NCBI GenBank assembly: GCA_947088865.1
Contig: CAMUHY010000013.1
Location: 28,607 to 92,606, forward strand
Length of the DNA stretch: 64,000 bases
Origin: an uncultured Eubacterium sp.
GTDB taxonomy: Bacteria > Bacillota > Clostridia > Lachnospirales > Lachnospiraceae
Direction of reading: 5' to 3'
A program made the position numbers and the translations under genes. Under the pieces are notes generated by a model that was not told the DNA's origin, searched no databases, and saw nothing but the letters and a program-made list of their open reading frames with translations. This document shows, piece by piece, positions 1 to 64,000 of this stretch (the stretch's first letter is position 1; every line of letters begins with the position of its first letter).

Positions 1-834
1 CTTTTTTCCAACAACAACTGCTATAATACTTAATATGACAATGGATACGATATAAAATCCAAGCACAAAATCAATTGTTGGATATTGTGTTACGCCGCCT
101 ATATCAATATTGTTAAGTGAATTCCAACTCATTGGTGAAAACCATGTCACAGCTTTATTTCCATCAAAAGCAGCCACATCGGCAACCGCTGTAAAAATCA
201 CCAATCCAGCAGCCGTAATTGCGCCTGCAATCTTTGTCTTTGTTACCACATTGACAACATATATCACAAGACCAATAAAAACAAAACTAAGCCATGTAAC
301 CAGCATGGAAAAAAACATTGCCTGCATAGGTGTAAAACAAGTAATTATTTGTCTACTTATATTCACCGTTGTATAAATCACTCCCGCTTTTGATGCCACA
401 GAGGTTGTCCCCATTGCACCTAATACCTTTCCCCACTCCGTCGTAAATTCAAGATTTCCTATATTGACAACAATGGTTGATACGATTAAAAAAAGTTCAT
501 ATAAAAACGAACCTACCATAATATATAGAATCTGTCCAACGCTCCATACTGACCTTTTGGTACGAAGCATAACGTAAGGCTGATTTGTATCAATAAAAGG
601 CGCATCACAAAATATAAATATTAATAATGACATAAATATAATTTTCATATATCGATATGTAAAAAGAAAAGGATAAATCCATATACTGATTGGACTATCC
701 ATAACATCAGCAACTTGTCTTACCCCTTTTGTATAGGTATATACAAACAATAACGCAGCAAAAAACAACATCCATATTCGGCTGTTTGACGTCCATTTTC
801 TTATATTTTGAATACATATTCTAAACGATTTCAT
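1..834 (-). CDS. ABC-2-like membrane protein, 3' end beyond window edge
   Basis: The reading frame stays open from an ATG at 834 to the left edge of the window, so the protein is truncated at its C-terminus by the window and not by mutation. It encodes at least 278 residues with several hydrophobic membrane segments; the N-terminus begins MKSFRICIQNIRKW and the end is strongly hydrophobic. A TCCTCCCTCCT complement just upstream gives a strong ribosome binding site. Its start overlaps the end of the preceding membrane protein by 14 bases, so the two are translationally coupled. I recognise no named family; the size, membrane pattern and partner suggest an ABC-2-type permease-like subunit, probably with an ATPase gene further left. 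That role is inference. Confidence 0.6.
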   Translation of the reverse strand, partial: MKSFRICIQNIRKWTSNSRIWMLFFAALLFVYTYTKGVRQVADVMDSPISIWIYPFLFTYRYMKIIFMSLLIFIFCDAPFIDTNQPYVMLRTKRSVWSVGQILYIMVGSFLYELFLIVSTIVVNIGNLEFTTEWGKVLGAMGTTSVASKAGVIYTTVNISRQIITCFTPMQAMFFSMLVTWLSFVFIGLVIYVVNVVTKTKIAGAITAAGLVIFTAVADVAAFDGNKAVTWFSPMSWNSLNNIDIGGVTQYPTIDFVLGFYIVSIVILSIIAVVVGKK

Positions 835-1612
835 TTTTTATCCTCCCTCCTGCTATCTTGCAAAATATGCTTGCTATGATTACTGCATAAAATAGTATCA
901 CACACAGAGAAAAGATAAGATTTCCTGCTGAACCTGCTTCTAGTACTTTTCTTCCCCCCTCTATCATACCTATATTAAAATTTTTAGGAAGAATATCCAT
1001 TACATTTTCAAAACATATATACATAACAACTGGAGATAAAACCGCCACAAAACGGTTTGGAAGAATGGCTGAAATCATAAGCCCCATAAGGCTTTGAAGC
1101 GCTATCACTACCGAGTACATCATAATACGCACCATAATAAAAAGTGCTGGTGATAGCTGTAAAATATCATAATATGGTTGTTCTGAAGATACATTCGATT
1201 CGATTCCTGGATTAAGCCATAACAGTTCTGCAAATTCATATACCATCATACCTATAAACGTAATTAAAAAAGAAGTAAGATATGTTACTAAAACCTTTGC
1301 ATGAAGATATGTATTTTTTCCGCTTCTTGACACCGCTGGAAATGTATAATGCCCCAGCCAGTCATCACAAAAACAACATATTGTTGGAAATGCTGCCACA
1401 ATTGCCATTAGATAGCTGATATTATTAATACCTGTTATCTGTTCTATTGCCCAAAAAGCGCCACGCATACTAGAATCCCATTTTATACAAAAACAAATTA
1501 ATGTTATACTCGCCATACATACATATATTCGCCAGTTTGTACATATTCTTAACACTTCCTGACGCAATGCACCTTTTAAACTTTTTATGTATTTGATGAA
1601 TCGTTGACTCAT
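821..1612 (-). CDS. ABC-2-like integral membrane protein
   Basis: A 263-residue protein with about six predicted membrane segments (a hydrophobic run near residue 33, then pairs around 75-135 and 155-250) and a basic N-terminal cytosolic tail. It carries no catalytic motif and no ATP-binding site. Its ATG overlaps the TGA of the upstream lipoprotein gene (ATGA), and its own 3' end overlaps the next membrane gene by 14 bases, so all three form one translationally coupled operon. The pattern of lipoprotein plus two membrane proteins resembles the permease part of a lineage-specific ABC-2 transporter. No exact family is recognised and the substrate is unknown. Confidence 0.6.
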   Translation of the reverse strand: MSQRFIKYIKSLKGALRQEVLRICTNWRIYVCMASITLICFCIKWDSSMRGAFWAIEQITGINNISYLMAIVAAFPTICCFCDDWLGHYTFPAVSRSGKNTYLHAKVLVTYLTSFLITFIGMMVYEFAELLWLNPGIESNVSSEQPYYDILQLSPALFIMVRIMMYSVVIALQSLMGLMISAILPNRFVAVLSPVVMYICFENVMDILPKNFNIGMIEGGRKVLEAGSAGNLIFSLCVILFYAVIIASIFCKIAGGRIKNEIV

Positions 1613-2805
1613 TTAAGACCTCCTGCATACGTCTTTCCAGTTTGAGCATCCACATATACCACCTTTATTGAATTGTTGATATATTCTTTTCCCTCTTTTA
1701 CTTTTGTGCTGGTATTAATAATCCTAAATATCCAACATGGTCTTAAACAGTCGAAACGCTTATCATTGTCATAAACAACCGCATACCTCAACTCAATACT
1801 GTCAACTTTATTATTTTGCCCAATACCTTCTGCATAATGATAGTCTGCTGCCAATGCTTCCAACGCTTTTGACATATCACATATTTGTATATCCGTTTTA
1901 TACTGCTCTATTGGTTCATAGGCGTTTAGCCTTACACTTATCAAACCTTGTTTACCAATAACAATTGTTAAAGAACTCTGTTTCGTTCCTCTATCATCAC
2001 CATTTCGACCGACACTGACGCATGGCGCGCCTTCAAAATCAATTAAAAACTGCATATAATACACTTCATTTTCTTCTGTCCATGGTATTTCTTCTTCTAC
2101 ATATGGTTCCTCTTTATCCCTATCAACCTCTACTTTTCCTTTTATCATTACATTTGAACTTTCCTGCCGAACCTTTTCAGCATTAACTTTATCTAATGCA
2201 ACAATTGTCTGACTCGTTTCACTTATCTTTATATTCATTAACTGACATAATGTCTCAACCTCTTTCAGTGCCTCTTCCTTACTATAACTTTCAAGCTCAT
2301 CTAACGGATACAATTCCCTATAATCAGGTCTTACAAGACCACTTGTTCCTCCCAGAATATAAAGTTCAAATTTTCTGTCTTGTTTTTCCTGTGTAGTAAA
2401 TGACACGCTTCCATCACTTCTGATGCCTATATGTGAATTATTATCAAAATCAATCCCATACACCATTGCCCCATTATGATCTTGCCTTGCTTCATAATCT
2501 GTTATATTACTGCCATTTGACAAATAATCGGCTATTTTCTTTACTTCTTCTTCTGTAAATTCTCTTCCTTTTACAGTATAGGCATTCCATGTAACACCAT
2601 TTGGCACAGATATTTTTGCATCAACTGCCATTGAATCATTCAGTACTCCCGTAGCATTTTTTGTTTCAGAATCAACTTGCACCTCTGCTTTTCCTTCTAT
2701 ATTATCAATTCTTCCTTCTGGATAAAGACTGCAAGATGACAATATTGCCATACTAATACAAAAAATAACCATACTAAATTTTTTGATTTTTTTATACAAT
2801 TTCAT
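1609..2805 (-). CDS. Putative lipoprotein, DUF6034-like
   Basis: A secreted lipoprotein of about 398 residues. A basic, hydrophobic N-terminus ends in a lipobox-like LSSC, so Cys would be lipidated and the protein anchored on the outer face of the membrane. The body is hydrophilic and rich in Glu, Asp and Ser, with alternating beta-type segments; the overall layout recalls DUF6034-type lipoproteins of gut Clostridia, which is a tentative match. An in-frame ATG lies three codons upstream (2814), but AAGGTGA sits only two bases from it and about six bases from the ATG at 2805, so the latter start is preferred. First gene of an operon with the two downstream membrane proteins. Confidence 0.6.
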   Translation of the reverse strand: MKLYKKIKKFSMVIFCISMAILSSCSLYPEGRIDNIEGKAEVQVDSETKNATGVLNDSMAVDAKISVPNGVTWNAYTVKGREFTEEEVKKIADYLSNGSNITDYEARQDHNGAMVYGIDFDNNSHIGIRSDGSVSFTTQEKQDRKFELYILGGTSGLVRPDYRELYPLDELESYSKEEALKEVETLCQLMNIKISETSQTIVALDKVNAEKVRQESSNVMIKGKVEVDRDKEEPYVEEEIPWTEENEVYYMQFLIDFEGAPCVSVGRNGDDRGTKQSSLTIVIGKQGLISVRLNAYEPIEQYKTDIQICDMSKALEALAADYHYAEGIGQNNKVDSIELRYAVVYDNDKRFDCLRPCWIFRIINTSTKVKEGKEYINNSIKVVYVDAQTGKTYAGGLK

Positions 2806-2868
2806 CACATTCACCTTATTTCACTTATAATCTTTATTATTCCATAGATTAATAAAAGAGTATCTATT

Positions 2869-2981
2869 AAGAAAGAAGCCATTACAAAATGAATTTTTCA
2901 TACAACACATAAACATTGATAAAACGATATTTTATCATATCTTGTACAAAAATTTCTTCATTTTGCAACAGCTCCTTCTAT
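2869..2981 (-). terminator. Long imperfect palindrome, probable terminator
   Basis: The outer arms (AGAAAGAAG...CATTACAAAATGAA and its counterpart TTCATTTTGCAACAGCTCCTTCT) pair imperfectly. They enclose an inner hairpin with a perfect 8-bp stem, TGATAAAA/TTTTATCA at 2917-2937. It lies downstream of the small secreted-protein gene on the minus strand, where a terminator would be expected. The outer-arm sequence recurs at 16076-16160 and, in part, at 51515-51541. Confidence 0.45.
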
Positions 2982-3008
2982 TTTATTATAAACCTTTTAT
3001 TTTATGAA

Positions 3009-3416
3009 TTATGACTCCCATTCACCCTCTATCCAAACACTTAAATTTTTTGTAACTCCTCTTAAACGATAATTATTAAACATTTGTGGCTTTTCTGGTT
3101 GATTATATTTAAGAGACGCCCATCCATTTGATCTAACTATTCGCACATCTCCTGTATAATTATAATTATAAAAATAAGGACCATTTACACTCATATAAAA
3201 TAAATCTGTGCTTACTATATTACTATCATCAATAACTACATAAGCACAATCCCTATCATTATCCTTTTCTACTACATCTGTATGCTCTTCATTACCATAC
3301 TCCATATCAACCTCAAAATGATATGAAGTAAAATCTGCAACTGCAGGTGTTACCATCAGCATTGCAGCCACCATAGTCAACCCTAATGTTTTAAAAATTT
3401 TCTTCTTGTTTACCAT
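3009..3416 (-). CDS. Small secreted protein of unknown function
   Basis: A 135-residue protein with a clear Sec signal peptide: basic MVNKKKIFK, a hydrophobic core and an AVA-like cleavage site near residue 27. The mature part of about 108 residues is rich in Tyr, Asn, Asp and Val and predicted to be mostly beta; it has no Cys pair suggesting a disulfide, no LPXTG anchor and no catalytic motif that I recognise. A GGGAGG ribosome binding site precedes the ATG. It stands alone between a long palindrome downstream and a long AT-rich intergenic region upstream. It resembles the small signal-peptide proteins found beside lipoprotein/ABC-2 modules in gut Clostridia, but no function can be assigned. 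Confidence 0.6.
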   Translation of the reverse strand: MVNKKKIFKTLGLTMVAAMLMVTPAVADFTSYHFEVDMEYGNEEHTDVVEKDNDRDCAYVVIDDSNIVSTDLFYMSVNGPYFYNYNYTGDVRIVRSNGWASLKYNQPEKPQMFNNYRLRGVTKNLSVWIEGEWES

Positions 3417-3671
3417 ATTACTTTATCCTCCCTTATAATAATTTATTTAGAAATTAATTCCATTTAGATTATAGCACTTTTATTAATATATGTAAACTTA
3501 ATTATTAATTTTGTATATATTATATATATTTTTTGCTACTTTATTATTGGTTTTATACTAAAATTTTATTTATCATATATTAATAAATTCAAACTTATAA
3601 ATATACATCTTATAATATATACGAAATTTATTTTACTTTGTTCTATAAATTTTAAATTTTTTTAATGAATA

Positions 3672-3793
3672 GTTAAAGCGAATATTCGCAATCCGCTATG
3701 TTGCTTGCTCAAACCATCTAGCTGCTATTACAGCACAAGTCCCCACTTATGCCTCTATGGCATTGAAGTGGGAACTTCCTTGATAAAGTTAAA
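3672..3793 (+). repeat. Dispersed structured repeat, copy A
   Basis: This copy begins with GTTAAAGCGAATATTCGC, continues with a TTGCTTGCTC segment and ends in a hairpin AAGTCCCCACTT...AAGTGGGAACTT followed by CCTTGATAAAGTTAAA. The apical stem is ATGCC/GGCAT, where other copies have ATGC/GCAT. It lies in the otherwise empty AT-rich interval 3417-3944, upstream of the plus-strand methyltransferase. See copy G (25175-25337) for the full-length form. Confidence 0.75.
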
Positions 3794-3944
3794 TGCCATA
3801 TTTAAAAATAACAAATCAAATCAACATATATCATCATTATTTCCCCTAAAAATCCCTTTGACAATCCCCTTATCTTGCATTTACAATCATACTATCTTTA
3901 AAAACACTATTATAATTGTGAATTTTTCACAGAAATGAGGAATT

Positions 3945-4847
3945 ATGTTTATTGCACAAAATTGGATTGATTATGAAGTGATAGATACATCGAACGGAGA
4001 AAAACTAGAACGCTGGGGTGATTTTTTTCTAGTGCGTCCAGACCCGCAAGTAATATGGAATACCCCAAAAAAAGATAAGCGTTGGAATCATATTAACGGA
4101 CATTACCACAGAAGTGCCAAAGGCGGCGGAGAGTGGGAATTTTTTAATTTGCCAAAACAGTGGCATATTCAATATCAAAGTCCTTCCTTAGCACAACCTC
4201 TTACTTTTCATTTAAAACCTTTTAGTTTTAAACATACAGGACTGTTTCCTGAACAGGCGGCAAACTGGGATTGGTTTTGTAAACTTATATCAGAATCTAT
4301 AAAAAATGGAAAAAATGTCAAGGTTCTTAATCTCTTTGCATATACAGGCGGCGCTACACTGGCATGTGCGGCAGCAGGCGCTCATGTTACACATGTTGAT
4401 GCTTCAAAGGGTATGGTAAACTGGGCAAAAGAAAATGCTGCTTCCTCTAATCTTTCAGATAAACCTATCCGTTGGATTGTTGATGATTGCGTTAAATTTG
4501 TAGAGAGAGAAATTCGTCGCGGTAATCACTATGACGCTATTATTATGGACCCACCTTCCTATGGCAGAGGTCCTAAAGGTGAAATATGGAAAATTGAAGA
4601 TGCTATTTATGAGCTGATTCAAAAATGTGCAACACTTTTATGTGAAGAACCGCTCTTTTTTTTAATCAACTCCTATACAACTGGATTGCAGCCTGCTGTG
4701 TTAAGTTATATGCTAAATACTGCATTAAAATCATTTAAAGGACACGTCGATTCTCAGGAAGTGTGTCTGCCTGTTTCTTCTAATGGTCTGCTTCTTCCCT
4801 GCGGAGCTTCTGCAAGATTTTATACAATGCCTTCATCGAGCAAATAA
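3945..4847 (+). CDS. Class I SAM-dependent methyltransferase, RlmI-like
   Basis: A 300-residue methyltransferase of the RlmI/YccW type, whose characterised members methylate C5 of cytosine in 23S rRNA. The SAM-binding motif I is VLNLFAYTGGATLACAAAG near residues 126-145, followed by the acidic HVDAS that binds the ribose. The catalytic-region motif is DPPSYGRG near residue 203. The N-terminal 100 residues match the truncated bacterial form that lacks the PUA domain of E. coli RlmI. AATGAGGAA precedes the ATG. It is a solitary plus-strand gene flanked by repeat copies A and B while its neighbours run on the minus strand. The exact RNA target is not proven by sequence. Confidence 0.85.
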   Translation: MFIAQNWIDYEVIDTSNGEKLERWGDFFLVRPDPQVIWNTPKKDKRWNHINGHYHRSAKGGGEWEFFNLPKQWHIQYQSPSLAQPLTFHLKPFSFKHTGLFPEQAANWDWFCKLISESIKNGKNVKVLNLFAYTGGATLACAAAGAHVTHVDASKGMVNWAKENAASSNLSDKPIRWIVDDCVKFVEREIRRGNHYDAIIMDPPSYGRGPKGEIWKIEDAIYELIQKCATLLCEEPLFFLINSYTTGLQPAVLSYMLNTALKSFKGHVDSQEVCLPVSSNGLLLPCGASARFYTMPSSSK

Positions 4848-4902
4848 TACAAGAGGTTTTACTAACTGCTCAATTGCATTGTCTCTTCATAATATTAACA
4901 GA

Positions 4903-4950
4903 GAAGTCCCTGCTTTTTAAACAAGAGGCTTCTCTGATAATGTTAAAATT
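4903..4950 (+). repeat. Degenerate repeat right end, copy B
   Basis: A short hairpin GAGAAGTCC...GGCTTCTC followed by TGATAATGTTAAAAT, the same ending as the right end of the dispersed family (TGATGAGGTTAAAA). The left part is missing or unrecognisable. It lies just after the methyltransferase stop codon and could also act as a terminator between this gene and the convergent nucleotidyltransferase gene. Confidence 0.4.
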
Positions 4951-4973
4951 AAATACATACACTACTTTTCTTA

Positions 4974-6116
4974 TCAATCTTTTTTATGTTTCATTAAATC
5001 CGTTTCAATCTTTATTTTTTTTCTTTTATCTTTACGAATTAATGCTCTTATCCCTCTATGCAGCCAACAAAATGGCAAAGCGATTGGAAATTTATATAAA
5101 ATCACATAACTTCTTTTCATAGTCTTCATATTAGGAAAAATTCTTCTTATTGCATAGATAAATGTATTGTTTGATTTTTCTAATTTATTTTGCACAACAG
5201 CTTTATGACTGCGCTCTAATGTCCCATATGTGCCACTTGTAATAATATATGTTGTAATTTGTTCAATTTCGTCATCTATTATACCATCTTGAAACCATGC
5301 CTCTACTACCTTTTCAAATGTAATGGCAAGTTTTTTGATTTTCATTTTATCCAACTCATCATATATATATTTCCAGTTTAATATATCTTTGTACTGTTTT
5401 TTATATATATAAATATCCATAAACGAACGAATACCTGTACCGCCTAATTTATAATGCTTTACCATATGTGCAATATGATATATATAAAAATCTTCTTTTG
5501 TCATATGGTAAAAATGCTTGTTATTTTTATCTGGTATTAATCGTTCCCATTGTTTTTCATAATACTGCAAAATTTCTTTTTGCAAAATATCTAATGGCAC
5601 AAGATAGTGATGCATTTCAATATTCATAACAGGTTTCTTTTTATATACATCATGTCCTTCTTCATCAATATGGTCTAACACATACCCCATCTCTTTAAAA
5701 ACTTTTTTCACTAAATCTGCTTTATTGCTGTCCATAAGAATATCCAAATCCGCCATTGTTCTCATATCCTGACTTGGATATAATTCTTTTATAATACAGC
5801 CTTTTAACGGACATATATCAATTTGTGCTTTTGTAAGTTTTTCTATAATTACATCTCTTTCATAAAGTTGGTTTATTCCTTTTAAGATTGCTCGGTCTCT
5901 TGATTCTTTCCATTTTTTATACAGTTCTTCATTGGGCTTTTTTTCCAGCTTTTCTATACTGTAAAAGACAAGATTATCAATTGAATGATATTTTGCCAAT
6001 CTATATATATCTTCCCATGTGACATTTTCTGGCAATTCTTCTGGACTTGTATTATTAAGCGCACAACCTATTAGATGAATAAGATAACTACTATTTGTAT
6101 GAACAATCTGTTTCAT
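4974..6116 (-). CDS. Nucleotidyltransferase family protein (NTP_transf_5-like)
   Basis: A 380-residue protein of the uncharacterised nucleotidyltransferase family that travels with peptide-tailoring loci. The diagnostic stretch is CPLKGCIIKELYP (about residues 96-108) followed by MRTMADLDILMD, which gives the Asp-x-Asp metal-binding pair of the polymerase-beta fold. The remainder is helical and rich in Lys, Tyr and Ile. AAGGAAGG precedes the ATG, which overlaps the ABC transporter gene by 26 bases, so it is the last gene of the five-gene operon. In lasso-peptide clusters such proteins have been linked to nucleotidyl or phosphate modification of a precursor; whether that applies here is inference. 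Confidence 0.7.
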   Translation of the reverse strand: MKQIVHTNSSYLIHLIGCALNNTSPEELPENVTWEDIYRLAKYHSIDNLVFYSIEKLEKKPNEELYKKWKESRDRAILKGINQLYERDVIIEKLTKAQIDICPLKGCIIKELYPSQDMRTMADLDILMDSNKADLVKKVFKEMGYVLDHIDEEGHDVYKKKPVMNIEMHHYLVPLDILQKEILQYYEKQWERLIPDKNNKHFYHMTKEDFYIYHIAHMVKHYKLGGTGIRSFMDIYIYKKQYKDILNWKYIYDELDKMKIKKLAITFEKVVEAWFQDGIIDDEIEQITTYIITSGTYGTLERSHKAVVQNKLEKSNNTFIYAIRRIFPNMKTMKRSYVILYKFPIALPFCWLHRGIRALIRKDKRKKIKIETDLMKHKKD

Positions 6117-7767
6117 ATATTTGACCTTCCTTGACTACTATTTTCTGGCTGCATATACTTAAAGCTGCTTTTCTATGCGTTATTAAAATGCACGCTCTGC
6201 CCAGTTTTTCAATATTGATAAGCAGTTGTTTTTCCGTCCACTCATCAAGCGCACTGGTAGCTTCATCAAGCAGCAATACGGGCGATTTTTTAAGCACTGC
6301 TCTCGCTATGGCAATACGCTGTGCTTGTCCTTCGGATAACCCCAGACCATCTTGACCAATATAAGTATTTAAGCCATCGCCGAAGGTTTTGACAAATCCA
6401 TCCGCACACGCTGTTTCAAGCGCTTTCCACATATCTTTTTCACTAGTGTCTGCATTTAGTAGCGTTAAATTTTCACGTATTGTTCCGGAAAATAAACAAT
6501 TCCCTTGCGGCACATAAGAAAATAATCCTCTAATGCTTCTAATCTCTACTTGAGCATTTTTATTTTGAAGATATATTCTTCCCTCCTGTGGTTCAAACAA
6601 TCCCATTAACAAGTACATCAGCGTACTTTTTCCGCCTCCTGAAAGCCCCATAATTGCTGTTGTTTCACCAAGCTTAACAGAAGCGCAAGCCTGTGTTAAT
6701 ATAGCTTCTCTGTCATATGTAAATGTTACATTGTCAATAATAATCCTAGAATCCTTGTCACATATATCTTCTGCCGCATACTGCCTTGTCGAACCATCTG
6801 CCTTTAACTGCTCTAACTCTATCAGTCTTTCAGCGCTAGCCATCATATTATACCATTGAGGCATTATCCCAGACAGATTCGACAATGGAACCTGAACTTG
6901 ACTCACTAATTGAAGCATTGCGGTCAACGTTCCATAAGTAAGCGTATGATTATATATTCCAAACGTTCCCCATGCCAATGCAAAGAGATATCCCATCTGA
7001 AATATTAAATTAAATCCTGCATTTGCAATAATAGAAACTGTCCTTTTCTTCATCTCTGCCTTAAACAACTTATGATGTTGGTGAACAATTTTTTCTCTAA
7101 TCACCATATCTGCTTCAAATACTTTTAAAACTTTGATATTCTCAAGGATTTCCTGAAAGAGAGAATGTGTTTTATCTTCCTGCGCCATCACAGCTTTGCT
7201 TAAACCCTTCAATCGTCCTCTAAGTACTTTTACCAACAAAAACAAGACAATTCCACTTCCAAGCAAAATGCCTGCAAATAACCCATCAAGCGCCAAAAGT
7301 ACTCCGGAAGCCATAAACAATCTTGTCACAGCATTTGATATATTGGGGATAATTCCCACAATGGCAGTTGCGACAATTTGAACATCGCTAAACACTCGAT
7401 TGACCAATTCTCCGCTGTGAAATTCAGACAGATTGGAATATTCTTTCTGTAAAATACCATTCACTAATTTTTCCCGCAAATTAATTGAAAGTTTGGATTT
7501 GGTATATTCTCTTATTGAATTGCATTCAAGACGAATGATTAATTGTCCAAACACAACAACCCCAAGTCCAACAAGATTTTTAACAAGAGCTGTCAAATTA
7601 CCAGAAACAGCCCCATCAATAACATTTTTACACAACAAAGCAAATATAATTCCAAGCGCAGAAAAAAGGATATTACTGCCAATCAGACAGCATATCCTAA
7701 TTCTTTGACCTTTTGTATTATGGTATATCCAATGAAGTGTACTGTTATCTTTTTGTTTTCTTTTCAC
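6091..7767 (-). CDS. ABC transporter, fused membrane and ATPase domains
   Basis: A half-transporter of about 558 residues. Six membrane segments occupy the first 310 residues. The ATPase half has Walker A GLSGGGKST (about residue 375), Q-loop VPQG, signature LSEGQAQR, Walker B VLLLDEATSALD and the switch His in ITHR, all intact. It has no N-terminal C39 peptidase domain, so leader removal, if any, must come from elsewhere, and the S26 peptidase immediately upstream is the obvious candidate. GGGGAGGA lies seven bases before a GTG at 7767, the preferred start; a TTG three bases earlier is possible. Likely exporter of the product of this cassette. Confidence 0.85.
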   Translation of the reverse strand: MKRKQKDNSTLHWIYHNTKGQRIRICCLIGSNILFSALGIIFALLCKNVIDGAVSGNLTALVKNLVGLGVVVFGQLIIRLECNSIREYTKSKLSINLREKLVNGILQKEYSNLSEFHSGELVNRVFSDVQIVATAIVGIIPNISNAVTRLFMASGVLLALDGLFAGILLGSGIVLFLLVKVLRGRLKGLSKAVMAQEDKTHSLFQEILENIKVLKVFEADMVIREKIVHQHHKLFKAEMKKRTVSIIANAGFNLIFQMGYLFALAWGTFGIYNHTLTYGTLTAMLQLVSQVQVPLSNLSGIMPQWYNMMASAERLIELEQLKADGSTRQYAAEDICDKDSRIIIDNVTFTYDREAILTQACASVKLGETTAIMGLSGGGKSTLMYLLMGLFEPQEGRIYLQNKNAQVEIRSIRGLFSYVPQGNCLFSGTIRENLTLLNADTSEKDMWKALETACADGFVKTFGDGLNTYIGQDGLGLSEGQAQRIAIARAVLKKSPVLLLDEATSALDEWTEKQLLINIEKLGRACILITHRKAALSICSQKIVVKEGQIYETDCSYK

Positions 7768-8194
7768 CAAAAATCCTCCCCAAGAAATGTATACCTCTTC
7801 GTATTATAAATGGACGCCATAAAAATTCATATATCTTATGAACGTTTTGCGGGACTTCTCTATCACCACGATATATCCTGCTTACAACAGCGATAATCAT
7901 ATCTTGTGTAATGCCTTCTTCCCTGTAAGTCTGATTATCCCCACATAACACATAATATTCTTTTTTAACTCCTACAATCCGATGCAAGACATACTGACCA
8001 CTTTTTCGCTGATAAAAAATAATTTGTCCTCTGCAAAGCGGAAATGTTGGTTTTACCAATACTACGGAATCCTTACCTTGCCTTAATATTGGCAACATAC
8101 TAACGCCCTTTGGATACATTCTAAATTCTCCGCCAGATTTTATCACTTCTTTTATCAAGTTGTCATACTCTTTTAGTTTAAATTCTTTATTCAA
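7745..8194 (-). CDS. S24/S26-family signal-peptidase-like protein
   Basis: A 149-residue peptidase-like protein. The nucleophile motif PKGVSMLP places Ser at residue 32. The usual bacterial general-base Lys is replaced by His in YVLHRIVG (residue 71), with Asp in CGDN (residue 86), so it belongs to the Ser-His-Asp type shared by SipW and archaeal or ER signal peptidases. There is no N-terminal membrane anchor, only a basic amphipathic C-terminus. The start is a TTG that overlaps the pqqD-like stop by eight bases (TTGAATAA), with GAGG nine bases ahead. Between a PqqD-like protein and an ABC exporter it may act as the leader peptidase of the cassette; this is inference. Confidence 0.75.
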   Translation of the reverse strand: MNKEFKLKEYDNLIKEVIKSGGEFRMYPKGVSMLPILRQGKDSVVLVKPTFPLCRGQIIFYQRKSGQYVLHRIVGVKKEYYVLCGDNQTYREEGITQDMIIAVVSRIYRGDREVPQNVHKIYEFLWRPFIIRRGIHFLGRIFGEKKTKR

Positions 8195-8450
8195 GAATTT
8201 CAGCCTCCTCTAGCTTTTGTATAAAATGGTCTACATCTTCTGAAGCTTTTTCTTCATCAATTTCATAATTTTCTAACAATGCACGGACAATATCTTGTTT
8301 GCTGCTGCCTTGTTCAAGCATGTCCCATATAAATTTAGCGCTTTGATTAAGTCGAATAATTCCATTAAAATTTTTGCTCTGTTCTCCTACTGCCGCCACT
8401 ACATAATCATTATTTATCTGCCTTACAATAAACCCTTTTTTAATCTTCAT
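8187..8450 (-). CDS. PqqD-like peptide-chaperone protein
   Basis: An 87-residue PqqD-family protein. The conserved pattern is a short beta-type N-terminus followed by FNGIIRLNQSAKFIWDML, then a helical region with Asp, Glu and Ile-Leu typical of the PqqD winged-helix fold. PqqD domains (RiPP recognition elements) bind leader peptides and present them to modifying enzymes. An upstream in-frame ATG at 8471 exists, but GAGG is spaced correctly only for the ATG at 8450. It is separated by 140 bases from the kinase-like gene and overlaps the S26 gene by eight bases. No precursor peptide was found in the gap. Confidence 0.8.
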   Translation of the reverse strand: MKIKKGFIVRQINNDYVVAAVGEQSKNFNGIIRLNQSAKFIWDMLEQGSSKQDIVRALLENYEIDEEKASEDVDHFIQKLEEAEILE

Positions 8451-8589
8451 CTTTGCCTCATTTCTGCACATTGTACACTTATATTTTTTTACATCTATAA
8501 AATTTATATACGACTAATTTTTAATCTACCAACCATTTATCTGTACTATTTTCTACTTAACATCTATTTAACAATTACAAACGTTTTTA

Positions 8590-9300
8590 TTATTCATCAT
8601 ACGATTTTTTGCTCATTGCCTCATACGATACCTTTACAGCTTCCTGTGAAATATCACACTCTAAAACCCATATTTTTTTTAATTGCACTAAATTATCTAA
8701 AAATTCCAAAACTTTGCTGACACACTGTTCCTCTTCTGGCATAACCATCTGATGAAATATCTTGCTAATAACCTCTGTACTATTCATTGTTCGTATTGCA
8801 TTTTTTTCGCTTCGCTCAATAAAACACAAGCCTTGTATTGGTGTCGATGTATTGATATTATAGCCTTCTTTTCCACACCATGGAGTGCCATATGCCATCA
8901 ATTCTTTTCCTAAAAATCTTAGTATAGGCTTGTCCCCATTGACAATACGCGCCCGCTCGCCAAAATGGTCACACCACAATTTTACATGCGTTGTTTTGCC
9001 TGTTCCACTCTTTGCCATAAACGCATATGAACGTCCATCTACTTCAACGACTGCTGCATGAAGAAAAAAGACATCATAAAGTGGGAGCTTTTTTACAATA
9101 TTTCTATATATACATACACTCTCACAATACTGGTCTAAACTTCCGCCATACTGTTTTTCTTTTGCTATATCTTCATCGCTTGCACGCACACAAAATATAC
9201 TGTCTCCACTCTCTACAATATAATCTTTGCACAGTTTCTCCACAGCACTATATCGATTATCAATTTCAATAACCAACTCTGCTATTTTAATCTTAAACAT
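8590..9300 (-). CDS. HPr-kinase-like (HprK/PadeK-type) kinase
   Basis: A 236-residue protein resembling the kinase half of HprK. It has a P-loop AKSGTGKTTH near residues 96-105, followed by NGDKPIL and YGTPWCGKEGY, the usual order in stand-alone HprK-like kinases. It lacks the N-terminal domain of true HPr kinase, which is encoded separately at 29949-30896. Relatives in lasso-peptide clusters (PadeK type) phosphorylate the precursor peptide. AAAGGG precedes the ATG. It is the first gene of the operon, with the PqqD-like, peptidase, exporter and nucleotidyltransferase genes following, so it probably acts on a peptide substrate. The degenerate repeat copy C lies directly upstream. Confidence 0.75.
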   Translation of the reverse strand: MFKIKIAELVIEIDNRYSAVEKLCKDYIVESGDSIFCVRASDEDIAKEKQYGGSLDQYCESVCIYRNIVKKLPLYDVFFLHAAVVEVDGRSYAFMAKSGTGKTTHVKLWCDHFGERARIVNGDKPILRFLGKELMAYGTPWCGKEGYNINTSTPIQGLCFIERSEKNAIRTMNSTEVISKIFHQMVMPEEEQCVSKVLEFLDNLVQLKKIWVLECDISQEAVKVSYEAMSKKSYDE

Positions 9301-9349
9301 TATATTCCCTTTCTATTTTTATCTTTACAAACAATTTTCATAACTTTTA

Positions 9350-9416
9350 GCAAGTCCCCCCCCAATTTATTCCTTTGCAGCATTGAAGTAAGAACTTCTT
9401 TAATAAGGTCAAAAAC
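9350..9416 (+). repeat. Degenerate repeat right half, copy C
   Basis: The segment CAAGTCCCCCCCC...CCTTTGCAGCATTGAAGTAAGAACTTC followed by TTTAATAAGGTC matches the right half of the dispersed family. The stem is damaged (the C-run pairs poorly with AAGTAAGAACTT). The left half is not recognisable. It lies upstream of the HprK-like operon, between it and the IS607-type element. Confidence 0.55.
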
Positions 9417-9584
9417 ATAATTTAGCAAAATAAACATAACTAAAATATATTTAGTAATTGTTTATTTTGCATAAATATAATAAAGAATTTTAAGTTTTAC
9501 TATTGTTTATCTGTGTATATTCTATTACTCAACATTTATATGGTGTCCGTTACTGAAAACTTATAAAAAGCTATAAATAAACTT

Positions 9585-9722
9585 TTATGTGTCATTCCTT
9601 ATTCAACGTGTCCGCTTTTGATAAAATCTACTAACGTTTGGTATGACACTCCAAAGGCGTAAATTCCCGACTAACGTATCGGTACACATTGGCAGCACTT
9701 GTTTTTGCTATACTGCCAATCC
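9585..9722 (-). ncRNA. Probable omega RNA (TnpB guide RNA scaffold)
   Basis: The minus strand downstream of and overlapping the tnpB 3' end contains GTGCTGCCAATGTGTACCG, CGTTAGTCGGGAATTTACGC and CTTTGGAG in order, a pattern I associate with guide scaffolds at IS607/IS605 right ends. A terminal stem GTGTCATACC/GGAATGACAC (9640-9649 with 9589-9598) closes the end, nine of ten pairs. The guide would be read from flanking DNA beyond the element end. Boundaries are approximate. Confidence 0.5.
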
Positions 9723-10864
9723 GTATCTCATTAGATTCACACTTGCTTGATAATCCCTGTCAATCGTATTGTGACATTGCGGACAGATATAGATACGTTC
9801 CGAAAGCTTTAAATCTTTCTTAATATATCCACAGCACGAACACAATTTACTGGACGGATAGTATCGGTCTGCTGTCACAAATTCAATATTGTTCCAACGA
9901 CATTTGTATTTCATCTGCCTGTAAAATTCATAAAAGCACTGTTCCCAAACATCTTTTGCAAGATGCCTGTTTTTCATCATACCCTTTACATTCAAGTCTT
10001 CCAAAACAATAAACTTTGGTTTTCGGCTTACGATTTCAGAAGTGGTCTGATGTAAGTAATTATGTCGAATATTTGTTAGTCTATGGGTGATTTTTAAAAC
10101 CTTTTTCTCACTTTTTACAATATTGCGTGTTTTACAGTAACATTCTCCTTTTTTGTTTTTTGAGTATTTCTTTGATACTCTGCGTTGTAATCGACGCTTT
10201 TTCTTTTTTAGTTTTCTGACTTTTGCGGTCTTATTGATATTTTTGTAAATGTTTTTATCAGAACAAACTGCCAATTCCTTGATGCCTATATCTATTCCAA
10301 TTCCTTGATTGGTTGGCTGCTCTGTATTTTCTTCCAATTCAATTCCCACACAAATCCACCAGTTCAAGCCGTCAAATGTAATTCTCGGATTTGAATAGGT
10401 TGCATTTACAGCTATTCTGTCTGGTTCTGCAAGTCTGATTGAATTGAATTTCTGTTTGTCTTTCTGCTTGTTGTCAGCTTTTCCAGTTTCACATGCGTTC
10501 CTGTAAACTGTATCTTACATGGGTCCGCATAAAAACTCGGTTTTGACTTCCGTCTGCTCTTGAATTTCGGACTACCTGCCATTCCTTTGAAAAAGTTCTG
10601 ATATGCCTTTACAGCATCTTTGATTGCCTGTTTCGCAATATTGTTGCTGTAATCATTCAGCCATTGATATGCTTTTTCTGTTTTCATAATGGTAAAAATT
10701 TTTCGCAAATCACCATCGGAAATGAATTTATTTCCTGATTCATAATGTTGCTTTTCATAGTCTAATGCCCAATTGTATGCAAATCTTGCAAGTCCTGCAC
10801 AGGCAAACAACTTTGTCCTCTGTTTATTATTCGGACAGAGCATTACTTTTATGCTTTTAATCAT
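9708..10864 (-). pseudogene. tnpB: Frameshifted TnpB RNA-guided nuclease
   Basis: Two overlapping-frame pieces make up one TnpB. The N-terminal piece starts at the ATG at 10862-10864 and ends at a premature TAG near 10412. The C-terminal piece continues in the next frame from about 10465 to the stop at 9708. Joining them after SRK gives continuous protein (KFNSIRLAEPDRIAVNA), so a single base was lost near 10459-10465, in an A-run. The RuvC residues remain in the second piece: Asp in GIDIGI, Glu in VLEDLNV and Asp in IDRDYQASVN, as does the zinc finger CSCC...CPQC. TnpB is normally an omega-RNA-guided endonuclease. No classical slippery heptamer is visible, so mutation is more likely than programmed frameshifting. 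Confidence 0.85.
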
Positions 10865-11462
10865 TTTCTGTAAGCTCCTTTATCATCTTCTTTACCTTGT
10901 TTGCATGTTTCCCCTGCAATTTACAACTGCATACTGTAATTATCTGCACCAAATCCTCTATAAGTTCTTCCTGTTCGCTTCTTTCCGTTGTGTCAACAAT
11001 TTCAATTTCACAGTCATACAATTGGGCAATGTATTCAATCAGTTCAAATCCGAATCTTGTCAGTCTGTCTTTATAAAGCACAACCACTTTCGATATACTT
11101 CTGTTTACTATGCCTTTTATCAATTCCTGCAAGCCTTTTCTTTTGTAATTGATTCCAGAGCCAATATCCGAAATAATTTCAAATGGTTTTCCTTGTGCAA
11201 GCAGATATGTTCTTATATTCTCTTTCTGCCGTTCTAAATCGTCTTTGTGTTTCACAGAACGGACACGACAGTAACCTACCGTTTTCTCCTGTCTTTTTAC
11301 AGGTTTATATAATATCTGATTCAGGTCGTCTTGTGAATAGTAACGATAACCATTAGGACTTGTGTGATGTGGTTTCAGCTTTCCCGATTTGTCCCAGTTC
11401 CTTAAAGTCTGTGCTGTTACTCCAAGAATTTCTGTCATCTCATGTATAGTGTAATATTTCAT
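10857..11462 (-). CDS. tnpA: IS607-type serine recombinase TnpA, active site altered
   Basis: A 201-residue IS607 transposase. The N-terminus (YYTIHEMTEILGVTAQTLRN) is a MerR-like helix-turn-helix, followed by the resolvase catalytic domain. The catalytic motif is normally GYxRVSS; here it reads GYCRVRSVKHK, so the nucleophilic Ser is Arg (codon at 11259-11261, a single-base change from AGT to CGT). The downstream KDRLTRFG arginines are intact. AGAGGTGAT precedes the ATG at 11462; the longer upstream frame is not needed. The stop overlaps the tnpB ATG by eight bases (ATGATTAA). The protein is probably unable to catalyse recombination. Confidence 0.85.
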   Translation of the reverse strand: MKYYTIHEMTEILGVTAQTLRNWDKSGKLKPHHTSPNGYRYYSQDDLNQILYKPVKRQEKTVGYCRVRSVKHKDDLERQKENIRTYLLAQGKPFEIISDIGSGINYKRKGLQELIKGIVNRSISKVVVLYKDRLTRFGFELIEYIAQLYDCEIEIVDTTERSEQEELIEDLVQIITVCSCKLQGKHANKVKKMIKELTEND

Positions 11463-11541
11463 TTTATCACCTCTATACATAGTTATAACACACCTTATTA
11501 TAAAAACAAATAGCATTTTTATAATTTTTTATAACTTATTT

Positions 11542-12531
11542 TCAACTGTTAAAACCCTCTTTTTTATTTTGTGTGACATCATTTTTTAAATCGTTCATGA
11601 TATCTTGTATTATCTCTTCTTTTCCATTTACCTTTATATCGTTATGTTCATCTTGTATTATAGTTGTAGTGTTATCCTTTTCTACTTCTTGTATACGCTC
11701 TCTCTTTTCATTTTGAACTATATCTTTTAAATTATCTTCTTTTTCATCTTTTACTTTATCTTCAATTCTATCCTCTTGCAAAATTTCTTTATTTTCTGTT
11801 ATCACTGCTTTAGGTGCTGTGAGAAACATATATGTAACAGCCGCAATAATAGCGCCTATACATGGTCCGGCAATAAATACCCACACTTGCCCTAAAGCGG
11901 TCACATCACCCGTTATTCCTTTCACAATAGCAGGACCAAAGCTTCTTGCAGGATTAACGCTTGTTCCTGTAAATGGAATACCAAAAAGATGAACGGTTGT
12001 CAACGCAAGACCAATTACTACGCCGGCAACTTTGCTGTATGCCTCCTTTGAAGTCACACCGATTACTGTTATCACAAAAACAAATGTCAAAATAATTTCA
12101 ATAATAAGCGCACCCCACATATTAACCTCAAGAAATGGCGACGCTTCACCATATCCGTTTGTCCCAAAACTTAATAAATCATAACCATAACTTCCGTATT
12201 GTTCAATAATTTCTTGATTAAATGTTTTTGACAGACCAAGCATTGCAAAGCCTGCTGCAATACCACCCAGTAATTGTGATACAACATAGCCGCACAAATC
12301 AATAAGCGACATTTTTCCACTGATAAATACGCCTAAAGACACCGCTGGATTAATATGACACCCCGATATATTTCCTATCGAATACGCCATAGCAGTGACA
12401 GTTAGTCCAAATATCAAAGCAATTCCAACAACGCCCAAAAATCCTTGATATCCTCCCGTAAATGAGGCAACGCCACAGGCTATAAATGTCAATAAAAACG
12501 TCCCAATAAACTCCGCAATATATTTTCTCAT
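11542..12531 (-). CDS. aqpZ: Aquaporin/glycerol facilitator with charged C-terminal tail
   Basis: A membrane channel of the MIP family. Both half-helix motifs are present, GCHINPAVSLG and GTSVNPARSFGPA, in about 240 residues with six membrane segments; the Arg after the second NPA belongs to the selectivity filter. The ar/R pattern looks closer to water channels than to glycerol facilitators, but this is not certain. Unusually, about 87 extra residues follow the last membrane helix: a highly charged, Glu/Lys/Asp/Ile-rich, coiled-coil-like tail. AGGAGG-like GGAGG precedes the ATG. Single gene, next to the IS607-type element. Confidence 0.85.
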   Translation of the reverse strand: MRKYIAEFIGTFLLTFIACGVASFTGGYQGFLGVVGIALIFGLTVTAMAYSIGNISGCHINPAVSLGVFISGKMSLIDLCGYVVSQLLGGIAAGFAMLGLSKTFNQEIIEQYGSYGYDLLSFGTNGYGEASPFLEVNMWGALIIEIILTFVFVITVIGVTSKEAYSKVAGVVIGLALTTVHLFGIPFTGTSVNPARSFGPAIVKGITGDVTALGQVWVFIAGPCIGAIIAAVTYMFLTAPKAVITENKEILQEDRIEDKVKDEKEDNLKDIVQNEKRERIQEVEKDNTTTIIQDEHNDIKVNGKEEIIQDIMNDLKNDVTQNKKEGFNS

Positions 12532-12683
12532 ACTTTTTCCTCCATTAAACTATTTATCTTTTAAGCTAAATCTGATAAGATAATATATGTGTGTGTTTAA
12601 TAATTTATGTTAAGTTATAAATCTTATAACACAGCATACCACAATATATTTATTTTAACAATATCTTATACGGAGGATTATTT

Positions 12684-13706
12684 ATGAACAGTAAAAAACA
12701 AAGAAAGATTGCCATTATTACAATGATAACAATGGCTGCTGTTATTATTTTAGGATTGACTATTGGATTAGTCGCGTTTTTTAAATTAGATATGGGAAAA
12801 TTTATCACAAATCGTGGCTCACGTGTCTATTCGCCAGCAGAAATTGAAAAAATAGAGTCCTTAGCCACAGAAAATGGAAAGCAAATTCATATTGACGATA
12901 TCAAAAAACAACTTGATTCTGGAATTGGCATCAATACTTTAGTCCGCAATATGTTTGCCGACCAGTTTGTATATACAGTAGGCGGACGTTATTACTTTAC
13001 CCCTATCAATTATGAATTAAAACAAAATAAACTTGTCAACGCGAACTTTGTCGCACAAGATAACGGAGAGATTGTCTATAAAGACAATGGAACGATTACT
13101 TCTCATAAAGGAATCGATGCTTCAAAATATCAAGGAACTATTGATTTTTCAAAAGTAAAAAACAGCGGTGTTGAATATGCTATGTTACGTGTTGGATATC
13201 GTGGTTATACAGGTGGTACGCTCAATAAAGACACTTCTTTTGATACCTATGCAAAAGACGCTATACGAAACGGCATTGATGTTGGCGTATATTTTTTCTC
13301 ACAGGCAATTACCACTGCTGAAGCTGAAGAAGAAGCAGAATATGTCTTAAATCAAATTTCTCCTTATAATATCACATATCCTATTGTTATTGATATCGAA
13401 GAAATTACCGAAGACACGGCAAGACAAGAATCTCTTTCAAATGAACAGCTCACCGATATTGTAATTGCATTTTGTGAAAAAATCAAATCGGCTGGATATA
13501 CGCCTATGATTTATGCAAATATGCGCTATTTTGCAGGAAAACTTCAAATGGAACGACTGGACAACTATGAAAAATGGTACGCTTTTTATGCAGATGTTCC
13601 TTATATGCCTTATGAATTTTCAATGTGGCAATATTCAGATTCTGGTTCTATTGATGGTATCAATGGAAAAGTTGATTTAGATATATCCTTTAAAACTTGG
13701 TCATAA
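12684..13706 (+). CDS. Membrane-anchored GH25 lysozyme-like protein
   Basis: A 340-residue protein with a short basic N-terminus, one membrane segment (about residues 10-33) and an extracellular linker of about 110 residues. The glycoside hydrolase family 25 domain runs from residue 140 to the end. The catalytic Asp/Glu signatures are KGIDASKYQG at the start of the domain and VIDIEE in the middle, with MWQYSDSG near the end. GH25 enzymes cleave the beta-1,4 bond of peptidoglycan, so a wall-remodelling role outside the cell is likely. CGGAGG precedes the ATG. The next plus-strand gene begins 14 bases after the stop. Confidence 0.85.
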   Translation: MNSKKQRKIAIITMITMAAVIILGLTIGLVAFFKLDMGKFITNRGSRVYSPAEIEKIESLATENGKQIHIDDIKKQLDSGIGINTLVRNMFADQFVYTVGGRYYFTPINYELKQNKLVNANFVAQDNGEIVYKDNGTITSHKGIDASKYQGTIDFSKVKNSGVEYAMLRVGYRGYTGGTLNKDTSFDTYAKDAIRNGIDVGVYFFSQAITTAEAEEEAEYVLNQISPYNITYPIVIDIEEITEDTARQESLSNEQLTDIVIAFCEKIKSAGYTPMIYANMRYFAGKLQMERLDNYEKWYAFYADVPYMPYEFSMWQYSDSGSIDGINGKVDLDISFKTWS

Positions 13707-13720
13707 AATGGAGCAAAACA

Positions 13721-14083
13721 ATGATATTATACCGACCTGTTGGAACAAAAGAGCTTGAATTAATAGCGGCAAGCGATTATACCAAATATCCGCCAAGATT
13801 GCCAGAGCAGCCTATTTTTTATCCTGTATTAAATGAACAGTATGCAAAAGAGATAGCTTCACAGTGGAATGTAAAATATAATAGCGACCACAAAGGCTAT
13901 GTAACCAAATTTGAAATTGACGACAACTATTTTCAACAATTTGAAGTTCACATTGTCGGTGCAACGTATCACCAAGAATTATGGGTTTTGGCTGAAGAGC
14001 TTGAAATCTTTAATCAGCATATTATAGGAAAAATACAGGTTGTATCTTCATTTTGTGAAAAAAAAGAAGAATTTATCCAATAA
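13721..14083 (+). CDS. ADP-ribosylation/crystallin J1-like small protein
   Basis: A 120-residue protein starting MILYRPVGTKELELIA and containing PPRLPEQPIFYPVLN and a C-terminal half with HQELWVLAEELEIFN. I recognise this layout from proteins labelled 'ADP-ribosylation/crystallin J1', for which no experimental function is known to me. An in-frame GTG-like start upstream at 13697 overlaps the lysozyme gene, but GGAG is placed correctly before the ATG at 13721. It probably shares a transcript with the lysozyme-like gene. There is no signal peptide; the protein is likely cytosolic. Confidence 0.6.
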   Translation: MILYRPVGTKELELIAASDYTKYPPRLPEQPIFYPVLNEQYAKEIASQWNVKYNSDHKGYVTKFEIDDNYFQQFEVHIVGATYHQELWVLAEELEIFNQHIIGKIQVVSSFCEKKEEFIQ

Positions 14084-14102
14084 TAAAGATTTAAATACCA
14101 AT

Positions 14103-14197
14103 AAAAAAATGTCACATTAAAGATAATGGATACAAGAGATGCAACATATAATATCAAGCAATATCTTGTATATCCAACTTTTAATGCGACATTTTTA
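14103..14197. terminator. Long bidirectional palindrome between convergent genes
   Basis: Arms AAAAATGTCACATTAAA and TTTAATGCGACATTTTT pair with one mismatch. They enclose GGATACAAGA/TCTTGTATATCC. An A-run precedes and a T-run follows, so the hairpin can terminate transcription from both the plus-strand gene before it and the minus-strand MATE gene after it. Confidence 0.75.
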
Positions 14198-14218
14198 TAT
14201 TTTGTTTGAATCTCTTTT

Positions 14219-15535
14219 TTAAGAAATAGCTTTTATAAGCATTTCTTGTTTATCAACATGCCATTTTAGCATAATTGCCAAAAGAGCAGACAATATTCTT
14301 GCAAAAACGGTACTCCACCAAATCATTATTTGCCCACCAAACAATGGCGGTAAAATAAGCATAAGAATTAACATAAATAAAGGTTCTACAAACGTTAAAA
14401 CATACGAAAATGTACTTTTTTCTGTTGCATAAAAACTTGCAGTTGTAATGCGGTTAATAGCAACAAACGGCACTGAAACCAAAAAGATAGGTATTATCTT
14501 TGCAATTTCTATATTTACTTCACTTGATGCACCAAACAATATGCCAAGATGCTCTCTTGTTAAATACATAACAATGCAGCCAACTAAGGATAAAATCATT
14601 GAAAACCCATAGGCTAATTTTCTTACATTTTTTAACCGTTCAAAATCTTTCTCACCATAATATCGGCTTATTAATGGTTGACTTCCATCTCCAACACCCT
14701 GCAAAATCAAATAAATTATACATATCATATATGCAATACACGCATATGTAGCTATTGCTTGTTCTCCACCATAGGATATTGAAAAACGATTGATAATGAT
14801 TAGGGATATATTGGGAGTCATGGCAAGTCCAAAAGGTGCAATTCCAATTTTAATAATAGAAACAGACACTGCTCCCATTTTTGAAAAAGGAATTTTTAAT
14901 GTAAATTGTTTTTTGTGCAATAGATAAATCAATGCAACCAACATGGTAACTCCTTGACCGATAATAGTAGCCCATGCAGCTCCTGCAACACCTTGTTCAA
15001 ATATCCATACAAACAAGTAATCAAGAATAATATTTGTGACAAACCCAACAATCATTGAAATCATTGCATAAAATGAACTGCCATGATTACGAATAAATGG
15101 TATAAGCCCTGTACCAATAACCTGAAGCCCCGCTCCCAAAGCAATAATGGCAATATACTCTTCTCCCAAAGCAAGCAGTTGTCCATTAGCGCCTAACATT
15201 CTTAAAAGAACATTATTGAAACAAAATATTGAAAATGTCAAAAGAATACTTGAAATAATCAATACCCACAATGCACCCGCTGTAAATTCTCTCGCTCTAG
15301 CTTCTTTCTTTTCAGCTTTATTAATGGAATAATAAATAGCGCCGCCCATGCCAATTCCTGTGCCTAGCGCTTGAATAACCGCAACAATAGGATAAGCTAT
15401 ATTAACGGCTGAAAGTCCCAAATCACCTATACTATTTCCCACAAAAAATCCATCTACAATGGCATAAACGCCTGATAATGCAAAGGAAAATACAGAGGGG
15501 ATAACATATTGAAAAAACATTTTTATATCACGCAT
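14219..15535 (-). CDS. MATE-family efflux transporter
   Basis: A 438-residue multidrug/toxin extrusion transporter with about twelve membrane segments. The N-terminus (FFQYVIPSVFSFALSGVYAIVDGFFVGN) and the mid-protein QGVGDGSQPLISRYYGEKD loop are characteristic of the MepA/NorM-like branch. These antiporters export cationic drugs and metabolites using Na+ or H+ gradients. It follows the MarR-type regulator gene after eight bases and has AGGAG before the ATG, so both are one operon whose expression is probably relieved when the regulator binds a ligand. The long palindrome at 14103-14197 is its terminator. Confidence 0.85.
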   Translation of the reverse strand: MRDIKMFFQYVIPSVFSFALSGVYAIVDGFFVGNSIGDLGLSAVNIAYPIVAVIQALGTGIGMGGAIYYSINKAEKKEARAREFTAGALWVLIISSILLTFSIFCFNNVLLRMLGANGQLLALGEEYIAIIALGAGLQVIGTGLIPFIRNHGSSFYAMISMIVGFVTNIILDYLFVWIFEQGVAGAAWATIIGQGVTMLVALIYLLHKKQFTLKIPFSKMGAVSVSIIKIGIAPFGLAMTPNISLIIINRFSISYGGEQAIATYACIAYMICIIYLILQGVGDGSQPLISRYYGEKDFERLKNVRKLAYGFSMILSLVGCIVMYLTREHLGILFGASSEVNIEIAKIIPIFLVSVPFVAINRITTASFYATEKSTFSYVLTFVEPLFMLILMLILPPLFGGQIMIWWSTVFARILSALLAIMLKWHVDKQEMLIKAIS

Positions 15536-15543
15536 TTATTTCA

Positions 15544-15996
15544 CTACTCCTTTCTTACCACCGCTTTGCTAAAAAGTTCTACAAATAACGCCATATTATC
15601 ATTTAATTGCTTCATATGGTCTATTCCCATTTCCTCGATTACAAACAATTCAACTTCTCGCAGCTTAGTAATTATTGTATCCGCATATTCTTTTCCTGTT
15701 ATCGTAAACTGAACCGTTTTATTTCGCTTATCCTCCTGCATAGGGAGCATTTCAACCAAGCCTTTTTTTTCAAAATCTTTCAAAATCATATTAATGGTTT
15801 GCTTAGGTATCAACCATCTTTGACTAATTTTTTTCTGTGTGCAATTTTCTTTGCTTCCATGAATAGCTAATAAAACTAATAAACCATTGATAGACAAATC
15901 ATGTGCTTTTGCCCATTCCTCATACACATAATTACATTCTTGCCATACGGTATAATATTTGTTTAATTGTTCCATAAAGTCTGTATTATTTATCAT
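15544..15996 (-). CDS. MarR-family transcriptional repressor
   Basis: A 150-residue winged-helix protein. The recognition part is TQKKISQRWLIPKQTINMILKDFEKKGLVEM followed by the wing DKRNKTVQFTITGKEYA, the standard MarR order. The flanking helices form the dimer interface. AAGGAGGG precedes the ATG. It is the first gene of the operon with the MATE pump. Two near-identical 16-base sites overlap the operon's own promoter (16015-16067), which suggests autorepression and ligand-induced expression of the pump. The ligand is unknown. Confidence 0.85.
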   Translation of the reverse strand: MINNTDFMEQLNKYYTVWQECNYVYEEWAKAHDLSINGLLVLLAIHGSKENCTQKKISQRWLIPKQTINMILKDFEKKGLVEMLPMQEDKRNKTVQFTITGKEYADTIITKLREVELFVIEEMGIDHMKQLNDNMALFVELFSKAVVRKE

Positions 15997-16014
15997 AGTT
16001 TCCCTCCTTAAATT

Positions 16015-16067
16015 TAGTCCATTTCCGTACCATTTATATTATAGTCCAAAACCGTACTAATTGTCAA
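16015..16067 (-). promoter_or_regulatory. marR-mate promoter with duplicated operator
   Basis: On the minus strand TTGACA (16067-16062) and TATAAT (16043-16038) are separated by 18 bases, a near-consensus sigma-A promoter. Two copies of TAGTCCAwwwCCGTAC lie at 16042-16057, inside the spacer, and at 16015-16030, after the -10 box. They are 27 bases apart. Their position suits repression by the MarR protein encoded downstream. Confidence 0.75.
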
Positions 16068-16075
16068 GAAAAAAA

Positions 16076-16160
16076 ACTGTTACAAAATAGAAATCTTATA
16101 CCTGATATATAGCTATCAATCAAAGCTATATCTGGTATTAAGAAGTCTTTTTGTAACAGC
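16076..16160 (-). terminator. Long imperfect palindrome after nudC
   Basis: Arms ACTGTTACAAAA and TTTTTGTAACAG enclose further pairing: TCTTATACC with GGTATTAAGA, and ATATAGCT with AGCTATAT. It lies downstream of nudC on the minus strand and ends in an A/T-rich run, as expected of a terminator. The arm sequence TTTTGTAACAGCTTCTTTCT is shared with 2869-2981. Confidence 0.65.
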
Positions 16161-16178
16161 TTCTTTCTGTCTTATTTA

Positions 16179-17108
16179 TTAATTATTAATCCCACGTACC
16201 TTTTCAACAAATTTACATATCATTTCCCTAGTAAGGCTAATCTCATCTTTTTCTAAATCCAATTCTGAAGCCGAAAACCATTTACCAACAGACAATTCAT
16301 CTTGCTGAAGTGTAATATTGTCGCTCCCATCCAATTCACAATAAAATCCATACAATAATGAACCAGACAATCCCCAAGGCTGACTTTTATAATACCTTAT
16401 ATTCTTAACATCAATTCCAACCTCTTCCTTTACTTCACGAATCACCGTTTCTTCCACTGTTTCGCCAATCTCTGTAAAACCAGCTATAAGAGCATAATTT
16501 TTATAAGTTCTGCCCACATATTTTGTAAGAAGAATTTTATCACCGTTTGTAACTGCCACAATCACTGCCGGGCAAATTTTAGGATAAATGATATTGCCGC
16601 AGGAAGGACATTTTAACATTCTTTCTTTGTCATCATGTATCGTTTCTTTTCCACATCGCCCGCAAAATCGATTATCCCGATACCAACAATGAAGATGAAA
16701 CGCTGTGATGGCAGCAAAACCAACTGCTTTTGGCAATGAATTTCTAAATATATTTACCCCTATAAAGGAATAACCTTCTAAAATATCATCATATTCATTA
16801 TGAACATTTGAATCTGCCAATTCTCCTTGAAATGTACCTTTTTCTACCATATTTTTAGCCATAGCCAAAAAATATTTATCCTCATCAACTGAAAATAAAT
16901 AGATAAAATCATACAGCTTATCAACACTGCATTTTTGTGTACTTTCTACTTTTCCTACAAACTCCACATAACTTGGATAAGTAATCACATTGCCTGTTTG
17001 TCTGCCAAGTATACTGCTGCCTTCAAACAAAAAAATCGTATCCATAATTCTTGGTTTGTTTGGTTTATATTGATTATACAAATGCTTTGGTTCTATATCT
17101 TGAATCAT
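16179..17108 (-). CDS. nudC: NAD(H)/NAD-RNA pyrophosphatase NudC
   Basis: A 309-residue Nudix hydrolase of the NudC type. The zinc site is FCGRCGKETIHD...LKCPSCGN around residues 155-180, and the Nudix box is GFTEIGETVEETVIREVKEE near residue 225. The SQPWGLSGSL motif that marks NADH specificity (SQPWPFPxS in E. coli) follows it. NudC hydrolyses NADH to NMNH and AMP and removes NAD caps from RNA. A weak GGGG lies before the ATG. It follows two CobW-like genes on the same strand with a gap of 20 bases, so it may share their transcript. Confidence 0.85.
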   Translation of the reverse strand: MIQDIEPKHLYNQYKPNKPRIMDTIFLFEGSSILGRQTGNVITYPSYVEFVGKVESTQKCSVDKLYDFIYLFSVDEDKYFLAMAKNMVEKGTFQGELADSNVHNEYDDILEGYSFIGVNIFRNSLPKAVGFAAITAFHLHCWYRDNRFCGRCGKETIHDDKERMLKCPSCGNIIYPKICPAVIVAVTNGDKILLTKYVGRTYKNYALIAGFTEIGETVEETVIREVKEEVGIDVKNIRYYKSQPWGLSGSLLYGFYCELDGSDNITLQQDELSVGKWFSASELDLEKDEISLTREMICKFVEKVRGINN

Positions 17109-17128
17109 TTGTAATTCCCCATTTCTAA

Positions 17129-18076
17129 TTAGAAGTAGACCAATTCGTCTTTTGGCGCTTCTGCCTCAACAACCTTGCTAACATATAACACAGGTCCTTT
17201 TTTCTTGTAAGCCATTTGAAACTCAAATTGAACGGTTGCTGTAACCGTAACCCACTGCTTGTTTTCAAGCGATGCAATATTGTCATAAAAACTGATATAT
17301 CCTACAAATTGTGTATCATCTGCACAGCAAGTCATAACCTTGCGTCCTGGCACAAAATTTTTATCCTTGAAATATTTATTTTTAAGAACTTGTCCTTTAA
17401 ATTGAACCGTTTTATTTTTATATACGTCTGGTCGTTCTGACACATCCATATACCAAATGCCATAATCACAATCATCAATTTCTATCACATTGGCATGGAT
17501 ATCATACGGAAGCTGCTCAGCAATGGACATCATCTCGCCTTTTTCATCTTCAAAAACAATCTGAACAGCAGGATTTAACACTTTTATACTTCTTCTATAA
17601 TTGCCAAGCTGCATACTGCTTTTACATCTGTTAAATACAACTAAATCCACATTTTTAACGCTCTCTGCAAGAATGGACTTCATATTTGCCCATTGTAAAT
17701 TAAATGACATTGCATCAAACAACGTTATAGACTGATATATCAGCCAGCCAAACGGTTTGGACATATCTGCTATAAGCTGAGGCTCCCACATACCATTATA
17801 TTCAATAATAACAAGCCATGGGGCATATTTTTCATTCAATTCTTTCAGCTTTTCGGTTGTAAATTCTTCTTTTTGGAGTACTTCCATATCGACGCCATTG
17901 TCCTTTAACATTTGAGCGTCGTATTCTTCCTCGCCTTCCTCACACACAATCAGCAATTTACTTTGAGCCTCTGCAAACTGCCCCATCTCAATCGTTTCTG
18001 TTATAAATCGTGTCTTGCCACTGTCAAGCTGTCCATTAATTAAAAATATTGGAATTTGATACTGTTCCTGTGCCAT
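17129..18076 (-). CDS. CobW-like P-loop protein with YcgQ-like C-terminus
   Basis: A 315-residue protein. The N-terminal half resembles COG0523 GTPases: the P-loop reads GQLDSGKTRF and a NKxD-like FNRCK lies near residue 150. The CxCC metal motif of true CobW proteins is missing. The C-terminal half (about residues 190-315) has FVPGRKVMTCCADDTQFVGY, which resembles the C-terminal domain of YcgQ/DUF1980 proteins that usually pair with YcgR permeases. GGAGGG precedes the ATG. The neighbouring CobW gene 13 bases upstream suggests joint work in metal delivery; that is inference. Confidence 0.6.
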   Translation of the reverse strand: MAQEQYQIPIFLINGQLDSGKTRFITETIEMGQFAEAQSKLLIVCEEGEEEYDAQMLKDNGVDMEVLQKEEFTTEKLKELNEKYAPWLVIIEYNGMWEPQLIADMSKPFGWLIYQSITLFDAMSFNLQWANMKSILAESVKNVDLVVFNRCKSSMQLGNYRRSIKVLNPAVQIVFEDEKGEMMSIAEQLPYDIHANVIEIDDCDYGIWYMDVSERPDVYKNKTVQFKGQVLKNKYFKDKNFVPGRKVMTCCADDTQFVGYISFYDNIASLENKQWVTVTATVQFEFQMAYKKKGPVLYVSKVVEAEAPKDELVYF

Positions 18077-18088
18077 ATCATCCCTCCA

Positions 18089-19255
18089 TTAACAACTAAA
18101 TAATTCTTTTAACTTGTCCTCTTGCAACTTTTCACCAATGACACAGATTCTCCCTGTAAAATCTGGTTTTCCTTCGCGGATTTCATATTCTTGCGGAACT
18201 AAATCAAAATACAGCCATGTTCCATCACTGGCTGGAACCATTCCTTTAGAACGAAGAATATTTCCATATTCATCGGTATTGGCAAGTTTATTTAATATTT
18301 CCTCCAACGCTGTCTTTTCATACTTGTTAGGCGTCTCAACACCCCAGCTTGTAAACACTTCATCTGCATGGTGGTGATGGTGTTCATGCTCGTGATGCTC
18401 ACAACCACACTCTCCATCATTCTCATGGTGGTGGTGATGTTCATGCTCATGATGTTCACAGCCACACTCTTCGTCATGCTCATGGTGATGATGTTCATGC
18501 TCATGATGTTCACAGCCGCACTCTTCGTCATGCTCATGGTGATGATGTTCATGCTCGTGATGTTCACAGCCGCACTCTCCGTCATGCTCATGATGGTGAT
18601 GTTCATGTTTGGCATGTTCTTTTTCAGCTTGCTCTGCTAACATCTCTAATTCAAGGTTGGTTACATTTTCCATAGCAGCCAAAATCTGTGCGCCCTCCAA
18701 ATCGTCCCAAGCTGTTGTGATAATATGGGCATTTTGATTTAAACTGCGAATCATCTCAATAGCTTTATTTAATTTTTCTTCATTAATATTTTGTGTTCTA
18801 CTTAAAATAATAGTGCCTGCATGTTCAATTTGATTGTTGAAAAATTCACCAAAGTTTTTCATATATACTTTAACTTTTGACGCATCGGCAACTGTTGAAG
18901 CACTGTTCAACTTAATTTCATTTTCAATATGAAGGTCTTTTACAGCTTTGATAACATCAGACAGTTTGCCAACGCCAGAAGGTTCAATAATAATTCGGTC
19001 TGGGTGGTATTTATCAACCACTTCTTTTAAGGATGTGCCAAAATCACCCACAAGAGAACAGCATATACAACCAGAGTTCATCTCTCTTATCTCAACGCCA
19101 GAATCTTTTAAAAATCCGCCGTCAATGCCAATCTCACCAAATTCATTTTCAATCAGCACAACTTGTTCATCTTTTAACACTTCTTTTAAAAGCTTACTGA
19201 TAAGTGTTGTCTTACCAGCTCCCAAAAATCCTGATATAATATCTACTTTTGTCAT
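18089..19255 (-). CDS. COG0523/CobW zinc-type GTPase with His-Cys-rich repeats
   Basis: A 388-residue metallochaperone-type GTPase. The P-loop is GFLGAGKTT at residues 9-17, the metal motif CICC follows in NSGCICCSLVGDF, and the IIEPSG switch lies near residue 94. Residues 214-295 hold about four and a half tandem copies of an 18-19-residue unit, HEHHHHEHDEECGCEHHE, and the CobW C-terminal domain follows. COG0523 proteins deliver Zn or Ni to client enzymes. The repeats give dozens of His and Cys ligands, so storage or transfer of zinc or nickel is likely. GAGG precedes the ATG. It is the first gene of a pair with the second CobW-like protein. Confidence 0.85.
   Translation of the reverse strand: MTKVDIISGFLGAGKTTLISKLLKEVLKDEQVVLIENEFGEIGIDGGFLKDSGVEIREMNSGCICCSLVGDFGTSLKEVVDKYHPDRIIIEPSGVGKLSDVIKAVKDLHIENEIKLNSASTVADASKVKVYMKNFGEFFNNQIEHAGTIILSRTQNINEEKLNKAIEMIRSLNQNAHIITTAWDDLEGAQILAAMENVTNLELEMLAEQAEKEHAKHEHHHHEHDGECGCEHHEHEHHHHEHDEECGCEHHEHEHHHHEHDEECGCEHHEHEHHHHHENDGECGCEHHEHEHHHHHADEVFTSWGVETPNKYEKTALEEILNKLANTDEYGNILRSKGMVPASDGTWLYFDLVPQEYEIREGKPDFTGRICVIGEKLQEDKLKELFSC
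18370..18614 (-). repeat. Tandem 54-57-bp coding repeats (His-Cys units)
   Basis: About four and a half direct copies of a 54-57-base unit inside the CobW gene encode the His-rich segment. The copies are nearly identical, so recombination could change their number. They have no unique spacers and are therefore not a CRISPR array. Confidence 0.9.
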
Positions 19256-19326
19256 TTTACCTCAATCCTTTCCCTATTTTATAATAATATTTATTTTTAT
19301 AAATATATTTATACAATTGCAAAATA

Positions 19327-19373
19327 TTTTAACCTCATCAAGGAAGTCCCTCACTTCAATGCTGTAAAAGTAT
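19327..19373 (-). repeat. Dispersed repeat right end in reverse orientation, copy D
   Basis: Read on the minus strand this is CAGCATTGAAGTGAGGGAC followed by TTCCTTGATGAGGTTAAAA, the conserved right end. Only this half is present. It is the sole clearly reverse-oriented copy. About 85 bases further on, 19459-19478 (CAAGCGGATATTTACAATTA) resembles the left end of the family in plus orientation, so the interval 19327-19480 may be a rearranged copy. Confidence 0.6.
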
Positions 19374-19475
19374 TAGATTTTAACTTTTATATATCATAAA
19401 CGATATGTGGGAACATTTTACATATAGTTAATTATTTTATTTCGCATAATATATACGTCAAGCGGATATTTACAA

Positions 19476-20768
19476 TTACCTAACAATACTTTCTAATACT
19501 TCAAAATAATTTTCAAACGTCTTTTTGCAGCATTGATAATCATCTATTACAATACCACTTGTACGCAACCCTGCCAGCGCAAAAGCCATCGCCATTCTAT
19601 GGTCTTCGTATGTCTTTACAATTCCTGACTGCATTTTTGTCGGAATAATTCTTATTGCATCTTGCTGCTCTTCTACTATGATGCCAAGTTTTCTAAGCTC
19701 TGTGACAATTCCTGCAATTCTATCCGATTCCTGCAATCGGATATGTCCAATATTATAAATATAAGTTGGAGTCTGCGCAAATGCTGCAACAACTGCCATA
19801 GTCATTGATTGGTCTGAAAAATCATTCATATCAACATCAATTCCATCATATTTACCATCTTTTGTGCCAATAACTAATATCCCCTCTTTTGTATCATAGA
19901 CCGTACAGCCCAATTTTTCTAAAAGAGCAATAAATTTTATATCACCCTGCATAGAATCTGCATGTACATGCTTTACAAGTGTTTTTCCTCCTGTGATTGC
20001 AGCGGCGGCATAAAAATAACATGCAGCAGACACATCAGGTTCAATCTGATACTGTTCTCTCCTATACTTTTCATCAGCCTTAATTTGATAAAGACTATCC
20101 TTATGATATACATTACAGCCAAACTCTGCCATCATCTTAGCTGTAATTCTTATATATGAACCGTCTTTTTTATCACTTGTAATATGGATACTTAGCCCAT
20201 CCTTTAAAACTGGCGCAACCATCATAAGCGCACTTAAAAACTGTGTGCTTTTACTAATGTCAATATCCACTGTATTAGAAGGCTTTTGTCCTTCAAAATA
20301 AGCCCCCTTTACAAGAACCGGTAAAAATCCCTCCTTTTCTAAAAAGGTAAATGTTGCCCCCATGCTTGTCAATGCCTCAAAAAGCGGCTTCATTGGACGC
20401 TTTTTCATCTGCTCTGACGCATCAATTTTATATTCTCCATCCGATAATGCAAGCATTGCTGTAAGAAACCTTGCCGCCGTTCCAGCACTGCCTACATTAA
20501 TAACAGCATTTTTACAAGGAATATTTCCGCCCGTTCCAAAAACAGTTACTTTACAATGATGTTCATCAATTCTTAACCTATATCCCAACTGTTCAAGGCA
20601 TGACAAAAAATGTCTTGAATCATCACTAAATAAAACACCATTTAACTGACACACACCATCAGCAAGTGCCGCCATCAACAAAGCTCTGTTTGTTATGCTT
20701 TTTGAACCTGGAACTTCCACTACACAATCAATAGGACACGTTACTGGCTTTACTGTATATTGTGACAT
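19476..20768 (-). CDS. aroA: 3-phosphoshikimate 1-carboxyvinyltransferase (EPSP synthase)
   Basis: A 430-residue cytosolic enzyme of the shikimate pathway; it transfers the enolpyruvyl group of PEP to shikimate-3-phosphate. Recognisable motifs are VPGSKSITNRALLMAAL near the N-terminus (phosphate and PEP binding), NVGSAGTAARFLTAM near residue 90, and LQESDRIAGIVTELRKLG and EDHRMAMAFAL in the C-terminal half, where the catalytic residues lie. The length is normal for the family. GAGAGGCG precedes the ATG. The gene stands alone, not in an aro operon, between the CobW pair and citrate synthase. Confidence 0.95.
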   Translation of the reverse strand: MSQYTVKPVTCPIDCVVEVPGSKSITNRALLMAALADGVCQLNGVLFSDDSRHFLSCLEQLGYRLRIDEHHCKVTVFGTGGNIPCKNAVINVGSAGTAARFLTAMLALSDGEYKIDASEQMKKRPMKPLFEALTSMGATFTFLEKEGFLPVLVKGAYFEGQKPSNTVDIDISKSTQFLSALMMVAPVLKDGLSIHITSDKKDGSYIRITAKMMAEFGCNVYHKDSLYQIKADEKYRREQYQIEPDVSAACYFYAAAAITGGKTLVKHVHADSMQGDIKFIALLEKLGCTVYDTKEGILVIGTKDGKYDGIDVDMNDFSDQSMTMAVVAAFAQTPTYIYNIGHIRLQESDRIAGIVTELRKLGIIVEEQQDAIRIIPTKMQSGIVKTYEDHRMAMAFALAGLRTSGIVIDDYQCCKKTFENYFEVLESIVR

Positions 20769-20894
20769 AGTCGCCTCTCTATTTATTTGCTTTTTTATTA
20801 ATATTTTTTAAACTGTATCTATTCACTTTGCTGTCCATATTTATACATTTCTGCTTGCTCCATTGCTCATCTTTTGCGCTATAAGTTGTTTTTC

Positions 20895-22277
20895 CTACTC
20901 ATTTACCCTATCGTCCATATTTTCATATGGTCTATGTCTGCCAACATATTTATATGCTGGACGTATAATTTTTCCTGCATTGACAAGTTCTTCAAGTCTA
21001 TGTGAACACCAGCCAGATATTCTTGATATCGCAAAGATAGGTGTAAATAATTCATCTGGTATACCAAGCATAGAATAGACAAATCCACTGTAAAAATCGA
21101 CATTGGCACATACTGGCTTAAACATTTGATGTTTATTCATAATCAATTCTCCAGCTTTCTTTTCGACCAATTCATATAAAGCAAATTCTTTTTGCATTCC
21201 TTTTTCTTCCGACAAATTTTTTGCATACCTTTTTAGTATAACCGCTCTCGGGTCGGATAATGTATAAACGGCATGTCCCATTCCATAAATTAAGCCAGCT
21301 TTATCAAATGCTTCCTTGTCTAGAATCTTATTTAAATAATTGCAAACTTCTTCCTCATCATCCCAGTTTTGACAATTCTCCATAATATTCGCAAACATTT
21401 TTTGAACTTTGATATTGGCGCCACCATGTTTTGGACCTTTCAATGATGCGATGGAAGCAGCAATTGCTGAATATGTATCTGTTCCTGAAGAAGTGACAAC
21501 ATGTGTTGTAAAAGTTGAATTATTACCGCCGCCATGCTCTGCATGTAATACTAGACAAGTATCAAGAACCTTTGCTTCCAACTCTGTAAAGTTTCCATCT
21601 TCCCTAAGCATATAAAGAATATTTTGTGCTATGGAATAATCTTTTTTTGGATTTTTAATAAGAAGCGTACCATCTAACTTTGAATGTCTATATGCTTGAT
21701 ACGCATATACCGCTATAAGCGGTATCTTTGCTATAAGCTGCAAAGACTGGCGCAATACATTTGGAATTGATATATCATCAGGCTTTTCATCATAAGAATA
21801 AAGGCTTAATATACTTTTCATCAAGGAGTTCATCAAATTGGCGCTTGTTGCCTTCATAATAACATCTCTTATAAATGCCCCTGATAACTCTTGAAGGTCT
21901 GCCAAGATATGAATAAAACTTTCATTTTGTTCTTTTGTTGGCAGCTTGCCAAACAATAATAAATACGTCGTTTCCTCAAAGCCATATCGTCCATTTCCAA
22001 AGCCTTCTATCAGCTCTTCTACATTATATCCCTGAAAATAAAGACATCCATCTACTGGAATTTTTCTGCCATTTTCACTTTTAATTCCAACAACATCTGA
22101 AATTTCAGTAAGCCCCGTAAGCACTCCATTACCATTGCTGTCACGAAGTCCTCGTTTTACATCATATTCTACATAAAGTTCTTGATTGATGGAGCCAGAA
22201 CGCTTACACTGCGCTACCAATTCATCAAATGAGCTCTTCTCAACTGTTGTAAGTTCCATCATCTGTTGATTATTCAT
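20895..22277 (-). CDS. gltA: Citrate synthase
   Basis: A 460-residue enzyme that condenses acetyl-CoA with oxaloacetate. Active-site landmarks are LHAEHGGGNNST (first catalytic His), YGMGHAVYTLSDPRA (second His) and ANVDFYSG (catalytic Asp). The length and the ~65-residue N-terminal extension before the core match the clostridial long form. Its ATG overlaps the stop of the upstream C_GCAxxG_C_C gene by eight bases (ATGAATAA), which indicates translational coupling. In a fermentative anaerobe it probably supports glutamate synthesis through a partial TCA cycle. Confidence 0.93.
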   Translation of the reverse strand: MNNQQMMELTTVEKSSFDELVAQCKRSGSINQELYVEYDVKRGLRDSNGNGVLTGLTEISDVVGIKSENGRKIPVDGCLYFQGYNVEELIEGFGNGRYGFEETTYLLLFGKLPTKEQNESFIHILADLQELSGAFIRDVIMKATSANLMNSLMKSILSLYSYDEKPDDISIPNVLRQSLQLIAKIPLIAVYAYQAYRHSKLDGTLLIKNPKKDYSIAQNILYMLREDGNFTELEAKVLDTCLVLHAEHGGGNNSTFTTHVVTSSGTDTYSAIAASIASLKGPKHGGANIKVQKMFANIMENCQNWDDEEEVCNYLNKILDKEAFDKAGLIYGMGHAVYTLSDPRAVILKRYAKNLSEEKGMQKEFALYELVEKKAGELIMNKHQMFKPVCANVDFYSGFVYSMLGIPDELFTPIFAISRISGWCSHRLEELVNAGKIIRPAYKYVGRHRPYENMDDRVNE

Positions 22278-22806
22278 ACTTTTTCCCTCCTACTTGGCTT
22301 TCCAAAATTTCACAAGCTGCACGTATCAGTTGAATACATGGTCGTTTCTTATAATACTCCTGTGTTCGTTCGGATGGTATTGGACTTGTCATATTTTCCG
22401 AAATGCTGCCTAGTGCCGCCTGTTTTTCCTTATCATTTGACTCTTTTGTTTTCTTATCAAGACCTAACAGTTCTCGGCATACAATACTGCCTCCTGAAAT
22501 TTTTTTAAACTCCTGTGCCAAATGCTGAACCATCTCATAATTTTTTTCTTTTCCTTTTGGATTATAATCCGTTGTACAGCCAGACTCAAATCCTGCAACT
22601 AGTGCCATAGCGGACATACAGCCACAGACTTCTCTCATTCTTCCCATTCCTCCGCCAAACGATGCCGACATTTTAAGCGCTGTTTTTTCATCAATGCCAT
22701 ATCGATGTGCAAATGGCACAAATACTGATTGACTACAATTATATCCTTTTCTAAAATAATCTTCTGCCATATCAGCAATTTCACTTATTTTTTCGCTATC
22801 AGACAC
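22270..22806 (-). CDS. C_GCAxxG_C_C family protein
   Basis: A 178-residue protein of the C_GCAxxG_C_C family. Cysteines are arranged as YNCSQSV, then GGGMGRMREVCGCMSAMA and a late SIVCRELL, a pattern usually thought to bind a redox-active cofactor or metal. No function has been established for the family. The GTG at 22806 is preferred: GGAGGTG lies five bases ahead of it, whereas the TTG further upstream lacks a site. It overlaps citrate synthase by eight bases, so the two are co-expressed. There is no signal peptide. Confidence 0.8.
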   Translation of the reverse strand: MSDSEKISEIADMAEDYFRKGYNCSQSVFVPFAHRYGIDEKTALKMSASFGGGMGRMREVCGCMSAMALVAGFESGCTTDYNPKGKEKNYEMVQHLAQEFKKISGGSIVCRELLGLDKKTKESNDKEKQAALGSISENMTSPIPSERTQEYYKKRPCIQLIRAACEILESQVGGKKYE

Positions 22807-22861
22807 TTCAACACCTCCAAACACCAATTTCTAGTAATTATGCAATATTTACACGATTTTG

Positions 22862-22942
22862 TCAAACGGCCTTTATTATAGAAAATATCTCATCATCTAT
22901 ATTTCCATGCTTTAATCCTTTGCTGTTTAATGACTCTATCAT
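22862..22942 (-). other. Possible gene remnant (26 codons)
   Basis: The 340-base interval 22807-23160 is AT-rich and contains one short minus-strand open stretch starting MIESLNSKGLKHGN with protein-like composition. No ribosome binding site precedes it and the surrounding sequence is degenerate. I treat it as a possible fossil C-terminus and not as a gene. The rest of the interval shows nothing I can support. Confidence 0.2.
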
Positions 22943-23160
22943 ATCATTTTTTTACTGTAAATTCAAACAACACAATCAGACCCTTTTACAAAATTTATAA
23001 ATTACTTATTATGTTATTTTATATACTGTAATTGTAATTTATAATTAATTTATGCCACCTTTATACTGTCTACTATTGATATTAAATAAAAAATAATATA
23101 TAATAAAAATATACAATTAACAAACAAAACTATTTTTATTATAAGAAAATATTATTTTTA

Positions 23161-23318
23161 GTTGATAAAATATTCACAATCCGCTACGCTGCTTGCTTAA
23201 ACCACCTAGCTACTATCGTAGCTTTTTAGTGAGAGTTTATACTCCCACTAAGACAAAGAAGTTCCCCACTTATGCCTTTGCAGCATTGAAGTGAGAAACT
23301 TCCTTGATGAGATTAAAA
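23161..23318 (+). repeat. Dispersed structured repeat, copy E
   Basis: A long copy, nearly identical to copy G: AATCCGCTACGCTGCTTGCT, then CACCTAGCTACTATCGTAGC, the GAGTTTATACTC hairpin, and the CCCCACTTATGCC...AGCATTGAAGTGAG right stem followed by CTTCCTTGATGAGATTAAAA. The left palindrome has decayed (GATAAAATATTCACAATCCGCT). It ends 30 bases before the start of the Rpn-family gene, so that gene's leader or promoter must include the repeat. Confidence 0.85.
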
Positions 23319-23347
23319 TACACATCAATACAGAAAGAGGAATCCAT

Positions 23348-24319
23348 ATGTCCAAATTTTTAATGAAACCAAAAATTGATTTTGCATTTAAAGAAATCAT
23401 GACTGATGAAAAAGCTCGTGTTGGCTTTCTATCAGCTGTATTAAAACTAAATCCAAAAGATATTAAGAAAACTACAATTTTAAATACAAATCTGCGCAAA
23501 ATACATAAGAAAGATAAACAGGGAATACTAGATGTCCGAATTTTAATGAATGATGACACAGAAATTGACATTGAAATTCAGCTTGTTGAATTAAAGGTAT
23601 GGGCTGACCGCTCCCTTTTTTATATATCTAAAATGTATGTTGACCAAATTCAAGCAGGGCAAGATTATGCTAAATTTAAAAAATGTGTTAGCATTAGTAT
23701 TTTAAATTTTAATCTATTTCCTGATAATTTAAAAAATAAGCAGAATATTTCGGACAAAGATAAAATTCTTGATGACGAATTTTATTCTTGCTTCCATATT
23801 AGAGAAGATAACCATCATTTTCTATATACTGATAAAATGGAATTTCATGTAATAGAACTTCCCAAACTTCCAAAAGAATTAAAAGAAAACAGCACAGATA
23901 TTTTATTATGGGCTAAATTTATCAACGCCGAACGAGAGGAGGAATTTCAAATGTTAGCTTCTAAAAACACTTATATTGACAGCGCTTATGAACGCTTACA
24001 AATTATCAGTCAAGACAAACAAAAACAAATGGAATATGAGGCACGTCAAAAAGCTATTCTTGACCATAATCAGATGGTTCTTGAAGCAACTGAAAAAGGT
24101 ATGAAACAAGGCATTGAGCAAGGTATGAAACAAGGCATAAAACAAGGCATAAAACAAGGCATTGAACAAGGCATGAAACAAGGCGTTGAGCAAGGGTTTG
24201 AACAGGGCATTGAACATGTGGCTAAAAATCTTATTAATGAAGGTTATCCAATTGATGCCATTGCTCAATTAACAGGTATTTCTATTGATATAATTGAAAA
24301 AATGCAAAAAAACTCTTAA
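23348..24319 (+). CDS. Rpn-family PD-(D/E)XK nuclease / putative transposase
   Basis: A 323-residue protein of the Rpn (PDDEXK_2) family. It begins FLMKPKIDFAFKEIM, typical of the family; the nuclease residues are Asp in GILDVRILMND and Glu-x-Gln in IDIEIQLVE near residues 60-82. Characterised Rpn proteins are DNA endonucleases that promote RecA-independent recombination. The C-terminal region (about residues 252-292) is a chain of four-residue GIKQ/GMEQ-type repeats, followed by a helix that ends in a LTGISIDIIEKMQ pattern. AGAGGAA precedes the ATG at 23348. It is a lone plus-strand gene bracketed by repeat copies E and F. Confidence 0.85.
   Translation: MSKFLMKPKIDFAFKEIMTDEKARVGFLSAVLKLNPKDIKKTTILNTNLRKIHKKDKQGILDVRILMNDDTEIDIEIQLVELKVWADRSLFYISKMYVDQIQAGQDYAKFKKCVSISILNFNLFPDNLKNKQNISDKDKILDDEFYSCFHIREDNHHFLYTDKMEFHVIELPKLPKELKENSTDILLWAKFINAEREEEFQMLASKNTYIDSAYERLQIISQDKQKQMEYEARQKAILDHNQMVLEATEKGMKQGIEQGMKQGIKQGIKQGIEQGMKQGVEQGFEQGIEHVAKNLINEGYPIDAIAQLTGISIDIIEKMQKNS
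24098..24213 (+). repeat. 12-bp coding repeats in the Rpn gene
   Basis: About nine to ten tandem copies of a 12-base unit, GGTATGAAACAA / GGCATTGAACAA, encode G-(M/I/V)-(K/E)-Q. This chain is common in Rpn proteins and differs in copy number between paralogues. It is coding and lacks spacers. Confidence 0.85.
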
Positions 24320-24390
24320 ATTTATTTTAACATTTGCTATTAAAAATAAAAAATTTATTCATATAAATAACATTTTCAAAAAGCTGCAAA

Positions 24391-24519
24391 TTTAAGCGAA
24401 TATTCTCAATCCGCTTCGCTGCTTGCCTCAATCTCCTAGCTGCTATCACAACACAAGTCTCTCCCGCTTATATCTTTATAATATTAAAGCGGAGGGAGAC
24501 TTACTTGATAAGATTAAAT
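24391..24519 (+). repeat. Dispersed structured repeat, copy F
   Basis: Starts with TTTAAGCGAATATTCTCAAT, has the CTGCTTGCCTC segment and CTAGCTGCTATC, and ends in a stem AAGTCTCTCCCGCTT / AAGCGGAGGGAGACTT followed by ACTTGATAAGATTAAAT. Both stem arms differ from copies A and G in matched positions, so pairing is kept. It lies after the Rpn gene and before a convergent minus-strand gene. Confidence 0.75.
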
Positions 24520-24564
24520 ATCTATAAAAATAGAACTTCTTAATCTTGTTAAATTTTTTATATT

Positions 24565-25107
24565 TCATTTTTTTGTACCCTTTTCCCATAAAATAGCTTT
24601 ATATAACTGCTTTAAATCTTTATCATCACAACTTGTAAAACCTTTCTTTGACAACGCTTCCCACTCATATTCTCCACTAAAAAGATAGATATTATCTTTA
24701 TCCTCACTTAAAAATTTTATATCCTGCCAATGAATCATTGCTGCTTTGTCATCTGCCGCTTTTTTCACCTCAATATTTTCAGAATCAATTTCATAATAAA
24801 AAGTTTGCCCAATTTTAGATGAATATTTTTCTCGAAAAACAATCTGTTTATTTTTATCAAGATAATACATTCCAATAAAAAGACATCCAACACATATTAC
24901 TCCAAATAAAACAACAGCAATCCTATTAATGGATTCATTTGCCGCAAAATTACGTGCCATAATACTCACCATTACCATTCCTGATGTCAGTCCTGCAAAA
25001 TTAAACAATAACTTTTTTCTTTTATATATTTCATTGTTATAATTACTGGCTATTGCCGCTTTTTCTAATGTTTTATCTGTATAAGTGGTTGTATTTTTAA
25101 TAACCAT
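24565..25107 (-). CDS. YcxB-like membrane protein
   Basis: A 180-residue protein with a short cytosolic N-terminus, two closely spaced membrane segments (about residues 33-52 and 62-82) and a C-terminal hydrophilic domain of about 95 residues with alternating beta-type strands. This layout matches the YcxB-like family, which has a C-terminal PH-like domain and no established function. The ATG is preceded by GGAA. It is a solitary gene between repeat copies F and G. Family assignment rests on architecture and is moderate. Confidence 0.5.
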   Translation of the reverse strand: MVIKNTTTYTDKTLEKAAIASNYNNEIYKRKKLLFNFAGLTSGMVMVSIMARNFAANESINRIAVVLFGVICVGCLFIGMYYLDKNKQIVFREKYSSKIGQTFYYEIDSENIEVKKAADDKAAMIHWQDIKFLSEDKDNIYLFSGEYEWEALSKKGFTSCDDKDLKQLYKAILWEKGTKK

Positions 25108-25174
25108 TATTGACGTTCCTTTCCGAAAAATTTATACTTAACACAAAAAGGCTAAAATTTTTATTCTTATATAT

Positions 25175-25337
25175 GTTAAGCGGATATTCGCAATCCGCTA
25201 CGCTACTTGCTCAAACCCACTAGCTACTATCGTAGCTTTTTAGTGGGAGCTTATACTCCCATTGAAACAAGGAAGTCCCCACTCCCACTTATGCCTTTGC
25301 AGCATTGAAGTGGGGACTTCCTTGATGAGGTTAAAAA
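25175..25337 (+). repeat. Dispersed structured repeat, copy G (best full-length form)
   Basis: The most complete copy. Elements in order: a 7-bp stem AGCGGAT/ATCCGCT (25179-25199); a stem CCCACTA/TAGTGGG with inner GCTAC/GTAGC (25216-25247); GGGAG/CTCCC (25245-25260), which competes with the previous stem; and a perfect 15-bp stem AAGGAAGTCCCCACT/AGTGGGGACTTCCTT (25269-25283 with 25309-25323) with an apical ATGC/GCAT. The end is GATGAGGTTAAAA. The SDR gene starts 23 bases after it. Confidence 0.9.
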
Positions 25338-25359
25338 AATCAAAAAATGGAGGATTCTT

Positions 25360-26133
25360 ATGGCAACAGCATGTATCACAGGCGCCAGTTCTGGCATTGG
25401 TCGAGCATTTGCAATTCATTTAAGCAAAATGGGATATCATCTTATATTGATATCAAGAAATACTTATAAATTAAAAAAACTAGCAAAAAAATTAAATACC
25501 ACATGTAAAATCATTTATTGTGATTTATCCAATGAAAATTCATGTCGTAGCCTTGCTAATCAATTAAAAAAATACAATATTGATATCTTAATTAACAATG
25601 CTGGATTTGGAGATTTGGGGGAATTAAGCAAGACAAGCCTTTTAAAAGACCTTGATATGATTCATGTCAATATAAAAGCAACCCATATTCTTACAAAAGA
25701 GCTGCTTCCTCAATTTATCAAACGTGACAGCGGCTACATTATGAATGTTTCTTCCAGTGCAGGATTATTGCCTGGCGGACCGCATATGGCAACATATTAT
25801 GCTACAAAATCATATGTCACAAGTTTGACTTGTTCTGTCTATCAAGAATTAAAAGAAGCTAAAAGCCATGTGCATATCTGCGCATTATGTCCAGGTCCTG
25901 TCCGGACAAATTTTAACAATGTTGCCAATGTTCAATTTTCTATAAATGGAATATCTGCTTCGTATTGTGCAGCGTATGGACTTAAAAAAATGTTTCAAAA
26001 AAAACTTCTTATTATACCAACGTTTTATATGAAAGCTGCTGTATGGGTAATGCAAAAAACACCTCGCAAAATAGCACTTGCAATTACCTCACATCAACAG
26101 CACAAAAAATATCATAAATCAACAACTTTATAA
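25360..26133 (+). CDS. Short-chain dehydrogenase/reductase (SDR)
   Basis: A 257-residue cytosolic NAD(P)-dependent oxidoreductase. The nucleotide-binding motif is TGASSGIGRAFA at the N-terminus, followed by the SDR signature NNAGFG near residue 80. The catalytic residues are Ser in MNVSSSAG and Tyr-x-x-x-Lys in YYATKSY. The substrate cannot be told from sequence. The sub-branch with a conserved MATYYATKSYV and a late CPGPVRTNF matches the DltE/YqjQ-like classical SDRs of Firmicutes. GGAGG lies before the ATG. Solitary plus-strand gene, preceded directly by repeat copy G. Confidence 0.9.
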   Translation: MATACITGASSGIGRAFAIHLSKMGYHLILISRNTYKLKKLAKKLNTTCKIIYCDLSNENSCRSLANQLKKYNIDILINNAGFGDLGELSKTSLLKDLDMIHVNIKATHILTKELLPQFIKRDSGYIMNVSSSAGLLPGGPHMATYYATKSYVTSLTCSVYQELKEAKSHVHICALCPGPVRTNFNNVANVQFSINGISASYCAAYGLKKMFQKKLLIIPTFYMKAAVWVMQKTPRKIALAITSHQQHKKYHKSTTL

Positions 26134-26154
26134 TTTATTACAAGCACTGTGAAA

Positions 26155-27075
26155 TTACCCTTTTCGCAGTGCTTGTGCAATATCGCTTATCTTTCTAAGC
26201 CGATGATTTACGCCTGATTTCCCAACAGGTGGAGAAAGCTTTGCTCCAATATCTTTAAGATTCATATCTGGATTTTCAAGACGAATCACTGCCACATTAT
26301 ACAAAGGCTCTTTCAAAGAACTAAGTCCCACCGTATCTCTTATATATTCTATATCTTTAATCTGTTTTACTGCTGCTTCAACAGTCTTATTAATATTGGC
26401 AGTCTCACAGTTTACCTTTCGATTTACATCATTGCGCATACCTTTTAAAATCATTACATTATACAACTCCATCTGTGAGACAAACGCTCCCATAACATTA
26501 AGACAGTCTGTAATATGATTGCCTTCTTTGATATACGTAATAAAATTATTTTTTCTAGCAATGACTTTGGCGTCCAATTCAAAAAATGCAAGCATTTCTT
26601 TAAGCTGCATTGCATCCGCCTGATTGGTACACACAATTTCATAATGATAGGATTTATTGGGGTCACTTATAGACCCTGCTGCTAAAAAAGCCCCTCTTAT
26701 AAAGGCTCTCTTACAGCACTCCTTTTGTACAAGCAAGGAATTATTCAGCATTTTTCTTTCCGAATCATTCCACTTGATTGCCATTAATATTTTTTCAGTA
26801 ATACTTTTACTTTGTATTTTTATAGTGATAATATTATTTTTTTTGCCTTCATGCTGTAATGTAATATCCTTGTCTGCTACATTAAATGTACATTTTATTA
26901 ACTGTACAAAAACATCTGCCACAATATCATTTTCTGTTGTCGCACAAAGCCCCTCCCACTGATTGCAGGCATTTGCGCAAAATGCCATAATAGCGGCAAG
27001 TTCTGCTATCTGACAATGTTTGGCAGTATCAATTTTATGTTTCAATTCTTCTTTAACTTGTGATGAAAAAGACAT
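26155..27075 (-). CDS. whiA: DNA-binding protein WhiA
   Basis: A 306-residue WhiA, a DNA-binding protein with a LAGLIDADG-like N-terminal domain and a C-terminal helix-turn-helix. The C-terminal pattern is [27 protein letters not shown]-like: [20 protein letters not shown] then [13 protein letters not shown]. In Firmicutes WhiA affects chromosome segregation and cell division. An ATG at 27105 lies upstream in frame, but AAAGGG is positioned correctly for the ATG at 27075, one base after the rapZ stop. It is the last gene of the uvrC-hprK-glcK-murB-rapZ-whiA cluster. Confidence 0.93.
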   Translation of the reverse strand: [306 protein letters not shown]

Positions 27076-27076
27076 T

Positions 27077-27946
27077 TCAACCCTTTCGTTTGGAATCCTT
27101 ATCAATATCCCGATGTTCCACTTTACAGCCGTATTTGCTTGTCTTCAATGTTGCTGCAACCGCATTTGCAAGCGTAACAGAACGATGTTTTCCGCCTGTA
27201 CATCCAATGGCAATAACAAGGCTGTTTTTGCCTTCTGCCACATAATTTGGAAGTAAAAACGCAATTAAATCCGTTACTTTGGACAAAAAAACATGTGCCG
27301 CCTCAAATCCCATAACATAATCTTGTATTGCCTTATCATTTCCTGTCTGATATTTTAACTCTTCTATATAATAGGGATTAGGCAAAAAACGCACATCAAA
27401 CACTAAATCAGCATCCGATGGTATCCCATACTTAAAGCCAAACGATAATACAGTAACAAACAAGTTATTATAAGACTCTTCACCAACAAATAACTTTTCT
27501 AATTGCTGTTTTAATTCTCTAGTAAGCATTTGACTGGTATCCATGATATAATTGGCACGATTTCTTAAAAACTGCATCTGTTTTCGCTCAACAGCAATAG
27601 CATGGTCAACGCGGTCATCTTTTGCTAATGGATGTGTTCTTCTTGTCTCTTTATATCGTTTTACTAAAACATCATCACTGGCATCTAAAAATAAAATTTT
27701 ACATTCATAATTTCCAGACCTCATCTCATCTAAAATGGGTTCCATATCATTTATAGAAGCCGCATTTCTAATATCAACACCCAAAGCAATATTAGCATAC
27801 CCTTTTTGTCCTTCTGCCAACTGGGCAAATCTTGGAATAAGCTCAATAGGCATATTGTCTACACAGTAATATCCACAGTCTTCCAATACATTAAGTGCTG
27901 TTGATTTGCCAGCCCCAGACATTCCTGTAACTATTATAATCTTCAT
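27077..27946 (-). CDS. rapZ: RNase adapter / nucleotide-binding protein RapZ
   Basis: A 289-residue P-loop protein of the RapZ/YvcJ family. The P-loop is GMSGAGKSTALNVLEDCGYYCVDN at residues 6-30, and the conserved C-terminal pattern is SFGFKYGIPSDADLVFDVRF, then GCTGGKHRSV near residue 250. E. coli RapZ directs RNase E to the sRNA GlmZ and so controls amino-sugar synthesis; in Gram-positives the homologue acts with WhiA on growth and division. GGAG precedes the ATG. It is in the usual order before whiA. Confidence 0.93.
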   Translation of the reverse strand: MKIIIVTGMSGAGKSTALNVLEDCGYYCVDNMPIELIPRFAQLAEGQKGYANIALGVDIRNAASINDMEPILDEMRSGNYECKILFLDASDDVLVKRYKETRRTHPLAKDDRVDHAIAVERKQMQFLRNRANYIMDTSQMLTRELKQQLEKLFVGEESYNNLFVTVLSFGFKYGIPSDADLVFDVRFLPNPYYIEELKYQTGNDKAIQDYVMGFEAAHVFLSKVTDLIAFLLPNYVAEGKNSLVIAIGCTGGKHRSVTLANAVAATLKTSKYGCKVEHRDIDKDSKRKG

Positions 27947-28089
27947 GGTTTATCTCCAATATTCTCAAAAAATACACTTATATTTTTTAGTATATATATC
28001 TTCAATATTTGTTTTTACTATCTGTTTTCCAAATACATATTTAGCCTTCGCGCTACGACTGATTTTAAGAGCAGCTAATAACTCCATTT

Positions 28090-29028
28090 TCAGCTATCAA
28101 TAAATCCTAATTTTTTCACTTCTAATTCAAGCCTTACTCCTGTTTGTTCCTGCACAATGCGCACTACTTCATCCGTTAGCTTGATAAAGTCCTGTGCTGT
28201 CGCCATCCCTGTATTGACAACAAAACCTGCATGTTTTTCAGAAACTTGAACGCCTCCGACTGTAAATCCCTTAAGACCAGCATCGGCTATTAGTTTGCCG
28301 GCATAAAACCCCTGTGGTCTTTTAAATGTGCTGCCTGCGCTTGGATACTCTAATGGCTGTTTTTCTTTTCTAAGAGCGGCTAACGATTCCATCTTTTCCT
28401 TAATTGCTTTTGGGTCATCTTGTTTAAGTTCAATAACCACCTCAAGCACAATATAATTTTTTTCTTGAATAATACTTTTTCGATAACCTAATTCCAACGC
28501 TTCTTTTGATAATTCCATTAATGTTCCATCTCTGTCACAAACCGTCGCTGACACAATAACATCTTTTAACTCGCTGCCGTATGCCCCTGCATTCATACAG
28601 ACACCACCGCCCAAACTTCCTGGAATACCACTGGCAAACTCGAATCCTGTACAGCCTTCTTTTGCAGCCATAGCTGCTAACCTTACCATACTAATACCTG
28701 AAAGCGCTTTAAATCGTACTGTTTTTTTGTTATTACACCAACAACTGCTATAATCTGAATAATGATTGTATAATTGTATGATAACGCCCTGAAAACCATT
28801 ATCACTGACAAGAAGATTACTGCCATTACCAATTACATAATAATTCATATTAAATCTTTTCAACGCTTGTATTAATGGTGGAATTTGCCGCAAATTTGTC
28901 GGAGTGACAAAACAATCTGCTGGTCCGCCTATTTTTAAAGTCGTATGATTTTTCATGGGTTCTGACAATTTTACATGTTCTTTTCCAACAACTTTTTGTA
29001 TGTATTGTACTATATGCTCATCAATCAT
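28090..29028 (-). CDS. murB: UDP-N-acetylenolpyruvoylglucosamine reductase
   Basis: About 312 residues. MurB reduces UDP-GlcNAc-enolpyruvate to UDP-MurNAc in the cytosol, the second committed step of peptidoglycan synthesis, and uses FAD. Landmarks: NGSNLLVSDNGF (FAD binding), CMNAGAYGSELKDV, and YPSAGSTFKRP with the catalytic Ser; the C-terminus has the GFVVNTGMATAQDF motif. An upstream ATG at 29097 would overlap glcK by 77 bases; the ATG at 29028 has GGAG before it and an eight-base overlap (ATGATTGA) with the glcK stop, so it is preferred. Confidence 0.93.
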   Translation of the reverse strand: MIDEHIVQYIQKVVGKEHVKLSEPMKNHTTLKIGGPADCFVTPTNLRQIPPLIQALKRFNMNYYVIGNGSNLLVSDNGFQGVIIQLYNHYSDYSSCWCNNKKTVRFKALSGISMVRLAAMAAKEGCTGFEFASGIPGSLGGGVCMNAGAYGSELKDVIVSATVCDRDGTLMELSKEALELGYRKSIIQEKNYIVLEVVIELKQDDPKAIKEKMESLAALRKEKQPLEYPSAGSTFKRPQGFYAGKLIADAGLKGFTVGGVQVSEKHAGFVVNTGMATAQDFIKLTDEVVRIVQEQTGVRLELEVKKLGFIDS

Positions 29029-29956
29029 TCTCGCTCTCTCCATGAACAGACTGCAAATCCCCCAATACCAATTTTGCTGCGCCATATATACCAGCATCGT
29101 TTTCTAACAACGCCTTTACTATATTAGTATCTTTGCTGGCATGAAATGCAAACATTTGATAATATTTTCTGATTTTTTCTAAAAAATATTCGCCTGCTGC
29201 CGATACACCGCCTCCTATAATAAAACATTCAGGGTCGACAACACCCGCTATACAAGCCATTCCCTTTGCAAGATATCTCGATACATTCTCTATTACAGCA
29301 TCCATTGCTTTATCACCAGCTATCGCCTTATCAAACGCCTCTTTTGCATTGTTTGTCCCTGCAAGCCTTGCAATTCCTGATGCGGAAGCCACTTGCTCAA
29401 GACACCCTGTATTTCCGCAAGAACACGCATAGTCAAGACCTTCCACAACTGGAAGATGTCCTATCTCAGCAGCAGCGCCATGAAATCCATTAACAATATG
29501 TCCATCAAGAATAAGTCCGCCTCCGACACCTGTTCCAATCGTAAGCATCATAATGCTATGATATCCTTTTCCGCTCCCTTTGAAAAATTCTCCAAGCGCG
29601 GCAACATTCGCATCGTTTGCGATATGAATACAATCTTTAGAAACATGTATCATTGCAGACAGTTCATCTGCAACATGAACTACTCCCCAGCCCAAATTGA
29701 CACACTTATTAACAGCGCCATCATTTCGTATTGCACCTGGAATACCAATACCAATACCTAAAATATCAGAAATTTGAATCGCATTTTTTTCAATGGTTCG
29801 ATTAATATATTGAGCGATATCCGCTAAAATATATCGACCATTTTCCTGTGTTCTAGTAGGAATTTCCTCCTTGATGACAAGCTCTGCCTCTCCGTCAAAA
29901 ACACCACATTTAATGGTGTTGCCTCCTATGTCAATACCAAATATTGTCTTACTCAT
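29021..29956 (-). CDS. glcK: ROK-family glucokinase
   Basis: About 311 residues. A ROK sugar kinase that phosphorylates glucose with ATP. Landmarks: GIDIGGNTIKCGVF (phosphate binding) at the N-terminus, MMLTIGTGVGGGLI in the middle, and the zinc-binding CSCGNTGCLEQVAS near residue 180, typical of ROK glucokinases. An ATG further upstream lies within hprK; the ATG at 29956 overlaps the hprK stop by eight bases (ATGAGTAA) and is preferred. Its placement after hprK suggests a link to carbon-catabolite signalling. Confidence 0.92.
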   Translation of the reverse strand: MSKTIFGIDIGGNTIKCGVFDGEAELVIKEEIPTRTQENGRYILADIAQYINRTIEKNAIQISDILGIGIGIPGAIRNDGAVNKCVNLGWGVVHVADELSAMIHVSKDCIHIANDANVAALGEFFKGSGKGYHSIMMLTIGTGVGGGLILDGHIVNGFHGAAAEIGHLPVVEGLDYACSCGNTGCLEQVASASGIARLAGTNNAKEAFDKAIAGDKAMDAVIENVSRYLAKGMACIAGVVDPECFIIGGGVSAAGEYFLEKIRKYYQMFAFHASKDTNIVKALLENDAGIYGAAKLVLGDLQSVHGESEND

Positions 29957-30896
29957 CGTCATCACCGCCACGCATAAGATTTTCTTGCACTCTTCTGTAC
30001 AACTCTTTTGCCGCATTGTATCCCATTTTCTTTTGTCTATGATTAACCGCAGCCGCTTCTACAATAACAGCTAGATTACGTCCTGGTCTTATTGGAAGTG
30101 AATGACATACCACCTTATTTCCAAGATACTCTGTATACTCTTCTTCCAAACCAAGTCGGTCGTACTCTTTATCTTTATTCCAATCCTCTAACTTGATTAC
30201 CATATCAATCTGTTGTTCTTCTTTGACACTCTCAACACCAAACAATGTCTTGACATCAATAATGCCGATACCTCTTAATTCAATAAAATATTTGGTGACG
30301 CCTGGCGCTGAACCGATTAACGTCTCATCACTTATCTTTCGGATTTCGACAGCATCGTCTGTTACAAGGCGATGTCCACGCTTTAACAACTCAAGCGCTG
30401 CTTCACTCTTACCAATGCCACTCTCTCCTATAATAAGCACGCCTGTACCATATACATCAACAAGAACGCCATGAATAACAATACATGGAGCCAACTCGAC
30501 ATTAAGCCATCTTGTCACTTCAGCAACAAACGCTGACGTCGCCGCTTTTGATTTTAAGATTGGTATTTTGTATTTATTTGCTAACTCGATTATCTTTTCT
30601 TCTGGCTCTAAATCTCTGCAAAATACAAGACATGGTATATTGCTTGATAAAAGCTGCATATAACGCTCAAAGCGTATGTCTTGTGAGAGACTTTTAAGAT
30701 AAGCAAACTCTACATTTCCAATAATTTGTATTCGGTCGTTGTCAAACTGGTCATAAAATCCTGTAAGCTGTAATGCTGGTCTATTGACTTCAGGTATATT
30801 AAGCCAAATTCCTTTGGTGTCAATATCTGGAGTTAAGTTTACCAGTTCCATCTTTTCTATTACTTTTGATAATCTCACTCTTTCTGTTGAATTCAT
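29949..30896 (-). CDS. hprK: HPr kinase/phosphorylase
   Basis: About 315 residues: an N-terminal domain and a C-terminal kinase domain with P-loop GESGIGKSEAALELL (near residue 150) and the signature ELRGIGIIDVKTLFGV. HprK phosphorylates Ser46 of HPr and so drives CcpA-dependent catabolite control in Firmicutes; it can also remove the phosphate. The ATG at 30896 has GAGG five bases ahead; the longer upstream frame is a shadow. The HPr encoded in this window (45871-46128) lacks Ser46, see findings. Confidence 0.92.
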   Translation of the reverse strand: MNSTERVRLSKVIEKMELVNLTPDIDTKGIWLNIPEVNRPALQLTGFYDQFDNDRIQIIGNVEFAYLKSLSQDIRFERYMQLLSSNIPCLVFCRDLEPEEKIIELANKYKIPILKSKAATSAFVAEVTRWLNVELAPCIVIHGVLVDVYGTGVLIIGESGIGKSEAALELLKRGHRLVTDDAVEIRKISDETLIGSAPGVTKYFIELRGIGIIDVKTLFGVESVKEEQQIDMVIKLEDWNKDKEYDRLGLEEEYTEYLGNKVVCHSLPIRPGRNLAVIVEAAAVNHRQKKMGYNAAKELYRRVQENLMRGGDDDE

Positions 30897-31035
30897 AAAA
30901 TCCTCATTTCTACGCTGCTTTTTGTGCAAAGAACCTTTTGTTCTTTTTTGTAACTTTGTGTCAAGCAACGCATAAACACAAACTTATTCTAATAACATTT
31001 TTTAGTGTATCAATTTATTTTAACACATTTATGAA

Positions 31036-32856
31036 TCAATGAAAATATCTGTATATATTTTGTGCGATATTCTTTGTAATGCCATCTACTTTCATCAGTT
31101 CCTCAACCGATGCCTGCCTGATTTTTTCAATATCCAAAAAATGTTTCATTAAAGACTTGCGTCTTGCAGGTCCAATGCCTTCGATACCATCCAATATGGA
31201 ATGTACTTGCTGTTTACTTCGGAGGCTTCGATGATATTCAATAGCAAATCGATGTGCCTCATCTTGTATTCTAGTAATTAACTTAAATCCTTCGCTGTGC
31301 GTATCAATTGCAATTAATTGATTATTATAATACAGTCCTCTGGTATTATGATTATCATCTTTGACCATTCCACAGACTGGTATAGAAAGACCAAGCTCTT
31401 TTAATACATCCAATGCAATATTGACCTGCCCTCGACCGCCATCCATCATAATCAGGTCTGGATATATCTCAAATCCTTTTGACCCCTCAATTGCCCGTTT
31501 AAAACGTCTAGTAAGCACTTCTTTCATACTCTTGTAATCATCGGGTCCTTTTACGGTTTTGATTTTAAATTTTCTATAATCATTCTTTTGAGGCTTGCCG
31601 TCTTGAAACACAACCATAGAACCAACCGATTCTACACCATTTGTGTTGGATATATCATATGCTTCTGCCCTTTTTATTTCAGGCAGTCCTATTAATACTG
31701 CAATCTCTGTCATAGCGCCAATCGTTTTTTTCTGTTCATTTTTTATTCGTTCCGTATCTTGCAATAAAACATTTTGAGCATTTTTATATGCAAGTTCAAC
31801 CAATTTTTCTTTATCGCCTTTTTTCGGTGTAATAATTTTCACTTTTGTTTTTTTAATATCCGTCAGCCATGCAGCAACAACATCTACATCTTCTATTTCT
31901 TTTTGTATCATAATAACATTTGGAATATATGGCGTTCCTCCATAATACTGTTTAATAAACTGAGAAAGAATTTCACTTACGCCATCTCCTTGTGCCACGG
32001 ACATATGAAAATGGTCTCGCCCCAGCAGTTTTCCTTCTCTTATAAAAAACACCTGAACAACCGCATCACTGCCATCGCTGGCACAAGCAATCACATCTCT
32101 GTCTGCATTATCATCTGTTGTTATTTTTTGTTTTTGAGCGACCTGTTTTACACTGCCTATCAGGTCTCTATATTTCGCCGCCTCCTCATACTGCATATTT
32201 TGTGCGCACTCTTTCATGCTATCCATAAGATTTCCCAAAATTTTAGCATAATTGCCATTTAAAAATTCAATCACTTCATCAATAGCTTTTTTATACGTTT
32301 CTTCATCAATATACCCTTGACATGGTGCGCTGCATTGTCCAATATGATAATTTAAACAAGGTCTTTCTTTACCTGTGTCCTTAGGAAGACGCCTATTGCA
32401 TGTGCGAATTTTATACAGCTTACATAATAATTCAATCGTATCATTCACTGCTTTTGAGGAGGTATACGGTCCAAAGTAACGCCCTGTTCCATGTTTGATG
32501 TCCCTTGAGACAAACACTCTTGGATATGCTTCATGCGTTGTCACTTTGATAAACGGATATGTCTTATCATCTTTTAACATCGTATTATATTTAGGACTAT
32601 GCTCTTTTATCAAATTACATTCCAACACAAGTGCTTCAAGCTCAGAATCCGTAATAATATATTCAAAATAACTAATATGGGACACCATCTGTTTAATCTT
32701 AGCAGTATGCTTTGTACTTTCCCTAAAATACTGTCGGACACGATTTTTCAAATTGACTGCTTTTCCTACATATATAATTGTATCTATATTGTCGTGCATA
32801 ATATAAACTCCCGGCAAATCCGGGAGTTTTTTTAATTCTTCATCTAAATCAAACAT
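31036..32856 (-). CDS. uvrC: Excinuclease ABC subunit C
   Basis: A 606-residue UvrC, the nuclease of nucleotide-excision repair, making the incisions on both sides of a lesion with UvrA and UvrB. Domains in order: GIY-YIG nuclease (GVYIMHDN...IIYVGKA, residues 15-90); a Cys-rich cluster near residue 160 (CNRRLPK...[13 protein letters not shown]); the UVR motif near 205-240 that binds UvrB; the RNase H-like endonuclease; and the helix-hairpin-helix pair at the C-terminus (near 555-606). GGAG precedes the ATG. It heads the cluster that runs to whiA. Confidence 0.95.
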
Positions 32857-32887
32857 ATCATTTCTCCATTTTTACAGCATTTATACA

Positions 32888-32955
32888 GTTAAGCGGATAT
32901 TCGCAATCCGCTATACTGCTTGCTCATAACCTATTAACGCCTCAGCCACATTCTG
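32888..32955 (+). repeat. Dispersed repeat left half, copy H
   Basis: GTTAAGCGGATATTCGCAAT followed by CCGCTATACTGCTTGCTC matches the first 40 bases of copy G, including the 7-bp palindrome. The right stem and the conserved end are absent. It lies between the uvrC start and the end of the transglutaminase gene. Confidence 0.7.
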
Positions 32956-32961
32956 CATTAG

Positions 32962-35310
32962 TTAATATAACCAACGAATATACCATGATATATTACGAAC
33001 AATATATTTTCTTAACTGTTTAGCATTATATGTAAATTCTTTCACTTGTTTGGTATTGACAACATACCTTCCGCCACTTAAATCAACATTGGTCACTATA
33101 TTACACATTTTAGAAAATTTCATCCGTCTAAAAAATGAATTGGTCTGTTCCATATAGTTGCCAAAACTTTCATATTCCATATATTCTGGTCTTAAAAATC
33201 CTGCCTTTACCATAATTTTCTCTAAATAATTATACATTGCTACAACATTACATGAACTAAATATTTTATTAACCTTTCTTTTTCTCATAAGAATATAAAA
33301 AGCAATCCCCAAAGCCAAAACACAAATAGCGATAACAATTGTAAAAATAACGTTTCCTATAAAGCCATTGTTTTGAGTTACATCCTCTCCATTAACATTT
33401 AAAACAGGGTTTGCAAATTCTTCCTCATCGGTTTCATCAATCAAATCATTCTCTTGATTTTCTTCTTCATCATCTTCCATCAAATTCAAATCATCTTCAA
33501 CCTGTCCTGTGTTTGGAAAATTCGTTGTGGTTACTGGGGCAATTCCTGTTCCCGCTGGAGTTGCATCAACATTAATCCAACCGATTCCTTCCAGATATAT
33601 TTGTGTCCAAGCATGTGCATCGGAATCTTTTACTTCAACAACATAGCGTTCTTTATTTGGCTCATATGTAGACCGTATGACTCTATCAAATGGAACTGCA
33701 TATCCTTCCACATACCTTGCCGGAATCCCATATGCACGAAACATCAATGTTGCAGCAGTTGCAAAATAAGAACAATACCCCTCTTTGCTCTCACTCAAAA
33801 AATACTCAAAAAAATCTTGTCCGTCTGGTATCTTTCCTGGTGAAAGGGTATAAGAATAATTATCTTGTAAAAAATTTTTAATATATTCTACACAATCCAT
33901 TTTTTGCTTTAATGTATCTACAACTCTAATACCTGCAATACTATGAATTAACGTTTTTTGTTCCGATGATATTTGAAGATAATTATCTATGGCATCAAAT
34001 TCAGCGTTCCTAGAAGAACGTACAATACTATAATTACTATTTACGTTCTTATATTCTACACCTTCACTGTCAATATATCCTTCCGATATCTTTTGCAGCT
34101 TATCATAATAATCACTGCTTAATTTTATACCGCTTGTATCTTTAATATTTCTATTAGAAAAACTACGGTCAAACTTATAAAAATTGTTTTCCATATCCAA
34201 ACCATTATTTTCAAGATAATTTTTCCAACCAGGCGTTGCCTTAATCCTAGTCAATAAAAGATTTGTATACTCATCACATATTTCATACGATTCTTTCTTC
34301 GTCCAATAATTAGAATTTTCTATATAATTTTTACCATAAAATACTGTAATATACTGATGATTTCCTATATTGGGTGTACGCATTGTAAATATGTCCTGAT
34401 TTTTATAAACAATTTCATCTACCTTTCCAAGTTCTCCGCCTTTTAAACTTTGAGAATGTGAAAAATTATTTCCATATATAACACTATTATCACCAAAAAG
34501 ACTGCTTCCTCCACTGCCTGTATTGCCAACCATATTATCAACATAATAAGTAAGTTCAGCTAAATATTCATTAGAATTGATAAAAGATAATATATTTGCA
34601 TTCATCTGAACAAATAATTGCGGACGCTTATATTCTTTTGTGTTTGTTATCAATAACATAATAATGGATATCGCTGCACTCATTGCTATAATAAATTTCA
34701 CATTATCCGCCATTTTTTCATCCATAGATGAAACGCACAAGACATGAGTGACGCAAAAAATCCATATCACACAAGATGGTATTTTTAAACATATCGTATA
34801 GACACATAAAAGGGGAAGCACCATAATTAATGACAGTGCAACACTGCGAACATAATAAATATTAGCACATACTAAAAAAGTTACAACAATACAAAACATC
34901 AGTATTGCTAATAATTCATTTACTTTAATGATATCAAGCTGCTCGGGCGATGGTGTGACAATTTTCCCTCTAAAAATGCTGTCATATATATCATTTACTA
35001 AATAAATAATACCTTGTACCATACGCTTTCCAAATAATATTAATATTAAAATAAGCGTTCCATCAAAGACCGGAATCATTATCTTTCCTATCTTTTTAAT
35101 ATGGATTCCTATCATAAATACAATGGTCATAAGACCAAGTATACTATATACAATATATGGATTTATATAGAGTGCTTTTGTCGTATATAATGTACCTACA
35201 ATGCCAATTTCACCTAATAATGCTACAATAATCTGCCATATAATAATAGATATGTTATATTTCTTTTCCTGATTGTTCATATATTGAATTGCTAAACCTT
35301 TCAACCACAT
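32962..35310 (-). CDS. Transglutaminase-like membrane protein (TgpA-like)
   Basis: A 782-residue protein. The N-terminal 220 residues hold several membrane segments, and a further segment lies near residues 640-665. The extracytosolic part contains a transglutaminase/protease-like core: Cys in KEGYCSYFATAATLMFRAYG, His in DSDAHAWTQIYL and Asp in WINVDATP, which is the full Cys-His-Asp triad. The family occurs with MoxR ATPases and DUF58 proteins, as here. The exact reaction is unknown. The start overlaps the DUF58 gene by 56 bases; a second ATG at 35280 (overlap 26) is equally possible and no good ribosome binding site decides it. Confidence 0.85.
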   Translation of the reverse strand: MWLKGLAIQYMNNQEKKYNISIIIWQIIVALLGEIGIVGTLYTTKALYINPYIVYSILGLMTIVFMIGIHIKKIGKIMIPVFDGTLILILILFGKRMVQGIIYLVNDIYDSIFRGKIVTPSPEQLDIIKVNELLAILMFCIVVTFLVCANIYYVRSVALSLIMVLPLLCVYTICLKIPSCVIWIFCVTHVLCVSSMDEKMADNVKFIIAMSAAISIIMLLITNTKEYKRPQLFVQMNANILSFINSNEYLAELTYYVDNMVGNTGSGGSSLFGDNSVIYGNNFSHSQSLKGGELGKVDEIVYKNQDIFTMRTPNIGNHQYITVFYGKNYIENSNYWTKKESYEICDEYTNLLLTRIKATPGWKNYLENNGLDMENNFYKFDRSFSNRNIKDTSGIKLSSDYYDKLQKISEGYIDSEGVEYKNVNSNYSIVRSSRNAEFDAIDNYLQISSEQKTLIHSIAGIRVVDTLKQKMDCVEYIKNFLQDNYSYTLSPGKIPDGQDFFEYFLSESKEGYCSYFATAATLMFRAYGIPARYVEGYAVPFDRVIRSTYEPNKERYVVEVKDSDAHAWTQIYLEGIGWINVDATPAGTGIAPVTTTNFPNTGQVEDDLNLMEDDEEENQENDLIDETDEEEFANPVLNVNGEDVTQNNGFIGNVIFTIVIAICVLALGIAFYILMRKRKVNKIFSSCNVVAMYNYLEKIMVKAGFLRPEYMEYESFGNYMEQTNSFFRRMKFSKMCNIVTNVDLSGGRYVVNTKQVKEFTYNAKQLRKYIVRNISWYIRWLY

Positions 35311-36343
35311 TTAAAATATTAAGTTCTGCTATTTTATAATCTTTTGAAGTTATAACAACAATATTTTCGCCAAAATTATCCTTCTCTAAAAGTACACTCT
35401 CTAACAGCAAGTCAAACGAATATGAACTGCAATTTATTTGCATAATCGTTTCCATCGCTTCATATAGCCCTTCTATACTGTTAAAATCAAATAATCCTAT
35501 ATCACCTTTTCGAGAATCCCAATATATAAAGCTTGTCTCAATCCCTGCACTGACATATGTGTTTGCCACAGAATATGTCAACCGATAAATATTGTCAAGA
35601 ATATGGCGAAAATTCTGTTCATTATACCATGACAAATCCAACACAATACAGTGATGTCTTTTTAATTCTTCTCCAAATTGTTTTACAATAAAATCTTCAG
35701 ACATGATGCTTCTTTTCCAATGAATATGATTTAGAGAATCACCCTCAATCATATTGCGCAAGTCTTGTACTTCTGTATTATCCAATTCTATAAGCGACAA
35801 TGTATATTGGTCTTCTTGATGAATATAGTTTATTTCTGTTTCAACCGCTTCGACCTTTTCTGGAAATATATAAAAAGCATTCTGTGTATTGTACTGTATT
35901 TTTTTTGAGAACATTCCAAGATAATCTCGTACTTCAAACTCACACACATGCACTGTAATAAATCCAATATGCTCTAAATTTAAGTTCATTATTGAATTTT
36001 TTTGAAATTGTTTTAGCCCCTGAAAAAAGACTTCATTTTCATACTCTTTGTCACTGTTTGAATAATTTACTATAACTTTGCATCTGCACCATGGAATTTT
36101 CATATTAAATTTATTGCCAAACCAGATAACTATATCTAAATTACTGCCATATGTATACCTTATGTTATCATTTGATACATATAATTTCATGCCAGCTAAA
36201 GAAAACTTATACACAATCCATGAAATAGAAGGAATAATGATTAATATACATAATACTATCATAAATTCATAATTGATAAAAAGGCAATTTACCAGAAAAA
36301 CAATTAAAAGACCAACAATATATGCAAACTTTCTTAACTTCAT
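35255..36343 (-). CDS. DUF58 domain-containing protein
   Basis: A 362-residue protein with two N-terminal membrane segments and a C-terminal DUF58 (VWA-like) domain. The family hallmark is the acidic-Gly-Asp pattern around NMIEGDSLNHIHWKRSIMS, near residue 200. It lies between the MoxR ATPase and the transglutaminase gene, the standard trio, in which MoxR probably acts as a chaperone for the VWA-like partner. The ATG is preceded by a GGAGGATT-type site. The substrate is unknown. Confidence 0.85.
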   Translation of the reverse strand: MKLRKFAYIVGLLIVFLVNCLFINYEFMIVLCILIIIPSISWIVYKFSLAGMKLYVSNDNIRYTYGSNLDIVIWFGNKFNMKIPWCRCKVIVNYSNSDKEYENEVFFQGLKQFQKNSIMNLNLEHIGFITVHVCEFEVRDYLGMFSKKIQYNTQNAFYIFPEKVEAVETEINYIHQEDQYTLSLIELDNTEVQDLRNMIEGDSLNHIHWKRSIMSEDFIVKQFGEELKRHHCIVLDLSWYNEQNFRHILDNIYRLTYSVANTYVSAGIETSFIYWDSRKGDIGLFDFNSIEGLYEAMETIMQINCSSYSFDLLLESVLLEKDNFGENIVVITSKDYKIAELNILNVVERFSNSIYEQSGKEI

Positions 36344-36414
36344 TTAAATCCTCCATACTGGAGCAACCAATTTTGGAAACCATTTAATTTTATCTATTCT
36401 TATCTATTTATTTT

Positions 36415-37380
36415 TTATCGTGATGAAGCAACAGCCTTTGGAACCTCAACTTTCTTCATCAGTTCAGAAATTATATCTTCCTCTAAAATTTTGCCTCTTT
36501 TAACTGTTTTGTTCATAACTAGTCGATGTACAAATACATCCTTTATAATATATTGTATATCTGATATCAATACATAATTATTGCCTCTTAAAAAAGCCTC
36601 TGCTTTTGCGATTCTGACCAATGCCAAACTGCCTCTTGGACTGATTCCTTGTATAATATCTGGAGAGTTGCGTGTTTCTTTTGCAATTTTTGCTACATAT
36701 TCTAATACTCTATCATCAACATATACATCATCAACCAATTGTCTCATAATCTCAAATTCTTTAGCAGATAGTATATTATCAGGCTTCTGATTTTCTTTTA
36801 ATTTATTTTGTTTTATACGAAGAATAGCTACCTCATCATCAATTGTTGGATAACCCATATTTAATCTTACCATAAATCGGTCTAATTGTGACTCAGGCAA
36901 TTTCTGGGTACCCGTAGAACCATATGGATTTTGTGTCGCTATAACAATAAACGGTTCTGGTAACTTCATTGTTTTGCCATCTACCGATACTTTTCCTTCC
37001 TCCATCACTTGAAGCAATGCAGACTGTGTCTTAGGGGAAGTTCTGTTTATCTCATCTGCTAAAAATATATTGCACTGTGCAGCGCCTTCCTTAAATTCAA
37101 ATGAATTTGTCACTCTATTATACATATTAAAACCGATAATATCTGAAGGCATTACATCTGGCGTAAACTGCATTCGATTGCACTTTAAATCTAAAGCTGT
37201 GGCAAAAGCCGATGCCATCGTTGTCTTTCCCACACCTGGTATATCCTCTATCAATATATGCCCTCTTGCAAGCATTGCCATAAGCGCTTTGCACAGCACT
37301 TCATCTTTTCCAACTACTGTTTTTCTTACCTCCACAAGAACATTTCTTGCTAAATTCAAATAGTAATCTTGTTCTTTCAT
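36415..37380 (-). CDS. MoxR-family AAA ATPase
   Basis: About 321 residues. Walker A GHILIEDIPGVGKTTMA near residue 45, Walker B IFLADEINRTSPKTQSALLQ, sensor 1 VIATQNPYGSTGTQKLPESQ and the sensor 2 region ISPRGSLALVRIAKA are intact. MoxR ATPases act as chaperones for VWA-domain partners. It is the first gene of the MoxR-DUF58-transglutaminase operon. The start is uncertain: an ATG at 37395 lies five codons upstream; GGTGGAG favours the ATG at 37380, although the spacing is short. Confidence 0.9.
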   Translation of the reverse strand: MKEQDYYLNLARNVLVEVRKTVVGKDEVLCKALMAMLARGHILIEDIPGVGKTTMASAFATALDLKCNRMQFTPDVMPSDIIGFNMYNRVTNSFEFKEGAAQCNIFLADEINRTSPKTQSALLQVMEEGKVSVDGKTMKLPEPFIVIATQNPYGSTGTQKLPESQLDRFMVRLNMGYPTIDDEVAILRIKQNKLKENQKPDNILSAKEFEIMRQLVDDVYVDDRVLEYVAKIAKETRNSPDIIQGISPRGSLALVRIAKAEAFLRGNNYVLISDIQYIIKDVFVHRLVMNKTVKRGKILEEDIISELMKKVEVPKAVASSR

Positions 37381-37434
37381 TACTCCACCCATCATCTAAT
37401 AAAATCGTGTGCCGCAAAACAGCACACGATTTTA

Positions 37435-38538
37435 TTACTGTGGTAAGTAATTAATATATGCGCTGTTAAAACTAAATCCCTGATTATAAAAATCCGAATA
37501 GCTTATCAGTACACTTCCAGAATTTAAAATTTGCGTATTTCCTTCGGCACCACTATTATAATACATGTTATTTATCAAAAAAACAATCCCTTCTGAGGTA
37601 AGATACCAATTTGATTCTCCTTCTTCATTAGAATACAAATCAACAAGTCCATTTATACCTATTGACTGTTCTTTTCCAGAATTCTCAACACTATTATTAT
37701 TATAATTATTAAGATAATCAAAAATATAATCTATACTTTTTTCTGGTTCATTAAATAATTTCTCTAATTCTATTGGTTCCCCTGTTTGCACATCAAAAGT
37801 TCGTGCATATGTGTTATTATAAAGTATTGTCATATTGTCATATTCACTGACAACTTCTTCCTGTGCTATAAATGTTGCCAATTTTTCATTGATAGAATCT
37901 ATATTTTGCACATGATAATAAATTGTTGTATAGCAGTTTGCTCCCATCAATATTCCCTTTAAATATTCTTTTCTTATATTATTTTCTAATGTTTCAATAA
38001 CACTATTATAGTATTCCTCAATATACAATTGTTCAGCCTTTTCTTGTGAATTATATTTTATTGTAGGATAAGTACATTCTAAACGTCCGCAATTACTAGT
38101 ATCATATTGAGCTGAAAACACCGAATCTGTATAAAATTGATTATTAAATTCAAATTGTATACGTTTACTATTATCATTTTTATACTCTACATTTTTACTA
38201 GATGCTACATATTCAATTTCAATAGAATCATTTATCAAATAAGATTTTGTTGTCGTTTTTAATTGACTATCTTCAAGAACAGACTCACAATTCTTAAGAG
38301 GCTGTACTGTATTTACAGGTTTTCTCATAAAATCAACCAACACAATCAAAGAGACAATTGCCGCTATTGATGAAGCTGTTTTTAACAATCGGATTATTTT
38401 ATCATTCTTCTTTTGTATTGGCTTTAACTCTGTAAAGCCATTATAAGTCAAATCATCTTCAAACATACCTGAATTTTTAATAATAGCTTGTATCTGTCTG
38501 TCAATTTGTCGCTGTTTCGGATAATTTACTCTACTCAT
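37435..38538 (-). CDS. Putative anti-sigma factor, single-pass membrane protein
   Basis: About 367 residues. A cytosolic N-terminus of about 55 residues is followed by one membrane segment near residues 55-75 and a large extracytosolic domain, the topology of an anti-sigma factor. The C-terminal part resembles the PdaC/RsiV-like DUF4163-DUF3298 arrangement (paired beta-rich domains) although the identity is not firm. Its ATG overlaps the sigma-factor stop by eight bases (ATGAGTAG). It probably holds the ECF sigma factor in check until an external signal arrives. Confidence 0.65.
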   Translation of the reverse strand: MSRVNYPKQRQIDRQIQAIIKNSGMFEDDLTYNGFTELKPIQKKNDKIIRLLKTASSIAAIVSLIVLVDFMRKPVNTVQPLKNCESVLEDSQLKTTTKSYLINDSIEIEYVASSKNVEYKNDNSKRIQFEFNNQFYTDSVFSAQYDTSNCGRLECTYPTIKYNSQEKAEQLYIEEYYNSVIETLENNIRKEYLKGILMGANCYTTIYYHVQNIDSINEKLATFIAQEEVVSEYDNMTILYNNTYARTFDVQTGEPIELEKLFNEPEKSIDYIFDYLNNYNNNSVENSGKEQSIGINGLVDLYSNEEGESNWYLTSEGIVFLINNMYYNSGAEGNTQILNSGSVLISYSDFYNQGFSFNSAYINYLPQ

Positions 38539-39112
38539 AATCACTCAACCCCTTTCTCAATTTTTTTATTACCGTATAATATTTGTTTTTTGTCGTTGAA
38601 GGATTCATGTCCATTTGCTGCGCAATATCGTTGAACGAATATCCTTTTTCTGCTCTCATCACAAATATTTGTCTTGTGTTTTCATCCTCCTCATTTAACT
38701 TTCTCATAATCTCTTCTTTTGCAGCTTTATTAATCACATTGTTTTCAATGTCTTCCTCGCCAGGTTTATCATAATTTTTTAAAACTTCCGTTAAAAGTGA
38801 TTCATGGTTTTGACGGCTTCTTCTGTAATCAATCACTTTATTTCCTGCTATTCGCGTCAGCCACGTCTTAAAAGAAGCTTTTTTTATATCAAAGCTTTTT
38901 AGCCCTTTCAGCATAGCAATAAATGTTTCTTGTGTTAAATCCATCGCTAACTCTCTATCGGAAGTTTTTAAATAAATCTCTTTATAAACGTATTTATAAT
39001 ACCTGTTAATCAACAATTCAGCGGCATTTTTATCACTGCTATCTACTATCAGCTCTATTAAATATTGGTCCGTTTCAAGCCATTTAGAAATGACATGTTT
39101 CTTCCCACTCAT
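38531..39112 (-). CDS. ECF-type RNA polymerase sigma factor
   Basis: A 193-residue sigma factor with only regions 2 and 4. Region 2 has LTQETFIAMLKGLKSFD and FKTWLTRIAGNKVIDYRR, the -10 recognition part; region 4 has YSFNDIAQQMDMNPSTTKN, the -35 recognition helix-turn-helix. GGGGAGG precedes the ATG. The anti-sigma gene follows with overlap. Its target promoters are unknown; the membrane partner suggests an extracytoplasmic stress or cell-wall signal. The 355-base region behind its start (39113-39467) holds one terminator and otherwise nothing I can support. Confidence 0.9.
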   Translation of the reverse strand: MSGKKHVISKWLETDQYLIELIVDSSDKNAAELLINRYYKYVYKEIYLKTSDRELAMDLTQETFIAMLKGLKSFDIKKASFKTWLTRIAGNKVIDYRRSRQNHESLLTEVLKNYDKPGEEDIENNVINKAAKEEIMRKLNEEDENTRQIFVMRAEKGYSFNDIAQQMDMNPSTTKNKYYTVIKKLRKGLSDYE

Positions 39113-39271
39113 ATGGACCTCCCCATTAACAAAAATTTGTTCAGCTTTTTGTACCTTCTGTTAAATAACCATTTCCTAATTATATACGAAGCATTTTACC
39201 ATCTGGTCCAATATTTTACAAAAACTTTTTTACAGCTTTCTTTTTAAGTGATGCCATTTTTGATAAAAAAG

Positions 39272-39347
39272 AAAAAAGAGGCGTCGCTTTTTTATTAATA
39301 TCATCTTGTACAAGATAATACTAAATCCAAAGCACGCCTCATTTTTC
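39272..39347 (-). terminator. Terminator palindrome after the alcohol dehydrogenase gene
   Basis: Arms GAGGCGT..GC and GC..ACGCCTC pair around an inner perfect palindrome ATCTTGTACAAGAT (39303-39316). An A-rich run lies on the plus-strand left and TTTTT on the right. It lies downstream of the minus-strand alcohol dehydrogenase gene and upstream of the sigma gene. Confidence 0.7.
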
Positions 39348-39467
39348 TATTGATTATTGTTTTATAAAATTAATATTTTTATGTAGATACTTCTTCTGTG
39401 AACTCCCTACTATTGAACTTCGCTTGAAGTGTTGGATTCTTGCTTAAAAGCTTTTTACTATACAAGC

Positions 39468-40679
39468 TTAAAAATCAACTTCTGTGTCATAATAACAGCA
39501 TTTAAGGAGTTTTTCCATCTCTTCCTGACTTGGCTGTCTTGGATTTGAACCTGTACAAGCATCAAGCAGTGCATTTGCTGCAATATCTGGAAGCTTCTTA
39601 AGGAACTCTTCCTCTGAGACAAATCCTGTTTCTGCTGGAAGTCCGCCCTCGCCATAGTTTTTAATACAATGTGGAATATTCAAATCATCATTCATCTTAC
39701 GAAGCATTGCAACAAGCTTATCAATCTTTTCTTCAACTGTTGTTCCTCCAAGATGGATAAAATCGGCAATCTCTGCATAACGCTTTGCTGCTGTCTCATC
39801 CTTTGCATTAAATTTGATAACTTTTGGAAGATACATTGCATTTGCTGCGCCATGAATAATATGTCCACCCTCAAATGCGGCGCCTGTCTTATGCGCCATT
39901 GAATGTACGATACCAAGCAGTGCATTAGAAAATGCCATACCAGCTAAACACTGTGCATTGTGCATTGCATCTCTTGCATCCATATCACCATTATATGATT
40001 TAACAAGGTCTTTATCAATCATCTTAATTGCATGAAGCGCAAGAGGGTCTGTATAATCGCTGTTTGCCGTTGAAACATACGCCTCAACTGCATGTGTGAT
40101 TGCATCCATTCCCGTATGTGCAACAAGCTTTACTGGCATTGTATGTGCAAGCTCTGGGTCTACAATAGCAACGTCTGGTGTAATTTCAAAATCGGCAATT
40201 GGATATTTGATACCTTTTTGATAATCTGTAATAATTGAAAATGCTGTCACCTCTGTTGCTGTGCCAGATGTTGATGAAATTGCACAGAATTTTGCCTTTG
40301 TTCTAAGCTTTGGCAATCCAAATACTTTACACATATCCTCAAAGGTAGTCTCTGGATACTCATATTTAATCCACATCGCTTTAGCAGCATCGATTGGAGA
40401 ACCGCCACCCATTGCAATAATCCAATCTGGCTGAAATTCCTGCATCTTTGCTGCACCCTTCATAACCGTCTCAACAGAAGGGTCTGGCTCAATCCCCTCA
40501 ATCAGGTCTACTTCCATTCCAGCCTCTTTTAAATAATCCTCTGCTTTTTGTAAAAAGCCATTGCTCTTCATAGAACCCCCACCTATGCAGATAATAGCTT
40601 TCTTGCCTTGCAGTGTCTTTAATGCCTCTAATGCTCCTTTTCCATGATATAAATCTCTTGGTAAAGTAAAACGTGTCAT
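39468..40679 (-). CDS. Iron-containing alcohol dehydrogenase
   Basis: About 403 residues. An Fe-type (group III) alcohol dehydrogenase that interconverts aldehydes and alcohols with NAD(P)H. The nucleotide site is GGGSMKSNG and AMGGGSPIDAAK near residues 30-100, and metal-binding His residues lie in HAVEAYVS, GIVHSMAHKTGAAF and GGHIIHGAANAMYLP. The exact alcohol cannot be read from the sequence; butanol, ethanol or lactaldehyde are all possible in fermentative Clostridia. The ATG at 40679 follows AGGAGG; an upstream ATG at 40703 precedes that site and is less likely. Confidence 0.88.
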   Translation of the reverse strand: MTRFTLPRDLYHGKGALEALKTLQGKKAIICIGGGSMKSNGFLQKAEDYLKEAGMEVDLIEGIEPDPSVETVMKGAAKMQEFQPDWIIAMGGGSPIDAAKAMWIKYEYPETTFEDMCKVFGLPKLRTKAKFCAISSTSGTATEVTAFSIITDYQKGIKYPIADFEITPDVAIVDPELAHTMPVKLVAHTGMDAITHAVEAYVSTANSDYTDPLALHAIKMIDKDLVKSYNGDMDARDAMHNAQCLAGMAFSNALLGIVHSMAHKTGAAFEGGHIIHGAANAMYLPKVIKFNAKDETAAKRYAEIADFIHLGGTTVEEKIDKLVAMLRKMNDDLNIPHCIKNYGEGGLPAETGFVSEEEFLKKLPDIAANALLDACTGSNPRQPSQEEMEKLLKCCYYDTEVDF

Positions 40680-40787
40680 AATTAAAATATACCTCCTATA
40701 CATTATTTTATAGATTGTTAAAATTCCAACAATCTTACATAAATTATAACAAGAATTTTAAAGCATGACAACACATAATTTAATTTT

Positions 40788-42164
40788 CTAATCATAATTA
40801 TTAGCGTCCAATTTATCCTCTGGCAATTTCTTTAAAAAGTGAATAATAACAGGCGCTGCCACAAAAAAGGATAAGATATCCGATATTGGCTGTGAAAGCT
40901 GAATACCCAATGCGCCTAAAGTAGCACTCAGTATATATATCAAAGGAATGAAAAATATTCCACTTCTAAGCATAGAAAGAATCGTAGCCATTCCCTTTTT
41001 TCCTGTACTTTGCAGTGTCATATTGGACAGCACAATCAACGGCTGCAAAAATAAAGCATAACATTGATACTGTAATGCGGGTGTTCCAAATGCAATAACA
41101 TCAACATCATCACGAAATACGGATATGGCTTGAGGCGAACATATCAACCCAATAACTGCAAATGCACCTAACATAACCTCGCTGACAATCAGTGTAAATC
41201 GAAATGCCTTTTTTACTCTGGAATATTTCCCCGCACCATAATTAAAGCCGCACACTGGCTGAAAACCTTGACCGATTCCCAAACCAACCGCAAAGATAAA
41301 CATACTGATTCTTGATACAATACTCATTGCTGAAACAGCGGCATCGCCGTATATTTTTGCCTGCCTATTTAACGCCATTGTAGCAATACTTTGAAGTCCC
41401 TGCCTTACAAGACTTGGAAATCCTGTTGCTATAATCTCTGCCACATCGCCAAATTTTCTTGTTATTTTAAAGATAGATAATTTACTCTGGGACCTTCCTG
41501 ACAAAAACATAAACAATAAAATACTAAAGCTGACAAGCTGTGATAATGCCGTAGACAATCCTGCTCCTGCAATCCCCATATCAAACACAAACATAAACAA
41601 TGGGTCACCTGCTATATTAAGAAGCGCTCCAGCCATCAAACCAATCATTGCAAGGGAAGCTTTCCCCTCAAATCTTAATATATTATTCATAACAAACGTG
41701 CTTGTCATAAACGGAGCGGCAAGCAAAATATATCTTATGTACTGCTTTGCATACGGCAAAATAGTATCTGTACTGCCCATTAAATAGATTAACCTATCAT
41801 TAAAAATAAAACCCAATATACAAATAATAATACCTGTGACAATTGCCATAAAAAAACTAGTGGAAGCTATCCTTGTCGATGTCTCATTATCTTTTTGTCC
41901 AAGTCGTCTTGAAATAATACTGCCCGCTCCCTGTCCATACATAAAGCCAAAAGCCTGCAATATCGCCATAAAACCAAAAACAATGCCAACTGCTCCGCTA
42001 GCGCTTGTTCCCAATTTTCCCACAAACATTGTATCAACCATGTTGTAAATATTGGTTACTAACATGCTGATTGTCGTTGGTACTCCTAATTTCACGACTA
42101 ATGGAGCCACCGGAGATTTTGTCATCTTATCATATTGATTTTCATATTTTACAGCTTTTTTCAT
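40788..42164 (-). CDS. MATE-family efflux transporter (second copy)
   Basis: A 458-residue MATE transporter with about twelve membrane segments. The N-terminal half has VVKLGVPTTISMLVTNIYNMVDTMFVGKLG and GQGAGSIISRRLGQKD; the C-terminal half has GLGIGQGFQPVCGFNYGAGK, the second of the repeated halves. It is only distantly like the pump at 14219-15535. GGAG precedes the ATG. It is a single gene with no adjacent regulator, and its substrate is unknown. Confidence 0.85.
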   Translation of the reverse strand: MKKAVKYENQYDKMTKSPVAPLVVKLGVPTTISMLVTNIYNMVDTMFVGKLGTSASGAVGIVFGFMAILQAFGFMYGQGAGSIISRRLGQKDNETSTRIASTSFFMAIVTGIIICILGFIFNDRLIYLMGSTDTILPYAKQYIRYILLAAPFMTSTFVMNNILRFEGKASLAMIGLMAGALLNIAGDPLFMFVFDMGIAGAGLSTALSQLVSFSILLFMFLSGRSQSKLSIFKITRKFGDVAEIIATGFPSLVRQGLQSIATMALNRQAKIYGDAAVSAMSIVSRISMFIFAVGLGIGQGFQPVCGFNYGAGKYSRVKKAFRFTLIVSEVMLGAFAVIGLICSPQAISVFRDDVDVIAFGTPALQYQCYALFLQPLIVLSNMTLQSTGKKGMATILSMLRSGIFFIPLIYILSATLGALGIQLSQPISDILSFFVAAPVIIHFLKKLPEDKLDANNYD

Positions 42165-42339
42165 TTTTTTCTCCTATTCTGTTATTATTTAATACTGCAA
42201 AATAACTCTATTCATCTATTCCACATATAATCTTTACTATTTCCAAATCACCTCTATCTTGCTATATCTCAATTATATAAGAATTTTCCTTTGTTTACAA
42301 TAAAATTCAGATAAGATTTTTATATTGAAAATTTACTAG

Positions 42340-42416
42340 CCAAGCCAATATTCGCAATTCATTTGGCTGCTCGCCTAGAACTTCATTGCTATTTTCTTGA
42401 TAAAATCAAATTTTAT
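42340..42416 (+). repeat. Decayed dispersed repeat, copy J
   Basis: CCAAGCCAATATTCGCAATT and GGCTGCTCGCC correspond to the left end, and TTTTCTTGATAAAATCAAA to the right end, but the central hairpin is lost. The surrounding 42165-42500 interval is AT-rich and shows nothing else I can support. Confidence 0.5.
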
Positions 42417-42508
42417 CTTAATTCAACAAAAAATTGTAAATAGTTACCATAAAATATAGTTAAATTTTATTAAAAAAGCTGAACTTAACAAATATTGTAT
42501 GTAATATA

Positions 42509-42537
42509 TTGACAAATAATTTTGCATATATTAAATT
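42509..42537 (+). promoter_or_regulatory. Candidate sigma-A promoter of the glucose PTS operon
   Basis: TTGACA (42509-42514) and TAAATT (42532-42537) are separated by 17 bases, with the RNA antiterminator 50 bases further on. The -10 box is a weak match. Confidence 0.55.
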
Positions 42538-42587
42538 AATTACAACAAATTGATATACTTAATGTATTTTATATGACATGTGATATT

Positions 42588-42623
42588 GGAGTGTTACCTT
42601 TCCTTGTTGACTTGGGCATGACC
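42588..42623 (+). promoter_or_regulatory. Ribonucleic antiterminator (RAT) for GlcT
   Basis: GGAGTGTTACC, followed by a stem loop and GGGCATGACC, matches the pattern of GlcT-type RAT elements (GTGTTAC...GGCATGA). Its last three bases are the first three of the terminator stem at 42621, so only one of the two structures can form at a time. Binding of the antiterminator encoded at 42703 would stabilise this element and allow readthrough. Confidence 0.75.
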
Positions 42624-42676
42624 AACTTTTGTACGAATGTTTTTTGCAATTGTATTAAAGTTGGTTTTTTTATTTT
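42621..42676 (+). terminator. Leader terminator overlapping the RAT
   Basis: ACCAACTTT (42621-42629) pairs with AAAGTTGGT (42658-42666), nine of nine bases, with an internal loop and then TTTTTT. It ends before the antiterminator gene start, so it would block the gene's own transcription unless the RAT forms. Confidence 0.8.
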
Positions 42677-42702
42677 TATTGGCAAAAAAGGCGGACGAAA
42701 TT

Positions 42703-43539
42703 ATGAAAATCATTAAAGTGATAAATAACAATACCGTATGTGTTTTGGATGAAAAAGGCAAAGAACAAATTATGTCTGGCAAAGGCATTGGCTTTGGCAA
42801 AAAATATGGTGATGAAGTCGATTCAAAACACATTGAAAAAATTTACATGGTTACGGATTCAACACTCCGAAAAAAATTAATTGAATGTTTATCTGAGATT
42901 CCTTATGAATATATAAAACTTACAGATGACTTAGTACGATATATTTCTTCTCAAATACAGGGTTCATTAAATAACTCGCTTATTGTAACATTATCAGACC
43001 ATATTGCATTTGCAATTGAACGAAAAAAACAGGGAATGGAATTTTCAAATCCTTTGATGGATTCCATACATGATTGTTTTCCTGATGAACTTGCACTTGG
43101 AAAGTATTGTCTTAATGAAATCAAAGAAAAACTTGGTATTGAACTTCATGCAGATGAGGCTGGTTTTATAGCAATGCACATTATCAATGCCCGTATGGGA
43201 ACAACTATGGGGCAGGTTCCTGATATAACAAAAATGATAAATGGGTGTGCTGAAATTGCAGACCGATTTTACTCTGGTAAAATTGACAAGACAAAAGTGG
43301 CATATGACCGATTTCTTGTCCATTTAAAATTTCTTGCCAAACGGCTTTTTAGCTCGCAGGAACTTCCAAACGTTTTAAGTAAAGATGAAGAGATATTATC
43401 CCTTATAAAACTAAAATTTAAAAAGCATTACAAATGTGCAAAATGTATACAAGACTATATTTTGAAAAATTATGCAAAAACCATATGCGAAGATGAAATG
43501 CTCACTCTTGCTATTCATCTAAAAAAAATTAGTGAATAA
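42703..43539 (+). CDS. glcT: GlcT/LicT-family transcription antiterminator
   Basis: A 278-residue BglG-family antiterminator. The N-terminal RNA-binding domain (KVINNNTVCVLDEKGKEQ) is followed by PRD1 and PRD2, which carry the conserved His residues (near residues 99 and 156 in DHIAFAIER and AMHIINA, then LVHLKF and LAIHLKK). PTS enzymes phosphorylate these His and thereby control activity. The GlcT-type RAT ahead of its own gene and the glucose PTS gene behind it make glcT the best name. The ATG at 42703 follows GGCGGA; an upstream ATG-like frame is in the terminator and is not used. Confidence 0.85.
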   Translation: MKIIKVINNNTVCVLDEKGKEQIMSGKGIGFGKKYGDEVDSKHIEKIYMVTDSTLRKKLIECLSEIPYEYIKLTDDLVRYISSQIQGSLNNSLIVTLSDHIAFAIERKKQGMEFSNPLMDSIHDCFPDELALGKYCLNEIKEKLGIELHADEAGFIAMHIINARMGTTMGQVPDITKMINGCAEIADRFYSGKIDKTKVAYDRFLVHLKFLAKRLFSSQELPNVLSKDEEILSLIKLKFKKHYKCAKCIQDYILKNYAKTICEDEMLTLAIHLKKISE

Positions 43540-43558
43540 GTTTCTTATAAGTTTATCC

Positions 43559-43587
43559 ATCATTGCAAGTGGCGCCTATGCAATGAT
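43559..43587 (+). other. Leader hairpin between glcT and ptsG
   Basis: ATCATTGCA/TGCAATGAT forms a perfect 9-bp stem with an 11-base loop that holds GGCGCC. No T-run follows, so it is not a plain terminator. It may stabilise the mRNA end or serve in processing between glcT and ptsG. No second RAT was recognised in the 155-base gap. Confidence 0.4.
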
Positions 43588-43694
43588 AATTTGCGGTATT
43601 TGCCAATATGCTTAAATGAAAACCATTTATTTTAAACAAAACATTTGGCTTATTGCCTGCAACAATAAATTAATATGAATAAGGAGGACTACTT

Positions 43695-45851
43695 ATGAAA
43701 GATAAGATTTTTGGTGTATTGCAGCGTGTTGGTCGTTCTTTTATGCTTCCTATTGCGTTGCTGCCTGTGGCAGGACTTCTTCTTGGTATAGGCAGCTCAT
43801 TCACCAATCCAACGACAATTGAGACCTATAATCTCAGCGGCATTATTTATGAAGGTGGTATTCTCTACACCATTTTGGATATTATGAGCAAAACAGGAAG
43901 CGCTGTTTTCGACAATCTCGCCCTGCTCTTTGCTATGGGTGTTGCCATTGGAATGGCAAAAAAGGAAAAAGAAGTTGCTGCACTTTCAGGTGCAATTGCA
44001 TTTTTAGTTATGAATACAGCTATCAGCGTTTTAATTTCCGCCAAAGGCGGCGTAGAGGCGATGGCAGAAAACTCAACCACTTCTGTATTAGGTATCACAA
44101 CCCTGCAAATGGGTGTATTTGGAGGTATTATTGTCGGTCTAGGCGTTGCCGCCCTACATAATAAATTCTATAAAATTGAACTGCCTCAGGTACTCTCCTT
44201 TTTTGGCGGAACAAGGTTTGTGCCAATTGTAGCAACGGTTGTCTATCTTATTGTCGGCATTATCATGTTTTACTTGTGGCCAGTTGTACAGTATGGAATT
44301 TCTCAACTTGGCGTACTTGTATTAAATTCTGGTTATGCAGGAACATGGGTTTATGGAATATTGGAACGCGCTCTTATTCCTTTTGGACTTCACCATGTTT
44401 TCTATATGCCATTCTGGCAGACCGAACTTGGTGGTTCTATGATAATTGACGGAAGTGTTGTAACAGGCGCACAAAATATTTTCTTTGCAGAGCTTGCTTC
44501 AAAATCAACAGAGGTCTTCTCTGTATCTGCAACAAGATTTATGTCTGGCAAATTCCCATTTATGATTTTTGGTTTGCCTGCTGCTGCTTTTGCCATGTAT
44601 AGAACATCTCGTCCTGAAAAGAAAAAAGTGGTTGGCGGTCTGTTGCTTTCAGCAGCGCTGACTTCAATGCTTACAGGAATTACAGAGCCGCTTGAATTTA
44701 CATTTATCTTTGTTGCACCTCTTATGTATGGTGTACACTGTGTACTTGCAGGACTTTCTTATATGCTTATGCACATTTTAAATGTAGGCGTCGGTATGAC
44801 GTTCTCTGGCGGCGCTATTGACCTTACGCTGTTTGGTATTCTTCAGGGCAATGAAAAGACCCATTGGCTTTGGATTATTGTTGTAGGCTTAATTTACGCC
44901 GTTGTATATTATTTTGTTTTCTACTTTATGATTACAAAATTAAATTTAAAAACACCAGGTCGTGAACCAGATGACGTTGAACCAAAACTTTACAGACGAA
45001 GTGATGTAAATGAAGCAAAAGCAGCAAAAGCTTCTGGCACAAACACAGATACCATCAGCGCACTTATCTTAAAAGGTCTTGGCGGAAAAGATAATCTTTC
45101 CGATGTTGACTGTTGTGCGACACGTCTTAGAATAACCGTTATTGACGTTTCAAAAGTAAGCGATAGCCTGCTTAAACAAAGCGGCGCTTCAGGCGTTATA
45201 CACAAAGGAAATGGCGTGCAGGTAATATATGGACCAAGAGTTTCTGTTGTCAAGTCAAATCTTGAGGTCTTTATGGATTCTCCTTTGTCCGACAATCTTG
45301 ACAGCATTTTAGATATTCCATCCGAAGAACCGGCTAACCAAAAAGCGGAAGCAAAGGATAGTTCAAATAATCAACCTGAACCATCATCTTCTGGAAACGA
45401 TACCATTACACTGTTTGCTCATATGAATGGAACAGTTGTTCCTCTTGAAAACGTAGAAGATGATGTCTTTTCACAAAAAATACTTGGCGATGGAATCGCT
45501 GTCGAACCTCAGGAAGGAAAACTGTTTGCTCCATGTGACGGCAAAATTGATTCCGTATTTGACACAAAACATGCAATTAATATTGTTTCTAGCAATAACA
45601 CTGAAATATTGCTTCACATAGGAATTGATACTGTTAAATTAGAAGGCAAACATTTTGAGACGCATGTTTCTGACGGTCAAGATATTAAAAAAGGTGATTT
45701 GCTTATATCTTTTGATATGGAAGCCATCAAAGCAGAAGGCTTTAAATTGACAACACCATTAATTATATGCAACACAGACGATTATTCAAATATCACTCCT
45801 GCTGCACAAGGTGCTATTTTGGCAGGCGATGAAATAATAAAAATAAATTGA
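43695..45851 (+). CDS. ptsG: PTS glucose transporter EIICBA
   Basis: A 718-residue phosphotransferase permease with all three domains: IIC (residues 1-420, membrane segments, with MTGITEPLEFTFIF near residue 330), IIB with the phosphoacceptor Cys474 in DCCATRLRITV, and IIA with active-site His641 in LLHIGIDTV, connected by a linker that is Ser/Asn/Pro-rich. It imports and phosphorylates glucose; N-acetylglucosamine is an alternative because the family overlaps. AAGGAGG precedes the ATG. It lies downstream of glcT and upstream of ptsH and ptsI, so the operon encodes the whole phosphorelay. Confidence 0.92.
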   Translation: MKDKIFGVLQRVGRSFMLPIALLPVAGLLLGIGSSFTNPTTIETYNLSGIIYEGGILYTILDIMSKTGSAVFDNLALLFAMGVAIGMAKKEKEVAALSGAIAFLVMNTAISVLISAKGGVEAMAENSTTSVLGITTLQMGVFGGIIVGLGVAALHNKFYKIELPQVLSFFGGTRFVPIVATVVYLIVGIIMFYLWPVVQYGISQLGVLVLNSGYAGTWVYGILERALIPFGLHHVFYMPFWQTELGGSMIIDGSVVTGAQNIFFAELASKSTEVFSVSATRFMSGKFPFMIFGLPAAAFAMYRTSRPEKKKVVGGLLLSAALTSMLTGITEPLEFTFIFVAPLMYGVHCVLAGLSYMLMHILNVGVGMTFSGGAIDLTLFGILQGNEKTHWLWIIVVGLIYAVVYYFVFYFMITKLNLKTPGREPDDVEPKLYRRSDVNEAKAAKASGTNTDTISALILKGLGGKDNLSDVDCCATRLRITVIDVSKVSDSLLKQSGASGVIHKGNGVQVIYGPRVSVVKSNLEVFMDSPLSDNLDSILDIPSEEPANQKAEAKDSSNNQPEPSSSGNDTITLFAHMNGTVVPLENVEDDVFSQKILGDGIAVEPQEGKLFAPCDGKIDSVFDTKHAINIVSSNNTEILLHIGIDTVKLEGKHFETHVSDGQDIKKGDLLISFDMEAIKAEGFKLTTPLIICNTDDYSNITPAAQGAILAGDEIIKIN

Positions 45852-45870
45852 GAAGAACAGGAGGATTCAT

Positions 45871-46128
45871 ATGAAAACATTTAATTACACTATCAAGGAC
45901 GAAGTAGGTATTCATGCAAGACCAGCAGGCTTGCTTGCAAAAAAAGCAAAGGAATTTGAAAGTACCATTACCATCCAAAAGGGTGAAAAATCGGTTAATG
46001 CCACCAAATTGATGATGCTTATGGGACTTGGTGTAAAATGCGGTGAAACTGTAACCATTACTGTTGAAGGTGCTGATGAAGAAAAAGCCGCTGTTGAAAT
46101 GGAAGCATTTTTTAACGAAAATCTCTAA
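45871..46128 (+). CDS. ptsH: Phosphocarrier protein HPr without Ser46
   Basis: An 85-residue HPr. His15 in GIHARPAG accepts the phosphate from enzyme I and passes it to EIIA. At the position of the regulatory Ser46 (B. subtilis numbering, same alignment without gaps) the protein has Lys46, preceded by Thr45: VNATKLMMLMGLG. The segment is otherwise conserved (MGLGVKCGE). AGGAGG precedes the ATG. The gene sits 19 bases after ptsG and 15 before ptsI. HprK could not phosphorylate this HPr at the normal site; see findings. Confidence 0.93.
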   Translation: MKTFNYTIKDEVGIHARPAGLLAKKAKEFESTITIQKGEKSVNATKLMMLMGLGVKCGETVTITVEGADEEKAAVEMEAFFNENL

Positions 46129-46143
46129 TAGGAGGTGTATGCT

Positions 46144-47784
46144 ATGATTCAGTTCATAGGTAAAGGCGTGTATGGCGCTATTGCTATGGGGAATGTTTCT
46201 ATCTTTAAAAAACAAGACACCGTTGTAAAACGTGTTCATGCAGAAGATACAGAAGCAGAAAAAAAACGTGTTATCGCTGCTAGAGAAGCCTCAGCACAGC
46301 AGCTTAAAGAAATTTATGACAAGGCGTTAAAAGAAGTTGGTGAAACACACGCTCAAATTTTTGATATACATATTATGATGCTTGACGATGATGATTATAA
46401 CGAATCCATTGAAAACATCATTGACACTCAAAGCGTTAATGCAGAGTATGCTGTTGCTGTTACTGCCGATAATTTTGCCCAAATGTTTTCATCTATGGAC
46501 GATGCCTATATGCAGGCTCGTGCCGCTGATGTAAAAGACATCTCTAATCGAATTATTGCAAACCTTACAGGGGCAATTTCACCAGAAACGCTTTCTAATG
46601 ATAAAATGATTATATGTGCAGATGACCTTGCACCTAGTGAAACAGTCGCTCTTGACAAAGAAAAAGTCCTTGCATTTGTAACTGCACATGGTTCATCTAA
46701 TTCGCATACGGCTATTCTTGCAAGAAATATGAATATCCCTGCCGTTATAGGTGTGGGTGATGATTTTCTTGCAAAAATAAAAAATGGTGATGAAGCTATT
46801 GTTGATGGATTTACAGGTGAAATCTTTATCAACCCTGATGACGCAACAAAAGAAAAAATGTTGCAAAAACAAAAAGAAGATGAAGATAAAAAAAGATTGT
46901 TACAAGAACTTAAAGGCAAAGAAAATGTTACTCTTGATGGAACAAAAATCAATATTTTTGCCAATATTGGAAGCGTTGATAATATTGGAGCCGTTCTTGT
47001 AAATGACGCAGGTGGAATTGGTCTTTTTAGAAGTGAGTTTCTCTATCTTGAAAATGCAGATTATCCTACGGAAGAACAACAATTCAGTGCATATAAAAAA
47101 GTGCTTGAAAGTATGGCAAACAAAAAAGTCATTATCCGAACACTTGACATTGGTGCAGATAAACAGGTGGACTATTTCAAATTGAAAAAAGAAGAAAATC
47201 CTGCACTTGGATATAGGGCAATTCGTATCTGCCTTAAACGCCCTGAAATTTTTAAAACACAGTTAAGGGCATTGTACAGAGCTTCTGTATTTGGCAATTT
47301 AGGAATTATGTTCCCTATGATTACAAGTGTTTCAGAACTTGAAAAAATCCTAGAAATCTGCAATATTGTAAAATTGGAACTTCAAGCTCAAAAAATAGAA
47401 TATTCTGATAATATTGAGTTGGGCATTATGATTGAAACGCCAGCCGCTGCTATCATAAGCGACCGACTTGCACCAATGGTCGATTTTTTCAGTGTTGGAA
47501 CAAACGACCTTACACAATATACGCTTGCCTGTGACCGACAAAACTCCGATATTGAAGAATTTGTCGATACACACCATGAAGCTATTTTGCGTTTAATTGA
47601 AATGTCTGCTGTCAACGCACATAAGCACGGTGCATGGATTGGCATATGCGGAGAACTTGCCGCTGACACAACACTTACAGAAAACTTTTTGCGAATGGGA
47701 ATTGATGAACTTTCTGTATCGCCAACATTTGTGCTTAAAGTACGGGATGCTGTGCGAAAGACTGATTTGACAAAGACAAAATAA
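46144..47784 (+). CDS. ptsI: PTS enzyme I (PEP-protein phosphotransferase)
   Basis: A 546-residue enzyme I, which transfers phosphate from PEP to His15 of HPr. The active-site His is residue 188 in TAHGSSNSHTAILARN. The C-terminal PEP-binding half has GIGLFRSEFLY, TLDIGADKQ and SVGTNDLTQYTLACDR. The GTG-initiated frame upstream at 46135 is not preferred: AGGAGG lies eight bases before the ATG at 46144. It is the last gene of the PTS operon, with copy I of the repeat right after the stop. Confidence 0.93.
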   Translation: MIQFIGKGVYGAIAMGNVSIFKKQDTVVKRVHAEDTEAEKKRVIAAREASAQQLKEIYDKALKEVGETHAQIFDIHIMMLDDDDYNESIENIIDTQSVNAEYAVAVTADNFAQMFSSMDDAYMQARAADVKDISNRIIANLTGAISPETLSNDKMIICADDLAPSETVALDKEKVLAFVTAHGSSNSHTAILARNMNIPAVIGVGDDFLAKIKNGDEAIVDGFTGEIFINPDDATKEKMLQKQKEDEDKKRLLQELKGKENVTLDGTKINIFANIGSVDNIGAVLVNDAGGIGLFRSEFLYLENADYPTEEQQFSAYKKVLESMANKKVIIRTLDIGADKQVDYFKLKKEENPALGYRAIRICLKRPEIFKTQLRALYRASVFGNLGIMFPMITSVSELEKILEICNIVKLELQAQKIEYSDNIELGIMIETPAAAIISDRLAPMVDFFSVGTNDLTQYTLACDRQNSDIEEFVDTHHEAILRLIEMSAVNAHKHGAWIGICGELAADTTLTENFLRMGIDELSVSPTFVLKVRDAVRKTDLTKTK

Positions 47785-47790
47785 ATGTCA

Positions 47791-47908
47791 AAGAATATTC
47801 ATTTACTTTGCTACTTTCTCATAACCTTATAGCTGTCATTGCAGCACAAGTCCCCCGTTTATATCTCTATGATATTGAAACAGGGGACTTATTTAATGAT
47901 GTTAAAAT
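47791..47908 (+). repeat. Dispersed structured repeat, copy I
   Basis: AAGAATATTCATTTACTTTG is a decayed left end. The right stem AAGTCCCCCGTTT / AAACAGGGGACTT carries different bases from copies A and G but still pairs, then ATTTAATGATGTTAAAAT ends it. The apical stem is ATATC/GATAT. It lies right after ptsI and may double as its terminator, and it precedes the LytTR regulator gene. Confidence 0.7.
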
Positions 47909-47928
47909 ATCATTATCTTATATATTAT

Positions 47929-47991
47929 TTACCTAACTGGCATAAAAATTACCTAATTGATTTTTAAAAAATATAAATAATATGCTATACT
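47929..47991 (+). promoter_or_regulatory. LytTR-type direct repeat and extended -10 promoter
   Basis: Two copies of TTACCTAA(C/T)TG begin at 47929 and 47949, 20 bases apart, which is about two helical turns. Downstream TGCTATACT (47983-47991) is an extended -10 box. A LytTR regulator gene starts 38 bases later, so the repeats may be an autoregulatory site. The repeat is not a clear match to the published LytTR consensus. Confidence 0.45.
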
Positions 47992-48028
47992 GATTTAGAA
48001 CAAAGCTATTAAAAGGAGTGAATTTTCT

Positions 48029-48751
48029 ATGTTAATATACTTGTGTGATGACTCTGAAAGTGATACTCTCCGTCTGAAACACTATCTAAATACATATGCA
48101 AAACAAATGAAATTATGTTTTGAGATTGTCTCTTTTTCTTCTGGTGATGAACTGCTTACTGTTTTTAAACAAGCAAATCAAAAACCAGAACTCATTTTTT
48201 TAGATATTTTCATGGCAAACTTAAATGGCATCGAAGTAGCAAGATATTTAAGAAATATGCACTATCAGGGAGGTATTATTTTTACGACTTCCTCCACTGA
48301 ACATGCTATGGAAAGTTATGAAGTTTATGCACTATATTACCTTCAAAAACCTTATGAACGCAAAGATTTTGAAAATGCCATGATACGTTGTAATGTTCTT
48401 TTGCAGAAAGCAAAGCCATGTTTTACCTTCACTAGAAAGAAAAAAGAATTTTCTATACCACATGAAAACATTATATTTTTTGAAACAGGGCAATCTCACA
48501 CTATTTTTTTGCACACTACCTCCAATATTTACTCTTTTTCTGGTACACTCACGCAGATAACAGCGTTCTTCAAAGAAATAGATTCCTTTCTTTCCGTTGG
48601 GCAAAGCTTTTTAATCAATCTAAATCATGTATCTGGACAGATAGAAAACGACCTTATTATGTCTGATGGCTCTATTGTTCAGATTCCTTTACGAAAACGA
48701 AAAGACATTCTAACACTTATAGAAAGACATCAAAAAGAACTGCCTTTATGA
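48029..48751 (+). CDS. LytTR-family response regulator
   Basis: A 240-residue response regulator. The receiver domain has the acidic pair in LCDDSESD (residues 7-8), the phosphoacceptor Asp in ELIFLDIFM near residue 57 and Lys in YLQKPY near residue 106. The C-terminal LytTR DNA-binding domain (FTRKKKEFSIPHENIIFFET and FLSVGQSFLINLNHV) follows. GGAG lies before the ATG. No kinase gene of the AgrC type lies next to it; the convergent hybrid kinase downstream overlaps its 3' end by six bases but is of a different class. The binding site upstream suggests autoregulation. Confidence 0.87.
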   Translation: MLIYLCDDSESDTLRLKHYLNTYAKQMKLCFEIVSFSSGDELLTVFKQANQKPELIFLDIFMANLNGIEVARYLRNMHYQGGIIFTTSSTEHAMESYEVYALYYLQKPYERKDFENAMIRCNVLLQKAKPCFTFTRKKKEFSIPHENIIFFETGQSHTIFLHTTSNIYSFSGTLTQITAFFKEIDSFLSVGQSFLINLNHVSGQIENDLIMSDGSIVQIPLRKRKDILTLIERHQKELPL

Positions 48752-51406
48752 CAAAAGCAGTTCTTTTATTGTAAGCTGTATACCATTTACTACCTTATTC
48801 CACTCTTTGACAGCAAGCACATAGATTTGTTCTATTTTTTCTTTATCTTGAGTTCTGCCTGCCATCTCCATTTGATAAAAATATTCGCCAAGAATTGAAG
48901 CACCAATCCCCCTTGCTTCACCTTTTAATCCATGACAAGAAACTATCCACATATTCCAAAGCGCACTGCTTTCTGAATTTTCATATTTTTCCTTTTCACT
49001 TTTTATTATTAATGTATTTTCTTGTTTTATAATATTTTGACAAATCTCATTTAATTTTTGCTGCTGCTTTTCTTTTTGCTTGGCAAATAAAATAAGTAAT
49101 TCTTTATAAAGTGAGATATCCATATCTGCATACCGCAATCCTTCTTGTGTATGAATACCATTTTGTTCTAACTGTATCAGCCACTCATCTTCCGTTAAAA
49201 AATTTTTTCCTGCATTTTCTATACCTTCTTTAGCCTTATCGTTTTCCTTTTCTAAAGAAAGATAGCGAAACAACACTTGTTCTAATTTTTTTGGTTCAAC
49301 AGGCTTTGTCAAATAATCAGCAAATCCTTCTGACAAATACATCTGTTCTACTCCTTTTCCAGCATTGGCAGTCAATGCAACAATCGTGGTATCCCGATTT
49401 TTTCCGTTCTCTCCCTCCTTAATTTGATGAAAAGCAGCAATACCATCCATTCCTGGCATCATATGGTCTAATAAAATTAAATCATATTTTTTGTGAATAC
49501 AAGCTTGTACAGCCGCTCCTCCATCTAGTGCTGTCTCTACTGCAACTTTTGTTCGTTTCAACAAATATTTTAACACTTTTAGGTTATTGTTATTGTCATC
49601 TACTATAAGAATTGTCTTTGTATGGAAGTCCAGTAAATTTTTTTCTTGTTCATCTGTTATAAATTCTTCTTTTTTCTGCTCTTTTTTCTTCCATATAGCA
49701 AAATCTTCTTCTGTTGCATCTATCCATATTAATGAAACGGTAAACACACTGCCCTCTCCAAGCACACTTTCCACTGCAAGAGTTCCACCCATTGCATCGA
49801 CTAACTGTTTTACAATAGCAAGTCCAAGCCCTATGCCATCTCTGCCGCTTGTATTGCTTCCTCTCTCAAAATTATCAAATATCTTTGTCCGTTCATCCTT
49901 TTGAATCCCAATACCACTATCACCAACAGATAATAAAAGCTTCTTATCTTTCCATGTTTTCTGTATTCGTGCTTTTAAACAAACGAAACCATTGTCCGTA
50001 TATTTCATTGCATTGGATAATAAATTAACTAATACTTGAAAAATATGAGCTGCATCACCCATTTGATATTTATTTTTTAAAGTCAAACATTCCTCTACTT
50101 CAACAGTAAATACAAGTCCTTTTTTTTCTATCTGCGGACGCATCAATTCTTCTACTCGCCCTATCACTTCACTTATCTGATAAGGCGTTTTTATACTGGT
50201 AATCGTTCCATTCTCCAACCTAGAGGCATTTAATATTTCATCAATTAAGGACATCATATGTCCTCCTGCTGCTGCCACCTCTTTTGCATAATTTTTGATT
50301 TCTTCCTCACCGCTTTCACGGACAATCATTTCATTTATTCCAAGCATCGTATTCATAGGAGTGCGCAGCTCATGACTTACCTTCATCAAAAATTGTGTTT
50401 TTGCCTCGTCTGCCTCTTTAAACTTTTGTATTGTCAAAAGGGATTGTGTCTGGTCAACAAACCACAACATACAACCATTTTTTTCATTATGTTCAATAAT
50501 ATCCTCTACACGCAATTCATAAACCGTTTCATCTATATGGAGCAAATGTTCCCCCTCATTCATTAACTTGGTGATTTCTGGATAACAATCAATTATACTG
50601 CCCTTATGAATATCAGGAAATAGTGTATTCATTCTATGATTGACAAAAACAATTGTATTTTCCTTATCCAAAATAACTAACCCTTCATTTCCATGATTAA
50701 ACGCATTATCAATAGCTGCATGAAGTGAATCAAAATAACTGTACTTTATCATTGCTATCATCATGCAAAACATATTAAATGTCATAGCAATTACAATTGG
50801 ATTATAACTTCCAAAAACACCTATTCTCTTTAAAAGAAGCAATGTTTCTAATACACTAAATCCTACTATTATATATATAATTCTTTTTTTGTGCATAGGC
50901 GTACTTTTTTTATATTTCATCATACATAAAATCAAAATGGTAAACACTACTGCATCTAAAATAATAAAATGCAAATACCAAAGAATACCATGACCTACTT
51001 TAATTCGATTATACATACCATCTGTCAATATCTCCATAGAAGTATAAAAAAAATGATGTTTTTGTGCTGTAAACACTCCTATAAGCACAAAAGTATCACA
51101 TATTGCTTCCAGTCCATATACCCATAAAGGAATGTAAAATTTGGCAAATTCTGAAACAAACCATAAAAGTGCCAGCAATAAACCTGCCTGTCCTACATAC
51201 TGTACACATAAACCAGATAAAGCTTCTCCTATGGTATCTGAATGCAGCAATTCTAAATGAATCCCTACAACAAATATAATCGTAAACACATCATATAAAA
51301 TAAATGCTGTCTGAACTTTGGAAGGCTGCTGTTTTAATACAACTACCAGCATAAAAAGCATAAGAAGAATGGCTATAATATTGACTATTTCTAAAAATAG
51401 CAGCAT
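48746..51406 (-). CDS. Hybrid sensor histidine kinase with 7TM, HisKA, REC and Hpt domains
   Basis: An 886-residue membrane-bound kinase. Order: seven membrane segments (residues 1-230, histidine kinase 7TM sensor-like); a PAS-like linker (VILDKENTIVFVNHRM); HisKA with the phospho-His in MKVSHELRTPMN near residue 347; HATPase_c with NLLSNAMKYT, SVGDSGIGI and GIGLGLAIVKQL; a receiver domain with TILIVDDNNNNL and Asp in LILLDHMMPGMDG; and a C-terminal Hpt domain with His in VSCHGLKGEARG. AAAGGG lies before the ATG. It is transcribed towards the LytTR regulator. The signal is unknown. Confidence 0.9.
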   Translation of the reverse strand: MLLFLEIVNIIAILLMLFMLVVVLKQQPSKVQTAFILYDVFTIIFVVGIHLELLHSDTIGEALSGLCVQYVGQAGLLLALLWFVSEFAKFYIPLWVYGLEAICDTFVLIGVFTAQKHHFFYTSMEILTDGMYNRIKVGHGILWYLHFIILDAVVFTILILCMMKYKKSTPMHKKRIIYIIVGFSVLETLLLLKRIGVFGSYNPIVIAMTFNMFCMMIAMIKYSYFDSLHAAIDNAFNHGNEGLVILDKENTIVFVNHRMNTLFPDIHKGSIIDCYPEITKLMNEGEHLLHIDETVYELRVEDIIEHNEKNGCMLWFVDQTQSLLTIQKFKEADEAKTQFLMKVSHELRTPMNTMLGINEMIVRESGEEEIKNYAKEVAAAGGHMMSLIDEILNASRLENGTITSIKTPYQISEVIGRVEELMRPQIEKKGLVFTVEVEECLTLKNKYQMGDAAHIFQVLVNLLSNAMKYTDNGFVCLKARIQKTWKDKKLLLSVGDSGIGIQKDERTKIFDNFERGSNTSGRDGIGLGLAIVKQLVDAMGGTLAVESVLGEGSVFTVSLIWIDATEEDFAIWKKKEQKKEEFITDEQEKNLLDFHTKTILIVDDNNNNLKVLKYLLKRTKVAVETALDGGAAVQACIHKKYDLILLDHMMPGMDGIAAFHQIKEGENGKNRDTTIVALTANAGKGVEQMYLSEGFADYLTKPVEPKKLEQVLFRYLSLEKENDKAKEGIENAGKNFLTEDEWLIQLEQNGIHTQEGLRYADMDISLYKELLILFAKQKEKQQQKLNEICQNIIKQENTLIIKSEKEKYENSESSALWNMWIVSCHGLKGEARGIGASILGEYFYQMEMAGRTQDKEKIEQIYVLAVKEWNKVVNGIQLTIKELLLS

Positions 51407-51514
51407 TTTAATTACCCTTTCCTATCAAATTCATAAAATTTATCATATAATATCATTAATCCACTTAAAATAAAAGATTCATTAAATATAACCAATTATT
51501 GCTTACAAAAAAGA

Positions 51515-51541
51515 ACTGTTACAAAATTTTTTTGTAACAGT
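51515..51541 (-). terminator. Rho-independent terminator after tkt
   Basis: Perfect 12-bp stem ACTGTTACAAAA/TTTTGTAACAGT with a 3-base loop; on the minus strand a T-rich run follows. It lies between the end of tkt and the start of the hybrid kinase. The arm recurs in the palindromes at 16076-16160 and 2869-2981. Confidence 0.8.
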
Positions 51542-51648
51542 CCTAAATATCTTTATATATTTTTTTAATACAATTATTTCTTAAATACTACAATATTAAA
51601 TATACACTTTACCATTAATTTTTTATTTAGTAAATAATTTATATTTGA

Positions 51649-53637
51649 TTACATAATGCTCTTTACAGTCTTTACTACATTATCCACTGTAAATCCAAAT
51701 TTTTCAAATAAAAGATTTGCAGGACCAGAAGCGCCAAATCCCTTCATTGCCATAACTGCACCGTCAAGTCCAACATATTTATACCAGCCAAAATCAGAAA
51801 GCGCCTCAATAGCAACTCTCTTTCTAACAGACTTTGGAAGGACTGCATCTTTATATTCCTGAGGCTGTGCATCAAATAAATCCATACTTGGCATACTTAC
51901 AACTCTTACATCAATTCCATCCTGTGCAAGCTTTGCCTTTGCATCTACTGCAAGACTAACCTCTGAACCGCTTGCAATAATAATTGCATCTGGCTCTGCC
52001 TTTGATGAATCATCAATAATATATCCACCCTTTAATGCATCCTTTGAAGAACCTGGCATCTGTGGCAGATTCTGTCTTGTAAGCACAAGTCCTGTTGGTG
52101 TCTTTTTTGACTGAACGGCGTACATCCAAGCTGCTGCTGTCTCCAGTCGGTCGCAAGGTCTAAAGATAGTAAAGTTTGGAAGCGCTCTAAATGCTGCAAG
52201 CTGCTCAATAGGCTCATGTGTTGGTCCATCTTCGCCTACACCGATACTGTCATGTGTAAATACATAGGTCACAGGTAAGCCCATAATGGATGTTAATCTT
52301 ACCATTGGCTTTGTATAATCACTAAATACAAAGAATGTAGCAACAAAAATCTTCAAACCGCCATGAAGTGCAATACCGTTAGAAATAGCTGCCATTGCCT
52401 GCTCTCTTACGCCAAAATGAAGATTGCTTCCTGAATAGTCATTCTTTGAAAAATCGCCAGCATCTTTCATATTAGTCTTATTTGATGGCGCTAAATCTGC
52501 TGAACCGCCAATAAGATTTGGCATAGACTTCTTTATCATATTTAATACAGCGCCTGATATATTTCTTGTTGCTTCTGGCTTATCGCCTTTATCCCAATAT
52601 TCATCTGAATTAAATAAATCAGACATATCATAGCCATTATAATAATTATCCCATTTTTCTTTCATCTCAGGATATTTTGCACAGTATTCGTCAAAAAGCT
52701 TATTCCAAGCTTCTTCTGCCTTTGCGCCCTGTGCTGCCAACTCTTTATAATGGTCATAAACTTCCTGTGGTACTTCAAAATCACCCTTACAAGGCCATTT
52801 GATATTTTCTTTAAGGGCGGCAACATTCTCCTCGCCAAGCGGCTCGCCATGCGCACTTGCCTTACCTTGTTTTGCTGGGCATCCATGTCCGATAAGGGTA
52901 TTAACCTTAATCAAAGAAGGTCTGCTCTTATCAGCCTTTGCCTCCTCAATTGCCTTACCGATGGCTTCCAAATCTGTTCCGTCGCTCACTTCTATTGTCT
53001 GGAAACCAAACGCCTTAAACTTCTCTACAACATTTTCTGTAAAAGCAATATCTGTGCTTCCCTCAATTGAAATGTTGTTTGAATCATAAAATACAATAAG
53101 TTTACCTAAACCTAATGTTCCTGCAAGAGAAAAGCTCTCTGAAGAAATACCTTCCATCATACAGCCATCTCCACCTAATACATATGTATAGTGGTCAACA
53201 ACATCAAATCCTTCTTTGTTAAACACTGCGGCAAGATGTGCTTCTGCCATTGCCATACCGACTGCCATTGCCATACCTTGTCCAAGCGGACCTGTTGTTG
53301 CCTCAATACCTACTGTGTGTCCATACTCAGGATGACCTGGTGTAAGAGAATCTAATTGTCTAAAATTCTTTACATCTTCAATACTTAAATTTCCATATCC
53401 GAACAAATGTAGTAAAGAATATAACAACATAGAACCATGTCCGCCTGAAAGAACAAAACGGTCTCTGTTCTTCCATTCAGGATTTGCTGGATTATGATTC
53501 ATATGCTTTGCCCATAACTCATAAGCCATAGGTGCAGCACCAAGCGGCAAACCTGGATGTCCCGACTTTGCTTTTTGAATAGCATCGGCTGACAATACTC
53601 TGATTGCATTAACTGACAACTCATCAATATTACTCAT
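51649..53637 (-). CDS. tkt: Transketolase
   Basis: About 662 residues. A thiamine-diphosphate enzyme of the non-oxidative pentose phosphate pathway; it moves two-carbon units between sugar phosphates. The TPP-binding motif is [18 protein letters not shown] near residues 155-172, followed by [11 protein letters not shown]. The central domain has [21 protein letters not shown] and [19 protein letters not shown], and the C-terminal domain has [19 protein letters not shown]. The ATG at 53637 follows AAGGATGGG; an in-frame start four codons earlier lacks one. Single gene. Confidence 0.95.
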
Positions 53638-53702
53638 AACAATTCCCATCCTTAAAATTATCTTTTTATGTCATTCTATAACATAAATTTACAGTATGCA
53701 AT

Positions 53703-53729
53703 ACTTTTATAAAATATTTTTATAAAAGT
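53703..53729 (-). terminator. AT-rich hairpin between two genes
   Basis: ACTTTTATAAA/TTTATAAAAGT forms an 11-bp, purely AT-rich stem followed by T-run sequence. It could terminate transcription from the large minus-strand gene ending at 53827. The 176-base gap has nothing else that I can support. Confidence 0.4.
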
Positions 53730-53826
53730 TTTTATCCCTAAATTTGCGCTATAAAATAGTGTGCAAAAAACGGTTTCTATTCATTTTTATGCTAAATTTT
53801 TTAGTGCCTAATCATTCATTTTTTAT

Positions 53827-56800
53827 TCAATCCTTAAAATCCGCTTCAGACAAAAAGAAAATATCCCCTTGCTCACCGCGTTTTTTCTTTACGCCGCCAA
53901 AAAATCGCCTTGCTGCTCTTTTTTCCGAATGAGCAATCGCTTTATTAATAATTTCTTTTATATCGTCCAGCTTAATATTATCGGTCATGGAATGTAATTC
54001 ATTAATTTTAAGATATAAAGCTAATAATGCATCATCGTCCACTTCATATTGACGCTTTCGTGCAAATTTTCTTGCCATCTCAACCAATTCATTAACCGTG
54101 TACTGTTTTAAGACAATCCTGTGATTAAACATATGGATTAAATCTGGATTGAAATTTAACAATACATTCATCTGTGCATCGGAATCTTCAAAAATCACTA
54201 TCATTCTGCCAGTATTTTGTTCCAGACAATCCATCAATTCCTCAATGCGCTTAGGCTGAATAGAACCTGCTCCCTCGACAATTAACACGGTTCCGCGCAG
54301 CTTTGACATCGCCTTTGCAATTCCTCTATGATTAATACTGTCTCCTGTTGTCTTTGCAATCTTTTTAGGTACTTCTGGATACAGATAATTTAATGCTCTT
54401 ACAATATTTCTTGCTAAATCGGTCTTATCGGAGCTTGAATTTCCTGTGATAAGAATATTGCCAACGCTAGAATCAATCATATTCATCTCATCGTCAATCG
54501 ATGCAAAGTACGCTGCAAGCTGGCTCTCTATTCCTGGCATTTCTCTATATTTTCTAAATATCTTCGCCAACTCGCCCTCAATCTTAAGATTTTCTTCCAT
54601 CGTGCCTTCTTCATCATCGTCTATCGCTTCAACAAGTTGAGGTCTTCTTATTTTTCTGCTTTCATCAGAAAATGATTCGGATGAAAAATCGCTCTGTACA
54701 AATGGTTCTTCTACATATTCCTCATTAGAACCATAATCATTTGAAATAAACTCCTCTAGGAAACGTTCTGAAGAAATAGGTTCCTCTAAAAACTGCTCAT
54801 TTAAGCGTTCTTGTGTCGGGAATTTTTTATTAGAAAATTCTTCTTCAACCTGTTGTTCCTCAAAATTATTCTCATTAAAAGTGTCTTCTTCCTGTACGGA
54901 ACTAGCCGCAACATCCTCATTTTTATTGAAAGATTCCCTCTCACTATTTTGACTTTGTTTTTCTAATTCCTCTGTAACATATTTGCGCAAAACTTCATCA
55001 GAAACCACTTGCATTTGAATCGTATGCAACAAAACTTCGGAAATTTCTTCTTCTGAAATTTTGTCTGTATCCTTATTGTTCTTCTTTGTCTTTGCAGCAG
55101 TACTGGCTGTATGCACTTTTACTGGATTTTCAATAGTTCCATTACGCTCTATCTGTTTGATACTTTCCTTTATATTTTCTTGAATATGCGGCGAATGAAT
55201 AAGCCTTATAATTTCTTCCTCAAGACTGCGAGTTGCTTTTCCTGTTCTGAAAGCTAAATCCGTTTTTACCGAATCTACTATCATCTGAAGATACTCTTTT
55301 TTCTTAACGTCATCAAAATCAACATCAGCAGAATTTTGCGCTTCCTGTTTTTGCTTTTTCATCAACATTTCATAGGCGGCGCTCTTTTCGTCCTTCTCCT
55401 CAAGCATACGCATCAATTCTTGTTTAGAAAACTCTCTTGTACTTTGCTGTCCATATTTTTGTTCTCTTACCGATTCCATCCAATCTGCAAGATTCATCTG
55501 TCCTTCAATCTGCTCATTATCACTGCTGTTTTCTATATCAGAAGCTTCTTCTTGTTTTAGTGATACTGTATTTGGTCTCAACTTTTCAATATCGTCATCT
55601 AAAAATTCTGCCAACGTTTGAGCAATGGTTTCTTGAAGATTTTGTGTGTCATAAATGTTATCGTCGGGCATCTTTACCGCTTCAATAACCATTTTATCCT
55701 CTCGTTCCCGCATCAATTGTTCTTGTTTTTCACGCTCTTTTTTAATGCGCTCCTGCTCATGTTCCTTATTCATCTCATTGTAACTTGTGTCAATGCTCTT
55801 TCTTGCATTGGAAATCAACTTCATTAAAGATTCTGGAATTTCTCCTGTATCTTTCTTGACTGTTGATTCTTTATTTTCTTCATTTTTAGAATAATCCGTT
55901 TCTGCTGTTATAGCACTTTCTTGATATTCCTGTCCTTGTGTTTGTTCGTTTTCATTTAAATCATCACTATTATTAAAACTGTTTACATTATCATCATATG
56001 TATCCGCTTCACCAATACCTTCCTGTGAATCCAAATCTGTCACTGCAGCTTTTTCTTCTTCTGGCAATTCAAATGTTTCTAACTCCTCTGGCTGCTGTTC
56101 CTTCATTCGCTTTTCTTCCGACTCGCGAACTTTTGCTAAAACAAATTCTCTAAGATTATAGGACACATTGCTATTTGCTGTATCATTATTTTCTTTTTTA
56201 TCTTCTTTTTCTATCTTATTGTCAGCAGGAGTATTTTTATTTGTCGCTTTTTCCTTAACAAATTCACTGTCTTGCTCATTTTCATAAACATCAATATCTT
56301 GTTTGGGAGACGGTTTTGATGCAGGCTTTGAAAAAAGCCCAAGCAAACCTCTGCTTTTCTTTTCGTCTTCTTCTAAAACTTCATCAATATCATCATGCTG
56401 CATTCTTGTAAGCTCTGATTGCTGTTCAAATAACAAATCTCTTGATATTTTTGAATCTTTATTTTTTGCCTGCTCAAGCTGCTTTGTCTGATGTCTTGTC
56501 AGCTCTCCGCCAACTTTACTCTTAAGTAGCATTGCTTTCTCAACATATTTTCCATCCTGAAACAATAAAGCTAATTCATCGCAAGCTTCAATACATTCAT
56601 TTGTTCTGCCTGTTTTTGAGTAGAGTTTTGCCAACTCATACATATACTTTTCATCAATTTCTTTAGCTTTATATTCTTCCAAAATTTCTACAAGTTCATT
56701 ATTGGAAGCTCCTTGTGCCTTCCTTAAATCATATTGTAAAATATATCGATTGACATCATGTTGAGACATTTTTTCATACTCTTCATACAAGCCTTGTGCC

Positions 56801-57075
56801 TCTTCAAGCTGTTCTAATTTAATTAAAAGCTCTGTCAATTTATATACAAGCTTTCGACCTCCAAGATTACGATTGTATGCTAAAATAGCCATATCTCTTG
56901 CTTCTTCATAATCACCAACGGCTTCATGAACACTGATAGCCGCCGCCAATGCAGACCAATCTTTAACTTTATGCCAACTCATACTTTTAGCCATCTCTGC
57001 TGCCTCTTTGTATGATTTAATGGAAGCCAGCCTTTTTATTTCTTCTATTTTTAAATTTAATTCATATTTATCCAA
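53827..57075 (-). CDS. Large TPR-like protein with degenerate AAA domain
   Basis: About 1082 residues. Residues 1-220 are alpha-helical repeats resembling TPRs (LYEEYEKMSQHDVNRYILQ, YKTGRTNECIEACDEL pattern). A long, highly acidic and charged region (about 220-860, rich in Glu, Asn, Ser, Lys) is probably disordered or coiled. A C-terminal AAA-like domain (about 875-1040) has a P-loop reading GNSSSDKTD, with Asp in place of Gly, and a Walker B-like VLIVEGAGSI without DE. It is therefore probably a non-catalytic AAA fold. AAGGTGG lies eight bases before a TTG at 57075, preferred over the GTG at 57087. It lies upstream of a transketolase and downstream of recR; no function recognised. Confidence 0.75.
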   Translation of the reverse strand: MDKYELNLKIEEIKRLASIKSYKEAAEMAKSMSWHKVKDWSALAAAISVHEAVGDYEEARDMAILAYNRNLGGRKLVYKLTELLIKLEQLEEAQGLYEEYEKMSQHDVNRYILQYDLRKAQGASNNELVEILEEYKAKEIDEKYMYELAKLYSKTGRTNECIEACDELALLFQDGKYVEKAMLLKSKVGGELTRHQTKQLEQAKNKDSKISRDLLFEQQSELTRMQHDDIDEVLEEDEKKSRGLLGLFSKPASKPSPKQDIDVYENEQDSEFVKEKATNKNTPADNKIEKEDKKENNDTANSNVSYNLREFVLAKVRESEEKRMKEQQPEELETFELPEEEKAAVTDLDSQEGIGEADTYDDNVNSFNNSDDLNENEQTQGQEYQESAITAETDYSKNEENKESTVKKDTGEIPESLMKLISNARKSIDTSYNEMNKEHEQERIKKEREKQEQLMREREDKMVIEAVKMPDDNIYDTQNLQETIAQTLAEFLDDDIEKLRPNTVSLKQEEASDIENSSDNEQIEGQMNLADWMESVREQKYGQQSTREFSKQELMRMLEEKDEKSAAYEMLMKKQKQEAQNSADVDFDDVKKKEYLQMIVDSVKTDLAFRTGKATRSLEEEIIRLIHSPHIQENIKESIKQIERNGTIENPVKVHTASTAAKTKKNNKDTDKISEEEISEVLLHTIQMQVVSDEVLRKYVTEELEKQSQNSERESFNKNEDVAASSVQEEDTFNENNFEEQQVEEEFSNKKFPTQERLNEQFLEEPISSERFLEEFISNDYGSNEEYVEEPFVQSDFSSESFSDESRKIRRPQLVEAIDDDEEGTMEENLKIEGELAKIFRKYREMPGIESQLAAYFASIDDEMNMIDSSVGNILITGNSSSDKTDLARNIVRALNYLYPEVPKKIAKTTGDSINHRGIAKAMSKLRGTVLIVEGAGSIQPKRIEELMDCLEQNTGRMIVIFEDSDAQMNVLLNFNPDLIHMFNHRIVLKQYTVNELVEMARKFARKRQYEVDDDALLALYLKINELHSMTDNIKLDDIKEIINKAIAHSEKRAARRFFGGVKKKRGEQGDIFFLSEADFKD

Positions 57076-57184
57076 TTCAGACGCCACCTTTTCTATTTAA
57101 ACATAAGTAATTACAGTTTAACATACTCAAAAAATGTTGTAAATAAGTTGTCTATTTACAATTAAGTTAAAAATTACAAATTCT

Positions 57185-57781
57185 CTACAATTCAATTCTG
57201 CCTTCCAGTGCGCGCAATAAGGTAACTTCATCAATATATTCCAAATCTCCGCCAACAGGTACACCGCTTGCAATTCTTGTCACCTTAATTCCTGTCGGTT
57301 TAATTAGCTTACTTAGATACATAGCCGTTGTCTCACCCTCAAGACTTGAATTTGTCGCAATAATCACTTCGTCAATATCGGTCTCAAGTCGTTTTATAAG
57401 CTCTTTTATCTTTATATCAGACGGTCCAATTCCTAACATTGGACTAATTGCGCCATGCAACACATGGTACACACCCTCATATTTTCCTGTTTTTTCATAA
57501 GCAGCTAAATCTCTTGTCTGTTCTACCACCATAATCATTCTATGATTTCTTTTTTCATTACGGCATATTGGACATACTTCCTCATCTGTAAGTGTAAAAC
57601 ATTCCTTACAATATCGTACATTTTCCTTTGCCTCCGATATTGCCCTTGTCAAACTTCCCACTTCTTCCTCAGACATATGAATAATGTGAAATGCCAGGCG
57701 TTGTGCGCTTTTAGCCCCAACACCTGGTAATCTTGACAACTGTTCAATTAAATTATTAATATGGTTGCTGTAAATATCCAT
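57185..57781 (-). CDS. recR: Recombination mediator RecR
   Basis: A 198-residue RecR. It has an N-terminal helix-hairpin-helix, a zinc finger [18 protein letters not shown], and a Toprim domain ([14 protein letters not shown]). With RecF and RecO it loads RecA at single-strand gaps. Its ATG shares one base with the ybaB stop (TAATG), so it is translated together with ybaB and dnaX, the standard order dnaX-ybaB-recR. Confidence 0.95.
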
Positions 57782-58140
57782 TAAAATAATCCTCCGCCTA
57801 GACCTCCAAGTCCTGACAGACCACCTGTAATTTTTGACATCGAAGCAGCCGACTCTTCTTCACATTTGCGCAATGCTTCATTGATAGCCGCCATAATAAG
57901 GTCTTCAAGCATCTCTACATCATCTGGGTCAACAGCTTCAGGGTCTATCTTTACCTTTGTCACTTCTCTTTTTCCTGTAACAGTTACTTCCACCGCTTTT
58001 CCGCCTGCTGCCGCTGTAAACTCTTTTACTTCAAACTCTGCCTGCTGTGTCTCCATCTGCCTTTGCATTCTCTGTGCCTGCTTCATTAAATTATTCATAT
58101 TTCCAGGCATACCGCCAGGAAATCCGCCTCTTTTTGCCAT
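57781..58140 (-). CDS. ybaB: YbaB/EbfC nucleoid-associated protein
   Basis: A 119-residue DNA-binding protein. It begins [18 protein letters not shown], then [20 protein letters not shown], an alpha-helical segment, and a central beta part ([19 protein letters not shown]). The Gly-rich N- and C-termini ([12 protein letters not shown]) are common in Firmicutes. It binds DNA as a dimer. Its ATG shares one base with the dnaX stop (TGATG), so both genes are translationally coupled. Confidence 0.93.
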
Positions 58141-59795
58141 CAGATTAAATCCTCCTTATCATCTATTTCTATCTCCATATGAACCAACTCGGTTATATCA
58201 ATAAATCGGTTTTGAAAATCCTCATTACTTTTTAATTTTGTTATAATAACATCTGCATGAACGCCCGTTCTTTCTTCTATTACATTTTCAAGCCAAGCTT
58301 TGTCTTCCTCTCTTGAAAGCGCACCGTATGCTACTGTTGACTCTACCATAATTTCAAGACTCTTATTATCTTGTGCTAATGTCACATGAGCCTGTTTTAA
58401 ATGCTGTGCTAACAATGGCTCTTCTATTGAATTGACAATAGTCATCCATTTTTTTGCAATTTCTCTAATATCATCTGGCAAAGCTTGAACAACACGTTCT
58501 TTCTCAGCCTGAATATTCTCTTTATTATATGCTGTATGTTCTCTATCTATTTTAAAATTTGATGCTTCTGGAAAAAAATCTGCCCTCGACACCATTACCT
58601 GCAATTTTTCATTCAAATTTTTATCCGCTTTTTCTAACTGATTTTCAAGAGTTGAAACCCTTGCAGACAACTCGATAACATCATTTTCATGTTCCATTGA
58701 AGGTCTGCACAATTTAATAAATGCAACCTCCGCTTTTATTCTTTTTTGTGTAGCATGTTTGATGTCATTTGACAAATCAGAAAGCACTCTTATATAGCGC
58801 ATCAAAAGTCCATCATCAATTTTATTTGCATCATCTGCAAGCTGCATTAAATGCTCTGACGACATATCAATAATTTCCTGCAAAGCAGCTATATTATCGG
58901 TTGTTTTTACAAGCAGCATATTTCTAAGATACCATACAAAATCCGATATAAATTGTGTGATTTCCTTGCCCTTCATGATTATATTTTCAATAAGCTGCAT
59001 ACACCCTGCTACATCCGATGCAAGGATACATTTTAACATGGATTCAAACACTTCTGTATCAACTGCACCAAGCACTTTTAACACATTTTCATATGTGATT
59101 TTTTGACCTAAATAAAAGGCAATACACTGGTCAAGCAAACTAAGCGCATCACGCATAGAACCGTCTGCCGCTTTTGCCACATACCTTATTGCTCTCTCCT
59201 CCACAACAACTTGTTCTTCTTTCATAAGTTCAGAAAGTCTATCTGCAATAATATCAATTGTAATTCGATGAAAATCATACCTTTGACATCTTGAAAGAAT
59301 CGTTATCGGTATCATATGTGCCTCTGTTGTTGCCAAAATAAATATTACATAGGACGGCGGTTCCTCAAGAGTCTTTAAAAGTGCATTAAATGCACCTATT
59401 GAAAGCATATGCACCTCATCAATAATATACACCTTAAATTTGCCTTCCGTTGGAGAATACTGCACCTCTTCCCGAATTTGGCGAATATTATCCACACCAT
59501 TATTAGAAGCCGCATCGATTTCTATTACATTCATGGAAGTGCCTGCTGCAATTGCTTTGCAAACCGAACATTTTTCACAAGGATTCCCATCAACAGGACT
59601 TTCACAGTTGACCGCCTTTGCAAAAATCTTCGCTATGGTTGTTTTTCCTGTGCCTCTTGTACCGCAAAATAAATAAGCATGACCAATTCTATCAAGTTTA
59701 ATCTGATTTTGTAAAGTTGTTACAATATGTTCTTGCCCTTTGACATCGTTAAAATTATTGGGGCGCCACTTTCTGTAAAGTGCCTGATATGCCAT
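58140..59795 (-). CDS. dnaX: DNA polymerase III subunit gamma/tau
   Basis: A 551-residue clamp-loader ATPase. Walker A FCGTRGTGKTTIAKIFAKA near residue 43, zinc finger CEKCSVCKAI, Walker B VYIIDEVHMLSIGAFNALL, sensor 1 ATTEAHMIP and the SRC motif ILSRCQRYDF are all present. The C-terminal part (about residues 380-551) carries the tau-specific region that binds polymerase. AAAGGAAC lies before the ATG. It is followed by ybaB and recR and preceded by the SRP RNA gene, the order seen in B. subtilis and Clostridia. Confidence 0.95.
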   Translation of the reverse strand: MAYQALYRKWRPNNFNDVKGQEHIVTTLQNQIKLDRIGHAYLFCGTRGTGKTTIAKIFAKAVNCESPVDGNPCEKCSVCKAIAAGTSMNVIEIDAASNNGVDNIRQIREEVQYSPTEGKFKVYIIDEVHMLSIGAFNALLKTLEEPPSYVIFILATTEAHMIPITILSRCQRYDFHRITIDIIADRLSELMKEEQVVVEERAIRYVAKAADGSMRDALSLLDQCIAFYLGQKITYENVLKVLGAVDTEVFESMLKCILASDVAGCMQLIENIIMKGKEITQFISDFVWYLRNMLLVKTTDNIAALQEIIDMSSEHLMQLADDANKIDDGLLMRYIRVLSDLSNDIKHATQKRIKAEVAFIKLCRPSMEHENDVIELSARVSTLENQLEKADKNLNEKLQVMVSRADFFPEASNFKIDREHTAYNKENIQAEKERVVQALPDDIREIAKKWMTIVNSIEEPLLAQHLKQAHVTLAQDNKSLEIMVESTVAYGALSREEDKAWLENVIEERTGVHADVIITKLKSNEDFQNRFIDITELVHMEIEIDDKEDLI

Positions 59796-59854
59796 AATGT
59801 TCCTTTCATACTTTGCTGTTTATGCAACTTATACATTATAAAATCACATTATAA

Positions 59855-60120
59855 AACCGCGCGTCTGATATCGAACGCTAGTCCACAGACGTTACCGATA
59901 CAGTTAGCTCGATTCAGGCACCCTTTCGGCACACGAAAGGTTTCACTTAATGCTGCTTCATTCCTGACCTGACATGATTCATGAATTTCCGTTGCGAAAG
60001 ACCCAAATGTCAACACCACTTTTATCGGGCTGCTCCATAAACTATCGCCCTCCACCAGACATCACCCCTGCTATAGCGGATTGCAGGTACAAGGTGCCGC
60101 TACTACCCCGGCTGCGCGGT
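59855..60120 (-). ncRNA. ffs: Signal recognition particle RNA, large (6S) bacterial type
   Basis: On the minus strand the conserved helix-8 region GTCAGGTCAGGAATGAAGCA (the SRP motif in which Ffh binds) lies near 59962-59985. The molecule is closed by a terminal helix ACCGCGC/GCGCGGT at 60120 and 59855. The length of about 266 bases fits the long Gram-positive type with an Alu domain, not the 114-base E. coli type. It lies just before dnaX as in B. subtilis. It is required for co-translational membrane targeting. Confidence 0.93.
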
Positions 60121-60127
60121 ATAAATT

Positions 60128-60157
60128 ATTATACATAATATAAGGTAAATGTGTCAA
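60128..60157 (-). promoter_or_regulatory. Promoter of the SRP RNA gene
   Basis: On the minus strand TTGACA (60157-60152) and TATAAT (60133-60128) are separated by 18 bases; transcription would start within about ten bases, at the terminal helix of the RNA. This is a near-consensus sigma-A promoter, as expected of a stable RNA gene. Confidence 0.8.
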
Positions 60158-60254
60158 GTAGCAACAAACACACGATTTAAATTTTTATGAATCATTTATA
60201 TATATAATATATTTATAAAAATTTTTAGATGGATTTTTGTACATGTCTTTGCTG

Positions 60255-60306
60255 TTAAACAACCATTGGGAGCAGCATTTTAGTGCTGCTCCCAATGGTT
60301 GTTTAA
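60255..60306. terminator. Perfect 23-bp hairpin terminator
   Basis: TTAAACAACCATTGGGAGCA (from 60255) pairs without mismatch with the segment ending at 60306, 23 bases each side and a 6-base loop. It lies after the minus-strand symporter gene and before the SRP RNA promoter region. The T-run is modest on the minus strand, but the stem is strong. The rest of the 60158-60319 gap is AT-rich with no visible feature. Confidence 0.75.
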
Positions 60307-60319
60307 AAATATATTTGCT

Positions 60320-61957
60320 CTATTGACTATAATCCAAATTATTTCTTTTCCTGTTCTGTTCATGTCGTTTTCCATAGCCTTGCGCTAACTTTTTTTTATC
60401 TAATATCTTTAAATGTCCAGCGGTAAGGATTAATTCTGCCTGCATACATATCAATCCAGAAGATGTCATAACAAAATCTAAAATGGAATTAAGCACAACC
60501 ACAATTATAATCGCCTCACTTGGAATACCTAATTGTGAAAACATAACTATAAAAATAAAAAGCGCTCCATTTGGAATTGGAGGTGCTGCCATAGCCAAAA
60601 AACCTGCTGTCAAAACAGCGGTTATCAGCCATATGACTGTAATCTCTATATCATAATATTCTGCCATACATAAAGCTATGGCAAGAAAACCAATGACTGC
60701 ACCTGGTTTATAAATCACCTGTCCCAATTGAATTGCAAAATTTGCTATCTTGTTTGGAACTCCAAGTCGAACGGTACAAGTTTCAAGATTTGTAGCGAAA
60801 GCTGCCGCAGAAGAACCTGTTAACAAAGCAATAAAATATGTAGGGAACTGTTTTTTCACCAGTAAAATAGGGTTTATCTGAAATCTTGCCGCCACGATAA
60901 TCACATAAAACAGTATAAGAAGCAAACAAGCAGGTATTGTAAGTGCAAAAACCTTTATAATTCCCAAAAAATCCACTCTGGTATCAAACAGCAACAGATT
61001 AAAAATACTTAAAAATACAAAAACAGGAACAAACTTTCCAATTACTTCCATCAGAAAACGCACTACTTCGTTTGCCTGCACTATAACATCCTGAAATGCC
61101 GATGCCCTCTGTTCCAAGATAAGCAATACTATGCCAATACATCCACCTAAAAAAATAATCTGCAAAGCATTTCCTTCCAAAAACGGCGATATAATGTCCG
61201 ATGGTATAATTTCCAACACCATTGTATAAATATCCTCAAGACCACTAAAAGCCGCTTTGTTTTTTCCCCCTACAATCTTAAAAAAAGGACTTGCCAACAG
61301 AATAAATACAGTACCAACGGCAAATGTACTAATTACTATTCTTATAATGAACCTCTTTCCAATTTTTCCTGCAGTTATCAAATCTCCAATGCTGATAATT
61401 CCCCAGCAAACTGCAAGAAATATCATCGGGGAAGAAATTGCCTGCAATATATCAAGAATGGTATTGTAAAACGGTTCTGTAATTCCAATAGCAATATCTT
61501 TTACCCCCTCTGGAAGAATCCTGATGATACCTCCAAGAAAGAACGCAGCCAAAATTGCAATTGCCAGCCCTGCCATCTTCTTGATATGAGCCTTTGGGGG
61601 AGGACAGCATATTAAACAATTTCTTCCATTTTTATAAGAATAATTAAGAGCTAATCCTGTCTGTGACAAAATTCGGCTGCCAAGCAGAAATCCTTGTGCT
61701 TCTTCATCAATGCTAATCTGCATCCCCTCCACACACACCTCAATAGTAAGCCTTCCAAATTTCTGCACCGTTTTATACAAAACAAACATGCCTTCTAATT
61801 TTTCCAGCCATGTTTCTAAAACTTCTTCTAAAGACCGACGGATGCGGACAACATCCCTTTTGTCTGTCCCTGCCTCTTTTAAAGCTCTGGCAAATAATCG
61901 TGACAATCGGTCGATTGTCTCTACCGATAATATAAATTCTCTTCTGCATTGTCGCAT
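60320..61957 (-). CDS. Cation:dicarboxylate symporter with extra N-terminal domain
   Basis: About 545 residues. Residues 130-545 form a DAACS-type symporter (sodium or proton coupled uptake of dicarboxylates or amino acids): QAISSPMIFLAVCWGIISIGD, the LTGSSAAAFATNLETC hairpin that matches the SSS-rich re-entrant loop, and a NSILDFVMTSSGLI in the substrate region. The first 125 residues are soluble, starting RQCRREFILSVETIDRLSRL, and resemble a small regulatory domain such as a kinase-like ATPase fold; this is unusual for the family. GGGTGA lies eight bases before the ATG at 61957. Single gene. Confidence 0.75.
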   Translation of the reverse strand: MRQCRREFILSVETIDRLSRLFARALKEAGTDKRDVVRIRRSLEEVLETWLEKLEGMFVLYKTVQKFGRLTIEVCVEGMQISIDEEAQGFLLGSRILSQTGLALNYSYKNGRNCLICCPPPKAHIKKMAGLAIAILAAFFLGGIIRILPEGVKDIAIGITEPFYNTILDILQAISSPMIFLAVCWGIISIGDLITAGKIGKRFIIRIVISTFAVGTVFILLASPFFKIVGGKNKAAFSGLEDIYTMVLEIIPSDIISPFLEGNALQIIFLGGCIGIVLLILEQRASAFQDVIVQANEVVRFLMEVIGKFVPVFVFLSIFNLLLFDTRVDFLGIIKVFALTIPACLLLILFYVIIVAARFQINPILLVKKQFPTYFIALLTGSSAAAFATNLETCTVRLGVPNKIANFAIQLGQVIYKPGAVIGFLAIALCMAEYYDIEITVIWLITAVLTAGFLAMAAPPIPNGALFIFIVMFSQLGIPSEAIIIVVVLNSILDFVMTSSGLICMQAELILTAGHLKILDKKKLAQGYGKRHEQNRKRNNLDYSQ

Positions 61958-62059
61958 TATAAATGTCACCCGCTTTCTACTACAAAAAACGAAGTCTCTT
62001 TTTTATGACATCCATTATTTTATCTATTTCTTTTTTATGTCTGTTTGGCTTCTTCTCTT

Positions 62060-62404
62060 CTAAAAATTACTTCCGTTCCAACCCCATTTATAGCATTCTT
62101 CATATTTTACATAGATGCAGTCTTTCTTAATTTGAAGTTCTGTTTCATATATTTCACAAATCCTTTTTGTCATTTTATCAAGGCAATCTTCTGGAATTTT
62201 GCCAAACACCTTAATTTCTATCATAGCTAATGGCTGTGTATTCACTCCTTTGAAATATAAATTACAATTATCTGCCAGTTCCAACATAAGCCATTCTTCC
62301 GACTTTCCCGGAATGATAGCAATTACACTGCCCAGCTTTTCTTTTATCGTCTCCTTCTGCTGTTCTGTCATATTAATACTTACTCTTGAATTTATAAATG
62401 GCAT
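62060..62404 (-). CDS. MIF-like tautomerase family protein
   Basis: A 114-residue protein starting MPFINSRVSINM, so Pro becomes the N-terminal residue after Met removal, which is the catalytic base of the tautomerase superfamily. The C-terminus YVKYEECYKWGWNGSNF matches MIF and phenylpyruvate tautomerases, as does IPGKSEEWLMLELADN. The natural substrate is unknown; phenylpyruvate or a related enol is likely. AGGAGGAA precedes the ATG. It lies between the symporter and the small Cys-rich gene on the same strand. Confidence 0.8.
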   Translation of the reverse strand: MPFINSRVSINMTEQQKETIKEKLGSVIAIIPGKSEEWLMLELADNCNLYFKGVNTQPLAMIEIKVFGKIPEDCLDKMTKRICEIYETELQIKKDCIYVKYEECYKWGWNGSNF

Positions 62405-62502
62405 AACGTTCCTCCTCTATCTTCAATATCTATATGAATCTGCTTAAATTTTCACTGCAAACCATATTTATCAATAAAATAAAAACTATTTTTTACTTTC
62501 TG

Positions 62503-62697
62503 CTATTTTAACAACCCATGGTCTCTTGCTAAATTCTCTATGCTCCTATCATATGTAGCCTCCGCTTCTTTTGAAAAGAAACAGGCAGGAACCCCCTCAT
62601 TATGGTCGCGATGATGTGCAACACAGGCGCAGCACTTACCATGATTCGGACAATCATAAGTGCAAGGACATGGTCTTTTATTATCACAAGTATTCAT
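62503..62697 (-). CDS. Small Cys-rich protein (DUF6485-like)
   Basis: A 64-residue protein with eight Cys in a motif such as CDNKRPCPCTYDCPNHGKCC and then CVAHHRDHNEGVPACFFSKE. The pattern matches DUF6485, small proteins with no established function; the Cys and His density suggests metal (probably zinc) binding. AAGGAGG lies before the ATG. Two 16-base direct repeats 21 bases apart lie about 110 bases upstream and may control it. Confidence 0.75.
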   Translation of the reverse strand: MNTCDNKRPCPCTYDCPNHGKCCACVAHHRDHNEGVPACFFSKEAEATYDRSIENLARDHGLLK

Positions 62698-62802
62698 AAT
62701 GCTCCTCCTTTCTAAAAAATCAATTCAACTAATATATACATAACAATTATTGCTACCCTTGTTTCGCTATATACCATATCAAAAAAAAATACTTAAAAAG
62801 TG

Positions 62803-62839
62803 TTTTTGGCATATTTGGTCACTTTTTTGGCATATTTGG
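62803..62839 (-). promoter_or_regulatory. Pair of 16-bp direct repeats with 21-bp period
   Basis: TTTTTGGCATATTTGG occurs at 62803-62818 and 62824-62839, identical and spaced 21 bases apart. Two sites on the same helix face are typical of LytTR (AgrA-like) regulators. The AgrC-like kinase gene ends 58 bases to the right, and the Cys-rich gene starts 106 bases to the left on the minus strand. The remaining part of 62698-62897 shows nothing else that I can support. Confidence 0.5.
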
Positions 62840-62897
62840 CTAAAGAAATATTTATAATATTTATTAAAAAAAGAATATATTAACAACACTAGTCATT

Positions 62898-64000
62898 TTA
62901 TAGATTCAAGACAGCACAAGCTGAACAGATTCCATTTTCCACCCTATAATCTAAATTCCCATCATATTTTTGGCAAACAGCAAGAATACTAGATATGCCA
63001 ATGCCTTTTGGAACAGGCAGACCATCTGCAAGCTCCAAATTATCTGGGCAGGTATTATTACAGACAATAAGAAGCCTGTCATTGTCCAGACGAATATAAA
63101 TTTCAATATATGAGTTTTCTTTTTTAGCCTTCTGACAACCATGCAAAGCATTTTCCAGCAAATTTCCAAAAAGGGCAATTAAATCAATATCCCTCACTGT
63201 CATTTTTTCTGGCACACTGCACCTGACAGAAAATTTAATGCCGCTTTCCTTCACCTTACCTGCATAAACAGAAAGAATCATGTTTATCATATTATTTATG
63301 GAATACCGTTTTACTGCCGTTTCCGAAATCTCAATGCTGTACTCTCTGACATACGCAAGGATACTGGATACATCATCGGCTTTTGCATATTCTGCAATTA
63401 TTTTAAGATGATGCCGCATATCGTGACGAAATCTCTGATGCATTTTCTCGGCATTTTGCAGAGTAGATATTTGTGCAGAAAGATACTCTGCATTTTGGCG
63501 AACTAAAGCAGCCTCTGCATCCTTTTTCATATAGCTGATATTGCTGAAAACAACGCCATATACTGCACACATAAAAAAACTGACTACGGCAAATATCAAA
63601 AACATAGATAACTCTGGCATCACACTCCGTGCTTTCAAAATAGTTAGAGCAGCTTGCAACAGATAGAACATCAGGGCAATCAATACCAGTTTCCACCATC
63701 TTCCCTTGCCAATATCTGCAATAGAACGAACAACCGATGCCGCATATTTTTTATACAGCACTAATATTAAAAGCAGCGCCACCGTGCGAAGCACATCAGC
63801 CAAATAATACCTCGCCGGAGCAGACAACTGCGGCAAAAGCAAATCTATTATAAGGCTTAGACTGTTATCTATAATGGAAAATAAACCAAAATAAGTAAAA
63901 AATAAAAAACTCTTCTTAGAAAAACACTCCTGAGAAACAATACAGAAAAAAAGGAACAGGCAGACTGCAATTCCTATATATGTAAATATTGCATTTACAC
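62898..64000 (-). CDS. AgrC-like GHKL sensor histidine kinase, 5' end beyond window
   Basis: The frame is open from the stop at 62898 to the right edge, so the gene is cut at its 5' end by the window. The visible 366 residues hold several membrane segments (residues before the CIVSQECFSKKSFLFF stretch and after it), then a GHKL kinase: phospho-His in FRHDMRHHLKII, NLLENALHGCQ (ATP lid Asn) and PKGIGISSI. AgrC-type kinases sense autoinducing or other peptides at the membrane. A LytTR partner is not in the window on this side. Confidence 0.85.
   Translation of the reverse strand, partial: VNAIFTYIGIAVCLFLFFCIVSQECFSKKSFLFFTYFGLFSIIDNSLSLIIDLLLPQLSAPARYYLADVLRTVALLLILVLYKKYAASVVRSIADIGKGRWWKLVLIALMFYLLQAALTILKARSVMPELSMFLIFAVVSFFMCAVYGVVFSNISYMKKDAEAALVRQNAEYLSAQISTLQNAEKMHQRFRHDMRHHLKIIAEYAKADDVSSILAYVREYSIEISETAVKRYSINNMINMILSVYAGKVKESGIKFSVRCSVPEKMTVRDIDLIALFGNLLENALHGCQKAKKENSYIEIYIRLDNDRLLIVCNNTCPDNLELADGLPVPKGIGISSILAVCQKYDGNLDYRVENGICSACAVLNL

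Follow-up and report, generated by a model that had tools for sequence, protein, structure and literature searches.

Target choice by a four-base guide is known from engineered IS608 and from structures, and PATEs and other non-autonomous derivatives of the IS200/IS605 family, found in other hosts, are short, palindromic, transposase-free and present in many copies. In IS608 and ISDra2, as set out in excerpts of two sources (PMC6006769, PMC8612924), the guide tetranucleotide lies just 5′ of the hairpin foot, the target flanks the left end, and insertion occurs on the lagging strand without duplication. Canonical REPs carry GT[AG]G at the foot of the hairpin and are 21–65 nt long (excerpt of PMC6006769). 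In the open-licence literature we found no paper on Lachnospiraceae repetitive extragenic palindromic repeats together with a transposase and, among the papers listed, no title or abstract beginning that names the repeats described here; PMC3733652 contained none of the six Clostridia-related names looked for.

The repeats were analyzed starting from a 64,000-nucleotide stretch of DNA (hereafter the window). The window comes from a gut-dwelling member of the genus Lachnospira. Our conclusion is that the copies probably belong to a non-autonomous, single-strand family of mobile elements of the IS200/IS605 type, with the bottom strand as the active one.

Repeat Copies in the Window and Across Lachnospiraceae

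By covariance model search, the window holds five complete copies and several partial ones (Table 1). Copies A, E, F, G, and I were among the sequences in the training set of the model, and their scores fit it by construction because all five trained it. The preliminary description had counted at least six clear copies; this stands for these five, which are complete at 106.8–131.8 bits, but not for copy H, a left module only (38.9 bits). The weaker partial matches are listed apart from its decayed copies B, C, D, and J, for which it gave no coordinates. The borders given for copy A are probable ones, set by analogy with the type I empty sites and the type II tandem pair described below.

Table 1. 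Repeat copies, targets and end module in the window (positions from the first base of the window).
Feature	Position	Strand	Description	Score (bits)
Copy A	3672..3788	+	Short form, without middle hairpin; borders by analogy	131.8
Copy A target	3789-3792	+	TTAA	
Partial copy	9316..9413	+	Right half: stem and TTAATAAGGTCAAA end	34.1
Partial copy	19328..19430	-		34.2
Copy E	23161..23312	+	Full form including middle hairpin; left hairpin arm decayed	116.9
Copy E target	23313-23316	+	TTAA	
Copy F	24391..24513	+	Short form; matched changes in right stem	121.5
Copy F target	24514-24517	+	TTAA	
Copy G	25175..25330	+	Full form	127.5
Copy G conserved end module	25175..25218	- (active strand)	Guide region, core loops, REP-like GTAG hairpin up to element 3′ border	
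Copy G target	25331-25334	+	TTAA	
Copy H	32888..32930	+	Conserved end module alone (left hairpin and CTGCTTGCTCATAAC); right half absent	38.9
Decayed left module	42337..42410	+		23.6
Copy I	47787..47901	+	Short, diverged form; right stem with matched changes	106.8
Copy I target	47902-47905	+	TTAA	

In the host genome (G000), at least 141 matches to the model were found at E ≤ 1e-3 (150 of 1647 candidates scored), bearing out the proposal, made from the window, of a dispersed repeat family. The elements are 115–165 bases long and hairpin-rich, with intergenic positions for 95 of 105 copies under a simple ORF rule, and minimal forms consisting of the module only also exist (L016, L171, L223). 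A pattern search for the end module revealed a patchy distribution in the Lachnospiraceae (38 of 397 genomes; 36 of 334 genera), and the reversed control pattern had no matches among the genomes listed in that survey. Some genomes of gut Lachnospiraceae carry the elements at 50 to more than 100 sites. A plasmid collection yielded no element match, IMG/VR yielded one contig, and the matches in a phage collection were 10 unannotated faecal scaffolds, which were taken to be host DNA.

Covarying Fold and Conserved End Module

Thirteen copies, five from the window and eight from elsewhere in the same genome, were aligned by sequence. Changes on both sides occurred in 9 of 28 stem pairs, and 92.2% of alignment cells paired; none of 500 shuffles reached either the observed two-sided-change count or the pairing fraction, and sliding the partner along reduced pairing to 28.7–42.5%. 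Of the five covariation measures, the count of further pair types was no higher than in the shuffles (314/500). The matched stem changes originally read from individual copies are thus real.

The bottom strand ends at its 3′ side in a conserved module composed of the guide (TTCA in type I elements, TTA in type II), the core TGAG-NAA-GTAG-CNNNG-CGGA-TTN'-CGAA, a hairpin arm, and a border reading ..TTTAC, ..TGAC, or ..TAAC. The base of the core stem is C:G in 85 of 147 copies, G:C in 53, and unpaired in 9. One such module was seen per element, with the opposite end folded in by an outer stem that was absent from the first description. This outer stem encloses up to three hairpins, brings the 5′ end of the element beside the guide, and extends its 3′ arm into the target sequence; its own sequence varies by lineage with complementarity kept. 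Pairing at 9–10 of 10 positions (G:T counted) was found for 31 of 74 distinct arms within their own element, vs. 8.9% for foreign arms. With a 9-base criterion, 50 of the 148 module occurrences had no 3′ arm within 3 kb, and the sole match of a further 14 was distant; many G000 copies, with decayed outer stems, are among those lacking a near 3′ arm.

Insertion Sites and Guide–Target Correspondence

On the top strand, type I elements read GTAAAG...CACTGCG and lie immediately 5′ of TTCA, and tandem type I copies have the same border (CACTGCG/GTAAAG, L085). Type II elements read GT(C/T)AA...GG before TTAA; their border is a likely one, drawn from a single tandem pair (GATTCGG/GTCAAG, then TTAA; L308) together with the guide/target match.

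Comparison of empty sites, which the preliminary description had proposed, gave clean results for type I elements: 6 of the 42 copies with both flanks, all in Lachnospira pectinoschiza, had an empty counterpart, five in L. multipara and one at a paralogous site in L. pectinoschiza. None of these six sites, all of type I, showed a target duplication, and none of the six copies had terminal inverted repeats. The right flank was TTCA(A/T) in five and TTTA in one, with insertion directly 5′ of the target; read on the bottom strand, the element is 3′ of TGAA in 5/6 and of TAAA in 1/6. A length difference of 1 or 5 bases was present beside the junction at two of the six sites. Five of the six empty sites and the tandem copies of both types therefore show insertion beside a short fixed target and on the same side of it, 3′ when the active strand is read. 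Empty sites were found for none of 79 type II copies, and the window stretch 22700–26300, which contains copies E, F, and G, had no intergenic alignment in relatives, which matched only the gene region from ~25330 (64–77% identical) and, in one genome (G015), 48 bases of the module.

The bottom-strand module of type I starts with TTCA, the exact complement of the flanking TGAA. With the 3′ arm located independently of the guide, copies with the TGAA guide had a TTCA target in 57 of 70 cases (8 had no arm and 5 had another sequence), and those with the TAAC guide had a TTAA target in 14 of 37 (21 without arm, 2 other); crosswise combinations never occurred among these 70 and 37 copies. One further locus (L122) combines guide TAGA with target TCTA. 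Judged from these sequences, the guide tetranucleotide sits where the end hairpin has its 5′ foot; it is complementary to the target, and the two change together. Between lineages the guide has been swapped in nature at least once, yielding TTCA and TTAA types and a single TCTA candidate, and this natural guide/target series offers ready-made data on guide rules.

Strand Orientation and Search for a Transposase

Using GC skew as a proxy for replication direction, and hence for orientation to the lagging-strand template, we found the bottom strand to be the G-rich strand in 101 of 133 copies (p = 1.6e-9), compared with 13 of 26 in a control family. The bias was not significant in the window's own genome alone (20/31, p = 0.15). 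The bottom strand also tended to be the coding strand (87/133). Duplication-free sites, the TGAA/TTCA guide match and the G-rich-strand bias are together marks of IS200/IS605-type "peel and paste" transposition.

The expectation that tnpA_Y1 or tnpB would be found between the same ends did not hold: no transposase lay between the element ends in the copies examined, and among the copies and Y1/TnpB loci examined none was a full-length element enclosing tnpA or tnpB within these ends. Within ~1.5 kb of copies there was no recurrent transposase ORF, nor was a RAYT-like gene found near the repeats; the recurrent ORF clusters near copies, identified in part, looked like repeat-made ORFs or ordinary genes by size and place. 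Six of the 19 element-bearing genomes searched (G008, G411, G408, G155, G438, and G001) had no match to PF01797 (Y1), among them the copy-rich G008 (41 copies) and G411 (50), and no Y1 gene was consistently present in element-rich genomes. The window's genome has four PF01797 matches, two with a stop, whose ends differ from the element ends.

Several candidates for an autonomous copy or a partner gene were rejected. The Y1/TnpB loci examined from the own genome and relatives lack the module as ends, some having an ordinary copy nearby; an IS200-like element in Acetitomaculum ruminis (G247, L193) is fused to half a copy, the other half missing; and a 2.2-kb candidate in G071 (L173) encloses host genes only. 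For a PD-(D/E)XK (Rpn-like) gene between copies E and F, just one relative in the loci examined is close to another copy. One TnpA clade (E ≤ 1e-30; L064, L071, L183, L185) seemed a good candidate, coming as it did from element-rich genomes: 7 of 36 clade genomes had the module (one-sided p = 0.04, 397 genomes). Since the clade was chosen from such genomes, the only fair comparison leaves out the four query genomes, and the association then disappears (3/34 vs. 29/359, p = 0.54). The own genome has no match to this clade.

A Core in Common With Clostridiales-1 and an IS605-Type Left End

The core, as TGAG-NAA-GWAG-hairpin-CGGA-TTN'-CGAAT with the same compensating base, also occurs in RF01699 (Clostridiales-1), an orphan Rfam family catalogued as an sRNA. 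Clostridiales-1 is itself a dispersed repeat, with terminal inverted repeats GATACCAGGGTCAAAAGG.. and 7- to 8-bp duplications at readable loci, and has no orientation bias relative to genes or skew. Our elements score 21.3–26.5 bits against the RF01699 model, below its gathering score of 48 (E 0.03–1.4, each weak alone), with such sub-threshold matches in 4 of 16 loci scanned; the window's genome had no RF01699 match at E ≤ 1e-3. In 6 of 20 TnpA-clade loci, an IS605-type TnpA/TnpB element also matched the core strictly at its left end. The core pattern, which was drawn after seeing both, had no matches in 11.4 Mb of base-shuffled sequence. Beyond the source paper, mentions of Clostridiales-1 in the open-licence literature were unrelated by title.

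We tentatively suggest that one folded core might be a portable module, carried within the Lachnospiraceae by mobile DNA of three or more kinds, namely the guide-carrying elements, Clostridiales-1 and the IS605-type left end, an idea we regard as somewhat doubtful. If it were true, the guide-carrying elements would be a natural series of re-targeted single-strand transposons. If the core is a hairpin that a transposase recognizes, Clostridiales-1 may be a hybrid on which two unrelated transposases can act; if the core is an RNA, both repeat families would be its vehicles. Either way, RF01699 would be a mobile repeat rather than a conventional sRNA gene, which would explain an orphan Rfam family and raises the question of what recognizes the folded core.

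Proposed Mechanism and Alternative Explanations

In our favored reading, a Y1 HUH transposase acting in trans would recognize the module once it has folded on the lagging-strand template. The guide would select the target, and the element would leave as a single-stranded circle and re-insert 3′ of a matching tetranucleotide. The enzyme is possibly an IS605-type TnpA whose own left end has the same core, and it may have been lost or transiently supplied in several hosts. Duplication-free empty sites, a fixed 4-base target, the guide, and replication-linked orientation speak for the non-autonomous IS200/IS605-type origin put forward in the preliminary description, and neither tnpA/tnpB nor a consistent Y1 gene could be added to them. 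Against it count the six genomes of 19 without Y1 and the one end module seen where IS608 has two; the presence of the core within Clostridiales-1, with its inverted repeats and duplications, is also unexpected for a core that serves a Y1 enzyme alone. The bottom-strand GTAG at the hairpin foot, as in canonical REPs, the many intergenic copies without flanking transposase, and the module-only forms would suit a REP-like module spread by a domesticated TnpA(REP), the outer stem being secondary. We consider this unlikely, as full copies are ~115–165 nt long (REPs 21–65 nt in the excerpted source), their second border is precise, their empty sites are clean, no recurrent Y1 ORF lies near copies, and G008 and G411 are without any PF01797 match.

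A mobile structured RNA, its fold kept for a bottom-strand transcript (an ncRNA or RNA-mediated mobility) and with Clostridiales-1 as its sister, stays in play because the core is common to the Rfam family, compensating changes included. This explanation, to which we assign a similarly small probability, would accommodate one core in two vehicles with differing insertion marks and a bottom strand that tends to be coding, but clean 4-base targets and the G-skew bias need no RNA, the RF01699 matches are below threshold, each weak alone, and limited to a quarter of the loci scanned, and Clostridiales-1 lacks orientation bias. The elements could be mistaken for terminators or sRNAs, and their GC-rich stems do lie near gene ends; the core-sharing Clostridiales-1 looks like the DDE MITE kind. 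That the elements are ordinary DDE-transposase MITEs is nevertheless contradicted by the six empty sites, without target duplication or terminal inverted repeats, and the terminator-like stem does not include the most conserved part, making either a MITE or a terminator highly improbable.

Comparison With Known Systems

The elements resemble IS608 and ISDra2, as far as the excerpted sources describe these, in inserting without duplication 3′ of a short fixed target, in carrying a guide at the 5′ foot of a hairpin, and in lagging-strand orientation. They differ in that those examined have no tnpA or tnpB and that one conserved end module was seen rather than two: IS608 has a hairpin and guide at each end, whereas here it is through the outer stem that the far end and the target come to lie beside the guide. 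In addition, their guide and target vary between lineages in nature. With PATEs, likened here by general description, they have in common being short, transposase-free, palindromic and multi-copy, and they differ in having empty sites and a co-changing guide and target. REP/RAYT (TnpAREP) systems are alike in the GTAG beside a hairpin, the intergenic location and the many copies, but our elements are longer, have two defined borders and have no RAYT-like gene nearby. Clostridiales-1 (RF01699; excerpt of PMC2864571) has the core and its compensating base in common with the elements, yet differs in its inverted ends, 7- to 8-bp duplications and lack of strand bias, and the elements fall below its gathering threshold.

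Copy Number and Distribution

A covariance model built from 13 copies of the element, a hairpin-rich mobile repeat of 115–165 bases, recovered five complete copies in the 64-kb window (A, E, F, G, and I), along with weaker fragments and a half copy, H, which the preliminary description had counted as a sixth clear copy. The model search proposed there for the whole genome returned at least 141 matches at E ≤ 1e-3 (150 of 1647 candidates scored), and six of 61 genomes searched, this one included, gave matches. Of 397 Lachnospiraceae genomes from 334 genera, 38 (36 genera) contained a match to a pattern for the end module (CGGAYATTCGSAATCCGCTNYGCTACTTSCTCA, up to two mismatches allowed), and each positive genome had 1 to 83 occurrences; a control pattern had no match in the listed genomes of that search. 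Hosts among the matches listed included Lachnospira, Acetitomaculum, Blautia, Lacrimispora, Anaerocolumna, Eubacterium ramulus, Faecalicatena, Catenibacillus, and others. Judged by a simple ORF rule, 95 of 105 element copies lay between genes.

Other features of the window are tabulated below. The RAGATH-18 RNA lies directly downstream of the two-piece TnpB gene and may be its right-end guide RNA. The PD-(D/E)XK gene, located between copies E and F, contains a 12-base tandem repeat, and a 77% relative occurs near another element copy (locus L038).

Location of the window and of features other than the element (G000, the window's genome)
Feature	Position	Strand	Remark
Window	G000:C13:28607-92606		within 3.29-Mb genome
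TnpB gene, two pieces	9708-10367 and 10412-10864	-	
RAGATH-18 RNA and TnpB region	9595-10864	-	Rfam, 74.7 bits for RAGATH-18
PD-(D/E)XK family transposase-like gene	23348-24319	+	PF12784
Imperfect direct-repeat block	18372-18619		CATGATG/GGTGATG-rich on +
388-aa ORF	18089-19255	-	encloses the repeat block

Anatomy and Covariation of the Fold

On the top strand, on which the copies were first named, the element runs from GT(A/C/T)A through a hairpin (AGCGGA/TCCGCT) and ACTTSCTCA to an outer stem, which begins with the guide (TGAAC.. or TAAC..), finishes at the right border, and encloses at most three hairpins, some or all of which are missing from short forms. The bottom strand, taken as the active one, carries the module guide-TGAG-NAA-GTAG-CNNNG-CGGA-TTN'-CGAA-..., with the hairpin arm TCCGCT and then the border after it. 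Pairing is supported by compensatory base changes, which the preliminary description had noted in the right stem: among 13 copies from the window's genome, both partners were altered in nine of 28 pairs, and four of five pairing measures were higher than in any of 500 shuffles, the exception being the count of further pair types. The core N:N' pair was C:G in 85 and G:C in 53 of 147 copies from 44 sources, with 9 copies unpaired. Next to the guide, the pair was CA/TG in 69 and TA/TA in 43, and departed from both in 35, of which 22 represent a subtype in the window's genome that seemingly lost one base. Nine or ten of ten outer-stem positions were paired in 31 of 74 distinct arms (8.9% with a foreign arm); this pairing rests mainly on other genomes, the outer stem being decayed in many window-type copies. 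Minimal forms of ∼50 bases (loci L171, L223, and L016) apparently arose by deletion between similar ACTTGCT sequences in the two halves of the element.

Insertion Sites and Guide/Target Match

Type I copies (GTAAAG...CACTGCG) precede TTCA and carry the guide TGAA; type II copies (GT(C/T)AA...GG) precede TTAA, with the guide TAAC. Comparison with empty sites, also proposed earlier, was informative for type I: six of the 42 copies with both flanks, all six in L. pectinoschiza M83, had an empty counterpart (five in L. multipara ATCC 19207, one at a paralogous site in M83), and the other 36 had none in the sequences compared; nor did any of 79 type II copies. No base was duplicated in any of the six pairs, five right flanks began with TTCA(A/T) and the sixth with TTTA, and two pairs showed a length difference of 1 or 5 bases beside the junction. 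In a type I tandem pair from M83, CACTGCG is joined directly to GTAAAG, the arrangement that a second insertion 5' of one and the same TTCA would produce; in a type II pair (locus L308), GATTCGG is joined to GTCAAG, with TTAA after. Empty sites and tandem pairs together indicate that the element stops just before its target and that host bases complete the 3' outer-stem arm. Read on the bottom strand, the target in the host is TGAA, to which the element's own TTCA is complementary.

When the 3' arm was placed independently of the guide, TTCA came next in 57 of 70 TGAA copies (another sequence in 5, no arm in 8) and TTAA in 14 of 37 TAAC copies (another sequence in 2, no arm in 21). No crosswise combination, TGAA with TTAA or TAAC with TTCA, occurred among these 70 and 37 copies, and at locus L122 a guide TAGA is paired with the target TCTA.

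Strand Orientation

With the element itself excluded from the count, the bottom strand was G-rich at 101 of 133 copies (p = 1.6e-9, for best-scoring or first-listed, non-random loci in which neighboring copies share skew). By group, this held for 49 of 56 copies in other genera, 32 of 46 in M83 and two L. multipara genomes (G003 and G001), and 20 of 31 in the window's genome, the last not significant alone; for the control family Clostridiales-1 it was 13 of 26. The lagging-strand template has the sequence of the G-rich strand. Passages in PMC8612924 and PMC6006769 describe insertion of IS608 and ISDra2 into the lagging-strand template.

A Core Shared With Clostridiales-1

Rfam scans of 16 loci gave below-cut-off matches to Clostridiales-1 (RF01699, "sRNA") on five elements at four loci, always on the bottom strand and individually weak (E 0.03–1.4). 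RF01699 matched in 82 of 150 genomes (63 above its cut-off), often with at least 17 matches per genome, and is thus a dispersed repeat; the window's own genome had none at E ≤ 1e-3. Clostridiales-1 contains the element's core, with N:N' as C:G, G:C, A:T, or T:A, so the same core occurs in two kinds of element, one of them guide-carrying. A copy at locus L236 has inverted ends, GATACCAGGGTCAAAAGGT / ACCTTTTGACCCCTACATC. Among 13 loci inspected by eye, five had 7-bp direct repeats at each border (L194, L235, L236 around a two-copy array, L240, and L248) and L242 had 8-bp repeats; in the remaining seven, border repeats were either unclear or absent. The L194 copy interrupts a Y1 gene. RF01699 is a high-copy repeat that, in the copies where these features were readable, has inverted ends and 7- to 8-bp duplications; the relevant text of its source paper presents no more than a candidate RNA (PMC2864571). 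The link to Clostridiales-1, still tentative, is the more surprising part of our findings.

Relation to IS200/IS605 Elements

Taken together, insertion without duplication, a fixed one-sided 4-base target, an end hairpin with a guide at its foot, and an orientation linked to replication form the signature of IS200/IS605 transposition, and the mobilizing enzyme would be of that type. The Y1 profile PF01797 had no match in six of 19 element-bearing genomes searched (G008, which is M83, G001, G411, G408, G155, and G438). In L. multipara ATCC 19207 and A. ruminis, an IS605-type TnpA/TnpB element carries the core at its left end; in L. multipara LB2003, the core lies in what resembles a relic lacking the gene. 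The core was present at six of 20 loci examined for a clade of IS605-type TnpA relatives, the queries for which came from element-rich genomes; clade and module showed no association once query genomes were removed. At locus L193 (G247:C26), an IS200-like element is fused to the left half of an element copy whose right half is missing.

The family is real, widespread, and non-autonomous, and behaves like IS200/IS605 derivatives. The derivation originally suggested is supported by insertion, guide, and orientation, and membership is incomplete in that no transposase could be tied to the element. It differs from IS200/IS605 elements in that one module seemingly serves both ends, with the outer stem presumably bringing the guide together with the far end and the target.
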